Positions 1 to 58,640 of a stretch of 58,640 nucleotides of DNA are shown here, piece by piece (the stretch's first letter is position 1; each line of letters starts with the position of its first letter). The notes under the pieces are model-generated. The model was not told the DNA's origin and ran no database searches. It saw only the letters and a program-made list of their open reading frames with translations. The stretch is from contig JAGCVY010000009.1 of NCBI GenBank assembly GCA_017962105.1, forward strand, positions 1 through 58,640. The letters run 5' to 3'. The position numbers were made by a program, and so were the translations under genes. The DNA is from Lachnospiraceae bacterium (GTDB lineage Bacteria; Bacillota; Clostridia; Lachnospirales; Lachnospiraceae).

Positions 1-145
1 TTACGAACGCCCTTTCAAGGGCGGCGACGAGTCAAAGGCAATAAGGCTTGAACAACGTGAAAGCCAGCGCCTTTAGGCGCTGGCCGGTAACGACCCCTTA
101 TAGGGGCGAGCAAACCACCCGTTAGACGGGTGGTTATGATTATAG
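1..145 (+). mobile_element. Right end of an IS200/IS605-type element with guide-RNA-like hairpins (partial)
   Basis: Four stem-loops follow one another: 8-23 (CGCCCT/AGGGCG), 63-84 (nine perfect pairs around TTTA), 94-106 (CCCC/GGGG) and 113-135 (ten perfect pairs around TAG), followed by TTATGATTATAG. Serial hairpins ending in a perfect subterminal hairpin are typical of the 3' end of IS200/IS605 elements, where the end of tnpB overlaps an omega (reRNA) guide RNA. No tnpB coding sequence is visible because the window starts here, so both family and boundary are inferred. The last hairpin has no T-run toward icd and is not a good icd terminator. Confidence 0.45.
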
Positions 146-166
146 TATTATGTTTTGTTAGTTGTA

Positions 167-1384
167 TCAGTCTGCAAGAAGTGCCGTTAGGCGTTCGCGG
201 ATCGCTGCGATGAAATCTGCGGAATTGACTGCCTTTACGGGGTAGCCTTCGCTGACCATACCTGCAAGGTCCTTGGTCATGATGCCGTCGTTCAGGGTTT
301 TCATAACGGCTGCCTCAAGGGCGTCGGCATATCGTACGAGGTCGGCAAGGCCATCCTTCTCGCCGCGCTTGCGGAGAGCGCCGGACCATGCGTAGATAGT
401 TGCCACGGGGTTCGTGGATGTCTCCTCGCCCTTTAAGTAGCGGTAGTAGTGGCGGGTTACGGTGCCGTGAGCAGCCTCGTACTCAAAGTTTCCGTCGGGG
501 CTCACAAGAACGCTGGTCATCATTGCAAGGGAGCCGAAAGCGGTGGAAACCATATCGCTCATCACATCGCCATCGTAGTTCTTGCAGGCCCAGATGAAGC
601 CGCCCTTGCTGCGGATAACGCGGGCAACAGCGTCGTCGATCAGGGTGTAGAAATATGTGATGCCTGCGGCTTCAAACTTCTCCTTGTACTCGTTGTCATA
701 AATCTCCTGGAAGATGTCCTTGAAGCGGTGATCGTACTTCTTGCTGATGGTATCCTTGGTGGAGAACCAGAGATCCTGCTTCACGGAGAGAGCGTACTCA
801 AAGCAGCTGCGGGCAAAGGACTCGATGGAAGTGTCCTTGTTGTACATGCCCTGAAGAACGCCGGGGCACTCGAAATCGTATACGGTCTCACGCATCTCGG
901 TTCCGTCCTCACCGGTGAAGACGAGTTCCGCCTTGCCCTTGCCGGGGATGCGGAATTCGGTGTTCTTGTACACGTCGCCATACGCGTGACGGGCAATGGT
1001 GATGGGCTTCTCCCAGGTGCGTACATTGGGCTTGATGGAATCGATCATGATGGGAGCGCGGAACACGGTACCGTCAAGAATCGCACGGATGGTGCCGTTA
1101 GGGCTCTTCCACATCTGCGAAAGATTGTACTCCGTGACGCGCTGTGCGTTCGGGGTGATGGTGGCACATTTGACGGCAACGCCGTATTTCTTCGCGGCGT
1201 AGCTTGCGTCAAGAGTGATCTGGTCCTTGGTTTCCTCGCGCTTTACAAGGCCGAGGTCGTAGTACTCCGCCTTCAGGTCGACGAAGGGAAGGATCAGCTC
1301 GTCCTTGATCATTTGCCAAAGGATCCTTGTCATCTCGTCGCCGTCCATCTCGACGAGGGGGGTGGTCATGGAAATCTTGTTCAT
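167..1384 (-). CDS. icd: NADP-dependent isocitrate dehydrogenase, eukaryote-like type
   Basis: This 405-residue protein should oxidise isocitrate to 2-oxoglutarate and CO2 with NADP+ in the cytosol. The substrate loop KSPNGTIRAILDGTVFR and the arginine-bearing ARHAYGDVY segment match the homodimeric family that includes human IDH1/IDH2, rather than the E. coli Icd type. The length is normal. The start follows AAAGGAGGCACC. It lies 22 bases behind the aconitase gene on the same strand, so the two are almost certainly co-transcribed to make 2-oxoglutarate for glutamate synthesis. No citrate synthase is in the window. NADP specificity is inferred from the family. Confidence 0.93.
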   Translation of the reverse strand: MNKISMTTPLVEMDGDEMTRILWQMIKDELILPFVDLKAEYYDLGLVKREETKDQITLDASYAAKKYGVAVKCATITPNAQRVTEYNLSQMWKSPNGTIRAILDGTVFRAPIMIDSIKPNVRTWEKPITIARHAYGDVYKNTEFRIPGKGKAELVFTGEDGTEMRETVYDFECPGVLQGMYNKDTSIESFARSCFEYALSVKQDLWFSTKDTISKKYDHRFKDIFQEIYDNEYKEKFEAAGITYFYTLIDDAVARVIRSKGGFIWACKNYDGDVMSDMVSTAFGSLAMMTSVLVSPDGNFEYEAAHGTVTRHYYRYLKGEETSTNPVATIYAWSGALRKRGEKDGLADLVRYADALEAAVMKTLNDGIMTKDLAGMVSEGYPVKAVNSADFIAAIRERLTALLAD

Positions 1385-1406
1385 GGTGCCTCCTTTATAT
1401 GGTGAT

Positions 1407-3665
1407 TCAAGCTTTCTTGTTCTGCTCTGCGTAGTAGTTGATCAGGCAGCCGTCGAGGATGATGGTCTTCTCCTCGGGGGTGAGGCCGATGATCTGAAGC
1501 GTAATATCGCTGATGGCGCCGTCCTTCGTGAGGACCTTCGCCGGAAAATCGGTATCCCCTGCTGCAATCTTGGCCCGAACATCCGGGATGAAGACGTAGT
1601 CACCGTCCTCGTACGGAAAATCCGCTCCCTCGGGAAGGGTGAAGGGCAGGATACCCCAGTTGATACAGTTGCTTCTGTAGCGCTTGGTTGCATACTCGTA
1701 GCAGATGTTCGCATAGCCTCCGAGCACCTTCTGGCAGGATGCCGCCTGCTCGCGGGCGGAACCGTCGCCGGGCTTGTTGGCGAAGACACAGGAACCAAAC
1801 TGGGTGTTGCGAAGAAGTGCGTTCGCGTCGCCGAAGTTGCCGAGCACCTTCACAAGCTCCTCGGGAGCACCGCCGTCACGTCTTTCCAGGTCGAGTTTAT
1901 GGATTTCCTTGCTGCGGCCCACATACTCGGGAACGCGGCGGGAGAGTGCAAACTCGGAAAGACGAAGCGGGTTGCTTCGGTAGGAACTGGTCTCACCGGA
2001 AGGGATCAACTCGTCGGTGGTGGTCACCGGGTCACGGATCACAGCGGCAAGCTTCACAAGCATGTTGTCGGTGAGGGCTTCCATGGAAGGCCAGTCGGTG
2101 ATGTTGGGACCGAGGATCAGCTCCGCATTCGGATCGGCCTTGCCGAATCCGTAGTAGATGCGGTTGCGGTACACGGTCTTGTCGAAATGGTATTCGTGGT
2201 TCGGTACCTCGTAATCGATGTCGGTTGCAGCGGTGATCACGCCGCCGTTGGCTGCCGTTGCAGCGATGCTTCTCGCATCCATAAGGGCAACGCCTGCCAG
2301 CTGCCCGTCGGACGGCTTCGAACCCTCACGGTTCGGGAAGTTACGCGTCGTATGACGGATGGAGAGACCGTCGTTGGCGGGAACGTCTCCTGCGCCGAAG
2401 CACGGCCCGCAGAAGGACGGCTTGATGATGGCGCCGGCCTTGAGCAGCTCCGCGGTAGCACCGGTCTTGGTGAGCTCGAGGCTTACCGGAACGCTGGTGG
2501 GATAGACATTTAACGAAAAATACCCGTTGCCGCAGTGCTTATCCTTGAGGATCGCAGCAGCCTCATCGATGTTGTCGAACAGACCGCCGGAGCAGCCGGC
2601 GATAACACCCTGGTCCGCGTAGACCTTGCCGTCACGCACTTTGCTGCGGAGGTCGTACTTGTGGCCTTTGAACTTCGCCGCAGCCTCCGCCTCAACCCCT
2701 GCGAGGATCTCGTCCGCGTTGGCAACGAACTCGTGGATCGTGTACGCGTTGGAGGGATGGAACGGAAGAGCGATCATGGACTCTGCCTTGTCAAGGTCGA
2801 TGGTAATGAACCGGTCGTAGTATGCAACGCTGCCGGGAGCGAGCTTCTTGTAGCACTCCGGACGCTCGTGTGCAATGTAATGCTTCTGCGTGATCTCATC
2901 GGTTTCCCAGATGGACGAGAGACAGGTGGTCTCGGTGGTCATGACGTCGATACCGTTGCGGAAGTCGATCGGAAGATTCTTTACGCCGGGGCCGACAAAT
3001 TCGAGCACGCGGTTCTTCACGAAACCGTTGGCAAAGGTCTCCTTGACAAGTGCAAGGGCAATGTCGTGAGGACCGATTCCCTTCTTCGGGGTACCGGTCA
3101 GATAAACCAGTACAACCTCGGGCATGTTGAGATCCCAGGTGTTGTTGAGAAGCTGCTTTACAAGCTCGGGACCGCCCTCGCCGACACCCATGGTGCCGAG
3201 TGCGCCGTAGCGGGTGTGAGAGTCGGAACCGAGGATCATGTTGCCGCAGGCGGAGAGCTCCTCACGGGCGTAGGAGTGGATAACGCTCTGGTTCGCGGGA
3301 ACATAGATGCCGCCGAATTTCTTCGCAGCGGAAAGACCGAAGACATGGTCGTCCTCGTTGATGGTACCGCCGACAGCACAGAGACTGTTGTGGCAGTTGG
3401 TCATGGCGTAAGGAAGCGGGAACTCCTTGAGTCCGCTGGCGCGCGCCGTCTGTATGATGCCGACATAGGTGATGTCGTGGGACACCATGGCGTCGAATTT
3501 TATCTTCAGTTTGTTGTCGTCTCCGGACGTGTTGTGAGCCGACAGAATGCGGTAGGCAATGGTAGCCTTGCGGGCTTCCTCTGCGGAGACGGAAGAGCTC
3601 GCGGAGGGAACGCCGTCCACAAGGAAAATGCCGCCGTCATGCAGGGTTACACAGGTATCACTCAT
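1407..3665 (-). CDS. acn: Aconitate hydratase
   Basis: This 752-residue protein of the aconitase family should isomerise citrate and isocitrate through cis-aconitate on a [4Fe-4S] cluster. Visible marks are GSDSHTRYG, a first cluster cysteine in VIAGCSGGLFDN and the cysteine pair in PSFCGPCFGAGD. The length is like mitochondrial aconitase and shorter than the roughly 900-residue AcnA/IRP1 type. The start has AAGGAG nine bases upstream. It is the first gene of the acn-icd operon, driven by the near-perfect promoter at 3754-3782. A related hydratase substrate cannot be excluded, but the neighbouring icd supports aconitase. Confidence 0.92.
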   Translation of the reverse strand: MSDTCVTLHDGGIFLVDGVPSASSSVSAEEARKATIAYRILSAHNTSGDDNKLKIKFDAMVSHDITYVGIIQTARASGLKEFPLPYAMTNCHNSLCAVGGTINEDDHVFGLSAAKKFGGIYVPANQSVIHSYAREELSACGNMILGSDSHTRYGALGTMGVGEGGPELVKQLLNNTWDLNMPEVVLVYLTGTPKKGIGPHDIALALVKETFANGFVKNRVLEFVGPGVKNLPIDFRNGIDVMTTETTCLSSIWETDEITQKHYIAHERPECYKKLAPGSVAYYDRFITIDLDKAESMIALPFHPSNAYTIHEFVANADEILAGVEAEAAAKFKGHKYDLRSKVRDGKVYADQGVIAGCSGGLFDNIDEAAAILKDKHCGNGYFSLNVYPTSVPVSLELTKTGATAELLKAGAIIKPSFCGPCFGAGDVPANDGLSIRHTTRNFPNREGSKPSDGQLAGVALMDARSIAATAANGGVITAATDIDYEVPNHEYHFDKTVYRNRIYYGFGKADPNAELILGPNITDWPSMEALTDNMLVKLAAVIRDPVTTTDELIPSGETSSYRSNPLRLSEFALSRRVPEYVGRSKEIHKLDLERRDGGAPEELVKVLGNFGDANALLRNTQFGSCVFANKPGDGSAREQAASCQKVLGGYANICYEYATKRYRSNCINWGILPFTLPEGADFPYEDGDYVFIPDVRAKIAAGDTDFPAKVLTKDGAISDITLQIIGLTPEEKTIILDGCLINYYAEQNKKA

Positions 3666-3753
3666 AGAAACACTCCTTTGTTATTATTCGGCGGATCGCG
3701 GTGTTGGGATCCGTTTCCGCCGGCGCTGACAGAGCCGCAGCGCATACAGAATC

Positions 3754-3782
3754 ATTGTAATAAAATCGGGTGGATGTGTCAA
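3754..3782 (-). promoter_or_regulatory. Sigma-A promoter of acn-icd
   Basis: On the minus strand, TTGACA (3782-3777), a 17-bp spacer and TACAAT (3759-3754). This implies an untranslated leader of about 80 bases. The leader holds a 7-bp inverted repeat (CGGCGGA at 3689-3695, TCCGCCG at 3716-3722) that could be a regulatory hairpin. Nothing else is visible in the 3666-3967 gap except the rightward promoter. Confidence 0.85.
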
Positions 3783-3872
3783 TCATTTTTCGGAGAAGGA
3801 ACGGATTTTACGGGGAATCGGAAAAGGCGCGCCGGAGAGACCGTATTTTTGGTGTAACAGCCGTTTTTTCGC

Positions 3873-3901
3873 TTGCTTTTTTAGGCCTTATTCGTTAGAA
3901 T
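3873..3901 (+). promoter_or_regulatory. Promoter of the 3968 membrane-protein gene
   Basis: TTGCTT (3873-3878), a 17-bp spacer and TAGAAT (3896-3901), about 67 bases before the gene start. It is divergent from the acn promoter. Confidence 0.6.
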
Positions 3902-3967
3902 ATTACTATACGCAGACAGTCGATTTCCGTGCTGTCACGGGTCGAAGAGGAGAGAGGAGAGAGTGTT

Positions 3968-4801
3968 ATGAGCGTCAAGGTTGTTATGGGTCAGTGCGTC
4001 ATGCCGAGGGACATGTTCTTCGGAACCGCATGGCCGCACGAGCAGTGCATCATTGGAGAGGATACGCTGGAACTTGTCGTAAGCCCGATGTCTCAACGCA
4101 AAAATGCAGTTCAGATCCACATGGCCGCCATGTGGAACAAGGAGGTGCTCACCTTCCACGATCTGAACGCCGATATGAAAAAGGATAATGTAAAGCTGTA
4201 CCTGCAGTCGCTCTCGGAACGTCTGCGCGCCATCGTAGAGAAGTATTTTATGTGGCCGGATGACGGGGAGCACGATATGTTCGTATCGTTCGGAAACCTG
4301 ACCGAGCGAAGCGGTGACGCAGATCCGTTAGAGACGAATATGCGGTTTGTCCTCATGGTGAAGGATATTCTTCCCATAGAGGATCCGTTGGAACTGGATA
4401 TGATCCACAAGAGCCTGAAGGGCGAGTTCAGCAACTGGCTGGAGGATGTCATCAGCGATGTTCATAAGAAGGCTTCCCCGGAGGAGCTCAAGAAGGATGT
4501 CAGCGTGCTTCTCGACGTCGATCTGATGAAGCATGAGAAGGAAGACCTCGGACTGGAGAGCACTCTGGCGATCTTCTCACTTTTGTTCGCGGGCATCGGA
4601 ATCGCAATGTCCGACTGGTTCCTGTTCCAGGTCCTTGCGGCGGTCATGGGTGGTTACGTCGCATTCCGCTCCTTCCAGAAACAGAAATGGGTCTGCATGG
4701 CTCTCGGCATCGTCGCCTGCATCATCGGCATTGTGTTCCTGATCATTGCCTACGGCTCGCTGCGCGATTCCATGGCCAACGTGCAGCTGCCCACCAACTG
4801 A
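3968..4801 (+). CDS. Unrecognised protein with C-terminal membrane helices
   Basis: This 277-residue protein was not recognised. Residues 1 to about 200 look soluble, with charged helical stretches (for example a Lys/Glu-rich run near 165-195). The last 80 residues hold about three hydrophobic helices, so a cytosolic domain on a membrane anchor is the simplest reading. The ATG at 3968 is chosen because it follows a purine-rich GAGGAGAGAGGAGAGA ribosome site; a GTG at 3929 lacks one. It is a single-gene unit with its own promoter and a hairpin terminator. No function can be assigned. Confidence 0.75.
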   Translation: MSVKVVMGQCVMPRDMFFGTAWPHEQCIIGEDTLELVVSPMSQRKNAVQIHMAAMWNKEVLTFHDLNADMKKDNVKLYLQSLSERLRAIVEKYFMWPDDGEHDMFVSFGNLTERSGDADPLETNMRFVLMVKDILPIEDPLELDMIHKSLKGEFSNWLEDVISDVHKKASPEELKKDVSVLLDVDLMKHEKEDLGLESTLAIFSLLFAGIGIAMSDWFLFQVLAAVMGGYVAFRSFQKQKWVCMALGIVACIIGIVFLIIAYGSLRDSMANVQLPTN

Positions 4802-4829
4802 TCCGGTTTGATATTGAAACAAGAATGAA

Positions 4830-4862
4830 AATGGCTGCATGAACTTGTGTCGTGCAGCCATT
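4830..4862. terminator. Bidirectional terminator between convergent genes
   Basis: Stem AATGGCTGCA (4830-4839) pairs perfectly with TGCAGCCATT (4853-4862) around a 13-base loop. T-rich sequence follows on both strands. It separates the 3968 gene from the convergent GNAT gene. Confidence 0.75.
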
Positions 4863-4870
4863 CTTTGAGA

Positions 4871-5662
4871 CTATGGATTTCGCATGAGAAGCGGGTCGCT
4901 GTTTCGGATGATCTGAAACCCGCAGGACTGTAGTACGGCAAGGGACGCCCGGTTGTTCCTATGGACATAGGCGTACAGCTCCCTGTCGGCAGTTTCGGCT
5001 CTTGCGTAGGCGATAAGGGCCCGGAGTATCGCGGTGCCGTATCCCCTGCCGCGGAGTGCGGGGGGCACGTAGTAATCCACCGTGGTCAGAGGGCCATAGT
5101 CCGATGATTCCTCGAAGACGCTTCCGTACCCTATGGGCGTGCCGTATAATTCGGCGCGGAACATTCCGGAATTTTCCGTGAGGAAGGAGAGCGCGAGCCG
5201 GTTTCGGTACTGCCTTCGGACATCTGCTTCGGTGCAGTTCTTTTGCTCCGGCGTAAGCATGAAGGGCTCGGTGCGGTAATCCTCGTAAAGGTCACAATAC
5301 TCTGCCTCCGAGAGAGGATACAGGGCAAGAGGACCGGACGTAAAAACAGCCGTCCTTCCGGTGAGAGACCGGTTCAGGGTTTCGCAGTACTCCGGCGTCA
5401 GCGACGAGAGCGATTGGATGATCTCTCCGCAGGAGAGGCGGATCCCGTCATGCTCATAGCCGACCACAGGGAAGCCCTCGACCTCGAGTCTGCAGGCGGT
5501 ATCCTCCGAGTCGGTCACCACGAGGGTCTCGTCCTTCTCCACAGAGATATCATTTACGGAACGCACAACGGAGATTCCCCTTGCCTGAAATTCCGGATAG
5601 TACGGCAGGCACTGCGGCGAATCGGCAGTATCGTAAAATAGTAATAAAATCAGTGTTTTCAT
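4871..5662 (-). CDS. GNAT family N-acetyltransferase with N-terminal extra domain
   Basis: This 263-residue protein has a C-terminal GNAT domain (about 125-263) with the acetyl-CoA loop PPALRGRGYGTAILRALI and the late strand SLAVLQSCGFQII. The first 100 residues look like a small Rossmann/HAD-like domain (VVTDSEDTACRLEVEGFPVVGY) of unknown role. The acceptor substrate is unknown. The ATG at 5662 has no ribosome site. A good promoter (5670-5698) places the transcript start within a base or two of this ATG, so translation is probably leaderless. A TTG at 5698 would give 12 more residues but lies within the promoter. Confidence 0.85.
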   Translation of the reverse strand: MKTLILLLFYDTADSPQCLPYYPEFQARGISVVRSVNDISVEKDETLVVTDSEDTACRLEVEGFPVVGYEHDGIRLSCGEIIQSLSSLTPEYCETLNRSLTGRTAVFTSGPLALYPLSEAEYCDLYEDYRTEPFMLTPEQKNCTEADVRRQYRNRLALSFLTENSGMFRAELYGTPIGYGSVFEESSDYGPLTTVDYYVPPALRGRGYGTAILRALIAYARAETADRELYAYVHRNNRASLAVLQSCGFQIIRNSDPLLMRNP

Positions 5663-5669
5663 GGAATTT

Positions 5670-5698
5670 ATACTATCATGAAAGAGAGGAATCCGCAA
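5670..5698 (-). promoter_or_regulatory. Promoter of the GNAT gene, overlapping the CYTH start codon
   Basis: On the minus strand, TTGCGG (5698-5693), a 17-bp spacer ending in TGA, and TAGTAT (5675-5670). The predicted start of transcription, about 5663, abuts the ATG at 5662. The -35 box shares a base with the start codon of the divergent CYTH gene. Confidence 0.6.
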
Positions 5699-6195
5699 TG
5701 GAAATCGAGCGCAAATTCCTTGTCCGCGCCCTTCCGGACGGTCTTGATCAATATCCCCACAGTGAGCTGGAGCAGGGATATCTTGCTTCCGGCGGTACCA
5801 CCGTGCGCATCCGCCGTGACGGAGACACGTTTCTGTTGACCGTCAAGAAGAAACTTAAGGACGTTCGTCCCGAATATGCCAAGATCGGCAGGGAGGAGAT
5901 CGAGGAGGAGATTCCTGAGGATCTCTATCGCAGGCTTTCCGCATACACGGAGGATCCGATGCTTCGCAAGACCCGCTACCGCATTCCCTTTGGTTCCCAT
6001 ACCATCGAGTTGGACATCTACCACGGGGTTTTAGAGGGATTGGCTACGGCGGAGATTGAGTTCCAAAGCTTCGAGGAGGCGGTGCACGCCGAGATCCCCG
6101 ACTGGTTCGGGACCGATGTGTCCACGGACAAGAGATATAAAAACTCCCATCTGTCGAAGCTGCGTTCCCTTGACGAATTGACAACGGTAATGTAA
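5698..6195 (+). CDS. CYTH domain protein (triphosphate tunnel enzyme)
   Basis: This 165-residue single-domain CYTH protein opens with the signature MEIERKFLV (E-x-E-x-K), which binds triphosphate and metal inside the tunnel. Further charged strand motifs follow, such as VRIRRDGDTFLLTVKKK and ATAEIEFQSFEEA. Small bacterial members are mostly inorganic triphosphatases, so tripolyphosphate hydrolysis is the likeliest activity; adenylate cyclase or thiamine-triphosphatase activity is possible. The ATG follows GAGAGGA. No convincing rightward promoter was found, because this region carries the opposing GNAT promoter. Confidence 0.88.
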   Translation: MEIERKFLVRALPDGLDQYPHSELEQGYLASGGTTVRIRRDGDTFLLTVKKKLKDVRPEYAKIGREEIEEEIPEDLYRRLSAYTEDPMLRKTRYRIPFGSHTIELDIYHGVLEGLATAEIEFQSFEEAVHAEIPDWFGTDVSTDKRYKNSHLSKLRSLDELTTVM

Positions 6196-6245
6196 TAAAA
6201 TCACATTTTCTGACAAAAAACCATTCACTTTCCCTACGGTGACAG

Positions 6246-6262
6246 GTATAGTAATACTATAC
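6246..6262. repeat. Perfect 17-bp palindrome in a long intergenic gap
   Basis: GTATAGTA, a central A, then TACTATAC. It overlaps a possible -10 box (TATAGT at 6247-6252, with TTCACT 17 bp upstream at 6224-6229). It could be an operator for the candidate small RNA downstream. Confidence 0.5.
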
Positions 6263-6381
6263 AACTTAACGAAAACAACCCATTGATATTGTGGGGTTTG
6301 AACAACGGCGTATTTTTCGGCTTCCGCAAGCGCTTCGCCTCCATGGTGCGCATTGCAATAAGTCCGATACGCCGTTTTTTG
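6259..6381 (+). ncRNA. Candidate small RNA ending in a terminator-like stem
   Basis: The 6196-6537 gap has no convincing gene. Within it, a possible promoter (TTCACT, 17 bp, TATAGT) precedes about 120 bases that end in a long-range stem. AACGGCGTAT (6304-6313) pairs perfectly with ATACGCCGTT (6367-6376) and runs into six T residues. The 53-base interior can fold further. This resembles a short transcript with an intrinsic terminator. No known RNA family was recognised, so the call is tentative. Confidence 0.3.
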
Positions 6382-6435
6382 CATTTTCCACAACTTAAGA
6401 AACTCGCTGTCTCGTTGTTATCTATATTGTGTGGC

Positions 6436-6464
6436 TTGCAGGGGGTTGCGTTAATCACTATAAT
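6436..6464 (+). promoter_or_regulatory. Promoter of the 6538/6557 genes
   Basis: TTGCAG (6436-6441), a 17-bp spacer and a perfect TATAAT (6459-6464). Transcription would start near 6471, about 85 bases before the ATG at 6557. Confidence 0.75.
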
Positions 6465-6537
6465 CAACACACAAATCAAGCGGGGACAGTGGTTTGCCCC
6501 GTTACAGCGCGTCCGAGTTTAGAAGGAGGTATTTTGA

Positions 6538-6651
6538 ATGAAGGAGGAAGAAGAGAATGTTAGTCGCATACTGGTCGCCGAGTTATCGAGAGGAGACAGC
6601 GCAGATTTTGACTTTGGTCGGCGGTATGTGTTGTCGGGAATTTCCCTGTAA
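6538..6651 (+). CDS. Possible 37-residue leader peptide
   Basis: An ATG at 6538 follows the best ribosome site of the transcript (AGAAGGAGGT at 6521-6530, seven bases away). It opens a 37-codon frame beginning MKEEEENVSRILVAEL and ending at TAA 6651. It overlaps the first 95 bases of the 6557 gene in another frame. It may be a leader that couples translation of that gene, or a small protein in its own right. Its sequence was not recognised. The supporting evidence is the ribosome site alone. Confidence 0.35.
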   Translation: MKEEEENVSRILVAELSRGDSADFDFGRRYVLSGISL

Positions 6652-7618
6652 CGTTGTCGGCGTGGAGAATTATCTCCATACGCATAACCTGGGGTATCAC
6701 CTGCTGGGAAGCCGTTACGATTCCGTGCGCAGGGACGCCAGGCGCGGAAGCGATGTGTATTACAAGGCGGGAGAGCTCTTCGTCCGCCACGTGTGCAGCG
6801 AGATGGGGCGCACAAACCGTTTCGGCTCCGTGATCCGCGCGGACGAAAACGGAATGTATTTTCTGCCGATGGATCAGAGCATGCACGAGGATTCCTACCG
6901 GTTCGTTGTGCAGGAAGCGTTAGAACAGCAGATCGAACTGCTGGAAAGCCGGTTTGACGAGGTCTATATTAATCTTCAATCCAATGAAAATGACACGACT
7001 TTGGCGATGCTGGAGAGGGCTGAGGTGGTTGTCGTCTGTCTGCCGGCCACGGTGGAATGTTTCGATGAATTCTACAGCCTGTATCGTTCCATGATCGACA
7101 AATGTTTCTTTGTTTTCTTCAGTAACGGTGAGCTTTCGGCGCCGATGAAACAGAAGATCCGACAGTATCTTCCCAAGCATACAACCCGATGCTGCCATAT
7201 GATCATGACGCGGATCCTGCGCAATTACCTTTCCAATGGCCGCGGGCTGGATTATCTGGACCGGTTCCGCATCTTTGGGAGGGAGGAGGACGCATTTTCC
7301 GCAGGCGTTGCGGAGACGGAGGAGCGGTATCAATCGTTGTTTGCGAAAGGAGAATCGGATACCGCAGACTACAGAAGCTGGAAGAACCTCACCGACCGGC
7401 ATTTCGGGGATGAGGCGATCGGCGCTGCCCTGTACGGCGAGGCAAAGCCGGAGGAATCCGAGCGGTCGACCATACGGACGCTCCGGTATATCTGCCGATG
7501 GCTCATAAAATATGAGTATCGGGAGGCAGGGGACGACTGCGTCCAGATCACGGAGAGAATGATCCGTCGGAAAATGATCCCGCGGGAGGTCGTTTCCTGG
7601 CAATCCGCGAACTCCTGA
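6557..7618 (+). CDS. Unrecognised 353-residue protein, possibly P-loop-like but degenerate
   Basis: This protein was not recognised with confidence. It opens with a hydrophobic strand, MLVAYWSP, and later has VYINLQSN and EVVVVCLPAT. These strands are arranged as in ParA/MinD-type ATPases, but no GKT/GKS P-loop follows the first strand, so nucleotide binding is doubtful. The C-terminal 150 residues are charged and helical. The ATG at 6557 has GGAGG nine bases upstream; a stronger ribosome site serves the overlapping frame at 6538. It appears to be a single gene under the 6436 promoter. The ATPase-like reading is inference only. Confidence 0.7.
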   Translation: MLVAYWSPSYREETAQILTLVGGMCCREFPCNVVGVENYLHTHNLGYHLLGSRYDSVRRDARRGSDVYYKAGELFVRHVCSEMGRTNRFGSVIRADENGMYFLPMDQSMHEDSYRFVVQEALEQQIELLESRFDEVYINLQSNENDTTLAMLERAEVVVVCLPATVECFDEFYSLYRSMIDKCFFVFFSNGELSAPMKQKIRQYLPKHTTRCCHMIMTRILRNYLSNGRGLDYLDRFRIFGREEDAFSAGVAETEERYQSLFAKGESDTADYRSWKNLTDRHFGDEAIGAALYGEAKPEESERSTIRTLRYICRWLIKYEYREAGDDCVQITERMIRRKMIPREVVSWQSANS

Positions 7619-7646
7619 ATATGGCGTCCGATGAGCTCCTCGGGGA

Positions 7647-7675
7647 TTGCAAATCCGGCGGTGTTGTGATAAAAT
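7647..7675 (+). promoter_or_regulatory. Promoter of the 7716 gene, extended -10 type
   Basis: TTGCAA (7647-7652), a 17-bp spacer ending TGTGA, and TAAAAT (7670-7675). The same TGTGRTAAAAT element recurs before the sortase and pyrK genes. Confidence 0.6.
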
Positions 7676-7715
7676 CATACTGTATCGTAATGATACGAGG
7701 AAAGGAGAAAACCAC

Positions 7716-8294
7716 ATGGGATTTTTTGACGATTTGAAGAAGACCGTTACGAACGCTTTCAACAGCGCGACGACACCTTCGAACACCGTGAGGGAGATTG
7801 TATTTTCTGACATTCCGACGAGCGTTGAGCAGATGCAGGCGCTTCCGTACGGGGATCTGAAGGATCCTTTTGCAGTTGCGGCACTTTGCGTTTGCGCCCT
7901 CTGCCTGTTCCCTACACAGCAGGAGACCTCGGTAGCAATGATGAACTACCTCAAGGGACCGGATCCGTTCACGCCTGCGGATATCGCTTTCGTGAAGGAT
8001 CGTTTCAGAGACAATAAGGAGTACAAGCCCCGCTCGTATTTCAACGGCGCTACTCCCGACAACAACTATATGCCGTCTTCGCCGTACACCATCAAGGTTA
8101 CGGAGAATCCTTACAGCCGTGACGGCGGCGAGGGTTACCTTACCCTTTGGCTGACCTCGGGAGGTGCGGATTCGATGCGCAACATCACGCTCCGCAACAA
8201 ACCTTCCACCGGCCAGTGGTTTGTCTTCTCTGACAGCTATCGCGGACTTCTTGCGGACATCCGCATCCCGAAGTGCCAGGACGCATGGGCTTAA
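7716..8294 (+). CDS. Unrecognised cytosolic protein of 192 residues
   Basis: No family was recognised with confidence. It starts with the amphipathic stretch MGFFDDLKKTVTNAFNSAT, followed by a compact mixed domain with a cysteine-containing hydrophobic segment (AVAALCVCALCLFP, about 54-67), a Pro/Asp-rich loop and aromatic-rich strands near the end (GYLTLWLTSGG). There is no signal peptide or clear membrane helix. The ATG at 7716 is preceded by AAAGGAG. The gene is a single unit with its own promoter, terminated by the shared hairpin at 8327. The sequence gives no function. Confidence 0.75.
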   Translation: MGFFDDLKKTVTNAFNSATTPSNTVREIVFSDIPTSVEQMQALPYGDLKDPFAVAALCVCALCLFPTQQETSVAMMNYLKGPDPFTPADIAFVKDRFRDNKEYKPRSYFNGATPDNNYMPSSPYTIKVTENPYSRDGGEGYLTLWLTSGGADSMRNITLRNKPSTGQWFVFSDSYRGLLADIRIPKCQDAWA

Positions 8295-8326
8295 GGCAGA
8301 ATCGGAGAGGTATTGAAGAAATAAAA

Positions 8327-8365
8327 AAGGACTGCTCTTTTCATCGAAGAGCAGTCCTTATTTTT
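8327..8365. terminator. Bidirectional terminator
   Basis: AAGGACTGCTCTT (8327-8339) pairs perfectly with AAGAGCAGTCCTT (8347-8359). ATTTTT follows on the plus strand and TTTTTTAT on the minus strand. It serves the 7716 gene and degV. Confidence 0.9.
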
Positions 8366-8370
8366 GTGTG

Positions 8371-9240
8371 TCAGCGCTTGTCTCCGAGGAAGAACAGCGC
8401 TACCGTGCCCGGGCCGCTGTGCGAGCCGATGACGGTGTTGATGTAGTTGTAAACGATATTGGTGATGCCGAACCGCTCGGTGATGAGATCCCCTACAAAC
8501 TTGGCATCCTCGTAGCAGTCACAGTGGGAGATAAGCACGATCTCGTTTTTGTCCCGGAAGCTTCCCATGGATTGTTCCATGTTGTCCACAAGGGAGACGA
8601 GGGATTTCTTGCGCCCGCGTACCTTTGCAAGGGGGATCAGGTGACCTTCGTCATCTACGTGGAGAACGGGCTTGATGTTGATGAGGGTACCCAACAGCCA
8701 GGAAACCTTGCTGACGCGGCCGCCGCGCATGAGATACTTCAGATCGTCCACCGTAAACTGGTGGCATGCGTGGAGGATATTTTCCTTAAGCCAGTCCGCA
8801 ACCTCGTCGATGGAGGCGCCTTTGCGCTTCAGCTTCGCTGCGTAATAAACGAGAAGTCCCTGACCCATGGAAGCGGCGAGAGAGTCGAGAACAATGATCT
8901 TACGGTCCGGGTATTTTTCAGCAAGCTCGTCCGCTGTGAGACGGGTATTATTATAGGAACTGCTCAGTCCCGAGGAGAAACCGATGTGAAGGATGTCCCT
9001 GCCCTGCTCCAGAAGAGGCTTGAAGGTTTTCGTGATCCCGTCCGGGTTGGAAGCGTTGGTCTTATACTGGATGCCGTTACGCATGTTCTGGTAGAACTGC
9101 TTCAGATCCGTGGACGGACCGTCCTCGAACGTCTCCGTGCCGTCGGTATACTCTAACGGCTGGATCACAATGCCGTTTTCCGTGATAAAATCATACGGCA
9201 GATCGCAGGTGGAATCGGTGACAATGACATAGTCTTGCAT
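8371..9240 (-). CDS. DegV family fatty-acid-binding protein
   Basis: This 289-residue protein has the DegV opening YVIVTDSTCDLP, the ligand-pocket segment IGFSSGLSSSY, the RGGRVSK turn and the C-terminal IGSHSGPGTVALFF. DegV proteins bind a fatty acid. FakB-type members deliver it to the kinase FakA for use in phospholipid synthesis. No fakA is nearby, so FakB activity is inferred only from the family. The ATG at 9240 is chosen because GGGAGG lies eight bases upstream and the conserved N-terminus starts there; an earlier in-frame start adds 18 unconserved residues. Confidence 0.9.
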   Translation of the reverse strand: MQDYVIVTDSTCDLPYDFITENGIVIQPLEYTDGTETFEDGPSTDLKQFYQNMRNGIQYKTNASNPDGITKTFKPLLEQGRDILHIGFSSGLSSSYNNTRLTADELAEKYPDRKIIVLDSLAASMGQGLLVYYAAKLKRKGASIDEVADWLKENILHACHQFTVDDLKYLMRGGRVSKVSWLLGTLINIKPVLHVDDEGHLIPLAKVRGRKKSLVSLVDNMEQSMGSFRDKNEIVLISHCDCYEDAKFVGDLITERFGITNIVYNYINTVIGSHSGPGTVALFFLGDKR

Positions 9241-9422
9241 AGAAATAGACCTCCCGAAAGGTAGAACTTTTATTGGATTCAATATCGCAAACAAAGCGAT
9301 GCGAGATTGAAAGTCATGTTATGTAGAATTGAAAACTACGTACATATTAGCACACTCGCCATGCAAACGCAACAGGATTTTCCGAAAACGTATTTTTGTT
9401 TTGCAGAAACATGGATTTTCTG

Positions 9423-9451
9423 TTTTCATTTTGTGAAAAATGTGATATACT
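9423..9451 (+). promoter_or_regulatory. Promoter of secDF
   Basis: TTTTCA (9423-9428), a 17-bp spacer ending in TGA (extended -10), and TATACT (9446-9451), about 57 bases before the start codon. Confidence 0.55.
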
Positions 9452-9507
9452 GCAAGGCAGTGTGTGCGCCGTAGAGCGCAAATCCGATGCAGTAAGGAAG
9501 GTTACTT

Positions 9508-11769
9508 ATGAAAGACAAGACGAAAGGCTGGCTGATGATCCTCGGACTCGTCCTGATTATCGCGGGAATCGCGTTCTGGGGAGCTACCAGCTACATCTAT
9601 GATGACGTAACCGGCGTGAAGGATGTCAGTCTCGGACTGGACCTTGCGGGCGGTGTCAGCGTCACGTATCAGACCGTGAAGGAGGATCCGACTTCCGAAG
9701 AGATGGAAGACCTCCAGACGAAACTGGAAAAGCGTGCAACCTCGCTGAGCACGGAAGCCCGTGTGTACCGCGAAGGAAAGCGCAGGATTAATGTTGACAT
9801 TCCCGGCATGGACGACGCCAAGACGGTTTTCGATACCCTCGGCGATGCCGGTAACATCTACTTTATATATGCGGTTGGCAAGGACGGAACCAGCAACATC
9901 AAGTCATCGACTACCGCTGAGAGCGGTTACGAGCTTGCCCGCGACATGAAGACCATCATTGAAGCGGGTGACGTTGTAATCGACGGTTCCGATATCGCAA
10001 GTGCGGATCCCGCCACCAGAAATGACAACGGCGCGATCGTGTATGAGGTTGTTCTTGAGCTCAACGAAGCCGGCGGCAAGAAGTTTGAGGAAGCTACGGG
10101 CTACTGCGCAGGCAAGACCTACGGTTCCCTTGAGAACATCATCGCGATTGTCTACGACAATGTCGTATATTCCGCTCCGAACGTTAAGTCGAAGATCAGC
10201 GGCGGCAGCGCAACCATCACCGGTTCGAGAAACATGGAGGAGGCGAGAAGCCTTTCCACGATCATCCGTATCGGTGCGCTTCCCATTGAGATCGAGGCGC
10301 TCCGCTCGAACGTTGTAGGCGCTACCCTCGGCAGCCGCGCCCTTCGCACCAGCCTGATCGCCGGTGTTATCGGTTTGGCTCTGGTTTGCCTTTACATGAT
10401 CGTTTTCTACCGTGTGCCCGGCGTGGCAGCAAGCTTAAGCCTTCTTATCTATCTCGGACTGATGCTTGCTATGCTTCTTGCATTCCACGTGACACTTACG
10501 CTTCCCGGTATCGCCGGTATCATTTTGTCCATCGGTATGGCCGTGGATGCGAACGTCATTATATTCACACGAATACGAGAGGAACTTGCCACAGGCAAGA
10601 CGGTCCGCTCTTCCGTGAAGATCGGTTACCGCAAGGCGGTCAGCGCCATCATCGACGGTAACGTGACAACCTTGATCGCAGCAATCGTTCTGTATTTCCG
10701 CGGAAGCGGCGTTATCAAGGGCTTCGCGACAACCCTCGGTATCGGTATTGTGATCTCGATGTTTACGGCCTTCGTTATCACTTACTTCATTATGAAGGCG
10801 TTCTACTACATCGGTATTGACAAGGTCGGTGCATACGGCGTGGCAAAGGAGAGAAAGACGCTCCGCATCATCCAGAACTGGAAGAAGTACGTTATCATTT
10901 CCGGCTCCATCATCGCACTCTGCATCGTGATGCTGATCGTAAACAAGTCCTCCACCGGCAATGCGCTGAACTACGGCCTTGACTTCGTCGGCGGTACTTC
11001 CGTGCAGGTTACCTTCAACGGCAATGCACCTTCCAACGCAGACATGGAGAGATTTGTAAGTGATACCATTTCGGAAAATGCTACGGTCTCCGCGGTAGAA
11101 GGCAGAAACATCCTTGTTGTAAAGACAAAATCCCTGAATGATCAGACTCTGGATACTTTGAAAAAGTCTTTAATGAGCACCTACCAGATCGGCGAGTCCG
11201 ATATCGAGACCGAGACCATCAGCGGTGTGATCTCCGGAGAAATGAAGAGCAACGCCATCGTTGCGGTTTTGGTTGCTACGGTATGTATGCTGATCTACAT
11301 CCTGATCCGTTTCTCGAACATGGCATTTGCCGCAAGCTCCGTGCTTGCCCTGATCCATGATATCCTGGTTGTACTGTGTCTCTACGCAGTCATCCGGCTC
11401 ACGGTCGACACGAGCTTCATCGCATGTATGCTGACCATCGTCGGTTACAGTATCAACGCGACCATCGTTATCTTTGACCGTCTGCGTGAGAATCTGGGCG
11501 CGATGAAGAAGCATGAAAATCTTGCCGATGTGGTCAACCGAAGCATAACAGAGACCTTCACTCGAAGCATCCATACTTCGGTTACCACGTTGATTACCGT
11601 TGTGATGCTGATCATCCTCGGCGTGGAGTCGGTTCGTATCTTTGCAATCCCGATGGCAGTCGGTATCCTGTGCGGCGGATACTCCTCCGTATGTATCGCA
11701 GGTTCCCTCTGGTACTTCTTTAAGACACGCAAGAAGAGCGCCGGGAAGGCAGTTACAAAGAAAGCATAA
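9508..11769 (+). CDS. secDF: Fused protein translocase subunit SecDF
   Basis: This 753-residue membrane protein joins SecD (about 1-435) and SecF (about 445-753). They use the proton gradient to pull proteins through SecYEG from the outside. Each half has a first membrane helix, a large extracytoplasmic domain with the family motif (SLGLDLAGGV near 41; YGLDFVGGTSVQV near 490) and five more helices, including GMAVDANVIIFTRIREE and the matching SINATIVIFDRLREN. Fusion is usual in Firmicutes. AAGGAAGG precedes the ATG. It is a single transcription unit with its own promoter and a hairpin terminator. Confidence 0.97.
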   Translation: MKDKTKGWLMILGLVLIIAGIAFWGATSYIYDDVTGVKDVSLGLDLAGGVSVTYQTVKEDPTSEEMEDLQTKLEKRATSLSTEARVYREGKRRINVDIPGMDDAKTVFDTLGDAGNIYFIYAVGKDGTSNIKSSTTAESGYELARDMKTIIEAGDVVIDGSDIASADPATRNDNGAIVYEVVLELNEAGGKKFEEATGYCAGKTYGSLENIIAIVYDNVVYSAPNVKSKISGGSATITGSRNMEEARSLSTIIRIGALPIEIEALRSNVVGATLGSRALRTSLIAGVIGLALVCLYMIVFYRVPGVAASLSLLIYLGLMLAMLLAFHVTLTLPGIAGIILSIGMAVDANVIIFTRIREELATGKTVRSSVKIGYRKAVSAIIDGNVTTLIAAIVLYFRGSGVIKGFATTLGIGIVISMFTAFVITYFIMKAFYYIGIDKVGAYGVAKERKTLRIIQNWKKYVIISGSIIALCIVMLIVNKSSTGNALNYGLDFVGGTSVQVTFNGNAPSNADMERFVSDTISENATVSAVEGRNILVVKTKSLNDQTLDTLKKSLMSTYQIGESDIETETISGVISGEMKSNAIVAVLVATVCMLIYILIRFSNMAFAASSVLALIHDILVVLCLYAVIRLTVDTSFIACMLTIVGYSINATIVIFDRLRENLGAMKKHENLADVVNRSITETFTRSIHTSVTTLITVVMLIILGVESVRIFAIPMAVGILCGGYSSVCIAGSLWYFFKTRKKSAGKAVTKKA

Positions 11770-11774
11770 CCATC

Positions 11775-11809
11775 AAGGAAACGCTGATTATTTCAGCGTT
11801 TCCTTTGTA
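11775..11809 (+). terminator. Terminator after secDF
   Basis: A 13-bp perfect stem, AAGGAAACGCTGA/TCAGCGTTTCCTT, with a 5-base loop (11775-11805). The following T-run is weak. Confidence 0.65.
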
Positions 11810-11858
11810 TAACGACAGGAATGCAGTTTAGTGAAGGACAGCGGGTAAGTGGTATTCC

Positions 11859-13604
11859 ATGAAGTACTTTGAAGAAAACTGGGTAGTTACCATGCGAAGC
11901 GGGGACACCGGCGAACTGATCCGCCGGTTTGACATCAGCCAGATGCTTGCGCGCATTCTGTGGAGCCGCGGGTTCCGTACCGAAGAAGCGGTTGACGCTT
12001 ATCTCTACGGAGGCGATTCCATTACATGGCCGCAGCTGGAGGGAGCGAACCGGTTTGTCTCCGTAATGCGGGAAGCGATTGCCGAGGGCGGACGGTTCCG
12101 TGTCATCGGCGACTACGATGTGGACGGCGTGACCGGAACATACCTTGCGGTCACCGCGCTTCGTAGCTGCGGAGTCACCGTGGATTACCGGATTCCGGAC
12201 CGCGTTGAGGACGGGTATGGGATCTCCGAGCGCATGGTGCGGGAGGCCGCTGACGACGGGATCAAAACGATCGTGACAGTGGATAACGGTATCGCCGCCA
12301 TTGAACAGTGCGCGTTGGCGAAGGAACTCGGTATGCGCGTGGTCGTCACGGATCACCATGAGCCCAAGCCGGTGCTGCCGCAGACAGATTGTACGATCGA
12401 TCCGAAAGCGTCTTCGCAGGCGGAGCAGTACGGAAACCTGTGCGGAGCTGTGGTTGCGGCAATTCTGATGGACAATCTGTTAGCGACCTACGGGATGGAC
12501 GGGTATTGCGACCGGATGATCGAGGTGCTGGCTATCGCAACGCTGTGCGATGTCATGGACCTTACGGGGATTGCGAGAGACATTTTACGAAACTGCCTCC
12601 GAAAGCCGGTGAGCGAGTGGAACCGTGGTCTGCAGGCCCTGTTCGAGGCCAACGAGCTGCACAAGGCTCCCAGACCCTACGATCTTGGCTTTGTCATCGG
12701 ACCCTGCATCAATGCCCTGGGACGGCTGGAAACGGCGGATCTGGGCGTTGAGATGCTTATGACGGACGATCCCGCGAAGAGAACGGAGTACGCGCGGCGA
12801 ATGGTTGACGTCAACCGGGAGCGCAAGGCTCAGACGGAGCAGTACACCGCCGACGCCATCCGGGCCGCGGAGGAGATGCTGCTCAAAGAAGACTGTCCGG
12901 TTCTTGTCCTGTACCTTCCCGAGTGCCACGAAAGCATCGTGGGGATTGTTGCAGGGCGCGTGCGCGAGAAATTTAACCGCCCGACGATCGTTCTTACGGA
13001 TACCGCGAAGGACGACGGTATGGTGAAGGGATCCGCGCGCAGCATCGATTCCTTTCATCTGGTTAACGCTTTGCAGGCCCGTGAGGCCCTTCTGGATCAT
13101 TTCGGCGGACATGCGAAGGCTGCCGGAATGTCACTTAAGAAAGAGAACATAGAGCCTCTGCGCCGGGCGATGGCGGAGGAGTTTGTCAAGGCCGGGGCAA
13201 CCACGACCCTTAAGGTGGAGATCGACCTGGTGATTCCGTTCTCCTGTATCGATTTGAACTTCGTATCGGAGATCGAGCAGATGGAGCCCTTCGGGAACGG
13301 CAACAGAACTCCCTTGTTTGCAACGAAAAATGCACAGGTCCTGCGAATAAGCAGAAGAGGCACAGGCGGTAAGATCGCTGCTCTCCAGCTTCGGGACGAA
13401 CAGGGCAGCGTCATCCGCGGGATCTGCTTCGACGGAGCAGAGTTTCTGTCGCAGTTTGAGGAAACCTTCGGGTTCGAGGCGATGGACGAAGCCGAGGCAG
13501 GACGGGGAACCGGGAAGATCACGGTTTTGTACAATATCCAGCGGAATTCGTATAATGGGGAGTCCTATCCGGAGATCGTGATCCGAGGATACCGGTTTGG
13601 TTGA
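11859..13604 (+). CDS. recJ: Single-stranded-DNA-specific exonuclease RecJ
   Basis: This 581-residue DHH-family nuclease degrades single-stranded DNA from the 5' end in recombination and repair. Catalytic metal motifs are GDYDVDGVTGT (about 86-96), TVDNGI, TDHHEPKP, CDVMD and the DHHA1 part DHFGGHAKAAGMS, followed by an OB-like C-terminal domain. It lacks long extra domains and is close to the minimal RecJ length. The ATG at 11859 has no good ribosome site. The next in-frame ATG (11892) has none either, so the start is not certain. thiN follows after 15 bases, which suggests co-transcription. Confidence 0.93.
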   Translation: MKYFEENWVVTMRSGDTGELIRRFDISQMLARILWSRGFRTEEAVDAYLYGGDSITWPQLEGANRFVSVMREAIAEGGRFRVIGDYDVDGVTGTYLAVTALRSCGVTVDYRIPDRVEDGYGISERMVREAADDGIKTIVTVDNGIAAIEQCALAKELGMRVVVTDHHEPKPVLPQTDCTIDPKASSQAEQYGNLCGAVVAAILMDNLLATYGMDGYCDRMIEVLAIATLCDVMDLTGIARDILRNCLRKPVSEWNRGLQALFEANELHKAPRPYDLGFVIGPCINALGRLETADLGVEMLMTDDPAKRTEYARRMVDVNRERKAQTEQYTADAIRAAEEMLLKEDCPVLVLYLPECHESIVGIVAGRVREKFNRPTIVLTDTAKDDGMVKGSARSIDSFHLVNALQAREALLDHFGGHAKAAGMSLKKENIEPLRRAMAEEFVKAGATTTLKVEIDLVIPFSCIDLNFVSEIEQMEPFGNGNRTPLFATKNAQVLRISRRGTGGKIAALQLRDEQGSVIRGICFDGAEFLSQFEETFGFEAMDEAEAGRGTGKITVLYNIQRNSYNGESYPEIVIRGYRFG

Positions 13605-13619
13605 GAAAAGGTGGTTTGT

Positions 13620-14318
13620 ATGGGCATCTGTATGATATTCGGCGCCGGCGAGCGCGTTACTGCGGACAGAGTTATGATACCCGCAGCCGACGATCTTGTG
13701 ATCGCGGCGGACGGCGGTCTCGTGTGGCTCTCGGAGCTTACGGATATCGCGGCAACCTTCCGTCCGGCCCTTTTTATCGGCGACTTCGACTCGTTCCTCG
13801 ACCGGGAGGAAGAGCGCGGTTTCAACCGGGATTCCGTTGCAAAGCTCTGCGAAACCTTCGGAACCGAACTGATCCCGCTCCCTGTAGTTAAGGATGACAC
13901 GGACACCGGAGCAGCTGTAGCGGAAGGCCGGAAGCGCGGATATCAAACGTTTCAAATCTACGGCGGTACCGGAGGAAGATGGGATCATACCATCGCAAAT
14001 TGCCAGCTTCTTGCCAACATCGCAAGAAACGGCGGAAGAGGATTCCTTGTAGGAGCGGGGCTGTGTGCGGTTGCGATCCATGAGGAAACAGTGCGGATCT
14101 GCGGAAAACCCGGGACCGGGTTCAGCGTATTTTCCGCAGGAGGAACCGTGGAGGGCGTCACCATCCGCGGCGCAAAATACGAGCTCAACGGATCGCCACT
14201 TTCGGATGACTATGCGCTCGGTGTGAGCAATTCCTTCTCTGCATCCCCTGCCGAGATCGGATGCAAAAAAGGAACCCTCCTGATCGTGGGAGAGTTCCTT
14301 CCGAATGATTGTGAATAA
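13620..14318 (+). CDS. thiN: Thiamine pyrophosphokinase
   Basis: This 232-residue enzyme transfers pyrophosphate from ATP to thiamine to make TPP. Family marks are the N-terminal ADGGLVWL, the metal-binding IGDFDS, KDDTDTGAAV and YGGTGGRWDHTIAN, and a C-terminal beta-rich thiamine-binding part. The ATG at 13620 is chosen for its AAAGGTGG ribosome site; a GTG three codons upstream lacks one. It follows recJ closely and meets the thiamine transporter thiT tail to tail with only nine bases between stop codons. Uptake and activation of the vitamin therefore sit together but on opposite strands. Confidence 0.93.
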   Translation: MGICMIFGAGERVTADRVMIPAADDLVIAADGGLVWLSELTDIAATFRPALFIGDFDSFLDREEERGFNRDSVAKLCETFGTELIPLPVVKDDTDTGAAVAEGRKRGYQTFQIYGGTGGRWDHTIANCQLLANIARNGGRGFLVGAGLCAVAIHEETVRICGKPGTGFSVFSAGGTVEGVTIRGAKYELNGSPLSDDYALGVSNSFSASPAEIGCKKGTLLIVGEFLPNDCE

Positions 14319-14327
14319 GTTTTTTGA

Positions 14328-15245
14328 TTAAGCGTTGTCCGAACCGCTGACGGCGGCTTTCCGCTCACCGCGACGGTTCACGGTTGCCTCGAAGGCGATC
14401 TTGCGGATAGCCTTTCTTACCGGCGGGATCATCAAAACGATGATGGTGAGCGCCATCTCAGCAAGAATGTAGCTGTAGTTGTATGCAATCGGGTAGAGGA
14501 AGGACAGGCTCTTCGGGAAACTGTCAGGCATGTAATCCATCCAGTAAAGGTAACCGGCGATGGAGGCGAAAATGCCTCGCGCGATGCAGCCGACGATATA
14601 GCCGATCAGCATGCCGTGCTTGCTCTTGTAGAAGAAGCCTGCGACGCCCAGTGCCGTGAAGGCAATAATGTAATCAAACAAAGCCTGCGGGATCGAAAGA
14701 ACGTAGGTACCGCCCGACTGGATGAACTGCAGGATACTGAATGCAAAAGCGGCGGTCAGGCCGGTAACCGGTCCGTAGAGGTAACCTACGAAGCATACGA
14801 AGAACATACTGAAGAGCGTAACGGAACCGCCCCACGGAAGCTCAAAGATCTTGATGAACGATGTGACAAATGCAAGCGCAAGCGAGATTGCGGAAACCGT
14901 GAGACGGATCGTGCGAAGGTCGTTGTCCTGCTTCTTCTCAAGGGTCTTAAGGATGGCCACAACGCCGACGAGAACCAAAAGTCCTGCGGAGATGTAAACG
15001 ACAATCGTGCTTTTCGGAAGATCAAAGATCTTGAACACCGAAGCGACGAAAGCGACCGCGATCGAGATCGCAAATACCGCAACACGCGTCGAACGCTTCT
15101 CCAGATCCTGCTCTTTGCGGGTCATGAAAGCGACTGCGGCGATGACGAGAAGAGCGATAACCGCAATGATCAGGATATAACCTGCTTTGGTCAATGCGTA
15201 GTAACCGTCTTCATGTGTGATGAATTGAACCAACAACGAAAACAT
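14328..15245 (-). CDS. thiT: ECF thiamine transporter S component ThiT, with duplicated N-terminus
   Basis: This 305-residue membrane protein carries a ThiT core (about 110-290) with ELPWGGSVTLFSM in the substrate region, YGPVTGLTAA and several hydrophobic helices. It would work with the shared energising module EcfAAT, which is not in this window. ThiT is usually near 190 residues. Here the extra N-terminus is a tandem copy: residues about 44-86 (KEQD...KIFDLP) match 104-146 (KKQD...KIFELP) at a 60-residue offset. A TPP riboswitch upstream confirms thiamine as the substrate. CAGGAGG precedes the ATG and lies within the riboswitch expression platform. Confidence 0.92.
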   Translation of the reverse strand: MFSLLVQFITHEDGYYALTKAGYILIIAVIALLVIAAVAFMTRKEQDLEKRSTRVAVFAISIAVAFVASVFKIFDLPKSTIVVYISAGLLVLVGVVAILKTLEKKQDNDLRTIRLTVSAISLALAFVTSFIKIFELPWGGSVTLFSMFFVCFVGYLYGPVTGLTAAFAFSILQFIQSGGTYVLSIPQALFDYIIAFTALGVAGFFYKSKHGMLIGYIVGCIARGIFASIAGYLYWMDYMPDSFPKSLSFLYPIAYNYSYILAEMALTIIVLMIPPVRKAIRKIAFEATVNRRGERKAAVSGSDNA

Positions 15246-15251
15246 AAAAAA

Positions 15252-15278
15252 CCTCCTGGTGAAATATTCTACCGGAGG
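15252..15278 (-). promoter_or_regulatory. Hairpin that can hide the thiT ribosome site
   Basis: On the minus strand, CCTCCGG (15278-15272) can pair with CCAGGAGG (15259-15252), the thiT ribosome site, with one bulged base. This fits translational control by the riboswitch. The 13-bp palindrome at 15290-15302 lies between this hairpin and the aptamer. Confidence 0.55.
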
Positions 15279-15314
15279 GCTTTGGGCTGGCGCATAATGC
15301 GCATAGATATAAGT

Positions 15315-15397
15315 TCCGCTTCCTTACGCCGGTATTACCCGGATCAAGTAATGAGGGACTGAACCGAACGGTTCATCTCAGCAAAGCACCCCTAGCG
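15315..15397 (-). promoter_or_regulatory. TPP riboswitch aptamer (THI element)
   Basis: Read on the minus strand, it contains the conserved blocks GGGGTGC, CTGAGATGA, TCCCTCATTACTTGATC and GGGTAATACCGGCGTAAGG in the right order and spacing. It lies about 70 bases upstream of thiT. When TPP is bound it should repress the transporter. No clear intrinsic terminator follows, so repression at translation is more likely. Confidence 0.95.
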
Positions 15398-15409
15398 ATG
15401 TCAAACGCT

Positions 15410-15438
15410 ACTATACGCATTGAAAGCGGATTTGTCAA
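15410..15438 (-). promoter_or_regulatory. Promoter of the thiT riboswitch transcript
   Basis: On the minus strand, TTGACA (15438-15433), a 17-bp spacer and TATAGT (15415-15410), placing the transcript start just before the aptamer. Confidence 0.85.
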
Positions 15439-15496
15439 CATACATTTTTCGATTTTCAAAAACAAATCATACGATCAATGGGAACGGAGGAAAGCT

Positions 15497-16756
15497 ATGA
15501 TACTTCGAAACGGTCATGTCATCGATCCGGTCAATGGGATCGACGGTATCTGTGATGTTCGTTTTGCGGACGGTATTGTCACCGCAGTCGGAGAAAACCT
15601 GAGCGCGGAGGACGAGCAGGAACTCGACTGCCGCGGGGCGTATGTTGTTCCGGGATTCGTGGACCTGCACGTGCATCTGCGGGACCCCGGGCAGACGGCG
15701 AAGGAAACCCTTCGAAGCGGGACGGAAGCAGCTGCTGCGGGCGGCTACACGGCGGTTGCGCCGATGCCGAACACTACGCCGGCTACGGATTCCGCTGAGA
15801 AGATCACGGCGCTTCTACGCAGAGCGAAGGAGGAGTGCCGCGTGAAGCTGCTGCCGATCACGGCAGTCACCATCGATCAGGCAGGGACCGAGATAGCTGA
15901 TCTTACGGCCGCAAAATGTGCGGGTGCCGTTGCAATGTCCGAGGACGGCAAATCGGTCATGGATATCACGCTGTATCGCGAGGCGCTTAAGAAAGCTGCG
16001 GCCATCGGGCTTCCGATGTTTGCCCACTGCGAGGACAAAAACCTTGTAAACGGCGGCGTGATCAACCAAGGCGTTGCCTCCGAGAAGCTGGGTCTTCCCG
16101 GGATCACCAACGCCGTGGAGGATGTGATCGCAGCCAGAGACCTGATCCTCGCGGGAGAAACCGGCTGCCACATGCACCTTTGCCATTGCTCCACCGCATT
16201 TTCCGCAAAACTGCTTGCAGCGGCGAAGGAAGAGGGGTATCCTGTTACCGGTGAGGTCTGCCCGCATCATTTTGCGATGTGCGACGACGAGATTCCTTCG
16301 GACGATGCGAACTATAAGATGAATCCTCCGCTCCGGAGCCGGAAGGACATGGAGGCTTTGCGGGAGGCAATCCGGGACGGCGTCTTCGACTGCATCTCCA
16401 CGGACCATGCGCCGCACACCGCGGAGGAGAAAGCCCGCGGATTTGCGAAGGCACCCTTCGGCATTGTGGGTTCGGAGACGGCCTTTGCGCTTTCCTACAC
16501 GACCCTTGTGAAGGGCGGGTACATCGACATGACGGGCCTTGTGCGGCTTATGAGCACGAATCCTTCGAGGATAGCCGGACACACCGGCGGGACTCTTACA
16601 GTTGGTGCTCCTGCGGACATTGCGGTGGTTACCGGAGAGGAGTGCACCATCGACGCGTCGGAGTTTAAGAGCAAGGGCAGGAACACGCCCTTCGACGGCC
16701 GGAGAGTGTACGGCAAGGTGCTTGCCACTTTCGTGGACGGCAGACGGGTGTACTAG
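15497..16756 (+). CDS. pyrC: Dihydroorotase
   Basis: This 419-residue class I dihydroorotase closes carbamoyl-aspartate to dihydroorotate, the third step of UMP synthesis. Metal and substrate motifs are DLHVHLRDPGQ, MPNTTPATDS, AHCEDKNL, CHCST and STDHAPH. The length fits the Bacillus-type enzyme. The ATG at 15497 is chosen because GGAGGAAA lies just upstream and the conserved MILRNG start follows; earlier in-frame codons have no support. It ends with a real TAG stop. pyrF follows after 69 bases without a terminator, so they are probably one unit. Confidence 0.95.
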   Translation: MILRNGHVIDPVNGIDGICDVRFADGIVTAVGENLSAEDEQELDCRGAYVVPGFVDLHVHLRDPGQTAKETLRSGTEAAAAGGYTAVAPMPNTTPATDSAEKITALLRRAKEECRVKLLPITAVTIDQAGTEIADLTAAKCAGAVAMSEDGKSVMDITLYREALKKAAAIGLPMFAHCEDKNLVNGGVINQGVASEKLGLPGITNAVEDVIAARDLILAGETGCHMHLCHCSTAFSAKLLAAAKEEGYPVTGEVCPHHFAMCDDEIPSDDANYKMNPPLRSRKDMEALREAIRDGVFDCISTDHAPHTAEEKARGFAKAPFGIVGSETAFALSYTTLVKGGYIDMTGLVRLMSTNPSRIAGHTGGTLTVGAPADIAVVTGEECTIDASEFKSKGRNTPFDGRRVYGKVLATFVDGRRVY

Positions 16757-16825
16757 GGCTTCAAACGTCCTGACAGAAATCGAATAAAAGAAAACGAAAA
16801 TACAAATACAACGAGGTACAGCAAT

Positions 16826-17758
16826 ATGATCAGCAAGTTGATTGACAAAATCCAGAAGACAAATGCACCGATCGTGGTGGGACTTGATCCGATGCTCAGC
16901 TACATTCCCGAGTGCATCACGAAACCGGCGTTCGAGCAGTTCGGCGAGACCTTCGAGGGCGCTGCGGAGGCAGTGTGGCAGTACAATAAGGCCATCGTCG
17001 ATGCGACCTATGACCTGATCCCCTGTGTGAAACCCCAAATTGCTATGTATGAGCAGTTCGGCATCCCGGGACTGGTTGCATTCCGCAAGACCGTGGATTA
17101 CTGCCATGAGAAAGGCCTTCTTGTCATCGGCGATGTGAAGCGCGGCGACATCGGTTCCACATCTGCGGCGTATGCAGTGGCTCATCTCGGAAAGACCGTG
17201 ATCGGCGGAAAATCCTTCGCTGCTTTCGATGAGGATTTTGCGACGGTCAATCCGTACCTCGGCTCGGACGGCGTGAAGCCGTTCCTTGAGGTTTGCAACA
17301 GCGACGACAAGGGCATTTTCCTTCTTGTAAAGACATCGAATCCCTCCAGCGGCGAGTTCCAGGACCGCCTCATCGACGGAAGACCTCTTTATGAGTGGGT
17401 CGGAGAGAAGGTTGCGGAGTGGGGCGAAGCAAGCATGGACGGCGCGTACAGCAATGTCGGCTGCGTGGTCGGAGCGACTTACCCTGAGATGGGCAGGATC
17501 CTTCGCGGCATCATGCCGAAGGCTTACATCCTTGTGCCGGGCTACGGTGCACAGGGCGGTACGGCAGAGGGTCTGAAGCCGTATTTCAATGCGGACGGAC
17601 TCGGCGCAATCGTCAATTCGTCCCGCGGTATCATCGCCGCATACAAGCAGGCGAAATACGCCGAGAAGTTTGCTCCGGAGAATTTTGCGGACGCTTCCAG
17701 ACAGGCCGTGATCGATATGCGCGAGGATATCAACGGCGCAGTGTTCGGAAATGCTTGA
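16826..17758 (+). CDS. pyrF: Orotidine 5'-phosphate decarboxylase, type 2
   Basis: This 310-residue enzyme decarboxylates OMP to UMP, the last step of de novo pyrimidine synthesis. The catalytic Lys/Asp array is visible in DVKRGDIGST. The phosphate-binding parts are VPGYGAQGGT and NSSRGI. The length and GLDPML opening place it in the longer subfamily 2 rather than the roughly 235-residue PyrF. GAGGTAC precedes the ATG. The stop codon TGA lies inside the -35 box of the leuS promoter. Confidence 0.95.
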   Translation: MISKLIDKIQKTNAPIVVGLDPMLSYIPECITKPAFEQFGETFEGAAEAVWQYNKAIVDATYDLIPCVKPQIAMYEQFGIPGLVAFRKTVDYCHEKGLLVIGDVKRGDIGSTSAAYAVAHLGKTVIGGKSFAAFDEDFATVNPYLGSDGVKPFLEVCNSDDKGIFLLVKTSNPSSGEFQDRLIDGRPLYEWVGEKVAEWGEASMDGAYSNVGCVVGATYPEMGRILRGIMPKAYILVPGYGAQGGTAEGLKPYFNADGLGAIVNSSRGIIAAYKQAKYAEKFAPENFADASRQAVIDMREDINGAVFGNA

Positions 17759-17783
17759 CAATCCGAAACTGCAGTGATAAATT
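17755..17783 (+). promoter_or_regulatory. Promoter of leuS overlapping the pyrF stop codon
   Basis: TTGACA (17755-17760), a 17-bp spacer ending in TGA, and TAAATT (17778-17783). The -35 box contains the pyrF stop codon. No T-box or long leader fits in the roughly 75 transcribed bases before leuS. Confidence 0.75.
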
Positions 17784-17863
17784 ATGTGCTATATTTTACG
17801 TAAAAGTAACCTCTTTATGAGGAAAATGTCACGGACAGCCGGTCCGGACAGAGGGAGGCCGTT

Positions 17864-20299
17864 ATGAGCAATTACGAACCGAACAAAATCGAGCCGAAAT
17901 GGCAGAAATACTGGGAGGAGCATGACACGTTCCACACCGATGTGTGGGATTTTTCGAAGCCGAAGTACTATGTGCTCGACATGTTCCCGTATCCGTCGGG
18001 CGTAGGCCTCCACGCAGGTCATCCGGAAGGCTACACCGCCACCGATATCATGGCGCGCATGAAGCGCATGCAGGGCTACAACGTGCTGCATCCCATGGGC
18101 TATGATTCCTTCGGTCTGCCGGCGGAGCAGTACGCCGTGACCACGGGTCATCACCCCAACGGATTTACGCAGGAGAACATCAAAACCTTCGGAAAGCAGC
18201 TTCGTGAGCTGGGCTTCGACTATGACTGGTCGAAGATGGTTGCGACCTCCGATCCGAAGTACTACAAGTGGACGCAGTGGATCTTCAAGCAGCTCTATCT
18301 GGCAGGCTATGCGAAGTATATCGACATGCCCGTAAACTGGTGCGAGGAGCTGGGTACCGTGCTTTCGAACGACGAGGTCATCGACGGCAAGAGCGAGCGC
18401 GGCGGTTACCCTGTGGTCCGCAAGAATATGAAGCAGTGGGTTATCGACCAGCCGGCATTTGCCGAGCAGCTGCTGGAGGGTCTGGAGACCCTGGACTGGC
18501 CCGAGTCGACGAAGCTGATGCAGCAGAACTGGATCGGCAAGTCCACCGGTGTCGAGGTGAAGTTCGACATCGTGGGCGGCGGAGATTTCTCCATCTTCAC
18601 CACCTGTATCGAGACCATCTACGGTATCACCTTCATGGTGCTGGCTCCCGACGGAGACATAGTCAAGACGCTTCTTGACCGTGTACAGAACTGCGAGGAG
18701 GTCGAGGCTTATATCGCAGAGACTCTGAAGAAAAATGATATGGACCGGACCGAGCTGAACAAGACCAAGTCCGGATGCGAATTAAAGGGCGTTACCTGTA
18801 TCAACCCCGTGAACGGACGTGAAGTCCGCATGTTCATCGGTGACTTCGTATTGGCTAGTTATGGTACCGGTGCGGTCATGGCGGTTCCGTCCCACGATCA
18901 GCGTGACTTTGAGTACGCGATCGCACACAACATCGATATGATCCAGGTCATTGACGGCACGGAGAAGCTCGGTCATGTGGACGTGAGCGGGCATGCGTTT
19001 GAGAAGCAGGATTATCTCGGCAAGGGCTATATCCTGGTGAACTCCGAGGAGTTTACAGGATTGACTGTTGAGGAGGCCAAGGAGGCCATCACCGCGAAGC
19101 TGGAGCAGATGGGCGTTGCTAAGCGCACCGTCAATTACCACTTCCGCGAGTGGATCTTCGCCCGCCAGAGATACTGGGGCGAGCCGGTTCCGGTGGTTCA
19201 CACCGAGGACGGCGGGATCCATGTGTTGGATGACGATGAGCTGCCTTTGGTACTGCCTGAGCTGGATGACTACAAGGGTCATAACGGAAAGGCGCCTCTC
19301 GAGAATGCCACCGAGTGGAAGCAGTATGACCACAACGGGATCAAAGGCAAGAGAGAGACATCGACCATGCCCGGTTCCGCAGGTTCCAGCTGGTACTTCC
19401 TTCGTTATATCGATCCCGATAATGACAAGCAGCTGGCGGATCCGGAGCTGTTGAAGCACTGGATGCCGGTCGATCTCTATATCGGTGGACCGGAGCACGC
19501 GGTAGGACATCTGATGTACAGCCGTATCTGGAACCGGTTCCTGTATGACAAGGGCATTGCACCCACGAAGGAGCCCTTCAAGAAGCTGGTTCACCAGGGT
19601 ATGATCCTGGGCTCCAACGGCATCAAGATGGGTAAGCGCTATCCGGAGTATGTCGTGAATCCGAGCGATATCGTTCGCGATTACGGCGCCGACACGCTTC
19701 GTCTGTATCTGATGTTCATGGGACCTCTTGAGGTCAGCAAGCCCTGGAGCAACTCCGGTGTGGAGGGCGCCCGCAAGTTCCTGAACCGTGTATGGACGTT
19801 CATCACGAACCCGGACAACATCACCGACGAGGAAATTCCTTCCCTTGAAAAGGTATATCACCAGACCATCAAGAAGGTTACAAGTGATTTTGAGAAGCTT
19901 GCGTTCAACACCGCGATCAGCCAGATGATGATCTTTGTCAACGTCTGCTACAAGGAAGGCCGCTGCACGAGAGAGTATGCGGAAGGCCTTGTGAAAATGC
20001 TTTCCTGCATCTGCCCGCACATAGGCGAGGAGCTGTGGAGCGAACTCGGACATGAGGGAACCATCGCTTTCGAAGCATGGCCGACCTTCGACGAGGAAAA
20101 GACCAAGGAAGATACCGTTGAGATTGCAGTACAGGTCAACGGCAAGGTCCGCGGCAAGGTCAATGTCACGATGGAGGACGATGAGGACAGCGTTCTGGCA
20201 AAAGTCATGGAGTCTGACGCTGCGAAGTTCCTGACCGGAACCATCGTGAAGAAGATTTATGTAAAGGGCAAGATCTTCACGATCGTTGTGAAACCCTAA
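17864..20299 (+). CDS. leuS: Leucyl-tRNA synthetase
   Basis: This 811-residue class I synthetase charges tRNA-Leu. The HIGH-type motif is HAGHPEGYT (near 50), in the bacterial context FPYPSGVGLHAGH. The editing domain lies about 220-400, and WFLRYIDP-type catalytic-core segments follow. The KMSKS position reads IKMGKRYPE (near 587), lacking the usual serines. The C-terminal anticodon and extension domains are complete. The ATG follows GAGGGAGG. It has its own promoter and a strong terminator shared with luxS. Confidence 0.97.
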   Translation: MSNYEPNKIEPKWQKYWEEHDTFHTDVWDFSKPKYYVLDMFPYPSGVGLHAGHPEGYTATDIMARMKRMQGYNVLHPMGYDSFGLPAEQYAVTTGHHPNGFTQENIKTFGKQLRELGFDYDWSKMVATSDPKYYKWTQWIFKQLYLAGYAKYIDMPVNWCEELGTVLSNDEVIDGKSERGGYPVVRKNMKQWVIDQPAFAEQLLEGLETLDWPESTKLMQQNWIGKSTGVEVKFDIVGGGDFSIFTTCIETIYGITFMVLAPDGDIVKTLLDRVQNCEEVEAYIAETLKKNDMDRTELNKTKSGCELKGVTCINPVNGREVRMFIGDFVLASYGTGAVMAVPSHDQRDFEYAIAHNIDMIQVIDGTEKLGHVDVSGHAFEKQDYLGKGYILVNSEEFTGLTVEEAKEAITAKLEQMGVAKRTVNYHFREWIFARQRYWGEPVPVVHTEDGGIHVLDDDELPLVLPELDDYKGHNGKAPLENATEWKQYDHNGIKGKRETSTMPGSAGSSWYFLRYIDPDNDKQLADPELLKHWMPVDLYIGGPEHAVGHLMYSRIWNRFLYDKGIAPTKEPFKKLVHQGMILGSNGIKMGKRYPEYVVNPSDIVRDYGADTLRLYLMFMGPLEVSKPWSNSGVEGARKFLNRVWTFITNPDNITDEEIPSLEKVYHQTIKKVTSDFEKLAFNTAISQMMIFVNVCYKEGRCTREYAEGLVKMLSCICPHIGEELWSELGHEGTIAFEAWPTFDEEKTKEDTVEIAVQVNGKVRGKVNVTMEDDEDSVLAKVMESDAAKFLTGTIVKKIYVKGKIFTIVVKP

Positions 20300-20321
20300 T
20301 TTCCAAAGAAGCATAAAATAA

Positions 20322-20353
20322 GGGCACAGCAGAGTTTGGCTGTGCCCGTTTTT
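20322..20353. terminator. Terminator between leuS and luxS
   Basis: GGGCACAGC (20322-20330) pairs with GCTGTGCCC (20339-20347), followed by GTTTTTT. The A-rich sequence before the stem makes it usable on both strands. Confidence 0.9.
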
Positions 20354-20370
20354 TCGTGTTTAGCATGGTG

Positions 20371-20856
20371 TTACTCAAGCGGAGTATAAGTGTAACGATC
20401 CTCCGAAAAATGCATCAGCGTTTCCTCGAAGAACCGCTTTGCGAGGAATCTTGCCATGGGCAGATTCTGATCGAGATAGTTGCCGCACTGCTCGGGAGCG
20501 GCCCCCGGGATATCCCCGTTGTAGTCCGCTATGAAGGAGAAGCATTCACGCATCAGCGGAAGAATGTCAAGCGAGGTATAGTCGCCTGCTAACAGGAGAT
20601 AGAAGCCGGTACGGCAGCCCATGGGACCGAAGTACAGAACACAATCCGCCCACTCCGCGTGATTGCGAAGGAATGTGGCGCCGAGGTGCTCAATGGTATG
20701 AATCTCCGCTGTGTTCATCACCGGCTCGCGGTTCGGCGCGGTCATGCGGATGTCAAAGGTGGTGACAACGGTTGTGCCCGCAGTGTCCTTGCGGGATACA
20801 TAGATTCCCGGCAGGAGTTTCGTGTGGTCAACGGTGAAGCTGGCGATGGTTTTCAT
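20371..20856 (-). CDS. luxS: S-ribosylhomocysteine lyase LuxS
   Basis: This 161-residue metalloenzyme cleaves S-ribosylhomocysteine to homocysteine and DPD, the precursor of autoinducer-2. The metal site HTIEH, the N-terminal FTVDHTKLLPG and the conserved GPMGCRTGFYLL with its catalytic cysteine are all present. The length is normal. AAGGAGAA precedes the ATG. It stands alone, convergent with leuS, with no pfs/mtn or methionine gene beside it. The role may be mainly methyl-cycle recycling; signalling cannot be judged here. Confidence 0.97.
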   Translation of the reverse strand: MKTIASFTVDHTKLLPGIYVSRKDTAGTTVVTTFDIRMTAPNREPVMNTAEIHTIEHLGATFLRNHAEWADCVLYFGPMGCRTGFYLLLAGDYTSLDILPLMRECFSFIADYNGDIPGAAPEQCGNYLDQNLPMARFLAKRFFEETLMHFSEDRYTYTPLE

Positions 20857-20879
20857 GAGGTTCTCCTTGTATCCATAGA

Positions 20880-20909
20880 TTTACAGAACGGCATCCGCCG
20901 TGCTATAAT
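20880..20909 (+). promoter_or_regulatory. Promoter of the 2-hydroxyacid dehydrogenase gene
   Basis: TTTACA (20880-20885), an 18-bp spacer ending in TGC (extended -10), and a perfect TATAAT (20904-20909). The leader is about 97 bases. Confidence 0.7.
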
Positions 20910-21012
20910 GAAGCCGTCTTTCAAGCTGAAGACAGTATACAACGGGAACCCGCAGGAATCAATGATATTTCCGCAGTCGGGTGCGAAACTTAAGGACAAT
21001 CAGGACAAAACT

Positions 21013-21987
21013 ATGGAAAAAGAACCCTTGAAAATTGTGGTGATGGAGCGGAATACCCTTGGGGATGACGTGTCCATGGACGCCTTCACGGAATTCGGGG
21101 AGGTGACCACGTATCCGCTTTCGGATTCTTCGGAAAATGCCGCCCGGATCAAGGATGCGGACATCATCGTCGTGAATAAGATCCCCATGAACGAGGAACT
21201 GCTGGCCGGTGCAAAGAAGGTGAAACTGATCTGCCTCACCGCCACCGGGACCAACAATGTGGATTTTGAGTATACGAACCGCCGCGGGATTACCGTGTGC
21301 AACGTGAAGGGATACTCCACGGAGAGCGTGGTGCAGCATACCTTCGCATTGCTTTTCTATGTCTATGAAAAACTCGCGTATTACGACAATTTTGTCAAAA
21401 GCGGACAATATGCCGTCAACGATGTGTTCAGTCATTTTACGGTGCCGTTCCGTGAACTTGCGGGCAAAACCTGGGGCATCATCGGGCTGGGCGCCATCGG
21501 GAACAGGGTCGGCGAGGTTGCTGAGGCCTTCGGGTGCCGCGTGATCTACTTTAGCACCTCGGGTGCGCATCACACGGACCGTTTCCCGGAGAGAAGCCTT
21601 TCAGAGCTTCTTGCGAAGTCGGACATCGTTTCGGTTCACTGTCCGCTGACTGCGGCGACTAAGGATCTGATCGGAGCGGAACAGCTTTCCATGATGAAGA
21701 AGGATGCCATCCTTTTAAATCTCGGCCGCGGGCCGATCGTCAATGAACAGGCACTGGCAGACGCCCTTGAAAACGATGTGATCGGGGGTGCCGGGCTGGA
21801 TGTGTTGGTGAAGGAGCCGATGGATCCCGCGAATCCCCTCGGCAGGATCAAGGATTCCATGAAGCTTGTGATCACGCCTCACATCGCATGGGCAACCGTG
21901 GAAGCGCGCAGACGATGCGTCGAGGAGACCGCGGAAAATGTTCGTGCCTTCCTTAGCGGGGAGAAACGGAATGTCGTGAGGGGATAG
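21013..21987 (+). CDS. D-2-hydroxyacid dehydrogenase, NAD-dependent
   Basis: This 324-residue dehydrogenase reduces a 2-oxoacid to the D-hydroxyacid or the reverse. The Rossmann motif is GIIGLGAIGNRVGE, the substrate-binding region TATGTNNVD, the late family signature LLNLGRGPIVNE and the catalytic histidine lies in ITPHIAWAT. Glycerate/hydroxypyruvate reductase is the closest likely role, but substrates vary widely in this family. The ATG at 21013 follows a weak AGGAC site and starts the conserved fold. The zinc-ribbon gene follows 56 bases later, probably in the same transcript. Confidence 0.9.
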   Translation: MEKEPLKIVVMERNTLGDDVSMDAFTEFGEVTTYPLSDSSENAARIKDADIIVVNKIPMNEELLAGAKKVKLICLTATGTNNVDFEYTNRRGITVCNVKGYSTESVVQHTFALLFYVYEKLAYYDNFVKSGQYAVNDVFSHFTVPFRELAGKTWGIIGLGAIGNRVGEVAEAFGCRVIYFSTSGAHHTDRFPERSLSELLAKSDIVSVHCPLTAATKDLIGAEQLSMMKKDAILLNLGRGPIVNEQALADALENDVIGGAGLDVLVKEPMDPANPLGRIKDSMKLVITPHIAWATVEARRRCVEETAENVRAFLSGEKRNVVRG

Positions 21988-22043
21988 AGGTATTTTCCGC
22001 ACGATATAAAGATATTACGTGTAATTGAGAAAGAGGAATTGTT

Positions 22044-23495
22044 ATGGCAAAATATGCTTTGTGCTGCGGCTGCAAGCTCGATGAAAACTACCTTCCGAAG
22101 TTCTGCCCGGAATGCGGGTCGCCCCTTGCGGCGAAGATTTCCGATACTCCTCCCGAAGGAAACGGGATCGATGCGGGTGGTGCCGACACCGTGAAAAGCC
22201 CGGAGGTCGCGTTTCCCGGAAGTCTTCCGCCGACCTTCCGAGGGGGGATGATGGGATTTCCCGGGATGATGGGAATGCCCGGGATGATGAGCTCAACTCA
22301 GGATTCCTGGAGGTTTGAGTACTCCACAAGTGGAATGATGTTCCGCTCCGGCGTAACCTACCGTGCATGGCAGGACGGTGACAAGTGTTATGTGCAGGTT
22401 CGCCTTTCCGGAATGGATCAAAAGGATGCTCCGATCTTCGAGGTGGAGCAGAACTTTCTTACAAAGGTGGAAGAAAGCCTGAATCTTGCCAATGCGGACG
22501 AGTGGGACGGCTTCAGCGGACATGCGGAAAATGTCTGCGACGGCGACAGCTTCAGCTTCTCCTTCTCGGACGGGAAGGGCAGAAGGATCAGCGCCAACGG
22601 ATACATGGCATGGCCGAAGAACTTCGGCGTGGCCTCCGGAATGTGGCAGATGTTGTTCTACGGCCTGTATGATCAGCATTTTCCGAACTACGGAAAGCGG
22701 CTTCGGGATTATATATCGAATGACCTTTCGAAACAATACGGAAGAGCGGGTCAGGATAACCGTTTTGTGTACTACCGCGGCACCGGCGAGACGAGTTTTC
22801 GGTACAGCACCTGCACGCTGCCGGACGGATTGCTTGCTTACGAAACCGGGATGTTTACAAACGAGGGGGCGGAATACGCAAAGGAACATCCTTCTGCGGA
22901 AGCCTTGGTGGTGCGAAACCAAAATGTCCCGTGTCAGGGAAGCGAATACGGGGATTGCAACTCGAACATTATTCTGGGATTATATAAATCCGATGCGGAA
23001 GGTACTCGTCTGCTTGCGGAGACCGTATTGATCGGGGATCTCGTGACCGGTGATTACGGGGAGGCTGTTCCCTTTGTAAACACCGTTGATGGTCATACCG
23101 TGATCGGAGTGTACAGCAAATGCAGACACTATTTTCAGCCGATCTGGAAGCGTTTCCGGGTGTCCGCCTATGAGTATGCAGACGGGGAACTCAAGGAGAT
23201 CGGCAGCGCGAATATGACGCTTCGAAGCGGGGAAACACAATTGCCGGCAGAAGAAATCGATGCATTCTGCGAGGTTTTACGGAAACTCGGGCTTGCGAAA
23301 TCCGAGGAGAAACTTCGTGAGAAATCAAACGAATTCGACCTTTGGGACTTTACGGTTACCACGCTGATCAGTTTTTACTGGAACAGCAACCTGGATGAAC
23401 ATTTTACGGAGAAACTGAAGATAACGGAAGCCGGGAAACTGGTGGAAGGATATGAGATCAAAGTAAACGTGAACCCGAGAACCATAATCTACTAA
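22044..23495 (+). CDS. Zinc-ribbon protein of unknown function
   Basis: This 483-residue protein opens with a four-cysteine zinc ribbon (CCGCKLDENYLPKFCPECG, about 7-25), followed by a Gly/Met/Pro-rich linker (GMMGFPGMMGMPGMM, near 70-85). The remainder is a large domain rich in aromatic residues and beta-type patterns, without membrane helices or recognisable catalytic motifs. Ribbon-plus-linker proteins of this kind are common in Lachnospiraceae, but I cannot name the C-terminal domain. AAGAGGAA precedes the ATG. It is probably co-transcribed with the dehydrogenase upstream. Confidence 0.75.
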   Translation: MAKYALCCGCKLDENYLPKFCPECGSPLAAKISDTPPEGNGIDAGGADTVKSPEVAFPGSLPPTFRGGMMGFPGMMGMPGMMSSTQDSWRFEYSTSGMMFRSGVTYRAWQDGDKCYVQVRLSGMDQKDAPIFEVEQNFLTKVEESLNLANADEWDGFSGHAENVCDGDSFSFSFSDGKGRRISANGYMAWPKNFGVASGMWQMLFYGLYDQHFPNYGKRLRDYISNDLSKQYGRAGQDNRFVYYRGTGETSFRYSTCTLPDGLLAYETGMFTNEGAEYAKEHPSAEALVVRNQNVPCQGSEYGDCNSNIILGLYKSDAEGTRLLAETVLIGDLVTGDYGEAVPFVNTVDGHTVIGVYSKCRHYFQPIWKRFRVSAYEYADGELKEIGSANMTLRSGETQLPAEEIDAFCEVLRKLGLAKSEEKLREKSNEFDLWDFTVTTLISFYWNSNLDEHFTEKLKITEAGKLVEGYEIKVNVNPRTIIY

Positions 23496-23532
23496 ACCAT
23501 GTCCGCTTTGCCGACGGATCTGTGGGAAACAC

Positions 23533-23561
23533 TTGACTTTGCGAAATGCATTGTATACAAT
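23533..23561 (+). promoter_or_regulatory. Promoter of the GntR gene with a palindromic operator over the -10 box
   Basis: TTGACT (23533-23538), a 17-bp spacer and TACAAT (23556-23561). The perfect 12-bp palindrome ATTGTATACAAT (23550-23561) covers the -10 box. TTGTATACAA-like palindromes are typical of GntR/FCD operators. Confidence 0.7.
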
Positions 23562-23613
23562 GGAACATGTGCGATTTAAAAGGCGATCACGGGTAGTGGG
23601 GAAAATTCGCCGA

Positions 23614-23625
23614 AATGTATACAAT
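23614..23625 (+). promoter_or_regulatory. Second operator-like site before the GntR gene
   Basis: AATGTATACAAT differs from the first site by one base. The two centres are 64 bp apart, about six helical turns, so one regulator could bind both on the same face. It lies just before the coding region. Confidence 0.5.
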
Positions 23626-23650
23626 GCACGGAGAGGAGCCATGGTCAGGC

Positions 23651-24322
23651 ATGGAGGATAAGGTATTCAGTCAGGATTCGACTGACAAGTATTCCTTGAG
23701 AGGTATGGTGTTTACGAAGATCCGCGAAGATATTCTCTCGGGGAAGTATGTGGAAGGGGAAGAACTCAAGGAAATCTCCATCGGACAGGATCTCGGCGTT
23801 TCGAGAACCCCGGTGAGAGAGGCTTTGCGGCAGCTGGAACTTGAGGGGCTTGTAAAGATCATCCCGAACAAAGGCGCGTATGTCGCCGGTATCAGCAACA
23901 AGGATGTCCACGACATCTACATGATCCGTTCTTACCTGGAGGGACTGTGTGCCCGCTGGGCCTGCGAGAACATCACGCAGGAGCAGATCGACGCGATCGA
24001 AGAGGTTATTTATCTCTCCGAGTTCCATGTGAAAAAGAAGCATTTTGAGCAGATCGTTGAGCTCGACACGAAGTTCCACGAACTTCTTTACGCTTCCTGC
24101 GGAAGCAAGATCCTCGGACATCTTCTTAGAGACTATCACCAGTATGTGCACAGCATTCGGAAAATAACCCTTTCCGACCCGGCGCGTGCGGAGAACTCCA
24201 ACGCCGAGCACAGTGCGATCCTTGAGGCAATCCGCAACCGCGATGCGGACAATGCGGAGAAGCTTGCCCACGAGCATATCATCCAGACGATCTACAATAT
24301 CAACAGACAGCAGCTTGTTTGA
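23651..24322 (+). CDS. GntR family regulator, FadR/FCD subfamily
   Basis: This 223-residue regulator has an N-terminal winged helix with the GntR signature SRTPVREALRQLELEGLV (about 47-64) and a helical FCD ligand domain. Metal-type residues lie in ELDTKFHELLY and the late AEHSAIL histidine. FCD members sense small organic acids; the ligand here is unknown. The start is uncertain: ATG 23651 lies 13 bases after GGAGAGGAG, and in-frame ATGs at 23615 and 23624 overlap the operator. The two palindromes upstream suggest it represses itself. The neighbouring genes suggest no clear target pathway. Confidence 0.9.
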   Translation: MEDKVFSQDSTDKYSLRGMVFTKIREDILSGKYVEGEELKEISIGQDLGVSRTPVREALRQLELEGLVKIIPNKGAYVAGISNKDVHDIYMIRSYLEGLCARWACENITQEQIDAIEEVIYLSEFHVKKKHFEQIVELDTKFHELLYASCGSKILGHLLRDYHQYVHSIRKITLSDPARAENSNAEHSAILEAIRNRDADNAEKLAHEHIIQTIYNINRQQLV

Positions 24323-24345
24323 TCATAAAAAAGAATAGACTTAAA

Positions 24346-24390
24346 AAGGCTGACGCAAAGCGTATTTACGCATTGTGACAGCCTTATTGT
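24346..24390. terminator. Bidirectional terminator between the GntR and ABC-F genes
   Basis: AAGGCTG (24346-24352) pairs with CAGCCTT (24379-24385), with an inner GCGTA/TACGC stem. T-rich sequence follows on both sides. Confidence 0.7.
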
Positions 24391-24419
24391 TTTCCAACTG
24401 TTTAATTCTTTGGTTGATA

Positions 24420-26357
24420 TCAGTTAGTACTTGTGAGTTCTTCCCATTCGGTCATGGCTTCCAGAAGCTTTTCATCCAATGCTTCTTTTTCTGCGGTCAA
24501 CTCACTGAGCCGCAGTGAGTTGGTGCAGATTTCCGGGGAAACCATCAACTCGTCGATCTCCGCGATACGGGATTCACACTCCTCGATGGTTTTCTCCAAT
24601 GCGGCGATACGGTTTGCGAGTTTACGCTGCTGCGCTTGGGCTTCCTTCTGTTCCTTCCAGTCCAGTTTACTTTCGGTCTCCGGTGCAGAAGAGGACTTGT
24701 TGACTGCGGCAGTATTTTCCGTAAGAGGAGCACCGAATACAGCGGCTTCCTTCCGTTCTTTGAACGCGAGGTAGTCGTCGTAGTTTCCGTCGTAGGAGAG
24801 AATGGTGCTGCGCGTGAGCTCCAACACGCGTGTGGCCGTCTTGTTCACGAAATAACGGTCGTGGGAGACGTAAAATACCGTTCCCGTGTAAGCGTTGATC
24901 GCATCCTCCAGGATCTCTCGGCCGAGAATGTCCAGATGGTTGGTAGGCTCATCCAAAAGAAGGAGATTGGCCTCCCCTAGCATCAGCTTGGCGAGGGACA
25001 GACGTCCGCGCTCGCCGCCACTTAGAGACGAAATGGGCTGGAACGCTTCGTCGCCGGTGAAGCAGAAGGCTGCTAAGGTGTTGCGGATCTCGGTGTTGCT
25101 CATCCCGGGGTAGGCGTCGGAAATCTCCTCGAACAGATTGTTCTGCTCGTTGAAGTTCTGCTGCTCCTGATCGTAATAGCCGACATATACCTTGGCGCCG
25201 AAACGAACCGTTCCGGCGTCGGGCTGTACAAGTCCTCGGACAATCTTAAGAAGGGTAGTCTTGCCGGTTCCGTTGTCACCGAGCAGGGCCACCTTCTCAC
25301 CCTTGCGGATCAATAGATTGATATGTTCAAACAGCTTCTGTGCGTTGTAGGATTTGGCGAGATCGGAGATGATCAGAACATCGTTTCCGCTCTCCATATG
25401 GGGTGTGAGTTTCAGGACCATTCCGCTTTCTTCCTCGGCCGGCTTTTCGAGACGATCTATCTTCTCAAGCATCTTCACGCGGCTTTCGGCCCGCTTGATC
25501 TGCTTTTCACGACCGAAGGAGCGCAGCTTGGCGATGACTTCCTCCTGATGGTGGATCTCGGCCTGCTGTTTCTCGTAGGCTTTTCTCTCGGCGTCACGGA
25601 TCATGGCTTTCTTGGCGGCAAATTCGTCGTAGTTGCCGGGGAAGACCATGGCTTTCGTGCGCTCGAGTTCCACCACTTTGGTGACGATCTTGTTCAGAAA
25701 ATAACGGTCGTGGGAGACAATCAGCACGGCGCCTTTGTAGTTCGAAAGAAACGTTTCCAGCCATGCCACACTGTTTAAGTCGAGGTGGTTGGTCGGCTCG
25801 TCGAGGAGAAGCAGATCAGGAGCTTCCAAAAGAAGCTTTGCGAGAGCGACCCGGGTCTTCTGACCTCCGGAGAGAACAGAAGCGCGCTTGTCCCAGTTGG
25901 ATTCGTCGAATCCGAGACCGCGCAGAACGCCCACAACCTCGGACTCCGCTGCATAGCCGCCGGCCTGCTCGAACTCGTGGGACACGGCGTTGTATTCCCT
26001 GTACATGGCATCGAGGGCGTCACCCTCGGCGTGCTTCATGTTTTCCTCTAAAAGGCGCATTCTTGCTTCCATGGCGAACACTCGGTCCTTCACGGAATGG
26101 ACCTCCTCGAAAACCGTGCGGTCCCCGGTGATATCCTGATGCTGGGAGAGATAGCCGATGTGCGCGTCGCGGGAGACCGTGACGGTTCCCGTGTCAGCGG
26201 AGAGCTCGCCCATGATGATCTTGAAGAGTGTGGATTTGCCCGCACCGTTTCTGCCGATCAACGCAACCTTCTCATGTTCGTTGACAAGAAAACAAACCCC
26301 GGTCAAAACCGCGGCGTCACCGAAGGATTTGTCGATGTTGGAAACGGACAGGATCAT
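24420..26357 (-). CDS. ABC-F family ATPase (ribosome-associated)
   Basis: This 645-residue protein has two ABC domains and no membrane helices. The first has GRNGAGKSTLF, LSGGQKTRVALAKLL and LLLDEPTNHLDLNS. The second has GDNGTGKTTLLKI, SGGERGRLSLAKLM and LLLDEPTNHLDILG. A charged helical linker separates them and a C-terminal coiled coil (about 560-640) follows. The layout resembles B. subtilis YdiF/Uup-like translation factors that act on the ribosome. It is not clearly an antibiotic-resistance subtype. The start is set at 26357, where the conserved MILSVSNI begins; the long upstream extension contains the promoter. Confidence 0.92.
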   Translation of the reverse strand: MILSVSNIDKSFGDAAVLTGVCFLVNEHEKVALIGRNGAGKSTLFKIIMGELSADTGTVTVSRDAHIGYLSQHQDITGDRTVFEEVHSVKDRVFAMEARMRLLEENMKHAEGDALDAMYREYNAVSHEFEQAGGYAAESEVVGVLRGLGFDESNWDKRASVLSGGQKTRVALAKLLLEAPDLLLLDEPTNHLDLNSVAWLETFLSNYKGAVLIVSHDRYFLNKIVTKVVELERTKAMVFPGNYDEFAAKKAMIRDAERKAYEKQQAEIHHQEEVIAKLRSFGREKQIKRAESRVKMLEKIDRLEKPAEEESGMVLKLTPHMESGNDVLIISDLAKSYNAQKLFEHINLLIRKGEKVALLGDNGTGKTTLLKIVRGLVQPDAGTVRFGAKVYVGYYDQEQQNFNEQNNLFEEISDAYPGMSNTEIRNTLAAFCFTGDEAFQPISSLSGGERGRLSLAKLMLGEANLLLLDEPTNHLDILGREILEDAINAYTGTVFYVSHDRYFVNKTATRVLELTRSTILSYDGNYDDYLAFKERKEAAVFGAPLTENTAAVNKSSSAPETESKLDWKEQKEAQAQQRKLANRIAALEKTIEECESRIAEIDELMVSPEICTNSLRLSELTAEKEALDEKLLEAMTEWEELTSTN

Positions 26358-26397
26358 GTAAGGCTCCACTGAGTAATTTTTTTTGTACAGCGTGAAT

Positions 26398-26426
26398 ACT
26401 ATACAATGAAACAGCGGAAAAAGCAA
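26398..26426 (-). promoter_or_regulatory. Promoter of the ABC-F gene
   Basis: On the minus strand, TTGCTT (26426-26421), a 17-bp spacer and TATAGT (26403-26398). Confidence 0.75.
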
Positions 26427-26468
26427 CCTTACTACATGAAAAACAGGCTGTCGATGCGCGTTCGTTCG

Positions 26469-26498
26469 TTGACAATGCCACGATATTTGAAGTATAAT
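26469..26498 (+). promoter_or_regulatory. Promoter of the nnr operon
   Basis: TTGACA (26469-26474), an 18-bp spacer and TATAAT (26493-26498). It is divergent from the ABC-F promoter and excludes the in-frame ATG at 26497 as the start of nnr. Confidence 0.85.
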
Positions 26499-26547
26499 GA
26501 TTCCATGTGTATATACACGTGAAACGACCGAAACGGCGGGGACGAAA

Positions 26548-28206
26548 ATGACTGAGGGGATGAATGACAAGCTGTATACGCCGGAGCAGATCCGGCTTGC
26601 CGAAGAGATCGCGATGACGCAGTACGGAATTCCGCAGGAGCTTCTGATGGAACACGCTGCGATGGCGGTTGCTTCGGAGATCTGCGTGGCCGACGAAGTA
26701 TACCATGCGACGGCGGCTGTCCTTGCAGGACCCGGGAACAACGGGGCGGACGGACTGGCAGTTGCTAGACTTTTAGTTCGCCGCGGAGTGTTTGTAACGG
26801 TCTTCGAGGCGGACCCGGATTGTCGGAATTCAGCCTATCAAAAACAGCGGGCAATGCTTACCGCATACAAGGACGAGGGTATTCTCTTCGGACGGCTGAC
26901 GCCGGATATCGATTGGGATGCATTTGATTTTATCATTGACGGACTGTTCGGGATCGGATGTAACCGGGAACTGACGGGCACCATCCGCTCCACCGTATTA
27001 TCGTTAAATGCCTACACGGAGTCCTTCCCCGAGGAGATGTCTCCGGACATGATCCCGGAGGGCGTGGAGGAAGAATCCATAAGAGAGTACGAACGGCTGG
27101 ACCGTTCCACGGTGATCGCCATCGATGTTCCGTCCGGTATCGATTCCCGGACAGGTGCGGTGCTCGGTGCCGCGGTGCGGGCGGACTGTACGGTGACATT
27201 TTCCGCTGCGAAAACGGGATTATCCCTGTTTCCCGGGCGGGATTACGCCGGATTCCGGGTTGTCGCCGATGTCGGTATCCCGCAGGCTGCAATGCCGGAG
27301 GGATCCTATGAGGTGTTGTCGGGACCGATGCCGATGCTTCGCAGAAACCCGGCGGGACACAAGGGAACCTTCGGTAAGATCCTTTTGATCGCCGGTTCGG
27401 AGACGACTCCGGGCGCTGCGGTCCTTGCTGCTAAGGCATGTTACCGGAGCGGTGCGGGAATGGTCAAGGTAGTAAGCGACGCGTCGGTGCTCACCGAGCT
27501 GTTGGCTTCCCTGCCCGAGGCTATTGTGACAACGAGAGCACAGTGGCTCGCAGCCCCTGCCATGGAGTCCGCAGGCTACGATGTGATGGTCATCGGCCCT
27601 GGGATGGGAAAGGATGAGACTGCGCGGGAACTGCTTCACAAGGCGTTGTCCCTGCCGGAGAAGACGTTCGTTCTGGATGCGGACGCGTTGAATATACTTT
27701 CTGCAGAACTGGAAGAAGAGAAATTCTCGGCGGACGGCGGATACCTTTTCCGTATAAAAAAACTTCAGGAGATGCTTCCCCCGCAGACGGTTCTTACGCC
27801 GCATCTGTTGGAACTCGCCAGACTGTTGGGAGTCGACGGGGCTTTGATCGCAAAGGATCGGCTGGCGGTTGCGGAGGACTGGATTGCCTGCGGCGATGCG
27901 GTGCTGATCATGAAGGACGCTGCCACGCTTGTAGCCGGAGACGGAACGGTACGGTTCAACGAGACCGGCAACGACGGCATGGGAACCGCGGGAAGCGGGG
28001 ACGTGCTCGCGGGGATCTGCGGTGCTTTGGCATGGGATGCGAGAAGCGGGCGCAGGACGCTTGCACAGAGTGCTGCGGCTGCCGTGACGCTGCATGGTAC
28101 CGCAGGGGATCTGGCGGCACAGAAGTACGGAGCGCGCAGCATGACTGCGGGCGATATGATTGAGGCGCTGGCCGGCGTGTTCGGGGAGCTGCAGGTTGTG
28201 CATTAA
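26548..28206 (+). CDS. nnr: Bifunctional NAD(P)H-hydrate epimerase and ADP-dependent dehydratase
   Basis: This 552-residue protein repairs hydrated NADH and NADPH. The N-terminal YjeF epimerase domain (about 1-240) has LAGPGNNGADGLAVARLL and AIDVPSGIDS. The C-terminal ribokinase-like dehydratase domain (about 255-545) has HKGTFGKILLIAGS, VIGPGMG, VLDADALN and the catalytic GTAGSGDVLAGI. Both active sites look intact, including a long insertion in the epimerase half (about 160-190). The ATG at 26548 is chosen for its GGGGACG site. It is the first gene of a likely nnr, CBS, rlmH and hisA run. Confidence 0.95.
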   Translation: MTEGMNDKLYTPEQIRLAEEIAMTQYGIPQELLMEHAAMAVASEICVADEVYHATAAVLAGPGNNGADGLAVARLLVRRGVFVTVFEADPDCRNSAYQKQRAMLTAYKDEGILFGRLTPDIDWDAFDFIIDGLFGIGCNRELTGTIRSTVLSLNAYTESFPEEMSPDMIPEGVEEESIREYERLDRSTVIAIDVPSGIDSRTGAVLGAAVRADCTVTFSAAKTGLSLFPGRDYAGFRVVADVGIPQAAMPEGSYEVLSGPMPMLRRNPAGHKGTFGKILLIAGSETTPGAAVLAAKACYRSGAGMVKVVSDASVLTELLASLPEAIVTTRAQWLAAPAMESAGYDVMVIGPGMGKDETARELLHKALSLPEKTFVLDADALNILSAELEEEKFSADGGYLFRIKKLQEMLPPQTVLTPHLLELARLLGVDGALIAKDRLAVAEDWIACGDAVLIMKDAATLVAGDGTVRFNETGNDGMGTAGSGDVLAGICGALAWDARSGRRTLAQSAAAAVTLHGTAGDLAAQKYGARSMTAGDMIEALAGVFGELQVVH

Positions 28207-28267
28207 GAGGAATTTGAGGAAGAAACGCTGACAGTACGGCTGCCAAAGCGGAAAGAAAGGAAATTCA

Positions 28268-29137
28268 ATGGGGGAACCCGGCAAACGAAGCCTCACCAGG
28301 TTGCTGCGCAGCTGGTGGGGGAAACGAAACGAAGAGGACTACGACGAGGAAATCTTATCGCTCGTCAATGATTACAAGGACCAGGGCGCCATCGAGGAGG
28401 ATGAGGCGGAGATGATCTCCAACATCATGGAATTCTCGGAGACGCAGGCCAAGGATATCATGACCAACCGCACGAAGATCGAGGCATTTTCCACCGAGGA
28501 CACGTTGGAAAATGTGCTTCATGCGATGCTTCATGAGAACTACTCACGGTATCCGCTCTATGAGGATAATCTCGATAATATTGTGGGTATCCTGTACTTA
28601 AAGGACGTAATGATCGAGTATCTTGAGGGCGACAAGAACTGTCCGCTCACGAAGATTGCAAGAGAGCCCTTCAACGTACCGGAGACGATGCCCATCGACG
28701 CGCTTTTCGGTGAAATGCAGTCGAAGAAGATCCACATGGCCATCGTCATCGACGAGTACGGCCAGACAGCCGGGATTGTAGCCATGGAGGACATCCTCGA
28801 GGAGATCGTCGGGGATATCCTGGACGAGTACGACGAGGAGGACGAGGAAGCCAAACGCTTCGGGGATGACCTGATCGTACAGGGAAGCATTCCCATCGAG
28901 GAGCTCAAGGAGCTGATTGACATTGTATTTTCCGAGGAGGACGAGGAGAATTTCGAGACACTGAACGGAATCCTGGTAAGCCGCCTCGGGCATATCCCGG
29001 AGGACGGGGAGCAGGGAGAGATCCGGTACGGCGATTGGATTTTCCGGATCCTGCGCTGCGAAGGCCGCCGCATTGCGGAGGTTTCCGTGCAGAAGGCGGA
29101 ACCGCAGGACACGGATCCCGAGACTGCGGAGGAGTAA
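28268..29137 (+). CDS. CBS-domain protein with CorC/HlyC C-terminal domain
   Basis: This 289-residue protein has two CBS repeats (about 55-185; MTNRTKIEAFSTEDTLENVL and VIDEYGQTAGIVAMEDILEE) and a C-terminal CorC_HlyC domain (about 200-280; VQGSIPIEELKELI, LNGILVSRLGHIP). It lacks the DUF21 membrane domain, so it matches the soluble CorC type, linked to magnesium and cobalt efflux or to membrane transporters. The acidic stretch DEYDEEDEEAK joins the domains. The older name hemolysin is not supported by the sequence. AAAGGAAA precedes the ATG. Confidence 0.9.
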   Translation: MGEPGKRSLTRLLRSWWGKRNEEDYDEEILSLVNDYKDQGAIEEDEAEMISNIMEFSETQAKDIMTNRTKIEAFSTEDTLENVLHAMLHENYSRYPLYEDNLDNIVGILYLKDVMIEYLEGDKNCPLTKIAREPFNVPETMPIDALFGEMQSKKIHMAIVIDEYGQTAGIVAMEDILEEIVGDILDEYDEEDEEAKRFGDDLIVQGSIPIEELKELIDIVFSEEDEENFETLNGILVSRLGHIPEDGEQGEIRYGDWIFRILRCEGRRIAEVSVQKAEPQDTDPETAEE

Positions 29138-29159
29138 CCCGCACAAGCGATAGGAACTT

Positions 29160-29639
29160 ATGAAGATTACGGTATTGACAGTCGGGAAAATCAAAGAAGC
29201 CTTCTTCCGCGACGCGGTTGCGGAGTATCAGAAGCGCCTGTCGCGATACGCGGATCTGCAGATCGTGGAGGTCGCAGATGAGAAGACGCCGGACGGTGCG
29301 TCCCCTGCCGAGGAGATGAAGATCCTGCAGACAGAGGACGAGCGGCTTTTGAAAGTCTGGAAGCCGGACGCTTATCACGTGGCGCTGGCGATCGACGGAA
29401 AGAGCCTTTCGTCGGAAGGGCTTGCCGCCAAGATGGAGGAGCTTTGCGTGGGAGGTGTAAGCCACATCCAGTTTGTCATCGGCGGCTCGCTGGGGCTGTC
29501 GGCGGATGTGCTGCGGGCCTGCGATTACAGACTCAGCTTTTCGGCGATGACGTTTCCGCATCAGCTGATGCGCGTCATCTTATTGGAACAGATTTACCGG
29601 GCGTTTCGGATCCGCTCGGGGGAACCGTATCACAAGTGA
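29160..29639 (+). CDS. rlmH: 23S rRNA (pseudouridine-1915-N3)-methyltransferase RlmH
   Basis: This 159-residue SPOUT methyltransferase modifies helix 69 of 23S rRNA, using S-adenosylmethionine in a trefoil-knot site. Family marks are the N-terminal MKITVLTVGKIKE, ALAIDGKSLSSEGLA, FVIGGSLGLS and the C-terminal MTFPHQLMRVILLEQIYRAF ending in EPYHK. The length is exactly typical. It follows the CBS gene by 22 bases. A small perfect hairpin (TCATGCG/CGCATGA, 29643-29660) lies between it and the next gene. Confidence 0.97.
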   Translation: MKITVLTVGKIKEAFFRDAVAEYQKRLSRYADLQIVEVADEKTPDGASPAEEMKILQTEDERLLKVWKPDAYHVALAIDGKSLSSEGLAAKMEELCVGGVSHIQFVIGGSLGLSADVLRACDYRLSFSAMTFPHQLMRVILLEQIYRAFRIRSGEPYHK

Positions 29640-29682
29640 TGTTCATGCGAAACCGCATGATCCGGAAAATGGGGGAGCAGTG

Positions 29683-30459
29683 ATGAAGTTTCGGCCTTGT
29701 ATCGACATTCACAACGGGAAGGTTAAGCAGATCGTGGGCGGAAGCCTGCAGGATGCAGGCAACCGTGCAGACGAGAATTTTGTCTCCGAGCGGTCGGCGT
29801 CTTATTTTGCGGGTCTTTACCGCGAAGACGGCCTTACCGGCGGTCATGTGATCCTTTTGAACAAGAAGGACAGCCCTTACTATGAGGAGACTCTTGCCCA
29901 GGGCCTTGAGGCTCTTGCCGCATATCCGGGAGGATTGCAGATCGGCGGAGGCGTGACAGCGAAAAATGCATCGTCGTTCCTTGAAAAAGGTGCGTCCCAT
30001 GTCATTGTCACCACGTATCTGTTCCGGGATGGGGTATTTTCCGTGGACAGAATGTTCAAACTGGCGGATACTGTTGGGAAAGACAGGATTGTGATCGACT
30101 TAAGCTGCAGAAGACGGTTTGACCGCTATGTGGTTGTCACGGATCGGTGGCAGCATTTTACGAATCTTGCCGTGACTCCGGAGCTTTTCAAGATGCTGGA
30201 GCCCTTCTGCGCGGAATTCCTGATCCACGGCGTGGATTCGGAGGGTAAGCGGAACGGCATGGAGGGCGATCTTGTAGCGATGCTTGCGGAATACGACGGA
30301 AATCCCGTGACCTACGCCGGCGGGATCCACAGCGAGGAAGCGCTCGCGCAGTTCCGCGATGTGAGCAAGGGGCGTCTGGATTACACGGTCGGCAGTGCTC
30401 TCAATCTGTTCGGGGGAGCGCTTTCCTACCGTAAACTTGTGGATCTGAACCGGGAGTGA
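29683..30459 (+). CDS. hisA: ProFAR isomerase of the eukaryotic HIS6 type
   Basis: This 258-residue TIM-barrel protein aligns with yeast His6 rather than bacterial HisA. Shared blocks are CIDIHNGKVKQIVGGSL near the start, then LQIGGGV, KDRIVIDLSC, EFLIHGVDSEG and a C-terminal YAGGIHSEEAL. The reaction would be the Amadori isomerisation of ProFAR to PRFAR in histidine synthesis. The ATG at 29683 has GGGGGAG six bases upstream; a GTG one codon earlier is less likely. It sits behind rlmH with no other his gene in the window, so any histidine role depends on genes elsewhere. Confidence 0.85.
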   Translation: MKFRPCIDIHNGKVKQIVGGSLQDAGNRADENFVSERSASYFAGLYREDGLTGGHVILLNKKDSPYYEETLAQGLEALAAYPGGLQIGGGVTAKNASSFLEKGASHVIVTTYLFRDGVFSVDRMFKLADTVGKDRIVIDLSCRRRFDRYVVVTDRWQHFTNLAVTPELFKMLEPFCAEFLIHGVDSEGKRNGMEGDLVAMLAEYDGNPVTYAGGIHSEEALAQFRDVSKGRLDYTVGSALNLFGGALSYRKLVDLNRE

Positions 30460-30518
30460 GCGGAGTTTCCCGCAGCTTCCGGGGGTTTCGGATGACGAGA
30501 GATTTTTCGCGGCGGAAG

Positions 30519-30547
30519 TTGCGAAATACGGGGAAATATTGTATAAT
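30519..30547 (+). promoter_or_regulatory. Promoter of the 30590 gene
   Basis: TTGCGA (30519-30524), a 17-bp spacer and a perfect TATAAT (30542-30547). A small hairpin (GATGAC/GTCATC, 30560-30575) lies just before the ribosome site. Confidence 0.8.
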
Positions 30548-30589
30548 AATCGGAGCTTGGATGACTGAGGTCATCTGTGGAGGTTTTTT

Positions 30590-31672
30590 GTGGGATCGGT
30601 TATCGGAATCATTATATTTTTCGCGATTTTGTCCTCGATCTTGAAGAGAAATCGATACGGCCGTAAGAACAATGCCGGAATGGGCAAGATCATCGGCTTT
30701 ATCTTTCTCGCCATGACGGGGCTTCTTCCGATTGCTTTGATAATCTGGGCAGTCTCGAATGCATCGAAGAGTGAAAACAACCAGAAGAACGGACAAGGGA
30801 ATCAGAATATGTACAGAAACGGAATGCCTAACGTATATCGCAGCCAGAACAATGTGGGCGGTCCTTCCGGGACATCTCCGTACGGTACGTCTGTGAATAA
30901 TTACCGCACCAACGGCATGAGCCAGAACGGGGCAACCAACTATTCCAGACCGGGCGGATACCAGCCGCAGAACGGCGGAACGTTCTACACCGGCTATATG
31001 ACAAGACCGGTTGCGGGAACCAATTCGCCTTCCTATCAGGATCAGGCCCGCAACATGACGAACGCCTATAACAATGCCATCAACTATTCCGGCATTTACA
31101 ACAACCAGAAGCCGAACTCGTACGGCCTTCCCTCCGCGGAGAAGAAGCGTACGAAGATCGTCAGGAAGTTCAGTGAGAAGTACAACCTTTTCCTTACCGA
31201 CCGTGAGATCAAGCGCATTGTGGATGCGTCGTATCTCTCCTCCGGCTGGGCACGGGAAATCTGCTACATGAACCAGAAGTACGATACGGTGTATGCATGG
31301 TACGCTTCCATGAACCCGTGGCTGAAGGTTTATCTCTACGCGTTCCAGCAGCAGAATATCTCCTCGGACTTCGCAATGCAGGAGAGAATCGTATACGACG
31401 CGTTCAACACCGTATTTTCCGACGTGTGCAGCGACGGCGACCTGACCATCGATCAGGCGATCCGCAGGATCAACGAGAAGTACCTGACGAACTTCGACGA
31501 GACGACGTTCATGATCGCATACCGCTACATGGAGTCCAAGGGCAAGAAATACTCCTTCGCGTTCGGTCAGGTTCTGAACACGCAGGAGGATATCGACGAG
31601 CTCTTAAGCAAGTACGAAGGCATGATGGAGAACGGAACGCCCGGCGGCGGAACTCCGATGCCGATGCAGTGA
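30590..31672 (+). CDS. Membrane-anchored protein with Asn/Gly-rich linker, unrecognised
   Basis: This 360-residue protein starts at GTG 30590, seven bases after TGGAGGT. Two hydrophobic helices (about 1-15 and 33-54) are followed by a low-complexity linker (about 58-180) rich in Asn, Gly, Tyr and Gln, then a compact charged and aromatic helical domain (about 185-345). The first helix is preceded by almost no N-terminal tail, so topology is unclear. No catalytic motif was found. It has its own promoter and lies 42 bases before serS, so the two may be co-transcribed. Confidence 0.75.
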   Translation: MGSVIGIIIFFAILSSILKRNRYGRKNNAGMGKIIGFIFLAMTGLLPIALIIWAVSNASKSENNQKNGQGNQNMYRNGMPNVYRSQNNVGGPSGTSPYGTSVNNYRTNGMSQNGATNYSRPGGYQPQNGGTFYTGYMTRPVAGTNSPSYQDQARNMTNAYNNAINYSGIYNNQKPNSYGLPSAEKKRTKIVRKFSEKYNLFLTDREIKRIVDASYLSSGWAREICYMNQKYDTVYAWYASMNPWLKVYLYAFQQQNISSDFAMQERIVYDAFNTVFSDVCSDGDLTIDQAIRRINEKYLTNFDETTFMIAYRYMESKGKKYSFAFGQVLNTQEDIDELLSKYEGMMENGTPGGGTPMPMQ

Positions 31673-31714
31673 GAATAAAGAACAGCGCATTACGCGCAGG
31701 AAAGAGGCAAATAC

Positions 31715-32998
31715 ATGCTGGATCTTAAGTTCCTCCGGGAGAATCCCGAGATTGTGAAACAGAATATCCGCAACAAATTCCAGGACCAGAAGCTTCCCCT
31801 TGTGGACGAGGTGATCGAGCTCGATGCGAAGAGCCGCGCCGCGAAGCAGGAGGCTGACGATCTGCGCAACAAGCGCAACAAGATCAGCAAGGAAATCGGC
31901 GGTCTGATGGCGAAGGGACTTCGCGAGGAGGCAGAGGCTCTCAAGAAGCAGGTGACGGAATTTTCCGAGCACCTTGCGGAGCTGGAAGTAAAGGAAGGCG
32001 AGTACGCCGAGGAAATCCGCAAGCGCATGCTTGTGATCCCGAACATCATCGATCCTTCGGTTCCCATCGGTAAGGATGATTCGGAAAATGTCGAGAACGA
32101 GAAGTTTGGTGAGCCCGTGGTTCCCGACTTTGAGATCCCGTATCACACCGATATTATGGAGCGCCTGCACGGCATCGACCTTGACGCTGCAAGACGCGTG
32201 GCCGGCAACGGTTTCTATTATCTTAGAGGCAATATCGCAAGACTTCACAGCGCCATTCTTTCGTACGCCCGTGACTTCATGATCAACCGCGGATTTACTT
32301 ACTATGTTCCGCCGTTCATGATCCGCAGCGAGGTGGTAACCGGCGTTATGAGCTTCGCCGAGATGGACAGCATGATGTACAAGATCGAGGGAGAGGATCT
32401 CTACCTGATCGGTACCAGCGAGCACTCCATGATCGGCAGCTTTATCGACCAGATCATTCCGGAGGCTGAGCTTCCGTATACGCTTACGAGCTACTCGCCC
32501 TGCTTCCGCAAGGAGAAGGGTGCCCACGGCATCGAGGAGCGCGGCGTGTACCGTATCCATCAGTTCGAGAAGCAGGAGATGATCGTTGTCTGCAAGCCTG
32601 AGGACAGCATGATGTGGTACGAGAAGCTGTGGAAGAACACCGTTGATTTCTTCCGCACGCTGGATATTCCGGTAAGAACCCTGGAGTGCTGCTCCGGTGA
32701 CCTTGCGGACCTCAAGGTGAAGAGCTGTGACGTTGAGGCATGGTCGCCCCGTCAGAAGAAGTATTTTGAGGTCGGCAGCTGCTCGAACCTCGGTGATGCG
32801 CAGGCAAGACGCCTGAAGATCCGTGTGAACGGAGAGAACGGCAACAAGTATTTTGCGCACACCCTCAACAATACCGTGGTTGCACCGCCCCGTATGCTGA
32901 TCGCGTTCCTTGAGAACAATCTGCAGGCGGACGGTTCCGTTCGTATCCCCGAGGCTTTGCGGCCTTATATGGGCGGTATGGAGGCAATTACGGAGTAA
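31715..32998 (+). CDS. serS: Seryl-tRNA synthetase
   Basis: This 427-residue class II synthetase charges tRNA-Ser and tRNA-Sec. The N-terminal long coiled-coil arm (about 30-100) precedes the catalytic domain with motif 2 (CFRKEKGAHGIEERGVYR), the FEKQEM segment and motif 3 (NNTVVAPPRMLIAFLEN). SCSNLGDAQARR lies in the serine-binding region. The length is normal. AAAGAGG precedes the ATG. No T-box leader is present in the short gap upstream. Confidence 0.97.
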   Translation: MLDLKFLRENPEIVKQNIRNKFQDQKLPLVDEVIELDAKSRAAKQEADDLRNKRNKISKEIGGLMAKGLREEAEALKKQVTEFSEHLAELEVKEGEYAEEIRKRMLVIPNIIDPSVPIGKDDSENVENEKFGEPVVPDFEIPYHTDIMERLHGIDLDAARRVAGNGFYYLRGNIARLHSAILSYARDFMINRGFTYYVPPFMIRSEVVTGVMSFAEMDSMMYKIEGEDLYLIGTSEHSMIGSFIDQIIPEAELPYTLTSYSPCFRKEKGAHGIEERGVYRIHQFEKQEMIVVCKPEDSMMWYEKLWKNTVDFFRTLDIPVRTLECCSGDLADLKVKSCDVEAWSPRQKKYFEVGSCSNLGDAQARRLKIRVNGENGNKYFAHTLNNTVVAPPRMLIAFLENNLQADGSVRIPEALRPYMGGMEAITE

Positions 32999-33010
32999 CC
33001 CTGAAATCGA

Positions 33011-33044
33011 CGCGCTGCGGGGGAGTCTCTGCAGCGCGCGTTTA
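33011..33044 (+). terminator. Probable terminator after serS
   Basis: CGCGCTGC (33011-33018) pairs with GCAGCGCG (33031-33038) around a 12-base loop. Only a short T-run follows. Confidence 0.5.
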
Positions 33045-33077
33045 ATATGAAATTCCATTTGCGGAGGATTATAACTT

Positions 33078-33749
33078 ATGGACATTACAGTGAAAGCATT
33101 GTATGAGGCACCGTACGCTACGCTTGCAAAGGAGATGCTTGAGGGCTGCACATACCCTTGGGAGGCGCTTGATAAGATTCATGACACGATCCTTGAGATC
33201 GGTGCAACTCTTTCCCTCGACGAATACGATCATCCGGCAGAGGATGTCTGGATCGCAAAGGACGCCAAGGTATATCCCACGGCTTCCATCACCGGTCCCT
33301 GCATCATCGGCAAGGGCACAGAAGTACGCCCCGGTGCGTTTATCCGCGGCAACGTGCTTGTCGGCGACGGCGCGGTTGTCGGTAACTCCACCGAGCTTAA
33401 GAATGTTATTCTCTTTGATAAGGTGCAGGTTCCGCACTACAACTATGTGGGCGACTCCATCCTCGGCTTCAAGGCTCACATGGGAGCGCAGGCTCTTACC
33501 TCGAACGTTCGCTCCGACAAGCAGCTCGTGATCATCAAAAACGAGGGTGAGGCTGTAGAGACCGGCCGCAAGAAGGTCGGCGCTTTCCTCGGTTCCCGCG
33601 TTGAGGTCGGCTGCAGCACCGTTCTTAACCCCGGTACCATCATAGGTCACGACACTAACGTCTATCCCGAGAGCAGTGTCCGCGGCGTGGTTCCTGCAGA
33701 GAGCATCTACAAGTCGAAGTATTTTGTGGAGATCGTAACCAAGAAGTGA
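33078..33749 (+). CDS. Left-handed beta-helix (hexapeptide repeat) protein, GlmU C-terminus-like
   Basis: This 223-residue protein is mostly hexapeptide repeats forming a left-handed beta-helix (about 60-205; for example IIGKGTEVRPGAFIRGNVLVGDG). The segment VGDSILGFKAHMGAQ resembles the acetyltransferase half of GlmU. A short helical cap (1-55) replaces the nucleotidyltransferase domain. Such stand-alone proteins are often labelled UDP-GlcNAc pyrophosphorylase-related, but pyrophosphorylase activity is not expected. An acyltransferase acting on a sugar nucleotide is more likely. GGAGGA precedes the ATG. Confidence 0.85.
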   Translation: MDITVKALYEAPYATLAKEMLEGCTYPWEALDKIHDTILEIGATLSLDEYDHPAEDVWIAKDAKVYPTASITGPCIIGKGTEVRPGAFIRGNVLVGDGAVVGNSTELKNVILFDKVQVPHYNYVGDSILGFKAHMGAQALTSNVRSDKQLVIIKNEGEAVETGRKKVGAFLGSRVEVGCSTVLNPGTIIGHDTNVYPESSVRGVVPAESIYKSKYFVEIVTKK

Positions 33750-33817
33750 TTGCAGCGCTGTCCGGGGAAGACAACGTTGGCATATGAATTGTGTGGATTT
33801 TATTGGGGGAATTTACA

Positions 33818-34216
33818 ATGAGCGAAAAGAAGAAATCAGTAGTTTCTTTTATTGCTTTTCTGGCATTTTTGATTGTTGCTGCGGCGTGCTATATTGTTCT
33901 GACGAATTATTATAATGAGCTGAAAGGCGGCTGGAAGACAGTTCTTGCGGCCTGCTCCCTGGGTGCTGCAGTGTTGGCGGTGCAATTCGGTTTCCGGTTT
34001 GCTCTCAAGCCGAAATCGGGCGGAAAGATGCTGGCAGTTTCGGGATTGTTCTTCGGTGTCGTGCTTAAGATGTTATGGGACGGATTACAGCACCCGGAGG
34101 CAGGAAGCACGCATATTTCCACACCCATCAGTCTCCTGACATTCTACGGAATGATCGTGGCCGGATTTGTTGCGTTGGTTTGGGGAATCAAAATGATTGT
34201 CGGAAAAAAGAACTGA
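33818..34216 (+). CDS. Small membrane protein, four helices
   Basis: This 132-residue protein has a lysine-rich cytosolic N-terminus (MSEKKKS) and four hydrophobic segments (about 8-28, 41-61, 70-86 and 103-126). No family was recognised and no catalytic residues stand out. The ATG at 33818 has GGGGGAA seven bases upstream; an earlier in-frame start lacks a site. A strong terminator follows, shared with the convergent GGGtGRT gene. Confidence 0.75.
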   Translation: MSEKKKSVVSFIAFLAFLIVAAACYIVLTNYYNELKGGWKTVLAACSLGAAVLAVQFGFRFALKPKSGGKMLAVSGLFFGVVLKMLWDGLQHPEAGSTHISTPISLLTFYGMIVAGFVALVWGIKMIVGKKN

Positions 34217-34230
34217 AAAGCTATGTAAAA

Positions 34231-34264
34231 AAACGCCCTCGGCTATGCCGAAGGCGTTTTTTCT
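34231..34264. terminator. Bidirectional terminator
   Basis: AAACGCC (34231-34237) pairs with GGCGTTT (34253-34259) with an inner CGGC/GCCG stem. TTTTTT follows on both strands. It separates the membrane-protein gene from the GGGtGRT gene. Confidence 0.9.
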
Positions 34265-34289
34265 GTTGCTTGTAAATTTCCCGGCGGAA

Positions 34290-35300
34290 TCAGAAGTTTC
34301 CTGCGGTAGCAGCTTCCTCGATAGCAACTGCAACGGCAACCGTTGCACCGACCATCGGGTTGTTGCCCATACCGATCAGACCCATCATCTCAACGTGAGC
34401 CGGAACAGAAGAGGAGCCTGCGAACTGCGCGTCGCTGTGCATACGGCCGAGAGTATCGGTGAAACCGTAGGAAGCAGGACCTGCAGCCATGTTGTCCGGG
34501 TGAAGGGTACGACCGGTACCACCGCCGGATGCTACGGAGAAGTACTTCTTACCGGCCTCGGTGCGCTCCTTCTTGTAGGTGCCTGCAACCGGATGCTGGA
34601 AACGTGTCGGGTTCGTGGAGTTACCGGTGATGGAAACGTCTACGTTCTCCTTCCACATGATCGCAACGCCCTCCGGAACGGAGTCAGCGCCGTAGCAGTT
34701 AACCTTAGCGCGAAGACCGTCGGAGTAGGAGTGGCGGCTGATTTCCTTAACCGTGTTGGTGTAAGGATCGTACTCGGTCTCAACATGAGTGAAACCGTTG
34801 ATACGGCTGATGATCTTAGCGGCATCCTTGCCGAGACCGTTCAGGATAACGCGGAGCGGTTTCTTACGAACCTTGTTCGCCTTCTCGGCGATACCGATAG
34901 CACCCTCAGCGGCAGCAAAGGACTCGTGGCCTGCGAGGAATGCGAAGCAGTCGGTCTCCTCCTCAAGGAGCATCTTGCCGAGGTTGCCGTGTCCGAGACC
35001 AACCTTACGGGTGTCGGCAACGGAGCCCGGGATACAGAAAGCCTGAAGGCCTTCGCCGATCGCAGCAGCAGCGTCAGCAGCCTTGCGGCAGTTCTTCTTG
35101 ATCGCGATTGCAGCGCCTACGGTGTAAGCCCAGCAAGCGTTCTCGAAGCAGATCGGCTGGATCTTCTTGACCTGATCATAAACGTTCAGGCCTGCGTCCT
35201 TGGTAATCTTCTCAGCTTCTTCGATGGAGGAGATACCATAGCTGTTCAAAACGGAATTGATCTTGTCAATTCTTCTTTCATACGATTCAAATAATGCCAT
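34290..35300 (-). CDS. GGGtGRT family protein of unknown function
   Basis: This 336-residue protein carries the motif SGGGTGRTLHPDNMAAGP (near 258-275), for which the GGGtGRT family is named, together with GHGNLGKML, AFLAGHESFAAAEG and a Gly-rich C-terminus. Members are known to sit beside a NifU/IscU-like scaffold gene, as here, 12 bases downstream of it. The biochemical role is not established; metal or Fe-S chemistry is suggested by the partner. It has no membrane helix or signal peptide. AGGAGGAAACTACA precedes the ATG. Confidence 0.88.
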   Translation of the reverse strand: MALFESYERRIDKINSVLNSYGISSIEEAEKITKDAGLNVYDQVKKIQPICFENACWAYTVGAAIAIKKNCRKAADAAAAIGEGLQAFCIPGSVADTRKVGLGHGNLGKMLLEEETDCFAFLAGHESFAAAEGAIGIAEKANKVRKKPLRVILNGLGKDAAKIISRINGFTHVETEYDPYTNTVKEISRHSYSDGLRAKVNCYGADSVPEGVAIMWKENVDVSITGNSTNPTRFQHPVAGTYKKERTEAGKKYFSVASGGGTGRTLHPDNMAAGPASYGFTDTLGRMHSDAQFAGSSSVPAHVEMMGLIGMGNNPMVGATVAVAVAIEEAATAGNF

Positions 35301-35312
35301 TGTAGTTTCCTC

Positions 35313-36023
35313 CTAGTTCAACTCTAACTCTTTGTCGGTTCTCGGGTCAATGATCTTGACAGCGTCAGCAACACGGCCGTACTGACCGCAAGCCTTAGCG
35401 TAAGCGGTGTTCGGATCGTCACCCTTCTTGATGAAGTCGGTCATCTTGCCGAGGGAAACGAACTTGTAGCCGATGATCTGGTTGTCAGCGTCAAGTGCGA
35501 TACCGGTAACATAACCCTCAGCCATCTCGAGATAGCGGGGACCCTTCTTCAGGGTACCGTACATCGTACCAACCTGGCTGCGGAGACCCTTGCCGAGGTC
35601 CTCAAGACCTGCACCTACCGGAAGACCGTCCTCGGAAAATGCGCTCTGGGAACGACCGTATACGATCTGCAGGAACAGCTCGCGCATAGCGGTGTTGATC
35701 GCGTCGCACACAATGTCCGTGTTAAGAGCTTCAAAAACGGTAAGACCGGGAAGGATCTCAGATGCCATTGCAGCGGAATGGGTCATACCGGAGCAGCCGA
35801 TGGTCTCAACCAAAGCTTCCTGGATGATACCTTCCTTGATGTTAAGCGAGAGCTTGCAAGCGCCCTGCTGAGGAGCACACCAGCCGACACCGTGCGTGAA
35901 GCCGGAAATGTCCTTCACTTCCTTCGCCTGGATCCATTTGGCTTCTTCGGGAATCGGAGCACAGCCGTGATGAACGCCCTGTGCTACGGTGCACATGTTT
36001 TCTACTTCCTGAGAATAAATCAT
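35313..36023 (-). CDS. NifU/IscU-like iron-sulfur scaffold protein, partner of GGGtGRT
   Basis: This 236-residue protein has an IscU-like fold with candidate cluster cysteines in GVGWCAPQQGACKLS and VETIGCSGMTHSAA (about 47-80). It has an extra C-terminal half of unknown function. The usual third IscU cysteine is not obvious, so it is a divergent scaffold. The start at 36023 is chosen as the conserved beginning; the AAAGGAG site lies 11 bases upstream, somewhat far. It forms a tight two-gene operon with the GGGtGRT gene. It ends in a genuine TAG stop. Confidence 0.82.
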   Translation of the reverse strand: MIYSQEVENMCTVAQGVHHGCAPIPEEAKWIQAKEVKDISGFTHGVGWCAPQQGACKLSLNIKEGIIQEALVETIGCSGMTHSAAMASEILPGLTVFEALNTDIVCDAINTAMRELFLQIVYGRSQSAFSEDGLPVGAGLEDLGKGLRSQVGTMYGTLKKGPRYLEMAEGYVTGIALDADNQIIGYKFVSLGKMTDFIKKGDDPNTAYAKACGQYGRVADAVKIIDPRTDKELELN

Positions 36024-36069
36024 ACGATGAAAAACTCCTTTCATTTGATGTGGAAAATACACCGAAAGT

Positions 36070-36080
36070 ATTTTACCATA
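36070..36080 (-). promoter_or_regulatory. Extended -10 element of the scaffold/GGGtGRT operon
   Basis: On the minus strand, TATGG directly before TAAAAT (36075-36070). No good -35 box was found. GGAAAATAC (36088-36096) lies just upstream. Confidence 0.4.
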
Positions 36081-36161
36081 CAGCCTTGGAAAATACTATA
36101 CAAAAAAACGGGGTAAGTCTGTGAATTTTGCGTGACATCCTCCGAAATCGGAAAATACGGG

Positions 36162-36190
36162 TGGATATTACGGCTCCGATGTGGTAAAAT
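36162..36190 (+). promoter_or_regulatory. Promoter of the sortase gene
   Basis: TGGATA (36162-36167), a 17-bp spacer ending TGTGG, and TAAAAT (36185-36190). It is an extended -10 type with a weak -35. The dispersed motif CGGAAAATAC lies just upstream at 36149. Confidence 0.5.
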
Positions 36191-36262
36191 ACCAAAGAGC
36201 GCCGGGCAACGGCGTTTTTCGTCATGCGCACAGGTTTTAACCCTGTGGGAAAGGAGGATACC

Positions 36263-37264
36263 GTGGGCGAACAGTTCAGCCTGAGCGAGAAGAAAGAAAT
36301 CCGCAGGAAAGCGCAGGAGATTGCCAAAGCAGATCTGCTTGCAAGGCGGGAAGCCGTGCTTCAGGAATCGGAAGAAGCAGCGCGGAAAGCGACGCTGGCA
36401 AGACGGAGCTCCGGCGGGATCATGAACATCATCCTGCTTCTCTCGTCGATGGTGTTCGTCGTGTGTATCCTTGAGATCGGCTGGTATTATTTTAAGGGCT
36501 ATCAGTATGAAAAGCAGCAGAACGAGCTTGTCGAGGGAATGAAGGGCGGTATCGCATCGGATATCGATTTCTCCTCGTTGGAAGCGCCGGAACTCGTGGA
36601 AGTGAACCTCTTCCCGGATGAGGGCGATTATCAGCTTGTATCCACTGTGCGCCGCAAGTTCTCCACGGAGGTTTCCGACCGTTGGAAGGAACAGTACCGG
36701 TATCTGTCGTCAGCGAACTCGGATTGCTTCGGCTATATCGAGATCCCGGATACCCGGATCAGCCTGCCCGTCATGTTTACGCCGAAGAATATTGAGTATT
36801 ACCTCTACCGGAACTTCAGCGGCAGCTACGAGACCCGCGGGACTCCGTTTTTGGACAAGCAGACGAAGCTGGGGGAGAGCCAGAACTATATCATTTACGC
36901 TCATAACATGCACGACGGAAGCGCCTTCGGTACGCTGCCGCAGTACATGAAAGAAGACTATTATAACGAACACAAGTACATCTACTTCAACACGGCGATC
37001 AGCGAGGGCGTCTATGAGATCTTCGCGGTCTGCAAGACGCAGATCTACAGCGCCGGAAGCGGTCAGTTCCGCTACCACACCTACGGCGGCGTGCTTTCCA
37101 AGAGTGATTTTGAACTCTATGTCAAGGAAGTGAAGAAAATGTCCCGTTACCGCTCGGATCTTCCCGTGGAATGGGGCGATGAACTGATCACGCTTTCCAC
37201 CTGTTACCACGACCAGCCAAACGACGACGGCCGTTTGATCATCGTGGCAAAACGAATCAAATAA
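36263..37264 (+). CDS. srtB: Class B sortase
   Basis: This 333-residue membrane-anchored transpeptidase attaches proteins with a sorting motif to the cell wall. A charged cytosolic N-terminus (1-50), one membrane helix (about 55-78) and the sortase beta-barrel follow. The catalytic residues are present: His in IIYAHNMHDGSAFG, Cys in ITLSTCYHD and Arg in GRLIIVAKR. The GTG at 36263 is chosen because AAGGAGG lies five to six bases upstream; an ATG 13 codons earlier lacks a site. No obvious sortase substrate lies beside it. Confidence 0.93.
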   Translation: MGEQFSLSEKKEIRRKAQEIAKADLLARREAVLQESEEAARKATLARRSSGGIMNIILLLSSMVFVVCILEIGWYYFKGYQYEKQQNELVEGMKGGIASDIDFSSLEAPELVEVNLFPDEGDYQLVSTVRRKFSTEVSDRWKEQYRYLSSANSDCFGYIEIPDTRISLPVMFTPKNIEYYLYRNFSGSYETRGTPFLDKQTKLGESQNYIIYAHNMHDGSAFGTLPQYMKEDYYNEHKYIYFNTAISEGVYEIFAVCKTQIYSAGSGQFRYHTYGGVLSKSDFELYVKEVKKMSRYRSDLPVEWGDELITLSTCYHDQPNDDGRLIIVAKRIK

Positions 37265-37286
37265 ACGCAGGAATTTCAGGACAGTT

Positions 37287-38363
37287 ATGGCAATACAGAT
37301 ATTTCAACCCAAATTGGACAATGACCGCAGAGTCATTGTGATCAGCGATGCTCTGGGCAATTATGACGCCTTTGTAAGGCTTCTTGAGAAGGTCCGCTAC
37401 ACCAGAGAAGATTACCTGGTTTTGTTAGGCAATCTCGTGGAGCGCGGTCCGGAGAGCCTCCGGACCCTTCGCTACGTCATGGATCTCGCGAAGAACCGAA
37501 GAGTGTTTGCGGTGATGGGCGATATGGACATCGTCTGCAGCGAGGTGTTCCGCCCCGATCGAAACAACGAGCTTCTCCAATATGTACTCCGGAACCATTC
37601 TCTGATCCGCGATATGTGTGCGGAACAGGGGATCCGTCTTTCTCTGGATGTAAACATGCATTCCATCAAGCTGGCTCTTCGGGAAATCTATGCGGAGGAG
37701 TTTGATTATATCCTTTCCCTTCCGCATGTGATCGAGACACCGAATTTTGTTTTTGCCCATGCACAGATCCTTCCCGGTGAACTGGATGAGATGAATCCCA
37801 GGGATGTGTACCGGGCGGAGGCGTTTCTGAACAAGGGATTTTTCTTTGACCGCTATGTTGTGGTCGGGCATTGGCCGAATCTGCGGTATCCCGAATACAA
37901 GCGGTGTGCGAATCCGATCATCATCCCGTCGCGGAAGATCATCAGCATCGACGGCGGTATGACCGTGCTTCGGGACGGCCAGATGAACGCCTTGATCATC
38001 CCGAATTGGGAGTCCACGGATTTTACGTATGAGAGCGTCGATAATTTTCCGAAGAAGAAGGCAATGAACAGTCAGAATGCCGGAATGGAACGGCATCTGA
38101 TCCAGGAGCCCGACAACCGGGTAAAGGTATTGAAGACCTCCGGCGACATGTGCTACTGCAGACAGGAGAAGACGGAGCATAATTTCTGGATTCCGAAGGC
38201 GTTTCTCACCCAGCGCACGGACGGCTGTTACACGGAGGATTACACGGATTATCAGCTGAAGGTGACGTTTGAGGATGAGGTTTCGGTGGTGCTGGAAACT
38301 TCAAGAGGAACGCTCGTGAAAAGAGACGGCGTGACCGGATGGTACTACGGAATGCTTCAGTAG
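37287..38363 (+). CDS. Metallophosphoesterase-fold protein lacking catalytic residues
   Basis: This 358-residue protein follows the layout of bis-(5'-nucleosyl)-tetraphosphatase/PPP-type phosphatases, but the metal motifs are altered. SDALGN (20-25) replaces the usual GDxHGN, GNLVERG (48-54) replaces GDxVDRG, and GDMD (78-81) replaces GNHE/GNHD. VVGHWPN remains near 190. The loss of most metal ligands suggests a pseudo-phosphatase. The C-terminal 110 residues form a separate beta-rich domain. It lies 22 bases behind sortase B, so the two are co-transcribed and may share a surface-related role. It ends in a TAG stop. Confidence 0.82.
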   Translation: MAIQIFQPKLDNDRRVIVISDALGNYDAFVRLLEKVRYTREDYLVLLGNLVERGPESLRTLRYVMDLAKNRRVFAVMGDMDIVCSEVFRPDRNNELLQYVLRNHSLIRDMCAEQGIRLSLDVNMHSIKLALREIYAEEFDYILSLPHVIETPNFVFAHAQILPGELDEMNPRDVYRAEAFLNKGFFFDRYVVVGHWPNLRYPEYKRCANPIIIPSRKIISIDGGMTVLRDGQMNALIIPNWESTDFTYESVDNFPKKKAMNSQNAGMERHLIQEPDNRVKVLKTSGDMCYCRQEKTEHNFWIPKAFLTQRTDGCYTEDYTDYQLKVTFEDEVSVVLETSRGTLVKRDGVTGWYYGMLQ

Positions 38364-38399
38364 ATATCGGATGGTTTTACGGAACTGAAAAACAATGAG

Positions 38400-38433
38400 A
38401 AAGCGGGACTGCCGTGATGACAGTCCCGCTTTT
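38400..38433. terminator. Bidirectional terminator
   Basis: AAAGCGGGACTG pairs with CAGTCCCGCTTT around a nine-base loop, followed by TTTT. It sits between the convergent phosphatase-like and activase genes. Confidence 0.9.
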
Positions 38434-38448
38434 TTGTGTTTCATATGA

Positions 38449-39738
38449 TTACTGCTTGGCCGGTTCCTTTGATGCGTTCAACCGCTTCTGGGCAGTGGAG
38501 AGCATCAGTTTGATACGGTTCAGCTGGTTTACCTCGCTGGCACCGGGATCATAGTCAACGGCCACGATGTTGGACTCTGGATGACGGAGACGAAGCTCCT
38601 TGATGACACCCTTGCCGACGATGTGGTTTGGAAGGCAGGCAAACGGCTGCGTACACACGATGTTCGGTGCGCCTTCTTCGATGAGTTCCAACATTTCCGC
38701 GGTGAGAAACCAGCCCTCGCCGGTCATATTGCCCACCGATACGATGGGAGCGGCTTTCTCCGCAAGGTCCTTGATGTGCGAAGGCGCCGTGAAGCGTTTG
38801 CTCGCAGCCAGAGCCTTTCTCGCAGGTTTGCGGAACCATTCGATCAGCCGGATGGCAAGGTTGTTGTACCTTGCTTCCTTCTTGCTCTTTCCGAGGAACT
38901 CGGACTTGAAGTTGCAGTCGTAACAGCAGTAGAGGAAGAAGTCCAGAAGGTCAGGGCAGACTGCCTCTGCGCCTTCCTGTTCCAAAAGCTCCACAAGGTG
39001 GTTGTTGGCGGTGGGAAGGAACTTCACTAAGATCTCGCCGACAACGCCGACTCGAGGCTTCTTAAGACCTTCCACAACGGGAAGCTCATCGAATTCCTTT
39101 ACGATGTCGCGGCAGTTCTTCTTGAACTTACTAAGACGCCCCTTGACGACATCCTTTGCGCAGATGGCGTTCCATTTTTCATATAATGCATCTGCGGAGC
39201 CGGGTACGAGCTCATAGGGCCGCACACGGTAGAGAACGCGCATGAAGATATCGCCGTAGATCAGGGCTTCCAAGGCGCTCTTGAGTAAACTCGGCGTGTA
39301 CTCGAGTCCCGGATTTTTCTCGATACCGCTGGTGCTGATGGAGATAACCGGGATATGACCCATGCCGGCCTTCTGAAGGGCCCGGCGGATAAATCCGATG
39401 TAGTTGGTGGCACGGCAGCCGCCGCCGGTCTGGGAGATCATGACGGCCACGCGGTTTAAGTCGTATTTGCCGGACTGGAGTGCGCTCATGATCTGGCCGA
39501 CCACAATCAGGGACGGGTAGCAGGCGTCGTTGTTTACGTACTGCAGACCCACGTCGATGGCGTCGCGGTTGTCGTTGCTGTCAAGCACTTCAATGTTATA
39601 TCCGTGAGCACGGAGTGCAGGCTCGATCAAGCGGAAATGGATCGGTGACATCTGAGGCGCGAGCAGCGTGTAATTCCTGCGCATATCCTCGGTGAAGATC
39701 ACGCGGTTGTGTGCCGAAGAGTAAACCGGTGCGGACAC
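38449..39738 (-). CDS. C-terminal part of the acyl-CoA dehydratase activase, downstream of the TAG
   Basis: These 429 codons are the C-terminal part of the giant activase. They are in the same reading frame as the 951-codon upstream part, and the frame is open all the way from the TAG at 39841. They hold a 2-hydroxyacyl-CoA dehydratase-like region (LLAPQMSPIHFRLIEPALR, YVNNDACYPSLIVVGQI, CTQPFACLPNHIVGKGV). The listed start is a GTG at 39738 without a ribosome site, so independent translation is doubtful. The 34 codons before it (IYTVLKIDEVNNLGAARIR...) also look like conserved protein. The part is expressed only if the TAG is read through, reinitiated past or is a sequencing error. Confidence 0.75.
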   Translation of the reverse strand: MSAPVYSSAHNRVIFTEDMRRNYTLLAPQMSPIHFRLIEPALRAHGYNIEVLDSNDNRDAIDVGLQYVNNDACYPSLIVVGQIMSALQSGKYDLNRVAVMISQTGGGCRATNYIGFIRRALQKAGMGHIPVISISTSGIEKNPGLEYTPSLLKSALEALIYGDIFMRVLYRVRPYELVPGSADALYEKWNAICAKDVVKGRLSKFKKNCRDIVKEFDELPVVEGLKKPRVGVVGEILVKFLPTANNHLVELLEQEGAEAVCPDLLDFFLYCCYDCNFKSEFLGKSKKEARYNNLAIRLIEWFRKPARKALAASKRFTAPSHIKDLAEKAAPIVSVGNMTGEGWFLTAEMLELIEEGAPNIVCTQPFACLPNHIVGKGVIKELRLRHPESNIVAVDYDPGASEVNQLNRIKLMLSTAQKRLNASKEPAKQ

Positions 39739-39840
39739 GTGCTTCTTCTTGCGCTCGCGAACGGCAGACAGAAGCGAACGGACACGGATGCGCGCTGCAC
39801 CGAGGTTGTTGACCTCATCGATCTTGAGAACCGTGTAAAT

Positions 39841-42696
39841 CTAGCCTGCAGTGGTAAGAATATCGCTCACTCCGTCGGTCGTGACGGCGTCGAGACCGCA
39901 GCCGAAGGAGTTCAGCTGGATCAGCTCGAGATTTTCCTGCGTGCGGACAAAGGCCGCTGCGTTGTACAGTCTCGTGTGGTACATCCACTGGTCGACAACG
40001 ATCATCGGGCGGTCTACGCACCCCAGATGGGAAACGGAATCCTCCGTGAGAACGGCAACTCCGTAGGAGCAGATCATATCCGGGATACCGTGATGGATCT
40101 CGGGGTCGATATGGTACGGACGGCCCGCAAGAACGATACCCATGCGGCCGGTTTCCTTCAGGTAGGCAAGGGTTTCCTCGCCTTTGCGGCGGATATCCTC
40201 CTTGATCGCCATCTGTTCTTCCCAGGCAGCGTGAGCGGCGTCACGGATTTCCTGTTTTGCGATTCCCTTCGCAGTAAAATGACGCACCAGTCCGTCGGTG
40301 ATGATCTTCTCGTTTTCAAAGGAGAAGAACGGGTTCTCATAGACGACGTCGGTGGTTTTCAATTCGTCGACGTTGTTTTTGATATTTTCCCCGTAGGACG
40401 TGACGATCGGGCAGTTGTAATGGTTGCCGGCGCCCTCATCCTCCTTGTGCTCATAAGGAATGCAGGGGTAGAAGATATACGGAACCTTCTGGTTGATCAG
40501 CCAGCTGATGTGGCCGTGGGCAAGCTTGGCAGGGTAGCATTCCGACTCACTCGGAATGGATTCGATACCCAGCTCGTAGATCTTTCGGTTGGAAGCCGGC
40601 GAGACGATGACGCGGTAGCCGAGCTTCGTGAAGAACGTAAACCAGAACGGGTAGTTTTCATACATGTTGAGGACGCGCGGAATACCGACGATCCCTCGGG
40701 GAGCCTGCGTGATGGTGAGAGGCTCGTAGTCGAAGGTTCTCTTCAGCTTGTACTCGAAGAGGTTCGGGATGCCTTCCTTGTTCTTCTCCTTGCCGATACC
40801 GCGTTCGCAACGGTTGCCGGAGATAAACTGACGGCCCCCGGAGAATCGGTTGATCGTGAGGAGACAGGCGTTGGTACAGCCCTTGCAGCGGGCCATGGAG
40901 GTCTCGAACTTGAGGTCGTTTAAGTCCTCGCGGGAAATCATCGTAGTTGCAGTGCCCTCGTAGTGGTCGCGGGCGATGAGCGCGGCGCCGAAGGCGCCCA
41001 TGATACCGGCGATATCGGGACGGATCACCTCGCATCCCGCGATGCGCTCAAAACTTCGCAGAACGGCGTCGTTATAGAAGGTTCCGCCCTGCACAACGAT
41101 CTTGGAACCAAGTTCCTTAGCGGAAGTTACCTTGATAACTTTGTAAAGGGCGTTCTTGATGACGGAGTACGCAAGGCCGGCGGAGATGTCTGCAACGGTA
41201 GCGCCTTCCTTCTGCGCCTGCTTCACCTTCGAGTTCATGAAGACGGTACAGCGGGAGCCGAGGTCGATGGGATTTTCCGCAAAAAGAGCAATCTTCGCAA
41301 AATCCGCCACCTCATAATCCAGACTCTTGGCAAACGTCTCAATGAAGGAGCCGCAGCCCGAGGAACAGGCCTCGTTGAGCTGCACCTTGTCGACGGTTCC
41401 GTTCTTGATCTGAATGCACTTCATATCCTGACCGCCGATGTCGAGAATGCAGTCGACGTCGGGATTGAAGAATGCGGCAGCATGGTAGTGGGCAACAGTC
41501 TCAACCTCCCCCTCGTCGAGCATGAGGGCAGCCTTTACCAGAAGCTCGCCGTAACCGGTGGAGCAGGTGCGGACAATCCGCGCGCTGTCCGGCAACAGGG
41601 AATAAACCTCCTTCAAAGCCTTGATGGTGGTCTTTAAGAGGCTTCCGTTATTGTTGCTGTAGAAGGAATACAGAAGAGAACCGTCCTCGCCCACAAGCGC
41701 GAGCTTGGTGGTGGTGGAGCCGGCGTCGATACCTAAGAAGCAGTCGCCTTCATAGCTGGCGAGATCGCCCTTGCCGACGGTATGGATGCTGTGTCTCTCG
41801 GAAAATGCCTCATATTCCTCCTTGGAGGAGAACAGAGGCGCCATCCGGTTGACCTCAAACGCCATCTCGATACCGTTCGCCAAGCGGTCATGCATCGCAG
41901 AGAGAAGAACCGGGTTGTCCTTCTGGGAGGACATTGCCGATCCGATGGCGGCGAACAGATGGGAGTGATCGGGAGCATAGACCTGCTCATCTGTAAGCTT
42001 CAGAGTGCGGATGAAAGCCTGACGAAGCTCCGTCAGGAAGTGAAGCGGACCGCCTAAGAAAGCGACATTGCCGCGGATGGGCTTGCCGCAGGCGAGACCG
42101 CTGATGGTCTGGTTGACAACCGCCTGGAAGATGGAAGCCGCGAGATCGGGCTTGGTTGCACCCTCGTTGATCAGCGGCTGGATATCGGTTTTCGCAAACA
42201 CGCCGCAGCGCGCTGCGATGGGATAGATGGCCTGATAGGATTTTGCGTATTCATTGAGACCTGCGGCGTCAGTCTTTAACAGACTCGCCATCTGGTCGAT
42301 GAAGGAACCGGTGCCGCCCGCACAGATACCGTTCATGCGCTGGTCGATACCGTTGGTGAAATAGATGATCTTCGCATCCTCGCCGCCGAGCTCGATCGCG
42401 ACGTCGGTTTTCGGGGAATAGAATTCAAGCGCGTTGGAAACAGCGACAACTTCCTGAATAAAAGGAACCTCGAGATGTTTGGAGATGGTCAGACCTCCGG
42501 ATCCGGTAATCATCGGGCAGACCTCGCGGTCCCCGATCTTCTCAATGGCTCTGCCGATCAGCAAGGCCAGAGTCTGCTGGATGTTTGCAAAATGCCGCTC
42601 ATAGTCGGAGAACAGGATGTCCCCGTTGTCATTGCGGATGGCAATTTTCACGGTGGTGGAGCCGATGTCCACGCCCATGGTCAGTAGTTCACTCAT
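39841..42696 (-). CDS. Acyl-CoA dehydratase activase, N-terminal part ending at an in-frame TAG
   Basis: These 951 residues contain two BadF/BadG-type ATPase domains ([10 protein letters not shown] near 10 and [14 protein letters not shown] near 325), each with ASKHA nucleotide-binding motifs and cysteine segments ([28 protein letters not shown]) expected to hold a bridging [4Fe-4S] cluster. A DUF2229-type region follows. Activases of this type use ATP to inject electrons into 2-hydroxyacyl-CoA dehydratases. Family members are usually near 1,400 residues in one chain. Here codon 952 is TAG and the frame stays open for 463 more codons. The start follows an AGGTAAATC sequence, a weak ribosome site. 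It has its own promoter. Confidence 0.88.
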
Positions 42697-42811
42697 GATT
42701 TACCTCGTTTTACTTCTCGTTTTGATCCCGGACGCCCCACATTTGCGTCGAGTCGGAAACCGCCTGAAGCGGTATTGAAAAACGTATATAATCATATGCG
42801 CATACAAAGGC

Positions 42812-42840
42812 AGTATACTTTATTTTCCGTAAAATGGCAA
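42812..42840 (-). promoter_or_regulatory. Promoter of the activase gene
   Basis: On the minus strand, TTGCCA (42840-42835), a 17-bp spacer and TATACT (42817-42812). The spacer contains one copy of the dispersed motif ATTTTCCG. The leader is about 110 bases with a small ACCGC/GCGGT hairpin. Confidence 0.75.
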
Positions 42841-42863
42841 CTGTTTGTTTCTTCCCCTTGCGC

Positions 42864-42892
42864 TTGCGATAATATGTCCCCTGTGGTAAAAT
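42864..42892 (+). promoter_or_regulatory. Promoter of pyrK-pyrD
   Basis: TTGCGA (42864-42869), a 17-bp spacer ending TGTGG, and TAAAAT (42887-42892). It is divergent from the activase promoter. No PyrR-type attenuator is visible in the short leader. Confidence 0.7.
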
Positions 42893-42955
42893 AACAGAGT
42901 ACCCGCGGGCGAAATACGGCGGTTACCAACGTATCGAACAGAGATGGAGGGTTCC

Positions 42956-43762
42956 ATGAAACAATACAGAGATGCCGAAGTGATATCGGCAGAGCAGCTG
43001 GCGGAAGGGATTTATTCCGTTGTGCTGCAGGCGGGGGAAATCGCAGCGCAGGCGCTTTCCGGACAATTCGTCTGCGTTTACAGTGATGACAAGGCGCATT
43101 TGCTGCCGCGACCCATCAGTATCTGCGATACCGACAGGGAAGCAGGGACGCTTCGCCTTGTGTATCGCGTAGTCGGATTCGGGACGGACGAGTTGTCCCG
43201 GAAGAAGGCGGGAGACTACGTGAGGATTCTCGGACCCATCGGGACCGGCTACGAGCAGGTTGCGGAAGGTGCGGAGCGGCCGGTGCGCGTCCTGATCGGA
43301 GGAGGGATCGGAATTCCTCCGATGCTTCTTCTTGCGAAGGAGTGGAGCGAAGCCGGGTATGAGGTCCATACCGTGCTGGGATTCCGCAACCGCGACACGT
43401 TTCTTTTGCACGACTTCTGGAAGTACGGCTATGTCCACATTGCAACCGACGACGGCAGCGTAGGAGTGCACGGAACCGTCGTTGACGCGATCCGCGAGGA
43501 GAAGATCATCACTTCGGACAATGCGTTCACAGCCCTGATCGCGGCCTGCGGTCCCATGCCGATGCTCCGCGGTGTTGCGAACCTTGCGAAGGAGCAGGGA
43601 GTTCCCGCTTACATCTCGCTGGAGGAGCGCATGGCGTGCGGCGTAGGCGCGTGCCTCGGGTGCATCGTGAAAACCCGGGATGTGGATGAGCACTCCCATG
43701 TGCACAACAAACGGATCTGCACCGAGGGACCGGTGTTCAATGTGAAGGACCTGATGCTTTGA
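42956..43762 (+). CDS. pyrK: Dihydroorotate dehydrogenase electron-transfer subunit PyrK
   Basis: This 268-residue flavoprotein passes electrons from PyrD to NAD+. FAD-binding RPISICD and the nucleotide-binding LIGGGIGIPPMLLLAKEW are present, followed by a C-terminal [2Fe-2S] site with cysteines in MACGVGACLGCIVK and a last one in NKRICTEGP. The order and length fit the PyrK family. The ATG at 42956 is preceded by GGAGGG; an ATG four codons earlier is an alternative. pyrD follows after 28 bases, giving the heterotetrameric class 1B enzyme. Confidence 0.95.
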   Translation: MKQYRDAEVISAEQLAEGIYSVVLQAGEIAAQALSGQFVCVYSDDKAHLLPRPISICDTDREAGTLRLVYRVVGFGTDELSRKKAGDYVRILGPIGTGYEQVAEGAERPVRVLIGGGIGIPPMLLLAKEWSEAGYEVHTVLGFRNRDTFLLHDFWKYGYVHIATDDGSVGVHGTVVDAIREEKIITSDNAFTALIAACGPMPMLRGVANLAKEQGVPAYISLEERMACGVGACLGCIVKTRDVDEHSHVHNKRICTEGPVFNVKDLML

Positions 43763-43790
43763 TCGATAAAAAATGATACTGAGGTACAAC

Positions 43791-44693
43791 ATGAATACAA
43801 GTGTTAATCTGGCCGGCGTTACTTTGAAGAATCCCGTTCTAACGGCTTCGGGTACGTTTGGCTCGGGAATGGAATACAGTGAGTTTGTGGACCTGAACCG
43901 CCTTGGCGGCGTAGTGACGAAGGGCGTGGCGGTCACGCCGTGGGAAGGGAATCCGACGCCCCGCGTTGCAGAGACTACCGGCGGCATGCTGAATGCCATC
44001 GGACTGCAGAATCCGGGATTGGATGTGTTTCTGCAGCGGGACATGCCGTTTCTTCAGAAGTTTGACACCCGGATTGTCGTCAATGTGTGCGGGCATTCCG
44101 AGGAGGAGTATGTGGAGGCGGTTGCACGGCTTGCGGACAGTCCTGCGGATCTTCTGGAGATCAACATCAGCTGCCCGAACGTGAAGGAGGGCGGAATTGC
44201 TTTCGGAACAAACGCCGCAAAGATCGAGGAGATTACCAGAGCGGTCAAACGCGTTGCAAAACAGCCGGTGATCATGAAACTGAGCCCGAACGTGACGGAT
44301 ATCACGGAGATGGCCCTTGCCGCACAAAATGGCGGCGCTGACGCGGTGAGCCTTATCAACACCATCACCGGCATGAAGATTGATATCAACCGGAGAACCT
44401 TTGCTCTGGCCAACAAGACCGGAGGACTGTCGGGACCGGCGATCAAACCGGTCGCAGTACGGATGGTTTATCAGGTGGCGCAGAAGGTCTCCATACCGAT
44501 CCTCGGCATGGGAGGCATCGCCTGTGCGGAGGACGCCATCGAGTTTTTGATGGCCGGTGCAACTGCGGTGAGCGTGGGAACCGCGAATTTCCACAATCCC
44601 CGCGTGACGGAGGAGATTGTGGCGGGAATCGAATCCTATATGACGCGGAACCGCGTCGAAGACATCAACGAGCTGATCGGCTGTGTGAAGTGA
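43791..44693 (+). CDS. pyrD: Dihydroorotate dehydrogenase, catalytic subunit (class 1B)
   Basis: This 300-residue FMN-binding TIM-barrel oxidises dihydroorotate to orotate. The catalytic cysteine lies in [13 protein letters not shown], and FMN/phosphate contacts in [16 protein letters not shown] and [13 protein letters not shown]. The class 1B type is confirmed by the adjacent pyrK. TGAGGTAC precedes the ATG at 43791; an ATG six codons upstream is less likely. No terminator follows; a 14-bp palindrome (CCCGATCGATCGGG at about 44701) lacks a T-run. Confidence 0.96.
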
Positions 44694-44757
44694 AAGAAGT
44701 CCCGATCGATCGGGTTGAAAAGGCCGAAAGCTGCGGGGTTCAGTAAGGGGGTAGAGT

Positions 44758-45873
44758 ATGGGGAAGAAAAACAGGAAAATTATGATGGCCATTGTTTTGG
44801 CGGTAACCGTTTGTCTTGCGACAGGCTGTCAAAAAGATCGGGAAAGACAGGAGGAGCTATGCCTCCGCGAGGGATATCGCGCCATCATGAAATATCTTCA
44901 GGATGAGGAAACGGGCGCGGAATTATGTAACAATACTGTTTCCATCGCCGAAAAAGGATCAGAGAGCGCTGAACTTGTGTATGGAAGTTTCACGCGTATT
45001 GGGTCCAGAGAACAGGAAGTATCCATTTACAGCATGGCAACCCATATCCTGGATGATCCCGCCGGCAAAACGTATGTGTCGTCATTACAGGAAGAGCGAG
45101 CTCTCAGTATCACTGAGGAACTGTGCAAAAACATACCGGTTTCGTACAAACCGATGTGGGTCCTTGCGGGGAAGAAGACGTATTTTCCGGTGCGCTGCTT
45201 TACGGATGCGAAATTCGGGTCAGGCAGCACCGATGGAGTTGAGCGATGGGACGATACCAGCGGATCCTATGCCTATGTATGCATCCCCGCGGATCTGTCC
45301 GTAGAGTACCTTGACCAGCGGGTGATAAAACCGGAGTTTTCCAGGGTTTCGGTACTGAAAAAAGAGAGCAGCTTTGATGAGAAGGCGTTGGAACTTCTGG
45401 AGGATGTTTCGTCTTTTGAACTGAAATACTACGATGACCCGGAAACAAACTACAACAAGCTTCAATCGGACCAGATTTTCGAACTGATGGATATGCTTAT
45501 CTATGAAAAGTCCGTGTGGAGAAATCAGCTTCATCTGGTAATTCAGCTTACGGATGCTGATTTTACTGAGAAAACAGCGGAACTGGTTGCCTGGGTGAAA
45601 AGCATCGGCGTTGCTGCGGTGACATTTTACGATGCCGAGGGAACTCACTGCTGGACTGTAGCTAACGTAAATCTCATACAGAAAAACAAACCCGACAGAA
45701 CGCCTGCGGAGCCTTTCCGGTACCCGTGTTTTCAGGTGTCCGCGGGGGATAACCCGGACGAGCCCATCGATCCTGATGAGGTGAGGTATTTTAATTACGA
45801 GACGCTTGAGGAGGTGTTTTTCTACTTTGATTCCTCCGAGGAGCGCTATCGTCTGAGAGGGATCTTAGAGTAA
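44758..45873 (+). CDS. Lipoprotein of unknown function
   Basis: This 371-residue protein starts with a lipoprotein signal (lysine-rich tip, hydrophobic stretch, lipobox LATGC with cysteine near 24) and so is expected to be lipid-anchored outside the membrane. The mature part is acidic, about 345 residues, with no recognised domain. AAGGGGGTAG precedes the ATG. It sits between pyrD and pyrE and is followed by a multi-helix membrane protein 52 bases later. The pair probably acts together, but nothing in the sequence ties it to pyrimidine metabolism. Confidence 0.82.
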   Translation: MGKKNRKIMMAIVLAVTVCLATGCQKDRERQEELCLREGYRAIMKYLQDEETGAELCNNTVSIAEKGSESAELVYGSFTRIGSREQEVSIYSMATHILDDPAGKTYVSSLQEERALSITEELCKNIPVSYKPMWVLAGKKTYFPVRCFTDAKFGSGSTDGVERWDDTSGSYAYVCIPADLSVEYLDQRVIKPEFSRVSVLKKESSFDEKALELLEDVSSFELKYYDDPETNYNKLQSDQIFELMDMLIYEKSVWRNQLHLVIQLTDADFTEKTAELVAWVKSIGVAAVTFYDAEGTHCWTVANVNLIQKNKPDRTPAEPFRYPCFQVSAGDNPDEPIDPDEVRYFNYETLEEVFFYFDSSEERYRLRGILE

Positions 45874-45925
45874 CCGCGGACCCGCGGACAGAGAAGGCAT
45901 TTTTGAAAATGCAGGGGGAATGAAC

Positions 45926-47512
45926 ATGAAATCGTTTGGTAAAATACAACGTCTGGCGTGGTACGAAATCGGCCGGAATAAGATGAAAGCGGTATTGTCG
46001 GTAATAGGGATCGGAATCGCTTATCTGCTGATCCTTCTTCCGATGTACGCCACGGAATATGACGAAAACGGAATAATGGTATATGCCGTTCTGATCGCAA
46101 TTATCACATTGATCGGAACAAAGTCCGCCTACGGGATGTTCCGGGATTTATACTTTGCCCGGGAGGACAATTCCCCGGAAAATTCTGCGACGCCGCAGGA
46201 GCGATATCTGTCTAAGGTGTGGGTCGTAATATACATGCACCTCATCCCGGCGATTGCCATCGGGTTGATCGGTATTGTTATCGCGTCGATCGTTGATGAC
46301 AGCCTTTGGGCTGCAAAATATATGCTTCTGGTGACGCCTATCATGGCCTGCGCCATGATGGCTGTTGATGCCATTATGGTGATCTGTGCCGTCTATTCGG
46401 GACACAAAGGCAAAAAAAGAGCAGTTTTGTTTCTTTTCCTGAGCGTTGCCAGCGGATTGGCTTACGGGATCCTTCGGGGACTTCTGATGGTATATGCCGG
46501 AAAGGTCCGAAAGCCGACGAAGATCATTTTCCCGTGGGGATTACGATATATCCTGAACAACAGTGCCGCTCACAAGGGACTTCGATATGCGGAGATCGCA
46601 TGGCTCCTGCAGGGGCTGTTCTACTGCGTGCTGTGTATCGCCGTGATCGTTGTTTTGTGCCGTGTTTATTGCAGATACGCGTCATCGAAATCCGATGAGA
46701 AGGACAGCGACAGATGCCTGTTCGGTGCGGCGGTTACAACAGCACTTGTAATGACATACGGGGCAGTTTTCCTCATCGGGTTCCAGATTCTTCCGCTTCT
46801 GCCCGGGATTATTCTTTTCTATTGGCTGATCTATGACCGATACTTTAAACCTCAGAAGGACAGTACGCGGCTTCTTCAATGGGGGATGAATTTCCTGATC
46901 ACTACTGCTGCATATGTTTTGTTTTCCGTGTTCCTGTATTTCACCAGCGGTCTCGGAACGGTTTATGCCAAGTCACCGCAGGAGCTCGGGGATGCCGCTG
47001 TCCTGATCGAAATCCAGGAGAATCAGAATGCGAAGAGCAGCATCCTGATTTACGGCGGAAAATACTCGGTGATGTACCACCCTGACGGAAACGGAAAGCA
47101 AGCCTCTGTACTTTCCACTGATGTCTTAACCGACAAGCAAATCCGGGAGGCGACAGGGATTGTTCAGACGTATATTGCCCACAGGGAGAAAGACCTGAGA
47201 AGCTTCTTTCAACTGCTGTTCCGGGGTGACAGCGGCGCAGATGTGCCCGGAGTCCTAACGGCGAAGCCGCGGGGAAGCGATACGAAATGTACGGTGTGCA
47301 TTTTCCGTGTGAAGCAAAATGTTTACGACGCGGATTCCGTCAATATAGTAACGGATACTATCGACGAGATGGAGATTGTCCTGAAACAGGGAGGGTATCT
47401 TACCGGCGCCCAGGCAGAGGAACTGGTGGAGGAACTCCGGAAAACCCGATGCCTGTCGAAAGGGGAGGGAGTTCTCTTCAACGACTATTGGAATTTGTGT
47501 ATAAATCCGTAG
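45926..47512 (+). CDS. Polytopic membrane protein, unrecognised
   Basis: This 528-residue protein has about eight hydrophobic helices in the first 370 residues (starting near 21) and a hydrophilic C-terminal domain of about 150 residues. The helix pattern vaguely resembles ABC-2 type permeases, but no ATPase gene lies beside it and no motif confirms that. The ATG at 45926 is eight bases after GGGGGA; an ATG two codons earlier is too close. It is paired with the lipoprotein gene upstream and ends in TAG. No function can be assigned. Confidence 0.75.
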   Translation: MKSFGKIQRLAWYEIGRNKMKAVLSVIGIGIAYLLILLPMYATEYDENGIMVYAVLIAIITLIGTKSAYGMFRDLYFAREDNSPENSATPQERYLSKVWVVIYMHLIPAIAIGLIGIVIASIVDDSLWAAKYMLLVTPIMACAMMAVDAIMVICAVYSGHKGKKRAVLFLFLSVASGLAYGILRGLLMVYAGKVRKPTKIIFPWGLRYILNNSAAHKGLRYAEIAWLLQGLFYCVLCIAVIVVLCRVYCRYASSKSDEKDSDRCLFGAAVTTALVMTYGAVFLIGFQILPLLPGIILFYWLIYDRYFKPQKDSTRLLQWGMNFLITTAAYVLFSVFLYFTSGLGTVYAKSPQELGDAAVLIEIQENQNAKSSILIYGGKYSVMYHPDGNGKQASVLSTDVLTDKQIREATGIVQTYIAHREKDLRSFFQLLFRGDSGADVPGVLTAKPRGSDTKCTVCIFRVKQNVYDADSVNIVTDTIDEMEIVLKQGGYLTGAQAEELVEELRKTRCLSKGEGVLFNDYWNLCINP

Positions 47513-47518
47513 AATCAT

Positions 47519-47547
47519 TTGACAATCTTGCGATATTGCGATACAGT
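47519..47547 (+). promoter_or_regulatory. Promoter of pyrE-queA
   Basis: TTGACA (47519-47524), a 17-bp spacer and TACAGT (47542-47547), about 42 bases before pyrE. This uncouples pyrE from the membrane gene upstream. Confidence 0.8.
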
Positions 47548-47588
47548 ACGGTGAAACCAAAATGAAACTATCCGTTTAAGGAGGCAGT

Positions 47589-48263
47589 ATGGAAGCTTAT
47601 AAGCAGGAATTTATCGAGTTCATGGTGGAGTGCGGCGTTTTGAAGTTCGGGGATTTTACGCTGAAAAGCGGGAGAAAGTCGCCTTTCTTTATGAATGCCG
47701 GAGCATATGTTACCGGGTCTCAGCTGATGCGCTTAGGCGAGTATTATGCCAAGGCAATCCATGACACCTATGGGGATGACTTTGATGTTTTGTTCGGACC
47801 GGCTTACAAGGGAATTCCGTTGGCTGTAGTGACGGCAGTTGCCTATGCGAAGCTGTACGGAAAAGAGATCCGTTACTGTTCAAACCGCAAGGAGATCAAG
47901 GACCACGGCGATGTCGGTATCCTGCTCGGAAGTAAGCTTCAGGACGGTGACCGTGTGGTTATGATCGAGGATGTCACCACATCCGGCAAATCCATGGACG
48001 AGACCATTCCAATCGTCCGCGCTGCCGCTGATGTGAAGCTTGTCGGATTAATGGTTTCCTTAAACCGCTGTGAGCGAGGCAAGGGAACGCAGGGCGCTCT
48101 TGATGAGATCCGTGAAGAGTACGGAATGCCCACCGCGGCAATCGTGTCGATGAAGGAAGTTACCGAGTTCCTTTACAACCGCGAAGTACAGGGTAAGGTT
48201 GTGATCGACGATGCGATGATGGAGAAGATCAACGCGTACTATGAGGAGTACGGCGTACAATGA
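47589..48263 (+). CDS. pyrE: Orotate phosphoribosyltransferase
   Basis: This 224-residue enzyme joins orotate and PRPP to give OMP. The PRPP motif is [12 protein letters not shown], and the orotate-side segments [16 protein letters not shown] and [11 protein letters not shown] are intact. AAGGAGG precedes the ATG. The stop overlaps the queA start by four bases (ATGA), so the two are translationally coupled, although the pathways are unrelated. Confidence 0.96.
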
Positions 48264-49336
48264 AAACCAGTGACTTTTATTATGACCTTCCGAAGGAACT
48301 GATCGCGCAGGATCCCCTTGCGGATCGTTCGTCCTCGCGGCTTCTTGTGATGAACAGAGAGACCGGGGAACTGACGCACACGGTATTTTCCCATGTGATC
48401 GAATATTTACAGCCCGGGGACTGCCTTGTCATCAACGATACGAAGGTTATCCCGGCGCGGCTGATCGGGGAACGTCTTCCCAGAGAAGTTTCGGCCGGAA
48501 GAAAGGTGACCGATCCGGATTCCGGGGAACACCGCGGTGCGCGGATGGAGATCCTTCTTTTGAAACGACTCGGAGCCCGCACCTGGGAAACTCTCGCGAT
48601 ACCGGGGAAACGAGCCAAAGAGGGTGACCGAATTTCCTTCGGCGACGGAGACCTGCTTGCGACGGTGACGGAAGTAAAAGAGGACGGAAACCGCATCGTG
48701 CGGTTCGATTTCGACGGGATCTTTGAGGAGATTCTGGACAAGCTCGGCCAGATGCCGCTTCCGCCGTATATCACCCATAAGCTTCAGGATAAGAACCGCT
48801 ATCAGACGGTGTACGCAAAGTACGAAGGTTCGGCAGCCGCACCGACGGCGGGACTTCATTTTACGAATGAGCTGCTTGCTGAGATCAGGGCGAAAGGCGT
48901 AAATATCGCCCATGTGACACTTCACGTGGGACTCGGGACCTTCCGTCCCGTGAAGGAGGAAAACATCCTCGACCATAAGATGCACACGGAAACATATCGG
49001 ATCCTGCAGAAAGATGCAGATCTGATCAATGAGGCGCATCGCACCGGACACCGTGTCATCTCTGTCGGGACCACAAGCTGCCGCACCATTGAAACGGTTG
49101 CTGCTGAGGACGGGACCGTGCAGGCATGCGAGGGCGATACGAGCATTTTCATCTATCCCGGATACCGCTTCAAGTGTATGGACGGATTGATCACGAACTT
49201 CCACCTGCCGGAGTCGACTCTGATCATGTTGGTGTCGGCGTTTGCCGGGAAGGAGAAGGTGATGCACGCCTATGAGGAGGCCGTGAAGGAGCGATACCGG
49301 TTCTTCAGCTTCGGGGATGCGTGCCTGTTTCTGTAA
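48260..49336 (+). CDS. queA: S-adenosylmethionine:tRNA ribosyltransferase-isomerase QueA
   Basis: This 358-residue enzyme transfers the ribosyl part of S-adenosylmethionine to preQ1 in tRNA, giving epoxyqueuosine. Family blocks are [27 protein letters not shown], the PPYIxH-like segment [20 protein letters not shown] and [12 protein letters not shown]-type [15 protein letters not shown]. The length is normal. It overlaps pyrE by four bases and ends at a hairpin terminator. No tgt gene follows in the window. Confidence 0.97.
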
Positions 49337-49345
49337 CAAAAATCG

Positions 49346-49383
49346 GTGGTAATCGGGAAAACTCGATTACCACTGTATTATTT
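49346..49383. terminator. Bidirectional terminator between queA and argH
   Basis: GTGGTAATCG (49346-49355) pairs perfectly with CGATTACCAC (49364-49373). TATTATTTT follows on plus and ATTTTTG on minus. One copy of the dispersed motif (CGGAAAAT, 49385-49392) lies beside it. Confidence 0.88.
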
Positions 49384-49411
49384 TCGGAAAATGTCGTAAT
49401 TCCGGCCGGAA

Positions 49412-50806
49412 TCAGTACTTTGTATATGCCCCGATCGTGATGAGGAACCGTTCGTCCGCTGCGATTTCCTGCTTCATGGCTTCCGGACCGGGAGCGCCGG
49501 CGGTATTTCTCTTGGAGACACAGGTCTGCAGGTTGATGGCGTCGTAGATGTCCGACTCGAACGCAGGGCAGATGGACTGATAAACTTCAAGAGGAAGCTC
49601 ATCAAGTGCGCAGTTGCGTTCCTCACAGGCGAGAACCAGACGGCCGATGATGCCGTGGGCGTCGCGGAACGGTACGCCGTGCTTTACAAGATAATCGGCA
49701 GCGTCGGTAGCGTTGGTGAATCCGCCGGCCGCGCTGCGTTCCATCACATCCCCGTGGAAAGTAGTGGAGCTGAGCATATCGGTGAAGAGAGTAAGGCTTG
49801 CCTTGACCGTGTCGATGGCGTCAAAGGTGAGCTCCTTGTCCTCCTGCATATCCTTGTTGTACGCGAGAGGAAGGCCCTTCATCGTTGTGAGCATCGAGGT
49901 GAGTGCGCCGTAGACACGGCCGGTCTTACCGCGGATGAGCTCGGCGATATCGGGATTTTTCTTCTGCGGCATGATGGAGCTGCCGGTGGAGTATGCATCG
50001 TCCACAGTGATGAAGCGGTACTCGTTGGTGTTCCAAACGATGTATTCTTCACAGAAGCGGCTTAAGTGCATCATGATGATGGCACAGGCGTCGAGGTATT
50101 CAATGACATAGTCACGGTCGGAGACGGAATCCATGCTGTTGGAAGTCGCTGCATCAAAACCCAAAAGCTTTGCGACATAGGCCCGGTCCAGATCATAGGT
50201 CGTACCTGCCAGAGCACCGGCACCTAACGGACAGGTGTTCATGCGGCTCCGCACATCGAGAAGACGGGAGTAATCCCTCTTGAACATCTCCATATATGCG
50301 CCGAGATGATGGGCAAGCGTCACGGGCTGTGCCTTCTGCAGGTGGGTGAAGCCCGGCATGATCGTGTCGATGTGTTCCGTCATCAGGGAATGAATGGCCT
50401 TGAGAAGCTCCGCCACACGGCGCTTCGTCTCGTCAATCTCATCCCGGACGTAGAGCTTCATGTCCAAAGCGACCTGGTCGTTACGGGAACGGCCGGTGTG
50501 AAGCTTCTTGCCTGCATCGCCGATGCGCTCCGTAAGAGTCGCCTCGATGAAGCTGTGGATGTCCTCCGCATCCTCGTCCCATGCAAGGGTTCCGAGGTCG
50601 AGCTCCGACAGGATCTGCTTCAAACCGTCGCAGATCAGCTCGCATTCCGACTCCGTGAGAATTCCCTGCTTGCCGAGCATTGTAGCATGGGCAATGCTGC
50701 CGCGGATGTCCTGACGGTAGAATCGGCGGTCAAATTTGAGCGATGCATTGAAATCGTTGACCAGCACATTTTCCTCTTTCGTAAAACGTCCTCCCCAGAG
50801 CTTCAT
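49412..50806 (-). CDS. argH: Argininosuccinate lyase
   Basis: This 464-residue enzyme cleaves argininosuccinate to arginine and fumarate. The fumarase-superfamily signature GSSIMPQKKNPDIAEL is intact, as are the N-terminal LWGGRFTKEEN, TGRSRNDQVALD and the catalytic-serine loop. Length and order fit. AGGAGGG precedes the ATG. It stands alone without argG; its promoter carries a possible ArgR site. It is divergent from iorA. Confidence 0.97.
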   Translation of the reverse strand: MKLWGGRFTKEENVLVNDFNASLKFDRRFYRQDIRGSIAHATMLGKQGILTESECELICDGLKQILSELDLGTLAWDEDAEDIHSFIEATLTERIGDAGKKLHTGRSRNDQVALDMKLYVRDEIDETKRRVAELLKAIHSLMTEHIDTIMPGFTHLQKAQPVTLAHHLGAYMEMFKRDYSRLLDVRSRMNTCPLGAGALAGTTYDLDRAYVAKLLGFDAATSNSMDSVSDRDYVIEYLDACAIIMMHLSRFCEEYIVWNTNEYRFITVDDAYSTGSSIMPQKKNPDIAELIRGKTGRVYGALTSMLTTMKGLPLAYNKDMQEDKELTFDAIDTVKASLTLFTDMLSSTTFHGDVMERSAAGGFTNATDAADYLVKHGVPFRDAHGIIGRLVLACEERNCALDELPLEVYQSICPAFESDIYDAINLQTCVSKRNTAGAPGPEAMKQEIAADERFLITIGAYTKY

Positions 50807-50842
50807 GGGAACCCTCCTGAATAAATGTATTTTGCAGTTGAT

Positions 50843-50871
50843 ACTGTATCATTATTCACGGGATTCGTCAA
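50843..50871 (-). promoter_or_regulatory. Promoter of argH with a possible ARG box
   Basis: On the minus strand, TTGACG (50871-50866), a 17-bp spacer ending TGA, and TACAGT (50848-50843). TGAATAATGATACA (50858-50845) overlaps the -10 box and resembles the ArgR consensus TGAATwwwwATTCA with two mismatches. Confidence 0.65.
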
Positions 50872-50902
50872 ATGAAACTTGCTTGATTCCGCTGTTCTTT
50901 GA

Positions 50903-50931
50903 TTGACATTACCCGTGAAATCGATTATATT
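50903..50931 (+). promoter_or_regulatory. Promoter of iorAB
   Basis: TTGACA (50903-50908), a 17-bp spacer and TATATT (50926-50931), about 66 bases before iorA. It may drive the whole run to the right end. Confidence 0.75.
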
Positions 50932-50996
50932 TTTATAGTTGGAAGTATCGTCTGAGAGACGAAATACGAGACAGGATAGGATTTCACGGAGGACAT

Positions 50997-52736
50997 ATGG
51001 CTGAAACAAAAATCATGCTCGGTAACGAGGCCATCGCGCGGGGTGCGTGGGAGGCAGGCGTTACGGTGAGCGCTGCGTACCCGGGAACCCCGAGTACCGA
51101 GATCAGTGAATCGATTGTCAAATACGAAGAGGTGTATGCGGAGTGGTCGCCCAACGAGAAGGTTGCGATGGAAGTCGCCATCGGTGCGTCCATGGCCGGC
51201 GCGAGAGCGCTTGCTTCCATGAAGCATGTCGGCGTCAATGTTGCGTCCGACCCGTTGTATACCGTTTCCTATATCGGCGTTAACGGCGGTCTTGTGCTTG
51301 TTGCTGCGGATGACCCGGGTCTGTACTCGAGCCAGAATGAGCAGGACAGCCGTGCGGTTGCCCGCGCGTCGAAGGTTCCGGTGATCGAGCCTTCGGACAG
51401 CGGCGAGGCGAAGGAATTCATCAAGTTCGCATACGATCTTAGCGAAAAATACGACACGCCCGTGATGCTTCGCACCACGACGAGACTGTCGCATTCTCAG
51501 GGACTTGTGAAGCTTGAGGATCGCGTGGAACGTGAACTTAAGCCCTATGAGAAGAATTTCCGCAAGAACGTCATGATGCCCGGCTGCGCAAAGGCGCGTC
51601 ATCTCCATGTGGAGGATCGCGAGAAGCGCATGACCGTGGATGGCTGTGATATGCCGATCAACCGTCTGGAAATGCGCGACACCAAGGTGGGCGTGATTAC
51701 CTCCGGTATTCCTTATCAGTATGTACGCGAGGCAATGCCGGATGCTTCAGTCCTGAAGCTCGGTCTGGTGAACCCGCTTCCGAAGCAGCTGATCCTTGAT
51801 TTTGCGTCCAAGGTTGAAACCCTTTACATCGTTGAGGAGCTTGATCCGATCATTGAGGAGCAGGTGAAGTCCTGGGGAGTTGCCTGCAAGGGCAAGGAAC
51901 TTCTGACCGTTCAGGGCGAGTACAGCGCGAACATGCTTCGTGAGAAGCTCCTCGGACAGACCCTCGATCTCGAGGCTCCCGCAGATGCACCGCAAAGACC
52001 TCCGATCCTGTGTCCGGGCTGCCCGCACCGCTCGACCTTCTACACTCTGCAGAAACTCGGTCTGCACGCTGCCGGTGACATCGGATGTTACACCCTCGGT
52101 GCGGTTGCACCGCTTTCCGTTGTTGACACGACCGTCTGCATGGGCTCGAGCATCAGCACCCTTCACGGAATGGAGAAGGCGCGTGGCAAGGATTATGTGA
52201 AGAACTGGGTTGCGACCATCGGTGACTCGACCTTTATGCACACCGGTATCAACTCCCTGATGAACATGGTATACAATCAGGCAACCGGAACAGTCCTGAT
52301 CCTGGATAACTCCACCACCGGTATGACCGGCCATCAGGATCACGCCGGAACCGGCAAAACCCTGAAGGGCGATATCGTGAATGCTATTAATGTCACAAAG
52401 CTCTGCGAGGGCATCGGTGTTCCGAATGTCCGCACCGTCAATGCGTTCGATGTGAAGGCGCTCACGGCGGCCATCAAGGAAGAGGTTGCCAAGGACGAGC
52501 TTTCGGTCATCATCGTAAAGGCTCCCTGCGCACTTCTCAACAAGGCAAAGATCACGATGCAGTACAAGGTTAACTCCGACACCTGCCGTGCCTGCGGTTC
52601 CTGCATGAAGCCCGGATGTCCCGCAATGACGAGAGGCGAGGGCGGCAAGGTCGTTATCAACGATACGATGTGCAACGGCTGCGGACTGTGCGCTCAGCTC
52701 TGTCCGTTCGGCGCTATCGAGAAAGTCGAGGTGTGA
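50997..52736 (+). CDS. iorA: Indolepyruvate:ferredoxin oxidoreductase, alpha subunit
   Basis: This 579-residue subunit of a 2-oxoacid:ferredoxin oxidoreductase decarboxylates aryl pyruvates to aryl-acetyl-CoA, reducing ferredoxin. The N-terminal pyrimidine-binding part (AAYPGTPSTEISE), the ThDP domain with CPGCPHRSTFY and IGDSTFMHTG, and two C-terminal [4Fe-4S] sites (CRACGSCMKPGCP and CNGCGLCAQLCPFG) are visible. The length is slightly short for IorA but complete. GGAGG precedes the ATG. iorB follows with only two bases between. Confidence 0.95.
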   Translation: MAETKIMLGNEAIARGAWEAGVTVSAAYPGTPSTEISESIVKYEEVYAEWSPNEKVAMEVAIGASMAGARALASMKHVGVNVASDPLYTVSYIGVNGGLVLVAADDPGLYSSQNEQDSRAVARASKVPVIEPSDSGEAKEFIKFAYDLSEKYDTPVMLRTTTRLSHSQGLVKLEDRVERELKPYEKNFRKNVMMPGCAKARHLHVEDREKRMTVDGCDMPINRLEMRDTKVGVITSGIPYQYVREAMPDASVLKLGLVNPLPKQLILDFASKVETLYIVEELDPIIEEQVKSWGVACKGKELLTVQGEYSANMLREKLLGQTLDLEAPADAPQRPPILCPGCPHRSTFYTLQKLGLHAAGDIGCYTLGAVAPLSVVDTTVCMGSSISTLHGMEKARGKDYVKNWVATIGDSTFMHTGINSLMNMVYNQATGTVLILDNSTTGMTGHQDHAGTGKTLKGDIVNAINVTKLCEGIGVPNVRTVNAFDVKALTAAIKEEVAKDELSVIIVKAPCALLNKAKITMQYKVNSDTCRACGSCMKPGCPAMTRGEGGKVVINDTMCNGCGLCAQLCPFGAIEKVEV

Positions 52737-52738
52737 TC

Positions 52739-53308
52739 ATGGCTACGAAAAATATTATGATCGTCGGCGTCGGCGGTCAGGGAACATTGCTTACTTCCCG
52801 CATCCTCGGCGGTATCGCCAGAGAGTCGGGATATGACGTAAAGCTCTCCGAGGTTCACGGAATGGCTCAGAGAGGCGGAAGTGTTGTTACGTTTGTCCGC
52901 TACGGTGAGTCCGTTGCAGAGCCCATCGTGGAAGAGGGATGCGCGGATGTGCTGATCGCTTTCGAGCGCCTCGAGGCACTTCGCTATGCGCACTTCCTCA
53001 AAAAGGACGGCGTTCTGATCGCAAACGACCAGCGCATCGACCCGATGCCTGTTGTCATCGGCGCTGCAGAATATCCGGAAAATATCCTCGAGAACCTCGA
53101 GAAGAAGTATAAGGTACTTAAGATTGACGCTATGAGCGAGGCGAAGAAGCTCGGCAATGCGAGAGCGTTTAACACGATCGTGCTCGGCATGGCAGCAAAG
53201 CATATGGATTTTCCGAAGGAAGCCTGGATCTCCGTCATCGAACATACCGTTCCGCCGAAGACCATTGATCTCAACATCAAGGCGTTCCTCACGGGATACG
53301 AGATGTAA
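52739..53308 (+). CDS. iorB: Indolepyruvate:ferredoxin oxidoreductase, beta subunit
   Basis: This 189-residue gamma-type subunit completes the IorAB enzyme. The N-terminal IVGVGGQGTLLTSRILG and VHGMAQRGGSVVTFVR are family marks of the oxidoreductase gamma domain. The ATG at 52739 starts two bases after the iorA stop, with GAGGTG as ribosome site; longer frames start inside iorA and are not needed. A stem (GGGGAA/TTCCCC, about 53317-53342) follows without a T-run, so read-through to the PHP gene is likely. Confidence 0.94.
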   Translation: MATKNIMIVGVGGQGTLLTSRILGGIARESGYDVKLSEVHGMAQRGGSVVTFVRYGESVAEPIVEEGCADVLIAFERLEALRYAHFLKKDGVLIANDQRIDPMPVVIGAAEYPENILENLEKKYKVLKIDAMSEAKKLGNARAFNTIVLGMAAKHMDFPKEAWISVIEHTVPPKTIDLNIKAFLTGYEM

Positions 53309-53384
53309 GTACTGCGGGGAATCGACATTAGGCCGGTTCCCCAGCATTTAGAAAAGAAATCAGCGCGTTAGGAGTCAGCAGGAC

Positions 53385-54185
53385 ATGGACCAATTCAAGA
53401 TCGAGACGCATCTGCATACCGCGGAAGGGAGCAAGTGCGGCTGGGCAACCGGAGAACAGCAGGCGGAGGCAAGATTTTTCGAAGGATACGATACGATCAT
53501 CGTGACGGATCATTTCTTCCGCGGTAACACGAGACCCGAGAGAAGCCTTCCGTGGGAGGAGTACGTCGAGCAGTTCTGCTCGGGGTACGAGCATGCGAAA
53601 GCCCGAGGGGATGAGATCGGTCTGACGGTTCTGTTCGGACTGGAGGACAACTATCAGGGATCGGAATTCCTGATCTACGGACTTGACAAGGACTGGCTTC
53701 TGAAGCATCCGGATATGCGCACCTGGACGCCGTGGGAGGAGTACGAGCATGTACACGGAGACGGCGGCTACATGGTTCAGGCGCATCCGTTCCGCGAGGC
53801 ATCGTATCTGCGCGGATTCGGTCTGTATCCGATGTACACGGACGCGGTTGAGGGCATCAATGCAGCGCAGACTAAGGCCATGAACGAGCGCGCCATCTGG
53901 TATGCAAAGCAGTTTGACAAGCCCATGACGGCAGGTTCGGACATTCACGGAATCGATAACGTTGGCGGCGGAATGCTTGTCCCGCATCCGATCAAAACCA
54001 TTGAGGACTATATCAATCTTGTGAAGAACCGTGAGCCTTACGAGCTCATTGAAAAGCATCGCGCGGAAAAGCCTCAGGGAGGACCTCCCGGACCGGAATT
54101 TTTCGCGAAGATCGAGAAGCAGAAGATTGAGATGAAGGCATACGCCGATGCGGCGGCAGCAAGACTCCGCGAGAGCAGACGGTAA
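53385..54185 (+). CDS. PHP domain metal-dependent hydrolase
   Basis: This 266-residue protein has the PHP N-terminus FKIETHLHTAEGSKCG, IIVTDHFF, a middle EDNYQGSEFLIYG and the late QAHPFRE and AGSDIHG. These histidines and aspartates would bind two or three metals. It resembles PHP phosphoesterases rather than HisK or DNA polymerase domains; no substrate can be named. The ATG at 53385 follows an AGGAG about 12 bases upstream. It is the third gene in the rightward run. Confidence 0.85.
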   Translation: MDQFKIETHLHTAEGSKCGWATGEQQAEARFFEGYDTIIVTDHFFRGNTRPERSLPWEEYVEQFCSGYEHAKARGDEIGLTVLFGLEDNYQGSEFLIYGLDKDWLLKHPDMRTWTPWEEYEHVHGDGGYMVQAHPFREASYLRGFGLYPMYTDAVEGINAAQTKAMNERAIWYAKQFDKPMTAGSDIHGIDNVGGGMLVPHPIKTIEDYINLVKNREPYELIEKHRAEKPQGGPPGPEFFAKIEKQKIEMKAYADAAAARLRESRR

Positions 54186-54237
54186 GAAAAGCATTGGCAT
54201 AACAGGCGAAGGATAGACAGCACAGTCGGGAGCAGAT

Positions 54238-55749
54238 ATGAATAAGATTTTGGAAAACTTAAAAAACGGATGCGAGGTTCGGGAGAGCCTTGCGTCAGCA
54301 TGTGAGCTTCTTCGCACTTCGGGAGGGACAGGCGTCCCCTCGGAGGCACGGGAAGCTCTTGTTGTATTCGGAGAACAATACCTCGGATCCGAGGAACCGA
54401 AGGTTCGAAAAAACGCTGCAAGACTTCTCGGACTTCTTCCCGAGGCCGGAGTAGATTCCCTGGTGGAGGCGTACCGAAACGAGGAGACGCGATTTGTGAA
54501 AAGCGCGTATCTGCAGGCCCTCGCGGGGAGAGACATCTCCGCACACCGCGAGTTCCTCAGCAATCGCCTCGACGAGCTGCGGCATACCGAGGTGACGGAG
54601 GAAAACCGTAAGCATATCGGCGAGGAGATCGCCGTGCTGCAACGGCTTGTGGAAATTACGGTTGAAAGGCATCCGTTCCGGGGATATGAAGCGGACAATA
54701 CAGTTTTGTTCGTTGTAAACCCGTGCTATCGTGAGACATTTCTGAAGTCGGTTCCCATAGTCCGCAAAAAGGCGGTAAACGGCGGCGTACTGATCCGCAC
54801 AACGAAGCTCTCTGAGGTTTTAACAAACCGGATCTGGAGAGAGGCAGTGTTCCGCGTTCCCGAGGCGTTATCGGTACCGACGGACCCCTATGAGGCAGCC
54901 AGGGTTTTAGCCGGCGAAACGGTTTTGCGTTACATCGCCGAACGGCTTACCGGGGAAGGGGCAATTTCCTACCGGATCGACATGCGTTGCCGCGATGAGA
55001 ATCTCAAGAGCACCTTTGTAAAGCGGCTATCGCAGGAGACCGACCGTATTGCCGCAGGCAAGCTGATAAACTCGCCGGGAGATTACGAACTGACCTTCCG
55101 AATCTCCGAAACCGAAGGGCAGACGTACCGTCTTGGAATCCTTTTCACAGGCATACAGGACCGCAGGTTTTCCTACCGCAGGGAGACTGTTGCGGGAAGT
55201 CTCCATCCGACGGATGCCGCTGCCGTTTTGGCCATAGCTAAGCCTTATCTCGTTGCGGATGCACAGGTGCTCGACCCGTTCTGCGGCGCAGGGACCATGC
55301 TTGCGGAGCGGATGAAAGCCGGCAGGATCCGTTCGGCTTTCGGTGTGGATACCTTCGGCCCGGCCATTGAGAAGGCAAGGGGGAATGTTCGATCGGAGAG
55401 CGTGTGGTTCATTCACCGTGATTTCTTTGATTATCGTCAGGATCACATGTTTGACGAGATCATCACCAATATGCCTTTCGTCGTTTCCGAGTCGGAAAAT
55501 ACAACCGGCACTTCAAAATCCTCGGGCGACAATCTCATGAATGCATCCGCGATTGCGGAGCTTTACCGAAAGTTCTTCCGCAAGGTTCCGGAACATCTGC
55601 GGGAAAACGGAACGATGATCATGGTTTCCCATGATCCGAAGATTGCGGAATCCTCGATTCCGAGGAATATGTCGATCGTCCTGAAAATCCCCATGCGGGA
55701 GAGGGGCGAGATGGCAGCGTATGTGATCCGTTTTTTGGAGAGAGCATGA
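54238..55749 (+). CDS. Putative RNA (guanine-N2) methyltransferase with HEAT-like N-terminus
   Basis: This 503-residue protein has a helical N-terminal part (about 40-130) resembling HEAT repeats, a middle region likely to bind RNA, and a C-terminal methyltransferase domain like RlmL/Trm14. Motif I is VLDPFCGAGTMLAER (near 341). Motif IV reads IITNMPFVV instead of the usual NPPY/NPPF, which could affect catalysis. The C-terminal fold is otherwise complete. The substrate is not known. The ATG at 54238 follows a weak GGGAGC. The nfo gene follows by 21 bases. Confidence 0.85.
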   Translation: MNKILENLKNGCEVRESLASACELLRTSGGTGVPSEAREALVVFGEQYLGSEEPKVRKNAARLLGLLPEAGVDSLVEAYRNEETRFVKSAYLQALAGRDISAHREFLSNRLDELRHTEVTEENRKHIGEEIAVLQRLVEITVERHPFRGYEADNTVLFVVNPCYRETFLKSVPIVRKKAVNGGVLIRTTKLSEVLTNRIWREAVFRVPEALSVPTDPYEAARVLAGETVLRYIAERLTGEGAISYRIDMRCRDENLKSTFVKRLSQETDRIAAGKLINSPGDYELTFRISETEGQTYRLGILFTGIQDRRFSYRRETVAGSLHPTDAAAVLAIAKPYLVADAQVLDPFCGAGTMLAERMKAGRIRSAFGVDTFGPAIEKARGNVRSESVWFIHRDFFDYRQDHMFDEIITNMPFVVSESENTTGTSKSSGDNLMNASAIAELYRKFFRKVPEHLRENGTMIMVSHDPKIAESSIPRNMSIVLKIPMRERGEMAAYVIRFLERA

Positions 55750-55770
55750 AAATACAGGAGGGAGAATCGT

Positions 55771-56676
55771 ATGCTTGGTTCGCATGTTGGATTAGGCGGC
55801 AAGGAACAGTTCTTAGGCTCTGTGAAGGAGGCGCTTTCCTACGGCGCCGAAACCTTCATGGTTTACACGGGAGCGCCGCAAAATACACGCCGTAAGGATC
55901 TCGCGGAAATGCGGATCCCGGAGGCGCAGGCACTTATGAAGTCGAACGGGATCACCGAGTTTGTCGTACACGCTCCGTATATTGTAAACCTCGGAAATAC
56001 CGTAAAACCGGATGCCTTTGATTTTGCCGTGGAGTTTCTTCGCGAAGAGCTTCGCAGGACCGCTGCCATGGGAAGCCGCACGATGGTGCTCCATCCCGGA
56101 GCCCACGTAGGAGAGGGCGAGGATGCCGGAATTATGCAGATCATCAAAGGTCTGAACCTGATCCTGGATGCGGATACGGAGGCGCACATCGCCCTGGAGA
56201 CCATGGCGGGCAAGGGCAGCGAGCTGGGAACAAGCTTTGAGCAGATGGCACGCATTTACGACGGCGTCATTCACAACAGTAAGCTTCGTCTCTGCCTTGA
56301 CACCTGTCACTTGAATGATGCGGGCTACCCGGTAAAGGATGATTTTGAGGGAGTACTCGCGGCCTGTGAGTGGCATTTTCCGCTCAACCAGATTGCCTGT
56401 ATTCATCTGAATGACTCGAAAAATGAGCAGGGCGCCGCGAAGGACCGTCACGAGAATATCGGCTTCGGAACCATCGGGTTTGACCGGTTGTGTGCGATCA
56501 CAAAAATGACGGAATTTGCGAATACGCCGATCATTCTGGAGACTCCGTATGTCACCAAAGAGGGGGAAAAGGAGCGCAGTTATTCACCCTACAAACATGA
56601 GATAGCAATGCTTCGCTCGGGAGTATTCGATCCGGAGTTGATCGAAAAGATCCGGCGTGAAGCGGAACAGGCATAA
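55771..56676 (+). CDS. nfo: Endonuclease IV (AP endonuclease)
   Basis: This 301-residue enzyme cleaves DNA at abasic sites in base-excision repair. The tri-zinc signatures are present: HAPYIVNLG, MVLHPGAHVGEG, IALETMAGKG, CLDTCHLNDAGY and HLNDSKNEQGAAKDRHENIGFG. AGGAGGG precedes the ATG. The length is typical. The phosphoesterase gene follows by 11 bases in the same run. Confidence 0.97.
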   Translation: MLGSHVGLGGKEQFLGSVKEALSYGAETFMVYTGAPQNTRRKDLAEMRIPEAQALMKSNGITEFVVHAPYIVNLGNTVKPDAFDFAVEFLREELRRTAAMGSRTMVLHPGAHVGEGEDAGIMQIIKGLNLILDADTEAHIALETMAGKGSELGTSFEQMARIYDGVIHNSKLRLCLDTCHLNDAGYPVKDDFEGVLAACEWHFPLNQIACIHLNDSKNEQGAAKDRHENIGFGTIGFDRLCAITKMTEFANTPIILETPYVTKEGEKERSYSPYKHEIAMLRSGVFDPELIEKIRREAEQA

Positions 56677-56687
56677 CGGGGGATACC

Positions 56688-57887
56688 ATGGGGACGATTC
56701 TTTGGATTTTGATATTGCTGTTGTGTTTCGGTGTATCGACAGTGATCCTTTTTGGACTGCGGCTATTTGCAACAAAATCGAATCTGTTACGAATCCTTTT
56801 CTACGGAACGCTCCTTGCCTTTATCATTCCTTTTGCCGTTTTTACCTTCATGCTGCATTTGCCGCTGAACGGGATTATCATTATGCTGCACATCTGCGTA
56901 TTCTGGATTTATACCATTATCGCAGATGGGATTATCGAGAGGAAGATCAAAGCAAACAGTGCAAATGTAAAAGCAGGCACTGCAACTGAAAATACGGATG
57001 GGAACACGCCTCTGTTTCAACCGGAGCCAACCGCAGTTGAATCCGGATACAATCGCAATTACCGACATATCCGTCGGTTTGCCGCGGTGGTGTTCGGATG
57101 CTTTCTGTATCTCACCATCGGATTTCTTTGCGCGCATCAGGTGCGGGCAACATGGAAGAAAGTGGAAACCGACAAGGCACTGCCGGGCGGTTCCATTCTG
57201 GTTGCGCAGATTTCCGATGTCCATTTGGGAACGACCATGGATGGGGAGAAGTTTGCGAGAATCCTCAAGCGGATCGGAGGGAATGACATCGATCTGCTGG
57301 TCATCACCGGGGATCTGGTTGACGGGAACACGAGTCGAAACGAAATGATAAACGGCTGCAATGCCCTTGGAGACATTCACACAAAAAGCGGGGTTTATTA
57401 CATTGCGGGAAATCATGATTCTCCCGAAAACGGAGAATTTACCGAAGAAGAGTTGTTTTCCATGCTCAAACAAAACGGCGTCATCGTGCTCCGGGATGAG
57501 ACGGTATTGATAAATGACAGCTTCTACCTCATCGGTCGAAAGGATCGCAGTGAGTCGCGGAAGAGTATTGCGGAACTCACCGAAAGCCTGGATGACTCGA
57601 AGTATCAGATCGTGCTCGACCACCAGCCGAGTGATTTCGAAAGGGAAACTGCGGCTGGCGTCGATCTGGTTTTGTGCGGCCATACCCACGGCGGGTACCT
57701 CATCCCCGTAAAATGGTTCGCTCCGCTGTTTATGGAGAACCTGTTCGGGGATACAGATCGGTTCAGCGGAACGGAGACAAGAGGGAATACCACATTTTAC
57801 GTATCGGATGGCGTCGGGACCTGGGGATGCTCCTTTAAGACCGGGGCGATGTCCGAATACGTGATCTTTGAAATTATGCACCGTTAA
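56688..57887 (+). CDS. Membrane-bound metallophosphoesterase (YkuE/YaeI-like)
   Basis: This 399-residue protein has two to three N-terminal membrane helices (about 1-75) plus another near 130-150, followed by an intact metallophosphoesterase domain: QISDVHLG, VITGDLVDG, AGNHDS, LDHQP and LCGHTHGGYL. This is the layout of phosphodiesterases like YkuE/YaeI, which act at the membrane, often on lipid substrates. In contrast to the 37287 protein, all metal ligands are kept. GGGGGA precedes the ATG. It lies in the rightward run between nfo and the phosphopantetheinyl transferase. Confidence 0.9.
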   Translation: MGTILWILILLLCFGVSTVILFGLRLFATKSNLLRILFYGTLLAFIIPFAVFTFMLHLPLNGIIIMLHICVFWIYTIIADGIIERKIKANSANVKAGTATENTDGNTPLFQPEPTAVESGYNRNYRHIRRFAAVVFGCFLYLTIGFLCAHQVRATWKKVETDKALPGGSILVAQISDVHLGTTMDGEKFARILKRIGGNDIDLLVITGDLVDGNTSRNEMINGCNALGDIHTKSGVYYIAGNHDSPENGEFTEEELFSMLKQNGVIVLRDETVLINDSFYLIGRKDRSESRKSIAELTESLDDSKYQIVLDHQPSDFERETAAGVDLVLCGHTHGGYLIPVKWFAPLFMENLFGDTDRFSGTETRGNTTFYVSDGVGTWGCSFKTGAMSEYVIFEIMHR

Positions 57888-57901
57888 AACACGGAGATAA
57901 C

Positions 57902-58477
57902 ATGATAGTAATCATCTCAAAAATCGAACGCTTCGCCGATACGCCGCCTTCCTTGCTGGATGAGGGGCATTTCGAACAATACGGTAAAGCGAAAAGCGTA
58001 AAGCGCCGTGCGGAAATTACCGCCGGAGCCGGCATCCTTCGGTATGCCCTGAAGGAATACGGCTTTACCTTCGGGGATGAGCCGCTGCCGGTTAAGTTCA
58101 CCGGGGAGGGTAAACCGTATTTTCAGGATGGACCTTGTTTCAGTCTGTCTCACAGCGGGGACTTGATCGTCTGTGCAGTTGATGCCGATGAGGTAGGCGT
58201 GGATATCGAGCGGGTATCGAAATTTGCGAAAACAAGGATCGCCCGGAAAATATTGAATCCTTTCGAGGAGAATGCTTTCGCCGGCATTTCTGATACAGAC
58301 GAAGCGGCAAAGTATCTTGCCGTCAAATGGACCGGAAAGGAAGCTATCGCTAAGCTGATCGGAAAGGGTTTGGGAGTGGCATTTTCCAAACTCCATGAAG
58401 AAGACTGTTTCATGCATACCTTTTCGTTTGTGTCAGACGGCGTTTCGTATATTGTCCGGACTGCCTCCGAAAAATGA
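57902..58477 (+). CDS. 4'-phosphopantetheinyl transferase superfamily protein
   Basis: This 191-residue Sfp-type enzyme transfers the phosphopantetheine arm of CoA to a carrier protein. The Mg-binding VGVDIERV and the KWTGKEAIAKLIGKGL segment match the family signature (usual W-x-x-K-E-A). It is short for Sfp and closer to compact members. The carrier protein it serves is unknown and no synthase lies nearby. It ends the rightward run; an IS element begins about 22 bases after its stop. Confidence 0.88.
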   Translation: MIVIISKIERFADTPPSLLDEGHFEQYGKAKSVKRRAEITAGAGILRYALKEYGFTFGDEPLPVKFTGEGKPYFQDGPCFSLSHSGDLIVCAVDADEVGVDIERVSKFAKTRIARKILNPFEENAFAGISDTDEAAKYLAVKWTGKEAIAKLIGKGLGVAFSKLHEEDCFMHTFSFVSDGVSYIVRTASEK

Positions 58478-58507
58478 AGACAAAAAAGGAGCCTCCTCGT
58501 GATATGC

Positions 58508-58551
58508 TACCCCCAAGTAGGACATTGAAATATAAAACCTACTTGGGGGTA
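58508..58551 (+). repeat. Perfect 14-bp inverted repeat in the IS left end
   Basis: TACCCCCAAGTAGG (58508-58521) and CCTACTTGGGGGTA (58538-58551). In RNA read in from outside, the stem would cover GGGGGT, the only ribosome-site-like sequence before the transposase ATG, and so block its translation. Confidence 0.8.
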
Positions 58552-58556
58552 TTTCT

Positions 58557-58640
58557 ATGTCCAAAAGAAGTAAGATTGAGCCAATACTAAAGGTCCAGCT
58601 CGTAGAACAGTATCTGAGAGGGGAAATTGGAATCAATGAA
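58557..58640 (+). CDS. IS3-family transposase OrfA, N-terminal fragment
   Basis: Only 28 codons are in the window, beginning MSKRSKIEPILKVQLVEQYL. This matches the start of the helix-turn-helix OrfA protein of IS150-group IS3 elements. The reading frame continues beyond the window edge. Confidence 0.75.
   Translation, partial: MSKRSKIEPILKVQLVEQYLRGEIGINE

Follow-up and report, generated by a model that had tools for sequence, protein, structure and literature searches.

A dispersed octamer in the window and in its genome

The window, by which we mean the whole stretch of 58,640 nt that was analysed, belongs to a 2.59 Mb MAG (95.9% complete) of an uncultured rumen Lachnospiraceae, and its commonest 8-mer is CGGAAAAT. 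An exact count on both strands gives 41 copies, 20 plus and 21 minus, of which 6 are intergenic and 35 fall in genes called with our own simple gene caller. Each line below is an exact match to CGGAAAAT.

1542..1549, plus, site
1614..1621, plus, site
5171..5178, minus, site
7294..7301, minus, site
7568..7575, plus, site (missing from the earlier list)
9377..9384, minus, intergenic site
11072..11079, plus, site
14129..14136, minus, site
16198..16205, minus, site
17206..17213, plus, site
21131..21138, plus, site
21932..21939, plus, site
21992..21999, minus, intergenic site
22525..22532, plus, site
22678..22685, minus, site
24158..24165, plus, site (missing from the earlier list)
24714..24721, minus, site
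27198..27205, minus, site
28927..28934, minus, site
29039..29046, minus, site
29663..29670, plus, intergenic site
30036..30043, minus, site
31414..31421, minus, site
31960..31967, minus, site
32082..32089, plus, site
35633..35640, plus, site
36149..36156, plus, intergenic site
38044..38051, minus, site
41272..41279, minus, site
41799..41806, plus, site
42822..42829, minus, intergenic site
45182..45189, minus, site
46176..46183, plus, site
47056..47063, plus, site
47300..47307, minus, site
49385..49392, plus, intergenic site
53076..53083, plus, site
53208..53215, minus, site (earlier given as 53218)
55493..55500, plus, site
56375..56382, minus, site
58244..58251, plus, site

An earlier note on this DNA had listed 39 exact copies. 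The enrichment it described stands but the number does not: two plus copies had been missed and one minus copy misplaced, while the remaining 38 coordinates are correct. Similarly, the core GGAAAAT/ATTTTCC, put there at about 55 occurrences, is found 59 times, and the 24 copies continuing as AC, GC or GT were rightly counted, though out of 41 rather than 39. The twenty-fold excess it reported holds against uniform base use (1.8 copies expected); the excess is about 12-fold relative to dinucleotides and about 8-fold relative to codon use. In 100 dinucleotide shuffles of the window the mean was 3.48 copies and the largest 7, and in 200 within-gene synonymous shuffles the genic copies averaged 4.3 (sd 1.9, largest 10). 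CGGAAAAT is the strongest 8-mer of the window under Markov models of orders 1, 2 and 3; it is absent from the 14 8-mers listed for order 6, a model that already includes the core 7-mers and is thus blind to it.

Genome-wide there are 1839 copies, 917 and 922 in the two orientations, at a mean density of one per 1.4 kb, whereas the reversed control word occurs 23 times and is thus 80-fold rarer. In a 455 kb sample of the host genome, 243 genic copies were found against 31.2 expected (100 within-gene codon shuffles, sd 5.6, largest 45) and 65 intergenic copies against 9.6. The copies of the window fill all six phase/orientation classes, and each class is enriched 3.7- to 18-fold in the host sample; since all six classes and the intergenic DNA are enriched, codon bias fails as an explanation. 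The balanced orientation, the several codon phases and the intergenic copies described earlier are therefore borne out, and in the genome samples an enrichment of about 8-fold remains under a codon-aware null, spread over all six phase classes rather than restricted to one. A start-codon or Shine-Dalgarno origin, considered for GGAAAATG, which includes ATG, was rejected because copies lie in every phase and on both gene strands. Host genes of low GC3 carry fewer copies, yet are not free of them (4.9-fold enrichment in the lowest GC3 fifth, 9.9-fold in the highest).

Motif shape, dialects and acquired DNA

The consensus spans about 10 bp, C-G-[GAT]-[AC]-AAAT-[GA]-[CTA]. All three second-base changes of CGGAAAATG occur at 1.0-1.6 times expectation, seventh-base changes at 0.2-1.7 times and changes at the T at 0.1-0.3 times. 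The single-mismatch words CGTAAAAT, CGAAAAAT and CGGCAAAT are enriched too, and the exact 9-mer has 123 copies against at most 54 for any single-mismatch word. Since the flanks of 310 copies show at most weak bias beyond about 10 bp, a longer repeat family was rejected. The spacing of CGGAAAAT looks random, with no surplus of pairs at most 50 bp apart (18 seen in 791 kb, 18.8 expected); 17 of these 18 pairs are inverted, and 6 of the 18 lie in intergenic DNA. Close pairs are too few for terminators to be the sole cause of the abundance of CGGAAAAT.

A phase-independent scan of all 8-mers placed CGGAAAAT first in 5 of the 18 genus genomes sampled (G000, G005, G010, G014 and G019), while in further species of the same genus modified words, CGGCAAATG and GGAAAATGTGA, are preferred. 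Tag words also rank first in G009 (GGAAAATG) and G007 (CGGCAAAT) and second in G001 (AAAATGTG) and G002 (GCAAAATG), the top word of the latter two being the unrelated CTTCGGAA. The total count of CGGCAAAT is 5- to 9-fold above expectation in G004, G008, G016 and G018, though the phase-independent scan does not place it among their six leading words; in G011, GCAAATGC and CAAATGCG lead with counts too few to call in 33 kb of coding DNA; and no clear tag was found in G006, G015 and G017, which do have pilus genes. These dialects around a shared core follow the species tree, strongly in group A, with G007 as the exception, and more weakly in group B. De novo scans of three genomes of other genera (G024, G033, G022) yielded no comparable word. 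The coding DNA called in G031 and in G026 came to about 5 kb per genome, which made their scans uninformative, and no clear word was seen in 33 kb of G118, where counts had earlier been raised.

CGGAAAAT is kept above controls only towards same-dialect species. Among relatives of the same dialect (G005, G009, G010, G014 and G019, at a DNA identity of about 76%), 33 of 75 aligned copies are identical, compared with 603 of 3565 control octamers (17%; p = 6e-8), whereas in group B the numbers are 3 of 59 against 388 of 2878, a difference that is not significant (p = 0.078). The corresponding tests of the CGGCAAATG/GGAAAATGTGA dialects had just 0 to 17 aligned copies each, a number too small for a decision.

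Recently acquired DNA was represented by two prophages of one sister species, G005. The two stretches (40 kb) contain 2 copies, compared with 19.2 at the G005 density; their coding part has 1 copy against 1.1 by codon shuffle, whereas a sample of G005 host coding DNA has 24 against 2.35.

A candidate uptake tag and its rivals

A type IV pilus locus is present, and pilus ATPases occur in the genus. In the host genome ComEC, the ComEA repeat domain and PilT score above curated cut-offs, and PilB and PilC match NCBIfam equivalog models below cut-off. ComEC was found in 20 of 22 genomes and so was DprA, the latter not in the host MAG (95.9% complete) nor in G015; the ComEA search covered the host genome alone. 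The main pilin matches the ComP_DUS family (Pfam PF16732) at E 3.8e-4 and 21.7 bits, below the 27.3 cut-off, and in the groups scanned 2 of the 14 pilins from group A gave such a match and none of the 7 from group C. Homology of the pilins to ComP is weak and inconsistent, and a search of solved structures with two pilins returned pilins in general, chiefly via the shared N-terminal helix.

We consider it probable, at roughly three in four, that CGGAAAAT is the core of a DUS-like 'self' tag in a naturally competent rumen Lachnospiraceae genus. We infer that one of the type IV pilins of the genus would be the receptor and would bind tags carried by free double-stranded DNA; retraction powered by PilT would then carry the DNA to ComEA and the ComEC channel, where one strand would enter and then recombine. 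In such competent cells, tagged fragments would be taken up more often, and tags would be recopied into the chromosome by molecular drive and selection until they accumulated to one per 1.4 kb; foreign DNA would be without tags, and a species-specific receptor preference would give a species-specific dialect.

A binding site of a chromosome-wide intracellular protein (a nucleoid organiser, a Chi-like hotspot or a segregation/SMC-type signal), with specificity drifting between species, would likewise be a dispersed, species-specific and phase-independent motif absent from new prophages, and three or four genus members have pilus machinery and no clear tag; nevertheless, we regard such a site as unlikely. 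Chi- and KOPS-like signals are strand-biased, whereas the orientation of CGGAAAAT is balanced in this fragmented MAG (917:922), with 155 neighbouring sites opposite and 133 alike, which speaks against both. Moreover, the inversion of 17 of 18 close pairs is frequent among uptake sequences, as reported in excerpts of two papers (PMC12616744, PMC1852404). It is quite improbable that CGGAAAAT is the relic of an ancestral uptake tag, abandoned in the host lineage and left to decay: the failure to find DprA in the host genome, the enriched single-mismatch words CGTAAAAT, CGAAAAAT and CGGCAAAT and the lack of the motif in some genus members would agree with decay, but conservation among same-dialect species (33/75 against 17% of controls at about 76% DNA identity) and the predominance of the exact 9-mer (123 against at most 54 per single-mismatch word) argue against it.

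The short, dispersed word would also suit a modification or restriction site or a piece of a mobile repeat (REP, MITE), a very improbable origin: the flank bias of the 310 copies is weak at most beyond about 10 bp, and restriction sites are usually avoided rather than enriched. Codon usage, codon-pair preference, base composition or mutation bias can be given hardly any probability. Other words, many of them palindromic, do score moderately in the same codon-shuffle tests of several genomes, so that this null, which ignores codon pairs, is imperfect; however, the explanation is already contradicted by the enrichment in all six phase classes and in intergenic DNA and by the chance-level counts in both G005 prophage stretches. 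The 80-fold rarity of the reversed word and the near- or under-chance occurrence of single-base changes of CGGAAAATG at three positions also speak against it.

The earlier note had proposed an uptake sequence or a protein-binding pattern. The evidence supports the uptake tag over generic protein binding, as the related genomes (dialects, same-dialect conservation, prophage depletion) and the competence genes both favour it.

Comparison with known uptake systems

In excerpts of a 2025 paper, Neisseriaceae and Pasteurellaceae are given as the only families known to have a self-recognising uptake word (PMC12616744), and among the matches listed by a literal text search of papers for CGGAAAAT, the titles were irrelevant. 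It seems reasonably probable that we are dealing with a third, independently evolved uptake-sequence system, the first in Gram-positives, with at least three dialects in one genus, a tag recognised by one of the pilins encoded in the type IV pilus locus, no need of an outer membrane, and gene exchange partitioned among co-resident rumen species. If true, self-recognising uptake evolves repeatedly, the need for an outer membrane can be tested in Firmicutes, new pilin/word pairs become available for the question of how pilins read DNA, transformation is active in rumen bacteria that have had no genetics so far, and DNA that carries the tag might open the way to their transformation.

The diderm Firmicute Veillonella parvula shares with the host genus type IV pilus-type competence genes. 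As far as excerpts of one paper tell, its competence locus is type IV pilus/T2SS-like and includes two traffic ATPases, and the bacterium prefers genomic DNA over PCR or plasmid DNA; a DUS was sought there, and no word of at least 10 bp with at least 100 copies was reported (data not shown), which leaves shorter words open (PMC5397411).

The USS of Pasteurellaceae, with two dialects in one family according to the excerpted text of PMC12616744, resembles CGGAAAAT in copy number, spread and the occurrence of dialects within one taxon. However, its word AAGTGCGGT is unrelated, and its AT-rich downstream blocks are not seen here, the bias beyond +9 being weak. A USS proper (AAGTGCGGT/ACAAGCGGT core with two AT-rich blocks) was therefore rejected, as judged by the different word and the lack of blocks.

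The DUS of Neisseriaceae is described, in excerpts of four papers, as an uninterrupted word, at most about 13 bp long, that occurs hundreds to thousands of times in a genome, roughly once per kb and often in inverted pairs, is rare in acquired DNA, and comes in dialects that keep a shared core and run along the species tree (PMC12616744, PMC3630211, PMC2397512, PMC5397411). A DUS of the GCCGTCTGAA type was rejected, as judged by the word found, CGGAAAATG, which has no CTG core; CGGAAAAT has a rigid AAAT stretch instead. Its host is a Lachnospiraceae Firmicute in which a ComP orthologue is not established, and its close pairs, while inverted, are not in excess. On the other hand, in copy number, density, inverted pairs, rarity in prophages and dialects, CGGAAAAT is like the Neisseriaceae DUS, whose receptor is the minor pilin ComP.

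The octamer in its genome and the question of codon bias

An exact count gives 41 copies of CGGAAAAT in the window (20 plus-strand, 21 minus-strand), vs a mean of 3.48 and a maximum of 7 in 100 dinucleotide shuffles of the same DNA. The list of copies in the earlier note was correct except that those at 7568 and 24158 were missed and the one at 53208 was entered as 53218. Genes contain 35 of the copies, vs 4.3 (sd 1.9, maximum 10 in 200 runs) after permuting synonymous codons within each gene, and the intergenic DNA contains six. The window is contig C27 of the metagenome-assembled genome (MAG) G000, which has 105 contigs, 2,587,466 bases and a completeness of 95.9%. Here the octamer is found 917 times forward and 922 times in reverse, so that the balanced orientation noticed in the window holds genome-wide; the same word in reversed letter order has 23 copies.

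The host belongs to a rumen Lachnospiraceae genus. The closest named relatives by LeuS, at 90-96% identity, are MAGs labelled Lachnospiraceae (loci L012, L013, L014, and L016), with water buffalo rumen, goat omasum, and RUG14385 as their sources. LeuS itself (window 17864-20299) also matches LeuS entries filed under Ruminococcus at 81-83% identity, equalling Lachnospira, a similarity that would suggest either transfer between families or strong conservation.

Codon usage was addressed in a 455-kb sample of G000, with 367 genes from our own simple gene caller. Genic copies number 243, vs 31.2 (sd 5.6, maximum 45) in 100 codon shuffles; the six phase/orientation classes hold 20-69 copies each, vs 3.4-6.4 expected; 52 kb of intergenic DNA hold 65, vs 9.6 under a second-order Markov model; and three copies straddle a gene edge. 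The earlier argument that codon bias is insufficient, since copies fall in several codon phases and between genes, is borne out by the enrichment of all six classes and of intergenic DNA, and together with the shuffles this rules out codon bias as the cause.

Scanning single substitutions in CGGAAAATG and CGGAAAATGC yields the consensus C-G-[GAT]-[AC]-A-A-A-T-[GA]-[CTA]. Changes of the first base are tolerated (4-7x), and one substitution of the fifth base (C, 3.7) and one of the sixth (T, 3.2) stay enriched; substitutions of the second base (1.0-1.6x expectation), the seventh (0.2-1.7x), and the T (0.1-0.3x) are near or under chance. The flanks of 310 copies in G000 show only weak bias past +9. 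The mean spacing is 1450 (546 copies in 791,510 bases), and in the same DNA 17 gaps exceed 5 kb, vs 17.3 expected. Neighbouring copies in the 455-kb sample share orientation in 133 cases and oppose each other in 155. Pairs at most 50 bp apart are not in excess (18 seen vs 18.8 expected), and 17 of the 18 are inverted (binomial p 1.4e-4). Also unusually frequent in the G000 sample are TAGTAATA, CTATGAG, and the palindrome ATTCTAGAAT, which may be part of longer repeats.

Dialects across the genus

The 22 whole genomes of the genus have between 284 and 1839 copies of CGGAAAAT each; ten have more than 1100, and in those ten the reversed control does not exceed 35. For 18 of the 22, sampled DNA was available for the codon-shuffle test, with 19 kb (G009, G012) to 316 kb (G000) of coding sequence, and all 8-mers were ranked by how enriched they are in those four of the six phase/orientation classes where enrichment is lowest. 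By this phase-independent score CGGAAAAT ranks first in five of the 18 (G000, G005, G010, G014, and G019), GGAAAATG in G009, and CGGCAAAT in G007, while AAAATGTG in G001 and GCAAAATG in G002 rank second, with the unrelated CTTCGGAA ahead in both. The pair CTTCGGAA/TTCCGAAG, enriched in several phase classes in the samples of G000, G001, G002, G007, and G014, perhaps represents UUCG-loop hairpins.

De novo k-mer scans of the sampled DNA found CGGCAAATG favoured in G004, G007, and G016 and fainter indications of it in G008 and G018, GGAAAATGTGA favoured in G001, and GCAAAATG alongside CGGAAAATG in G002. The whole-genome counts of CGGCAAATG and GAAAATGTGA agree with these altered words.

Table. 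Whole-genome counts of two variant words, with the reversed control in parentheses
CGGCAAATG, G012: 445 (46)
CGGCAAATG, G007: 431 (58)
CGGCAAATG, G016: 354 (59)
CGGCAAATG, G004: 221 (30)
CGGCAAATG, G000: 122 (36)
CGGCAAATG, G006: 41 (50)
CGGCAAATG, G017: 41 (66)
GAAAATGTGA, G001: 206 (0)
GAAAATGTGA, G021: 125 (2)
GAAAATGTGA, G012: 90 (2)
GAAAATGTGA, G000: 36 (1)

An unrooted PilB-PilT-PilC tree of 16 of the 22 genomes separates group A (G000, G002, G005, G007, G010, G014, and G019; support 1.000 against B + C), group B (G001, G004, G008, G016, and G018; 1.000), and group C (G006, G011, G015, and G017; 0.700). The word of group A is CGGAAAATG, with G007 as an exception and G002 mixed, and the CGGCAAATG type is common in group B. 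A contrary result comes from G004, G008, G016, and G018, where CGGCAAAT reaches 5- to 9-fold total enrichment, yet stays outside the phase-independent top six. The phase-independent scan of samples from G006, G015, and G017 of group C gave no clear tag. In G011 of the same group (L144, L145), GCAAATGC and CAAATGCG, which resemble the tag, top the scan of a small sample (33 kb of coding sequence) and may represent an additional dialect. The words GCAAAAGC/CAAAAGCG of G006 (L140, L158-L162), about 5-fold over codon shuffles and outside the phase-independent top six, may be due to codon-pair preference or to a different tag.

Conservation was compared with that of scrambled words of the same composition. 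The relatives sharing the dialect of G000 (G005, G009, G010, G014, and G019) have a mean DNA identity of 76%, and the octamer is unchanged at 33 of 75 aligned places in them, vs 603 of 3565 for the controls (p 6e-8). The corresponding figures are 3/59 vs 388/2878 (p 0.078) in group B and 6/23 vs 148/1142 (p 0.11) in G002; in G007 and group C the octamer is identical at 1/6 and 1/7 places. The tests of other dialects comprise just 0-17 aligned copies.

Phage DNA and other lineages

The terminase family PF03354 is found in one of the 22 genomes, G005, in two copies; inspected by eye, most genes in the 20-kb stretch around each look like phage genes. These stretches contain two CGGAAAAT, vs 19.2 predicted from the genome density (1343 in 2.8 Mb; Poisson 1e-6). 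Their called coding DNA (33 kb) has one copy, vs 1.1 by codon shuffle, and host coding DNA of G005 (63 kb) has 24, vs 2.35. The best 80 related viral loci, taken irrespective of host, average 0.091 copies per kb. For one of the G005 terminases (C8:70001-90000, L232), a 100% match over its entire 522 residues is reported with the terminase of an IMG/VR viral contig of 41,244 bases (L239), and therefore this phage is also found elsewhere.

Among LeuS-bearing loci, L012 and L016 each carry 15 copies in 22.4 kb, L013 carries nine, L014 five in 14.5 kb, and L015 three; L017-L091 average 0.079 per kb. In 248 family genomes drawn from other genera, CGGAAAATG reaches at most 401, vs 1060 in G000. Three of them stand out, G118 with 401 (control 15), G253 with 340 (5), and G134 with 337 (20), and may hold related tags; 33 kb sampled from G118 showed nothing clear. 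Within G000, 5.7 kb of contig C20 (L108) without the motif resembles a mobile element, with genes that by eye are ParA/ParB-like, and the low-G+C genes of a motif-free 7.8-kb stretch (C40:54944-62731, G+C 0.46) look accessory.

Putative uptake machinery and comparison with known uptake sequences

The pilus/secretion ATPase family PF00437 has matches in all 22 genomes of the genus, but also in each of the 14 controls, and 17 of the 22 have a PilB-type match over the full length, at about 450 bits. The locus of G000 itself (C92:31208-41120) encodes pilB, pilT, pilC, and two main pilins, along with what we take by eye to be a prepilin peptidase, PilN/O-like genes, and PilV-, GspH/FimT-, PilW-, and tip-like pilins. 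PilM of this locus exceeds its Pfam cut-off and PilT its NCBIfam cut-off; the NCBIfam matches of PilB and PilC fall under theirs. The minor pilin end (C92:36502-42920, L133) has 6.4 kb without CGGAAAAT at a G+C of 0.44, as if exchanged or fast evolving. ComEC and DprA are each found in 20 of the 22 genomes; DprA was not found in G000, a MAG 95.9% complete. In G000, ComEC and the ComEA helix-hairpin-helix repeat models score above cut-off and the longer comEA model under it. The apparent likeness of the pilins to ComP_DUS is a lead only, because the Pfam match of the G000 main pilin is under cut-off and, at E up to 0.1, 2/14 group A and 0/7 group C pilins match.

No DNA uptake sequence or uptake signal sequence in Firmicutes turned up in the open-access literature surveyed, including passages of PMC5397411, PMC1852404, PMC5217627, and PMC2397512, a collection that contains few subscription papers or bioRxiv preprints. 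In Veillonella, the authors of PMC5397411 themselves looked for such a word and report none of at least 10 bp.

Each single trait described here can also be obtained by other causes, and the main rival explanation is that a chromosomal binding protein reads CGGAAAAT. We infer an uptake preference for tagged DNA and a receptor for the tag. On our analysis, the octamer is a short word present at about 0.7 copies per kb irrespective of codon phase and in equal numbers in both orientations; its close pairs are inverted, its density in prophages is that of chance, and it has dialects and a conservation bound to them. This combination is the anatomy described for uptake sequences in PMC12616744, PMC3630211, PMC2397512, and PMC1852404.
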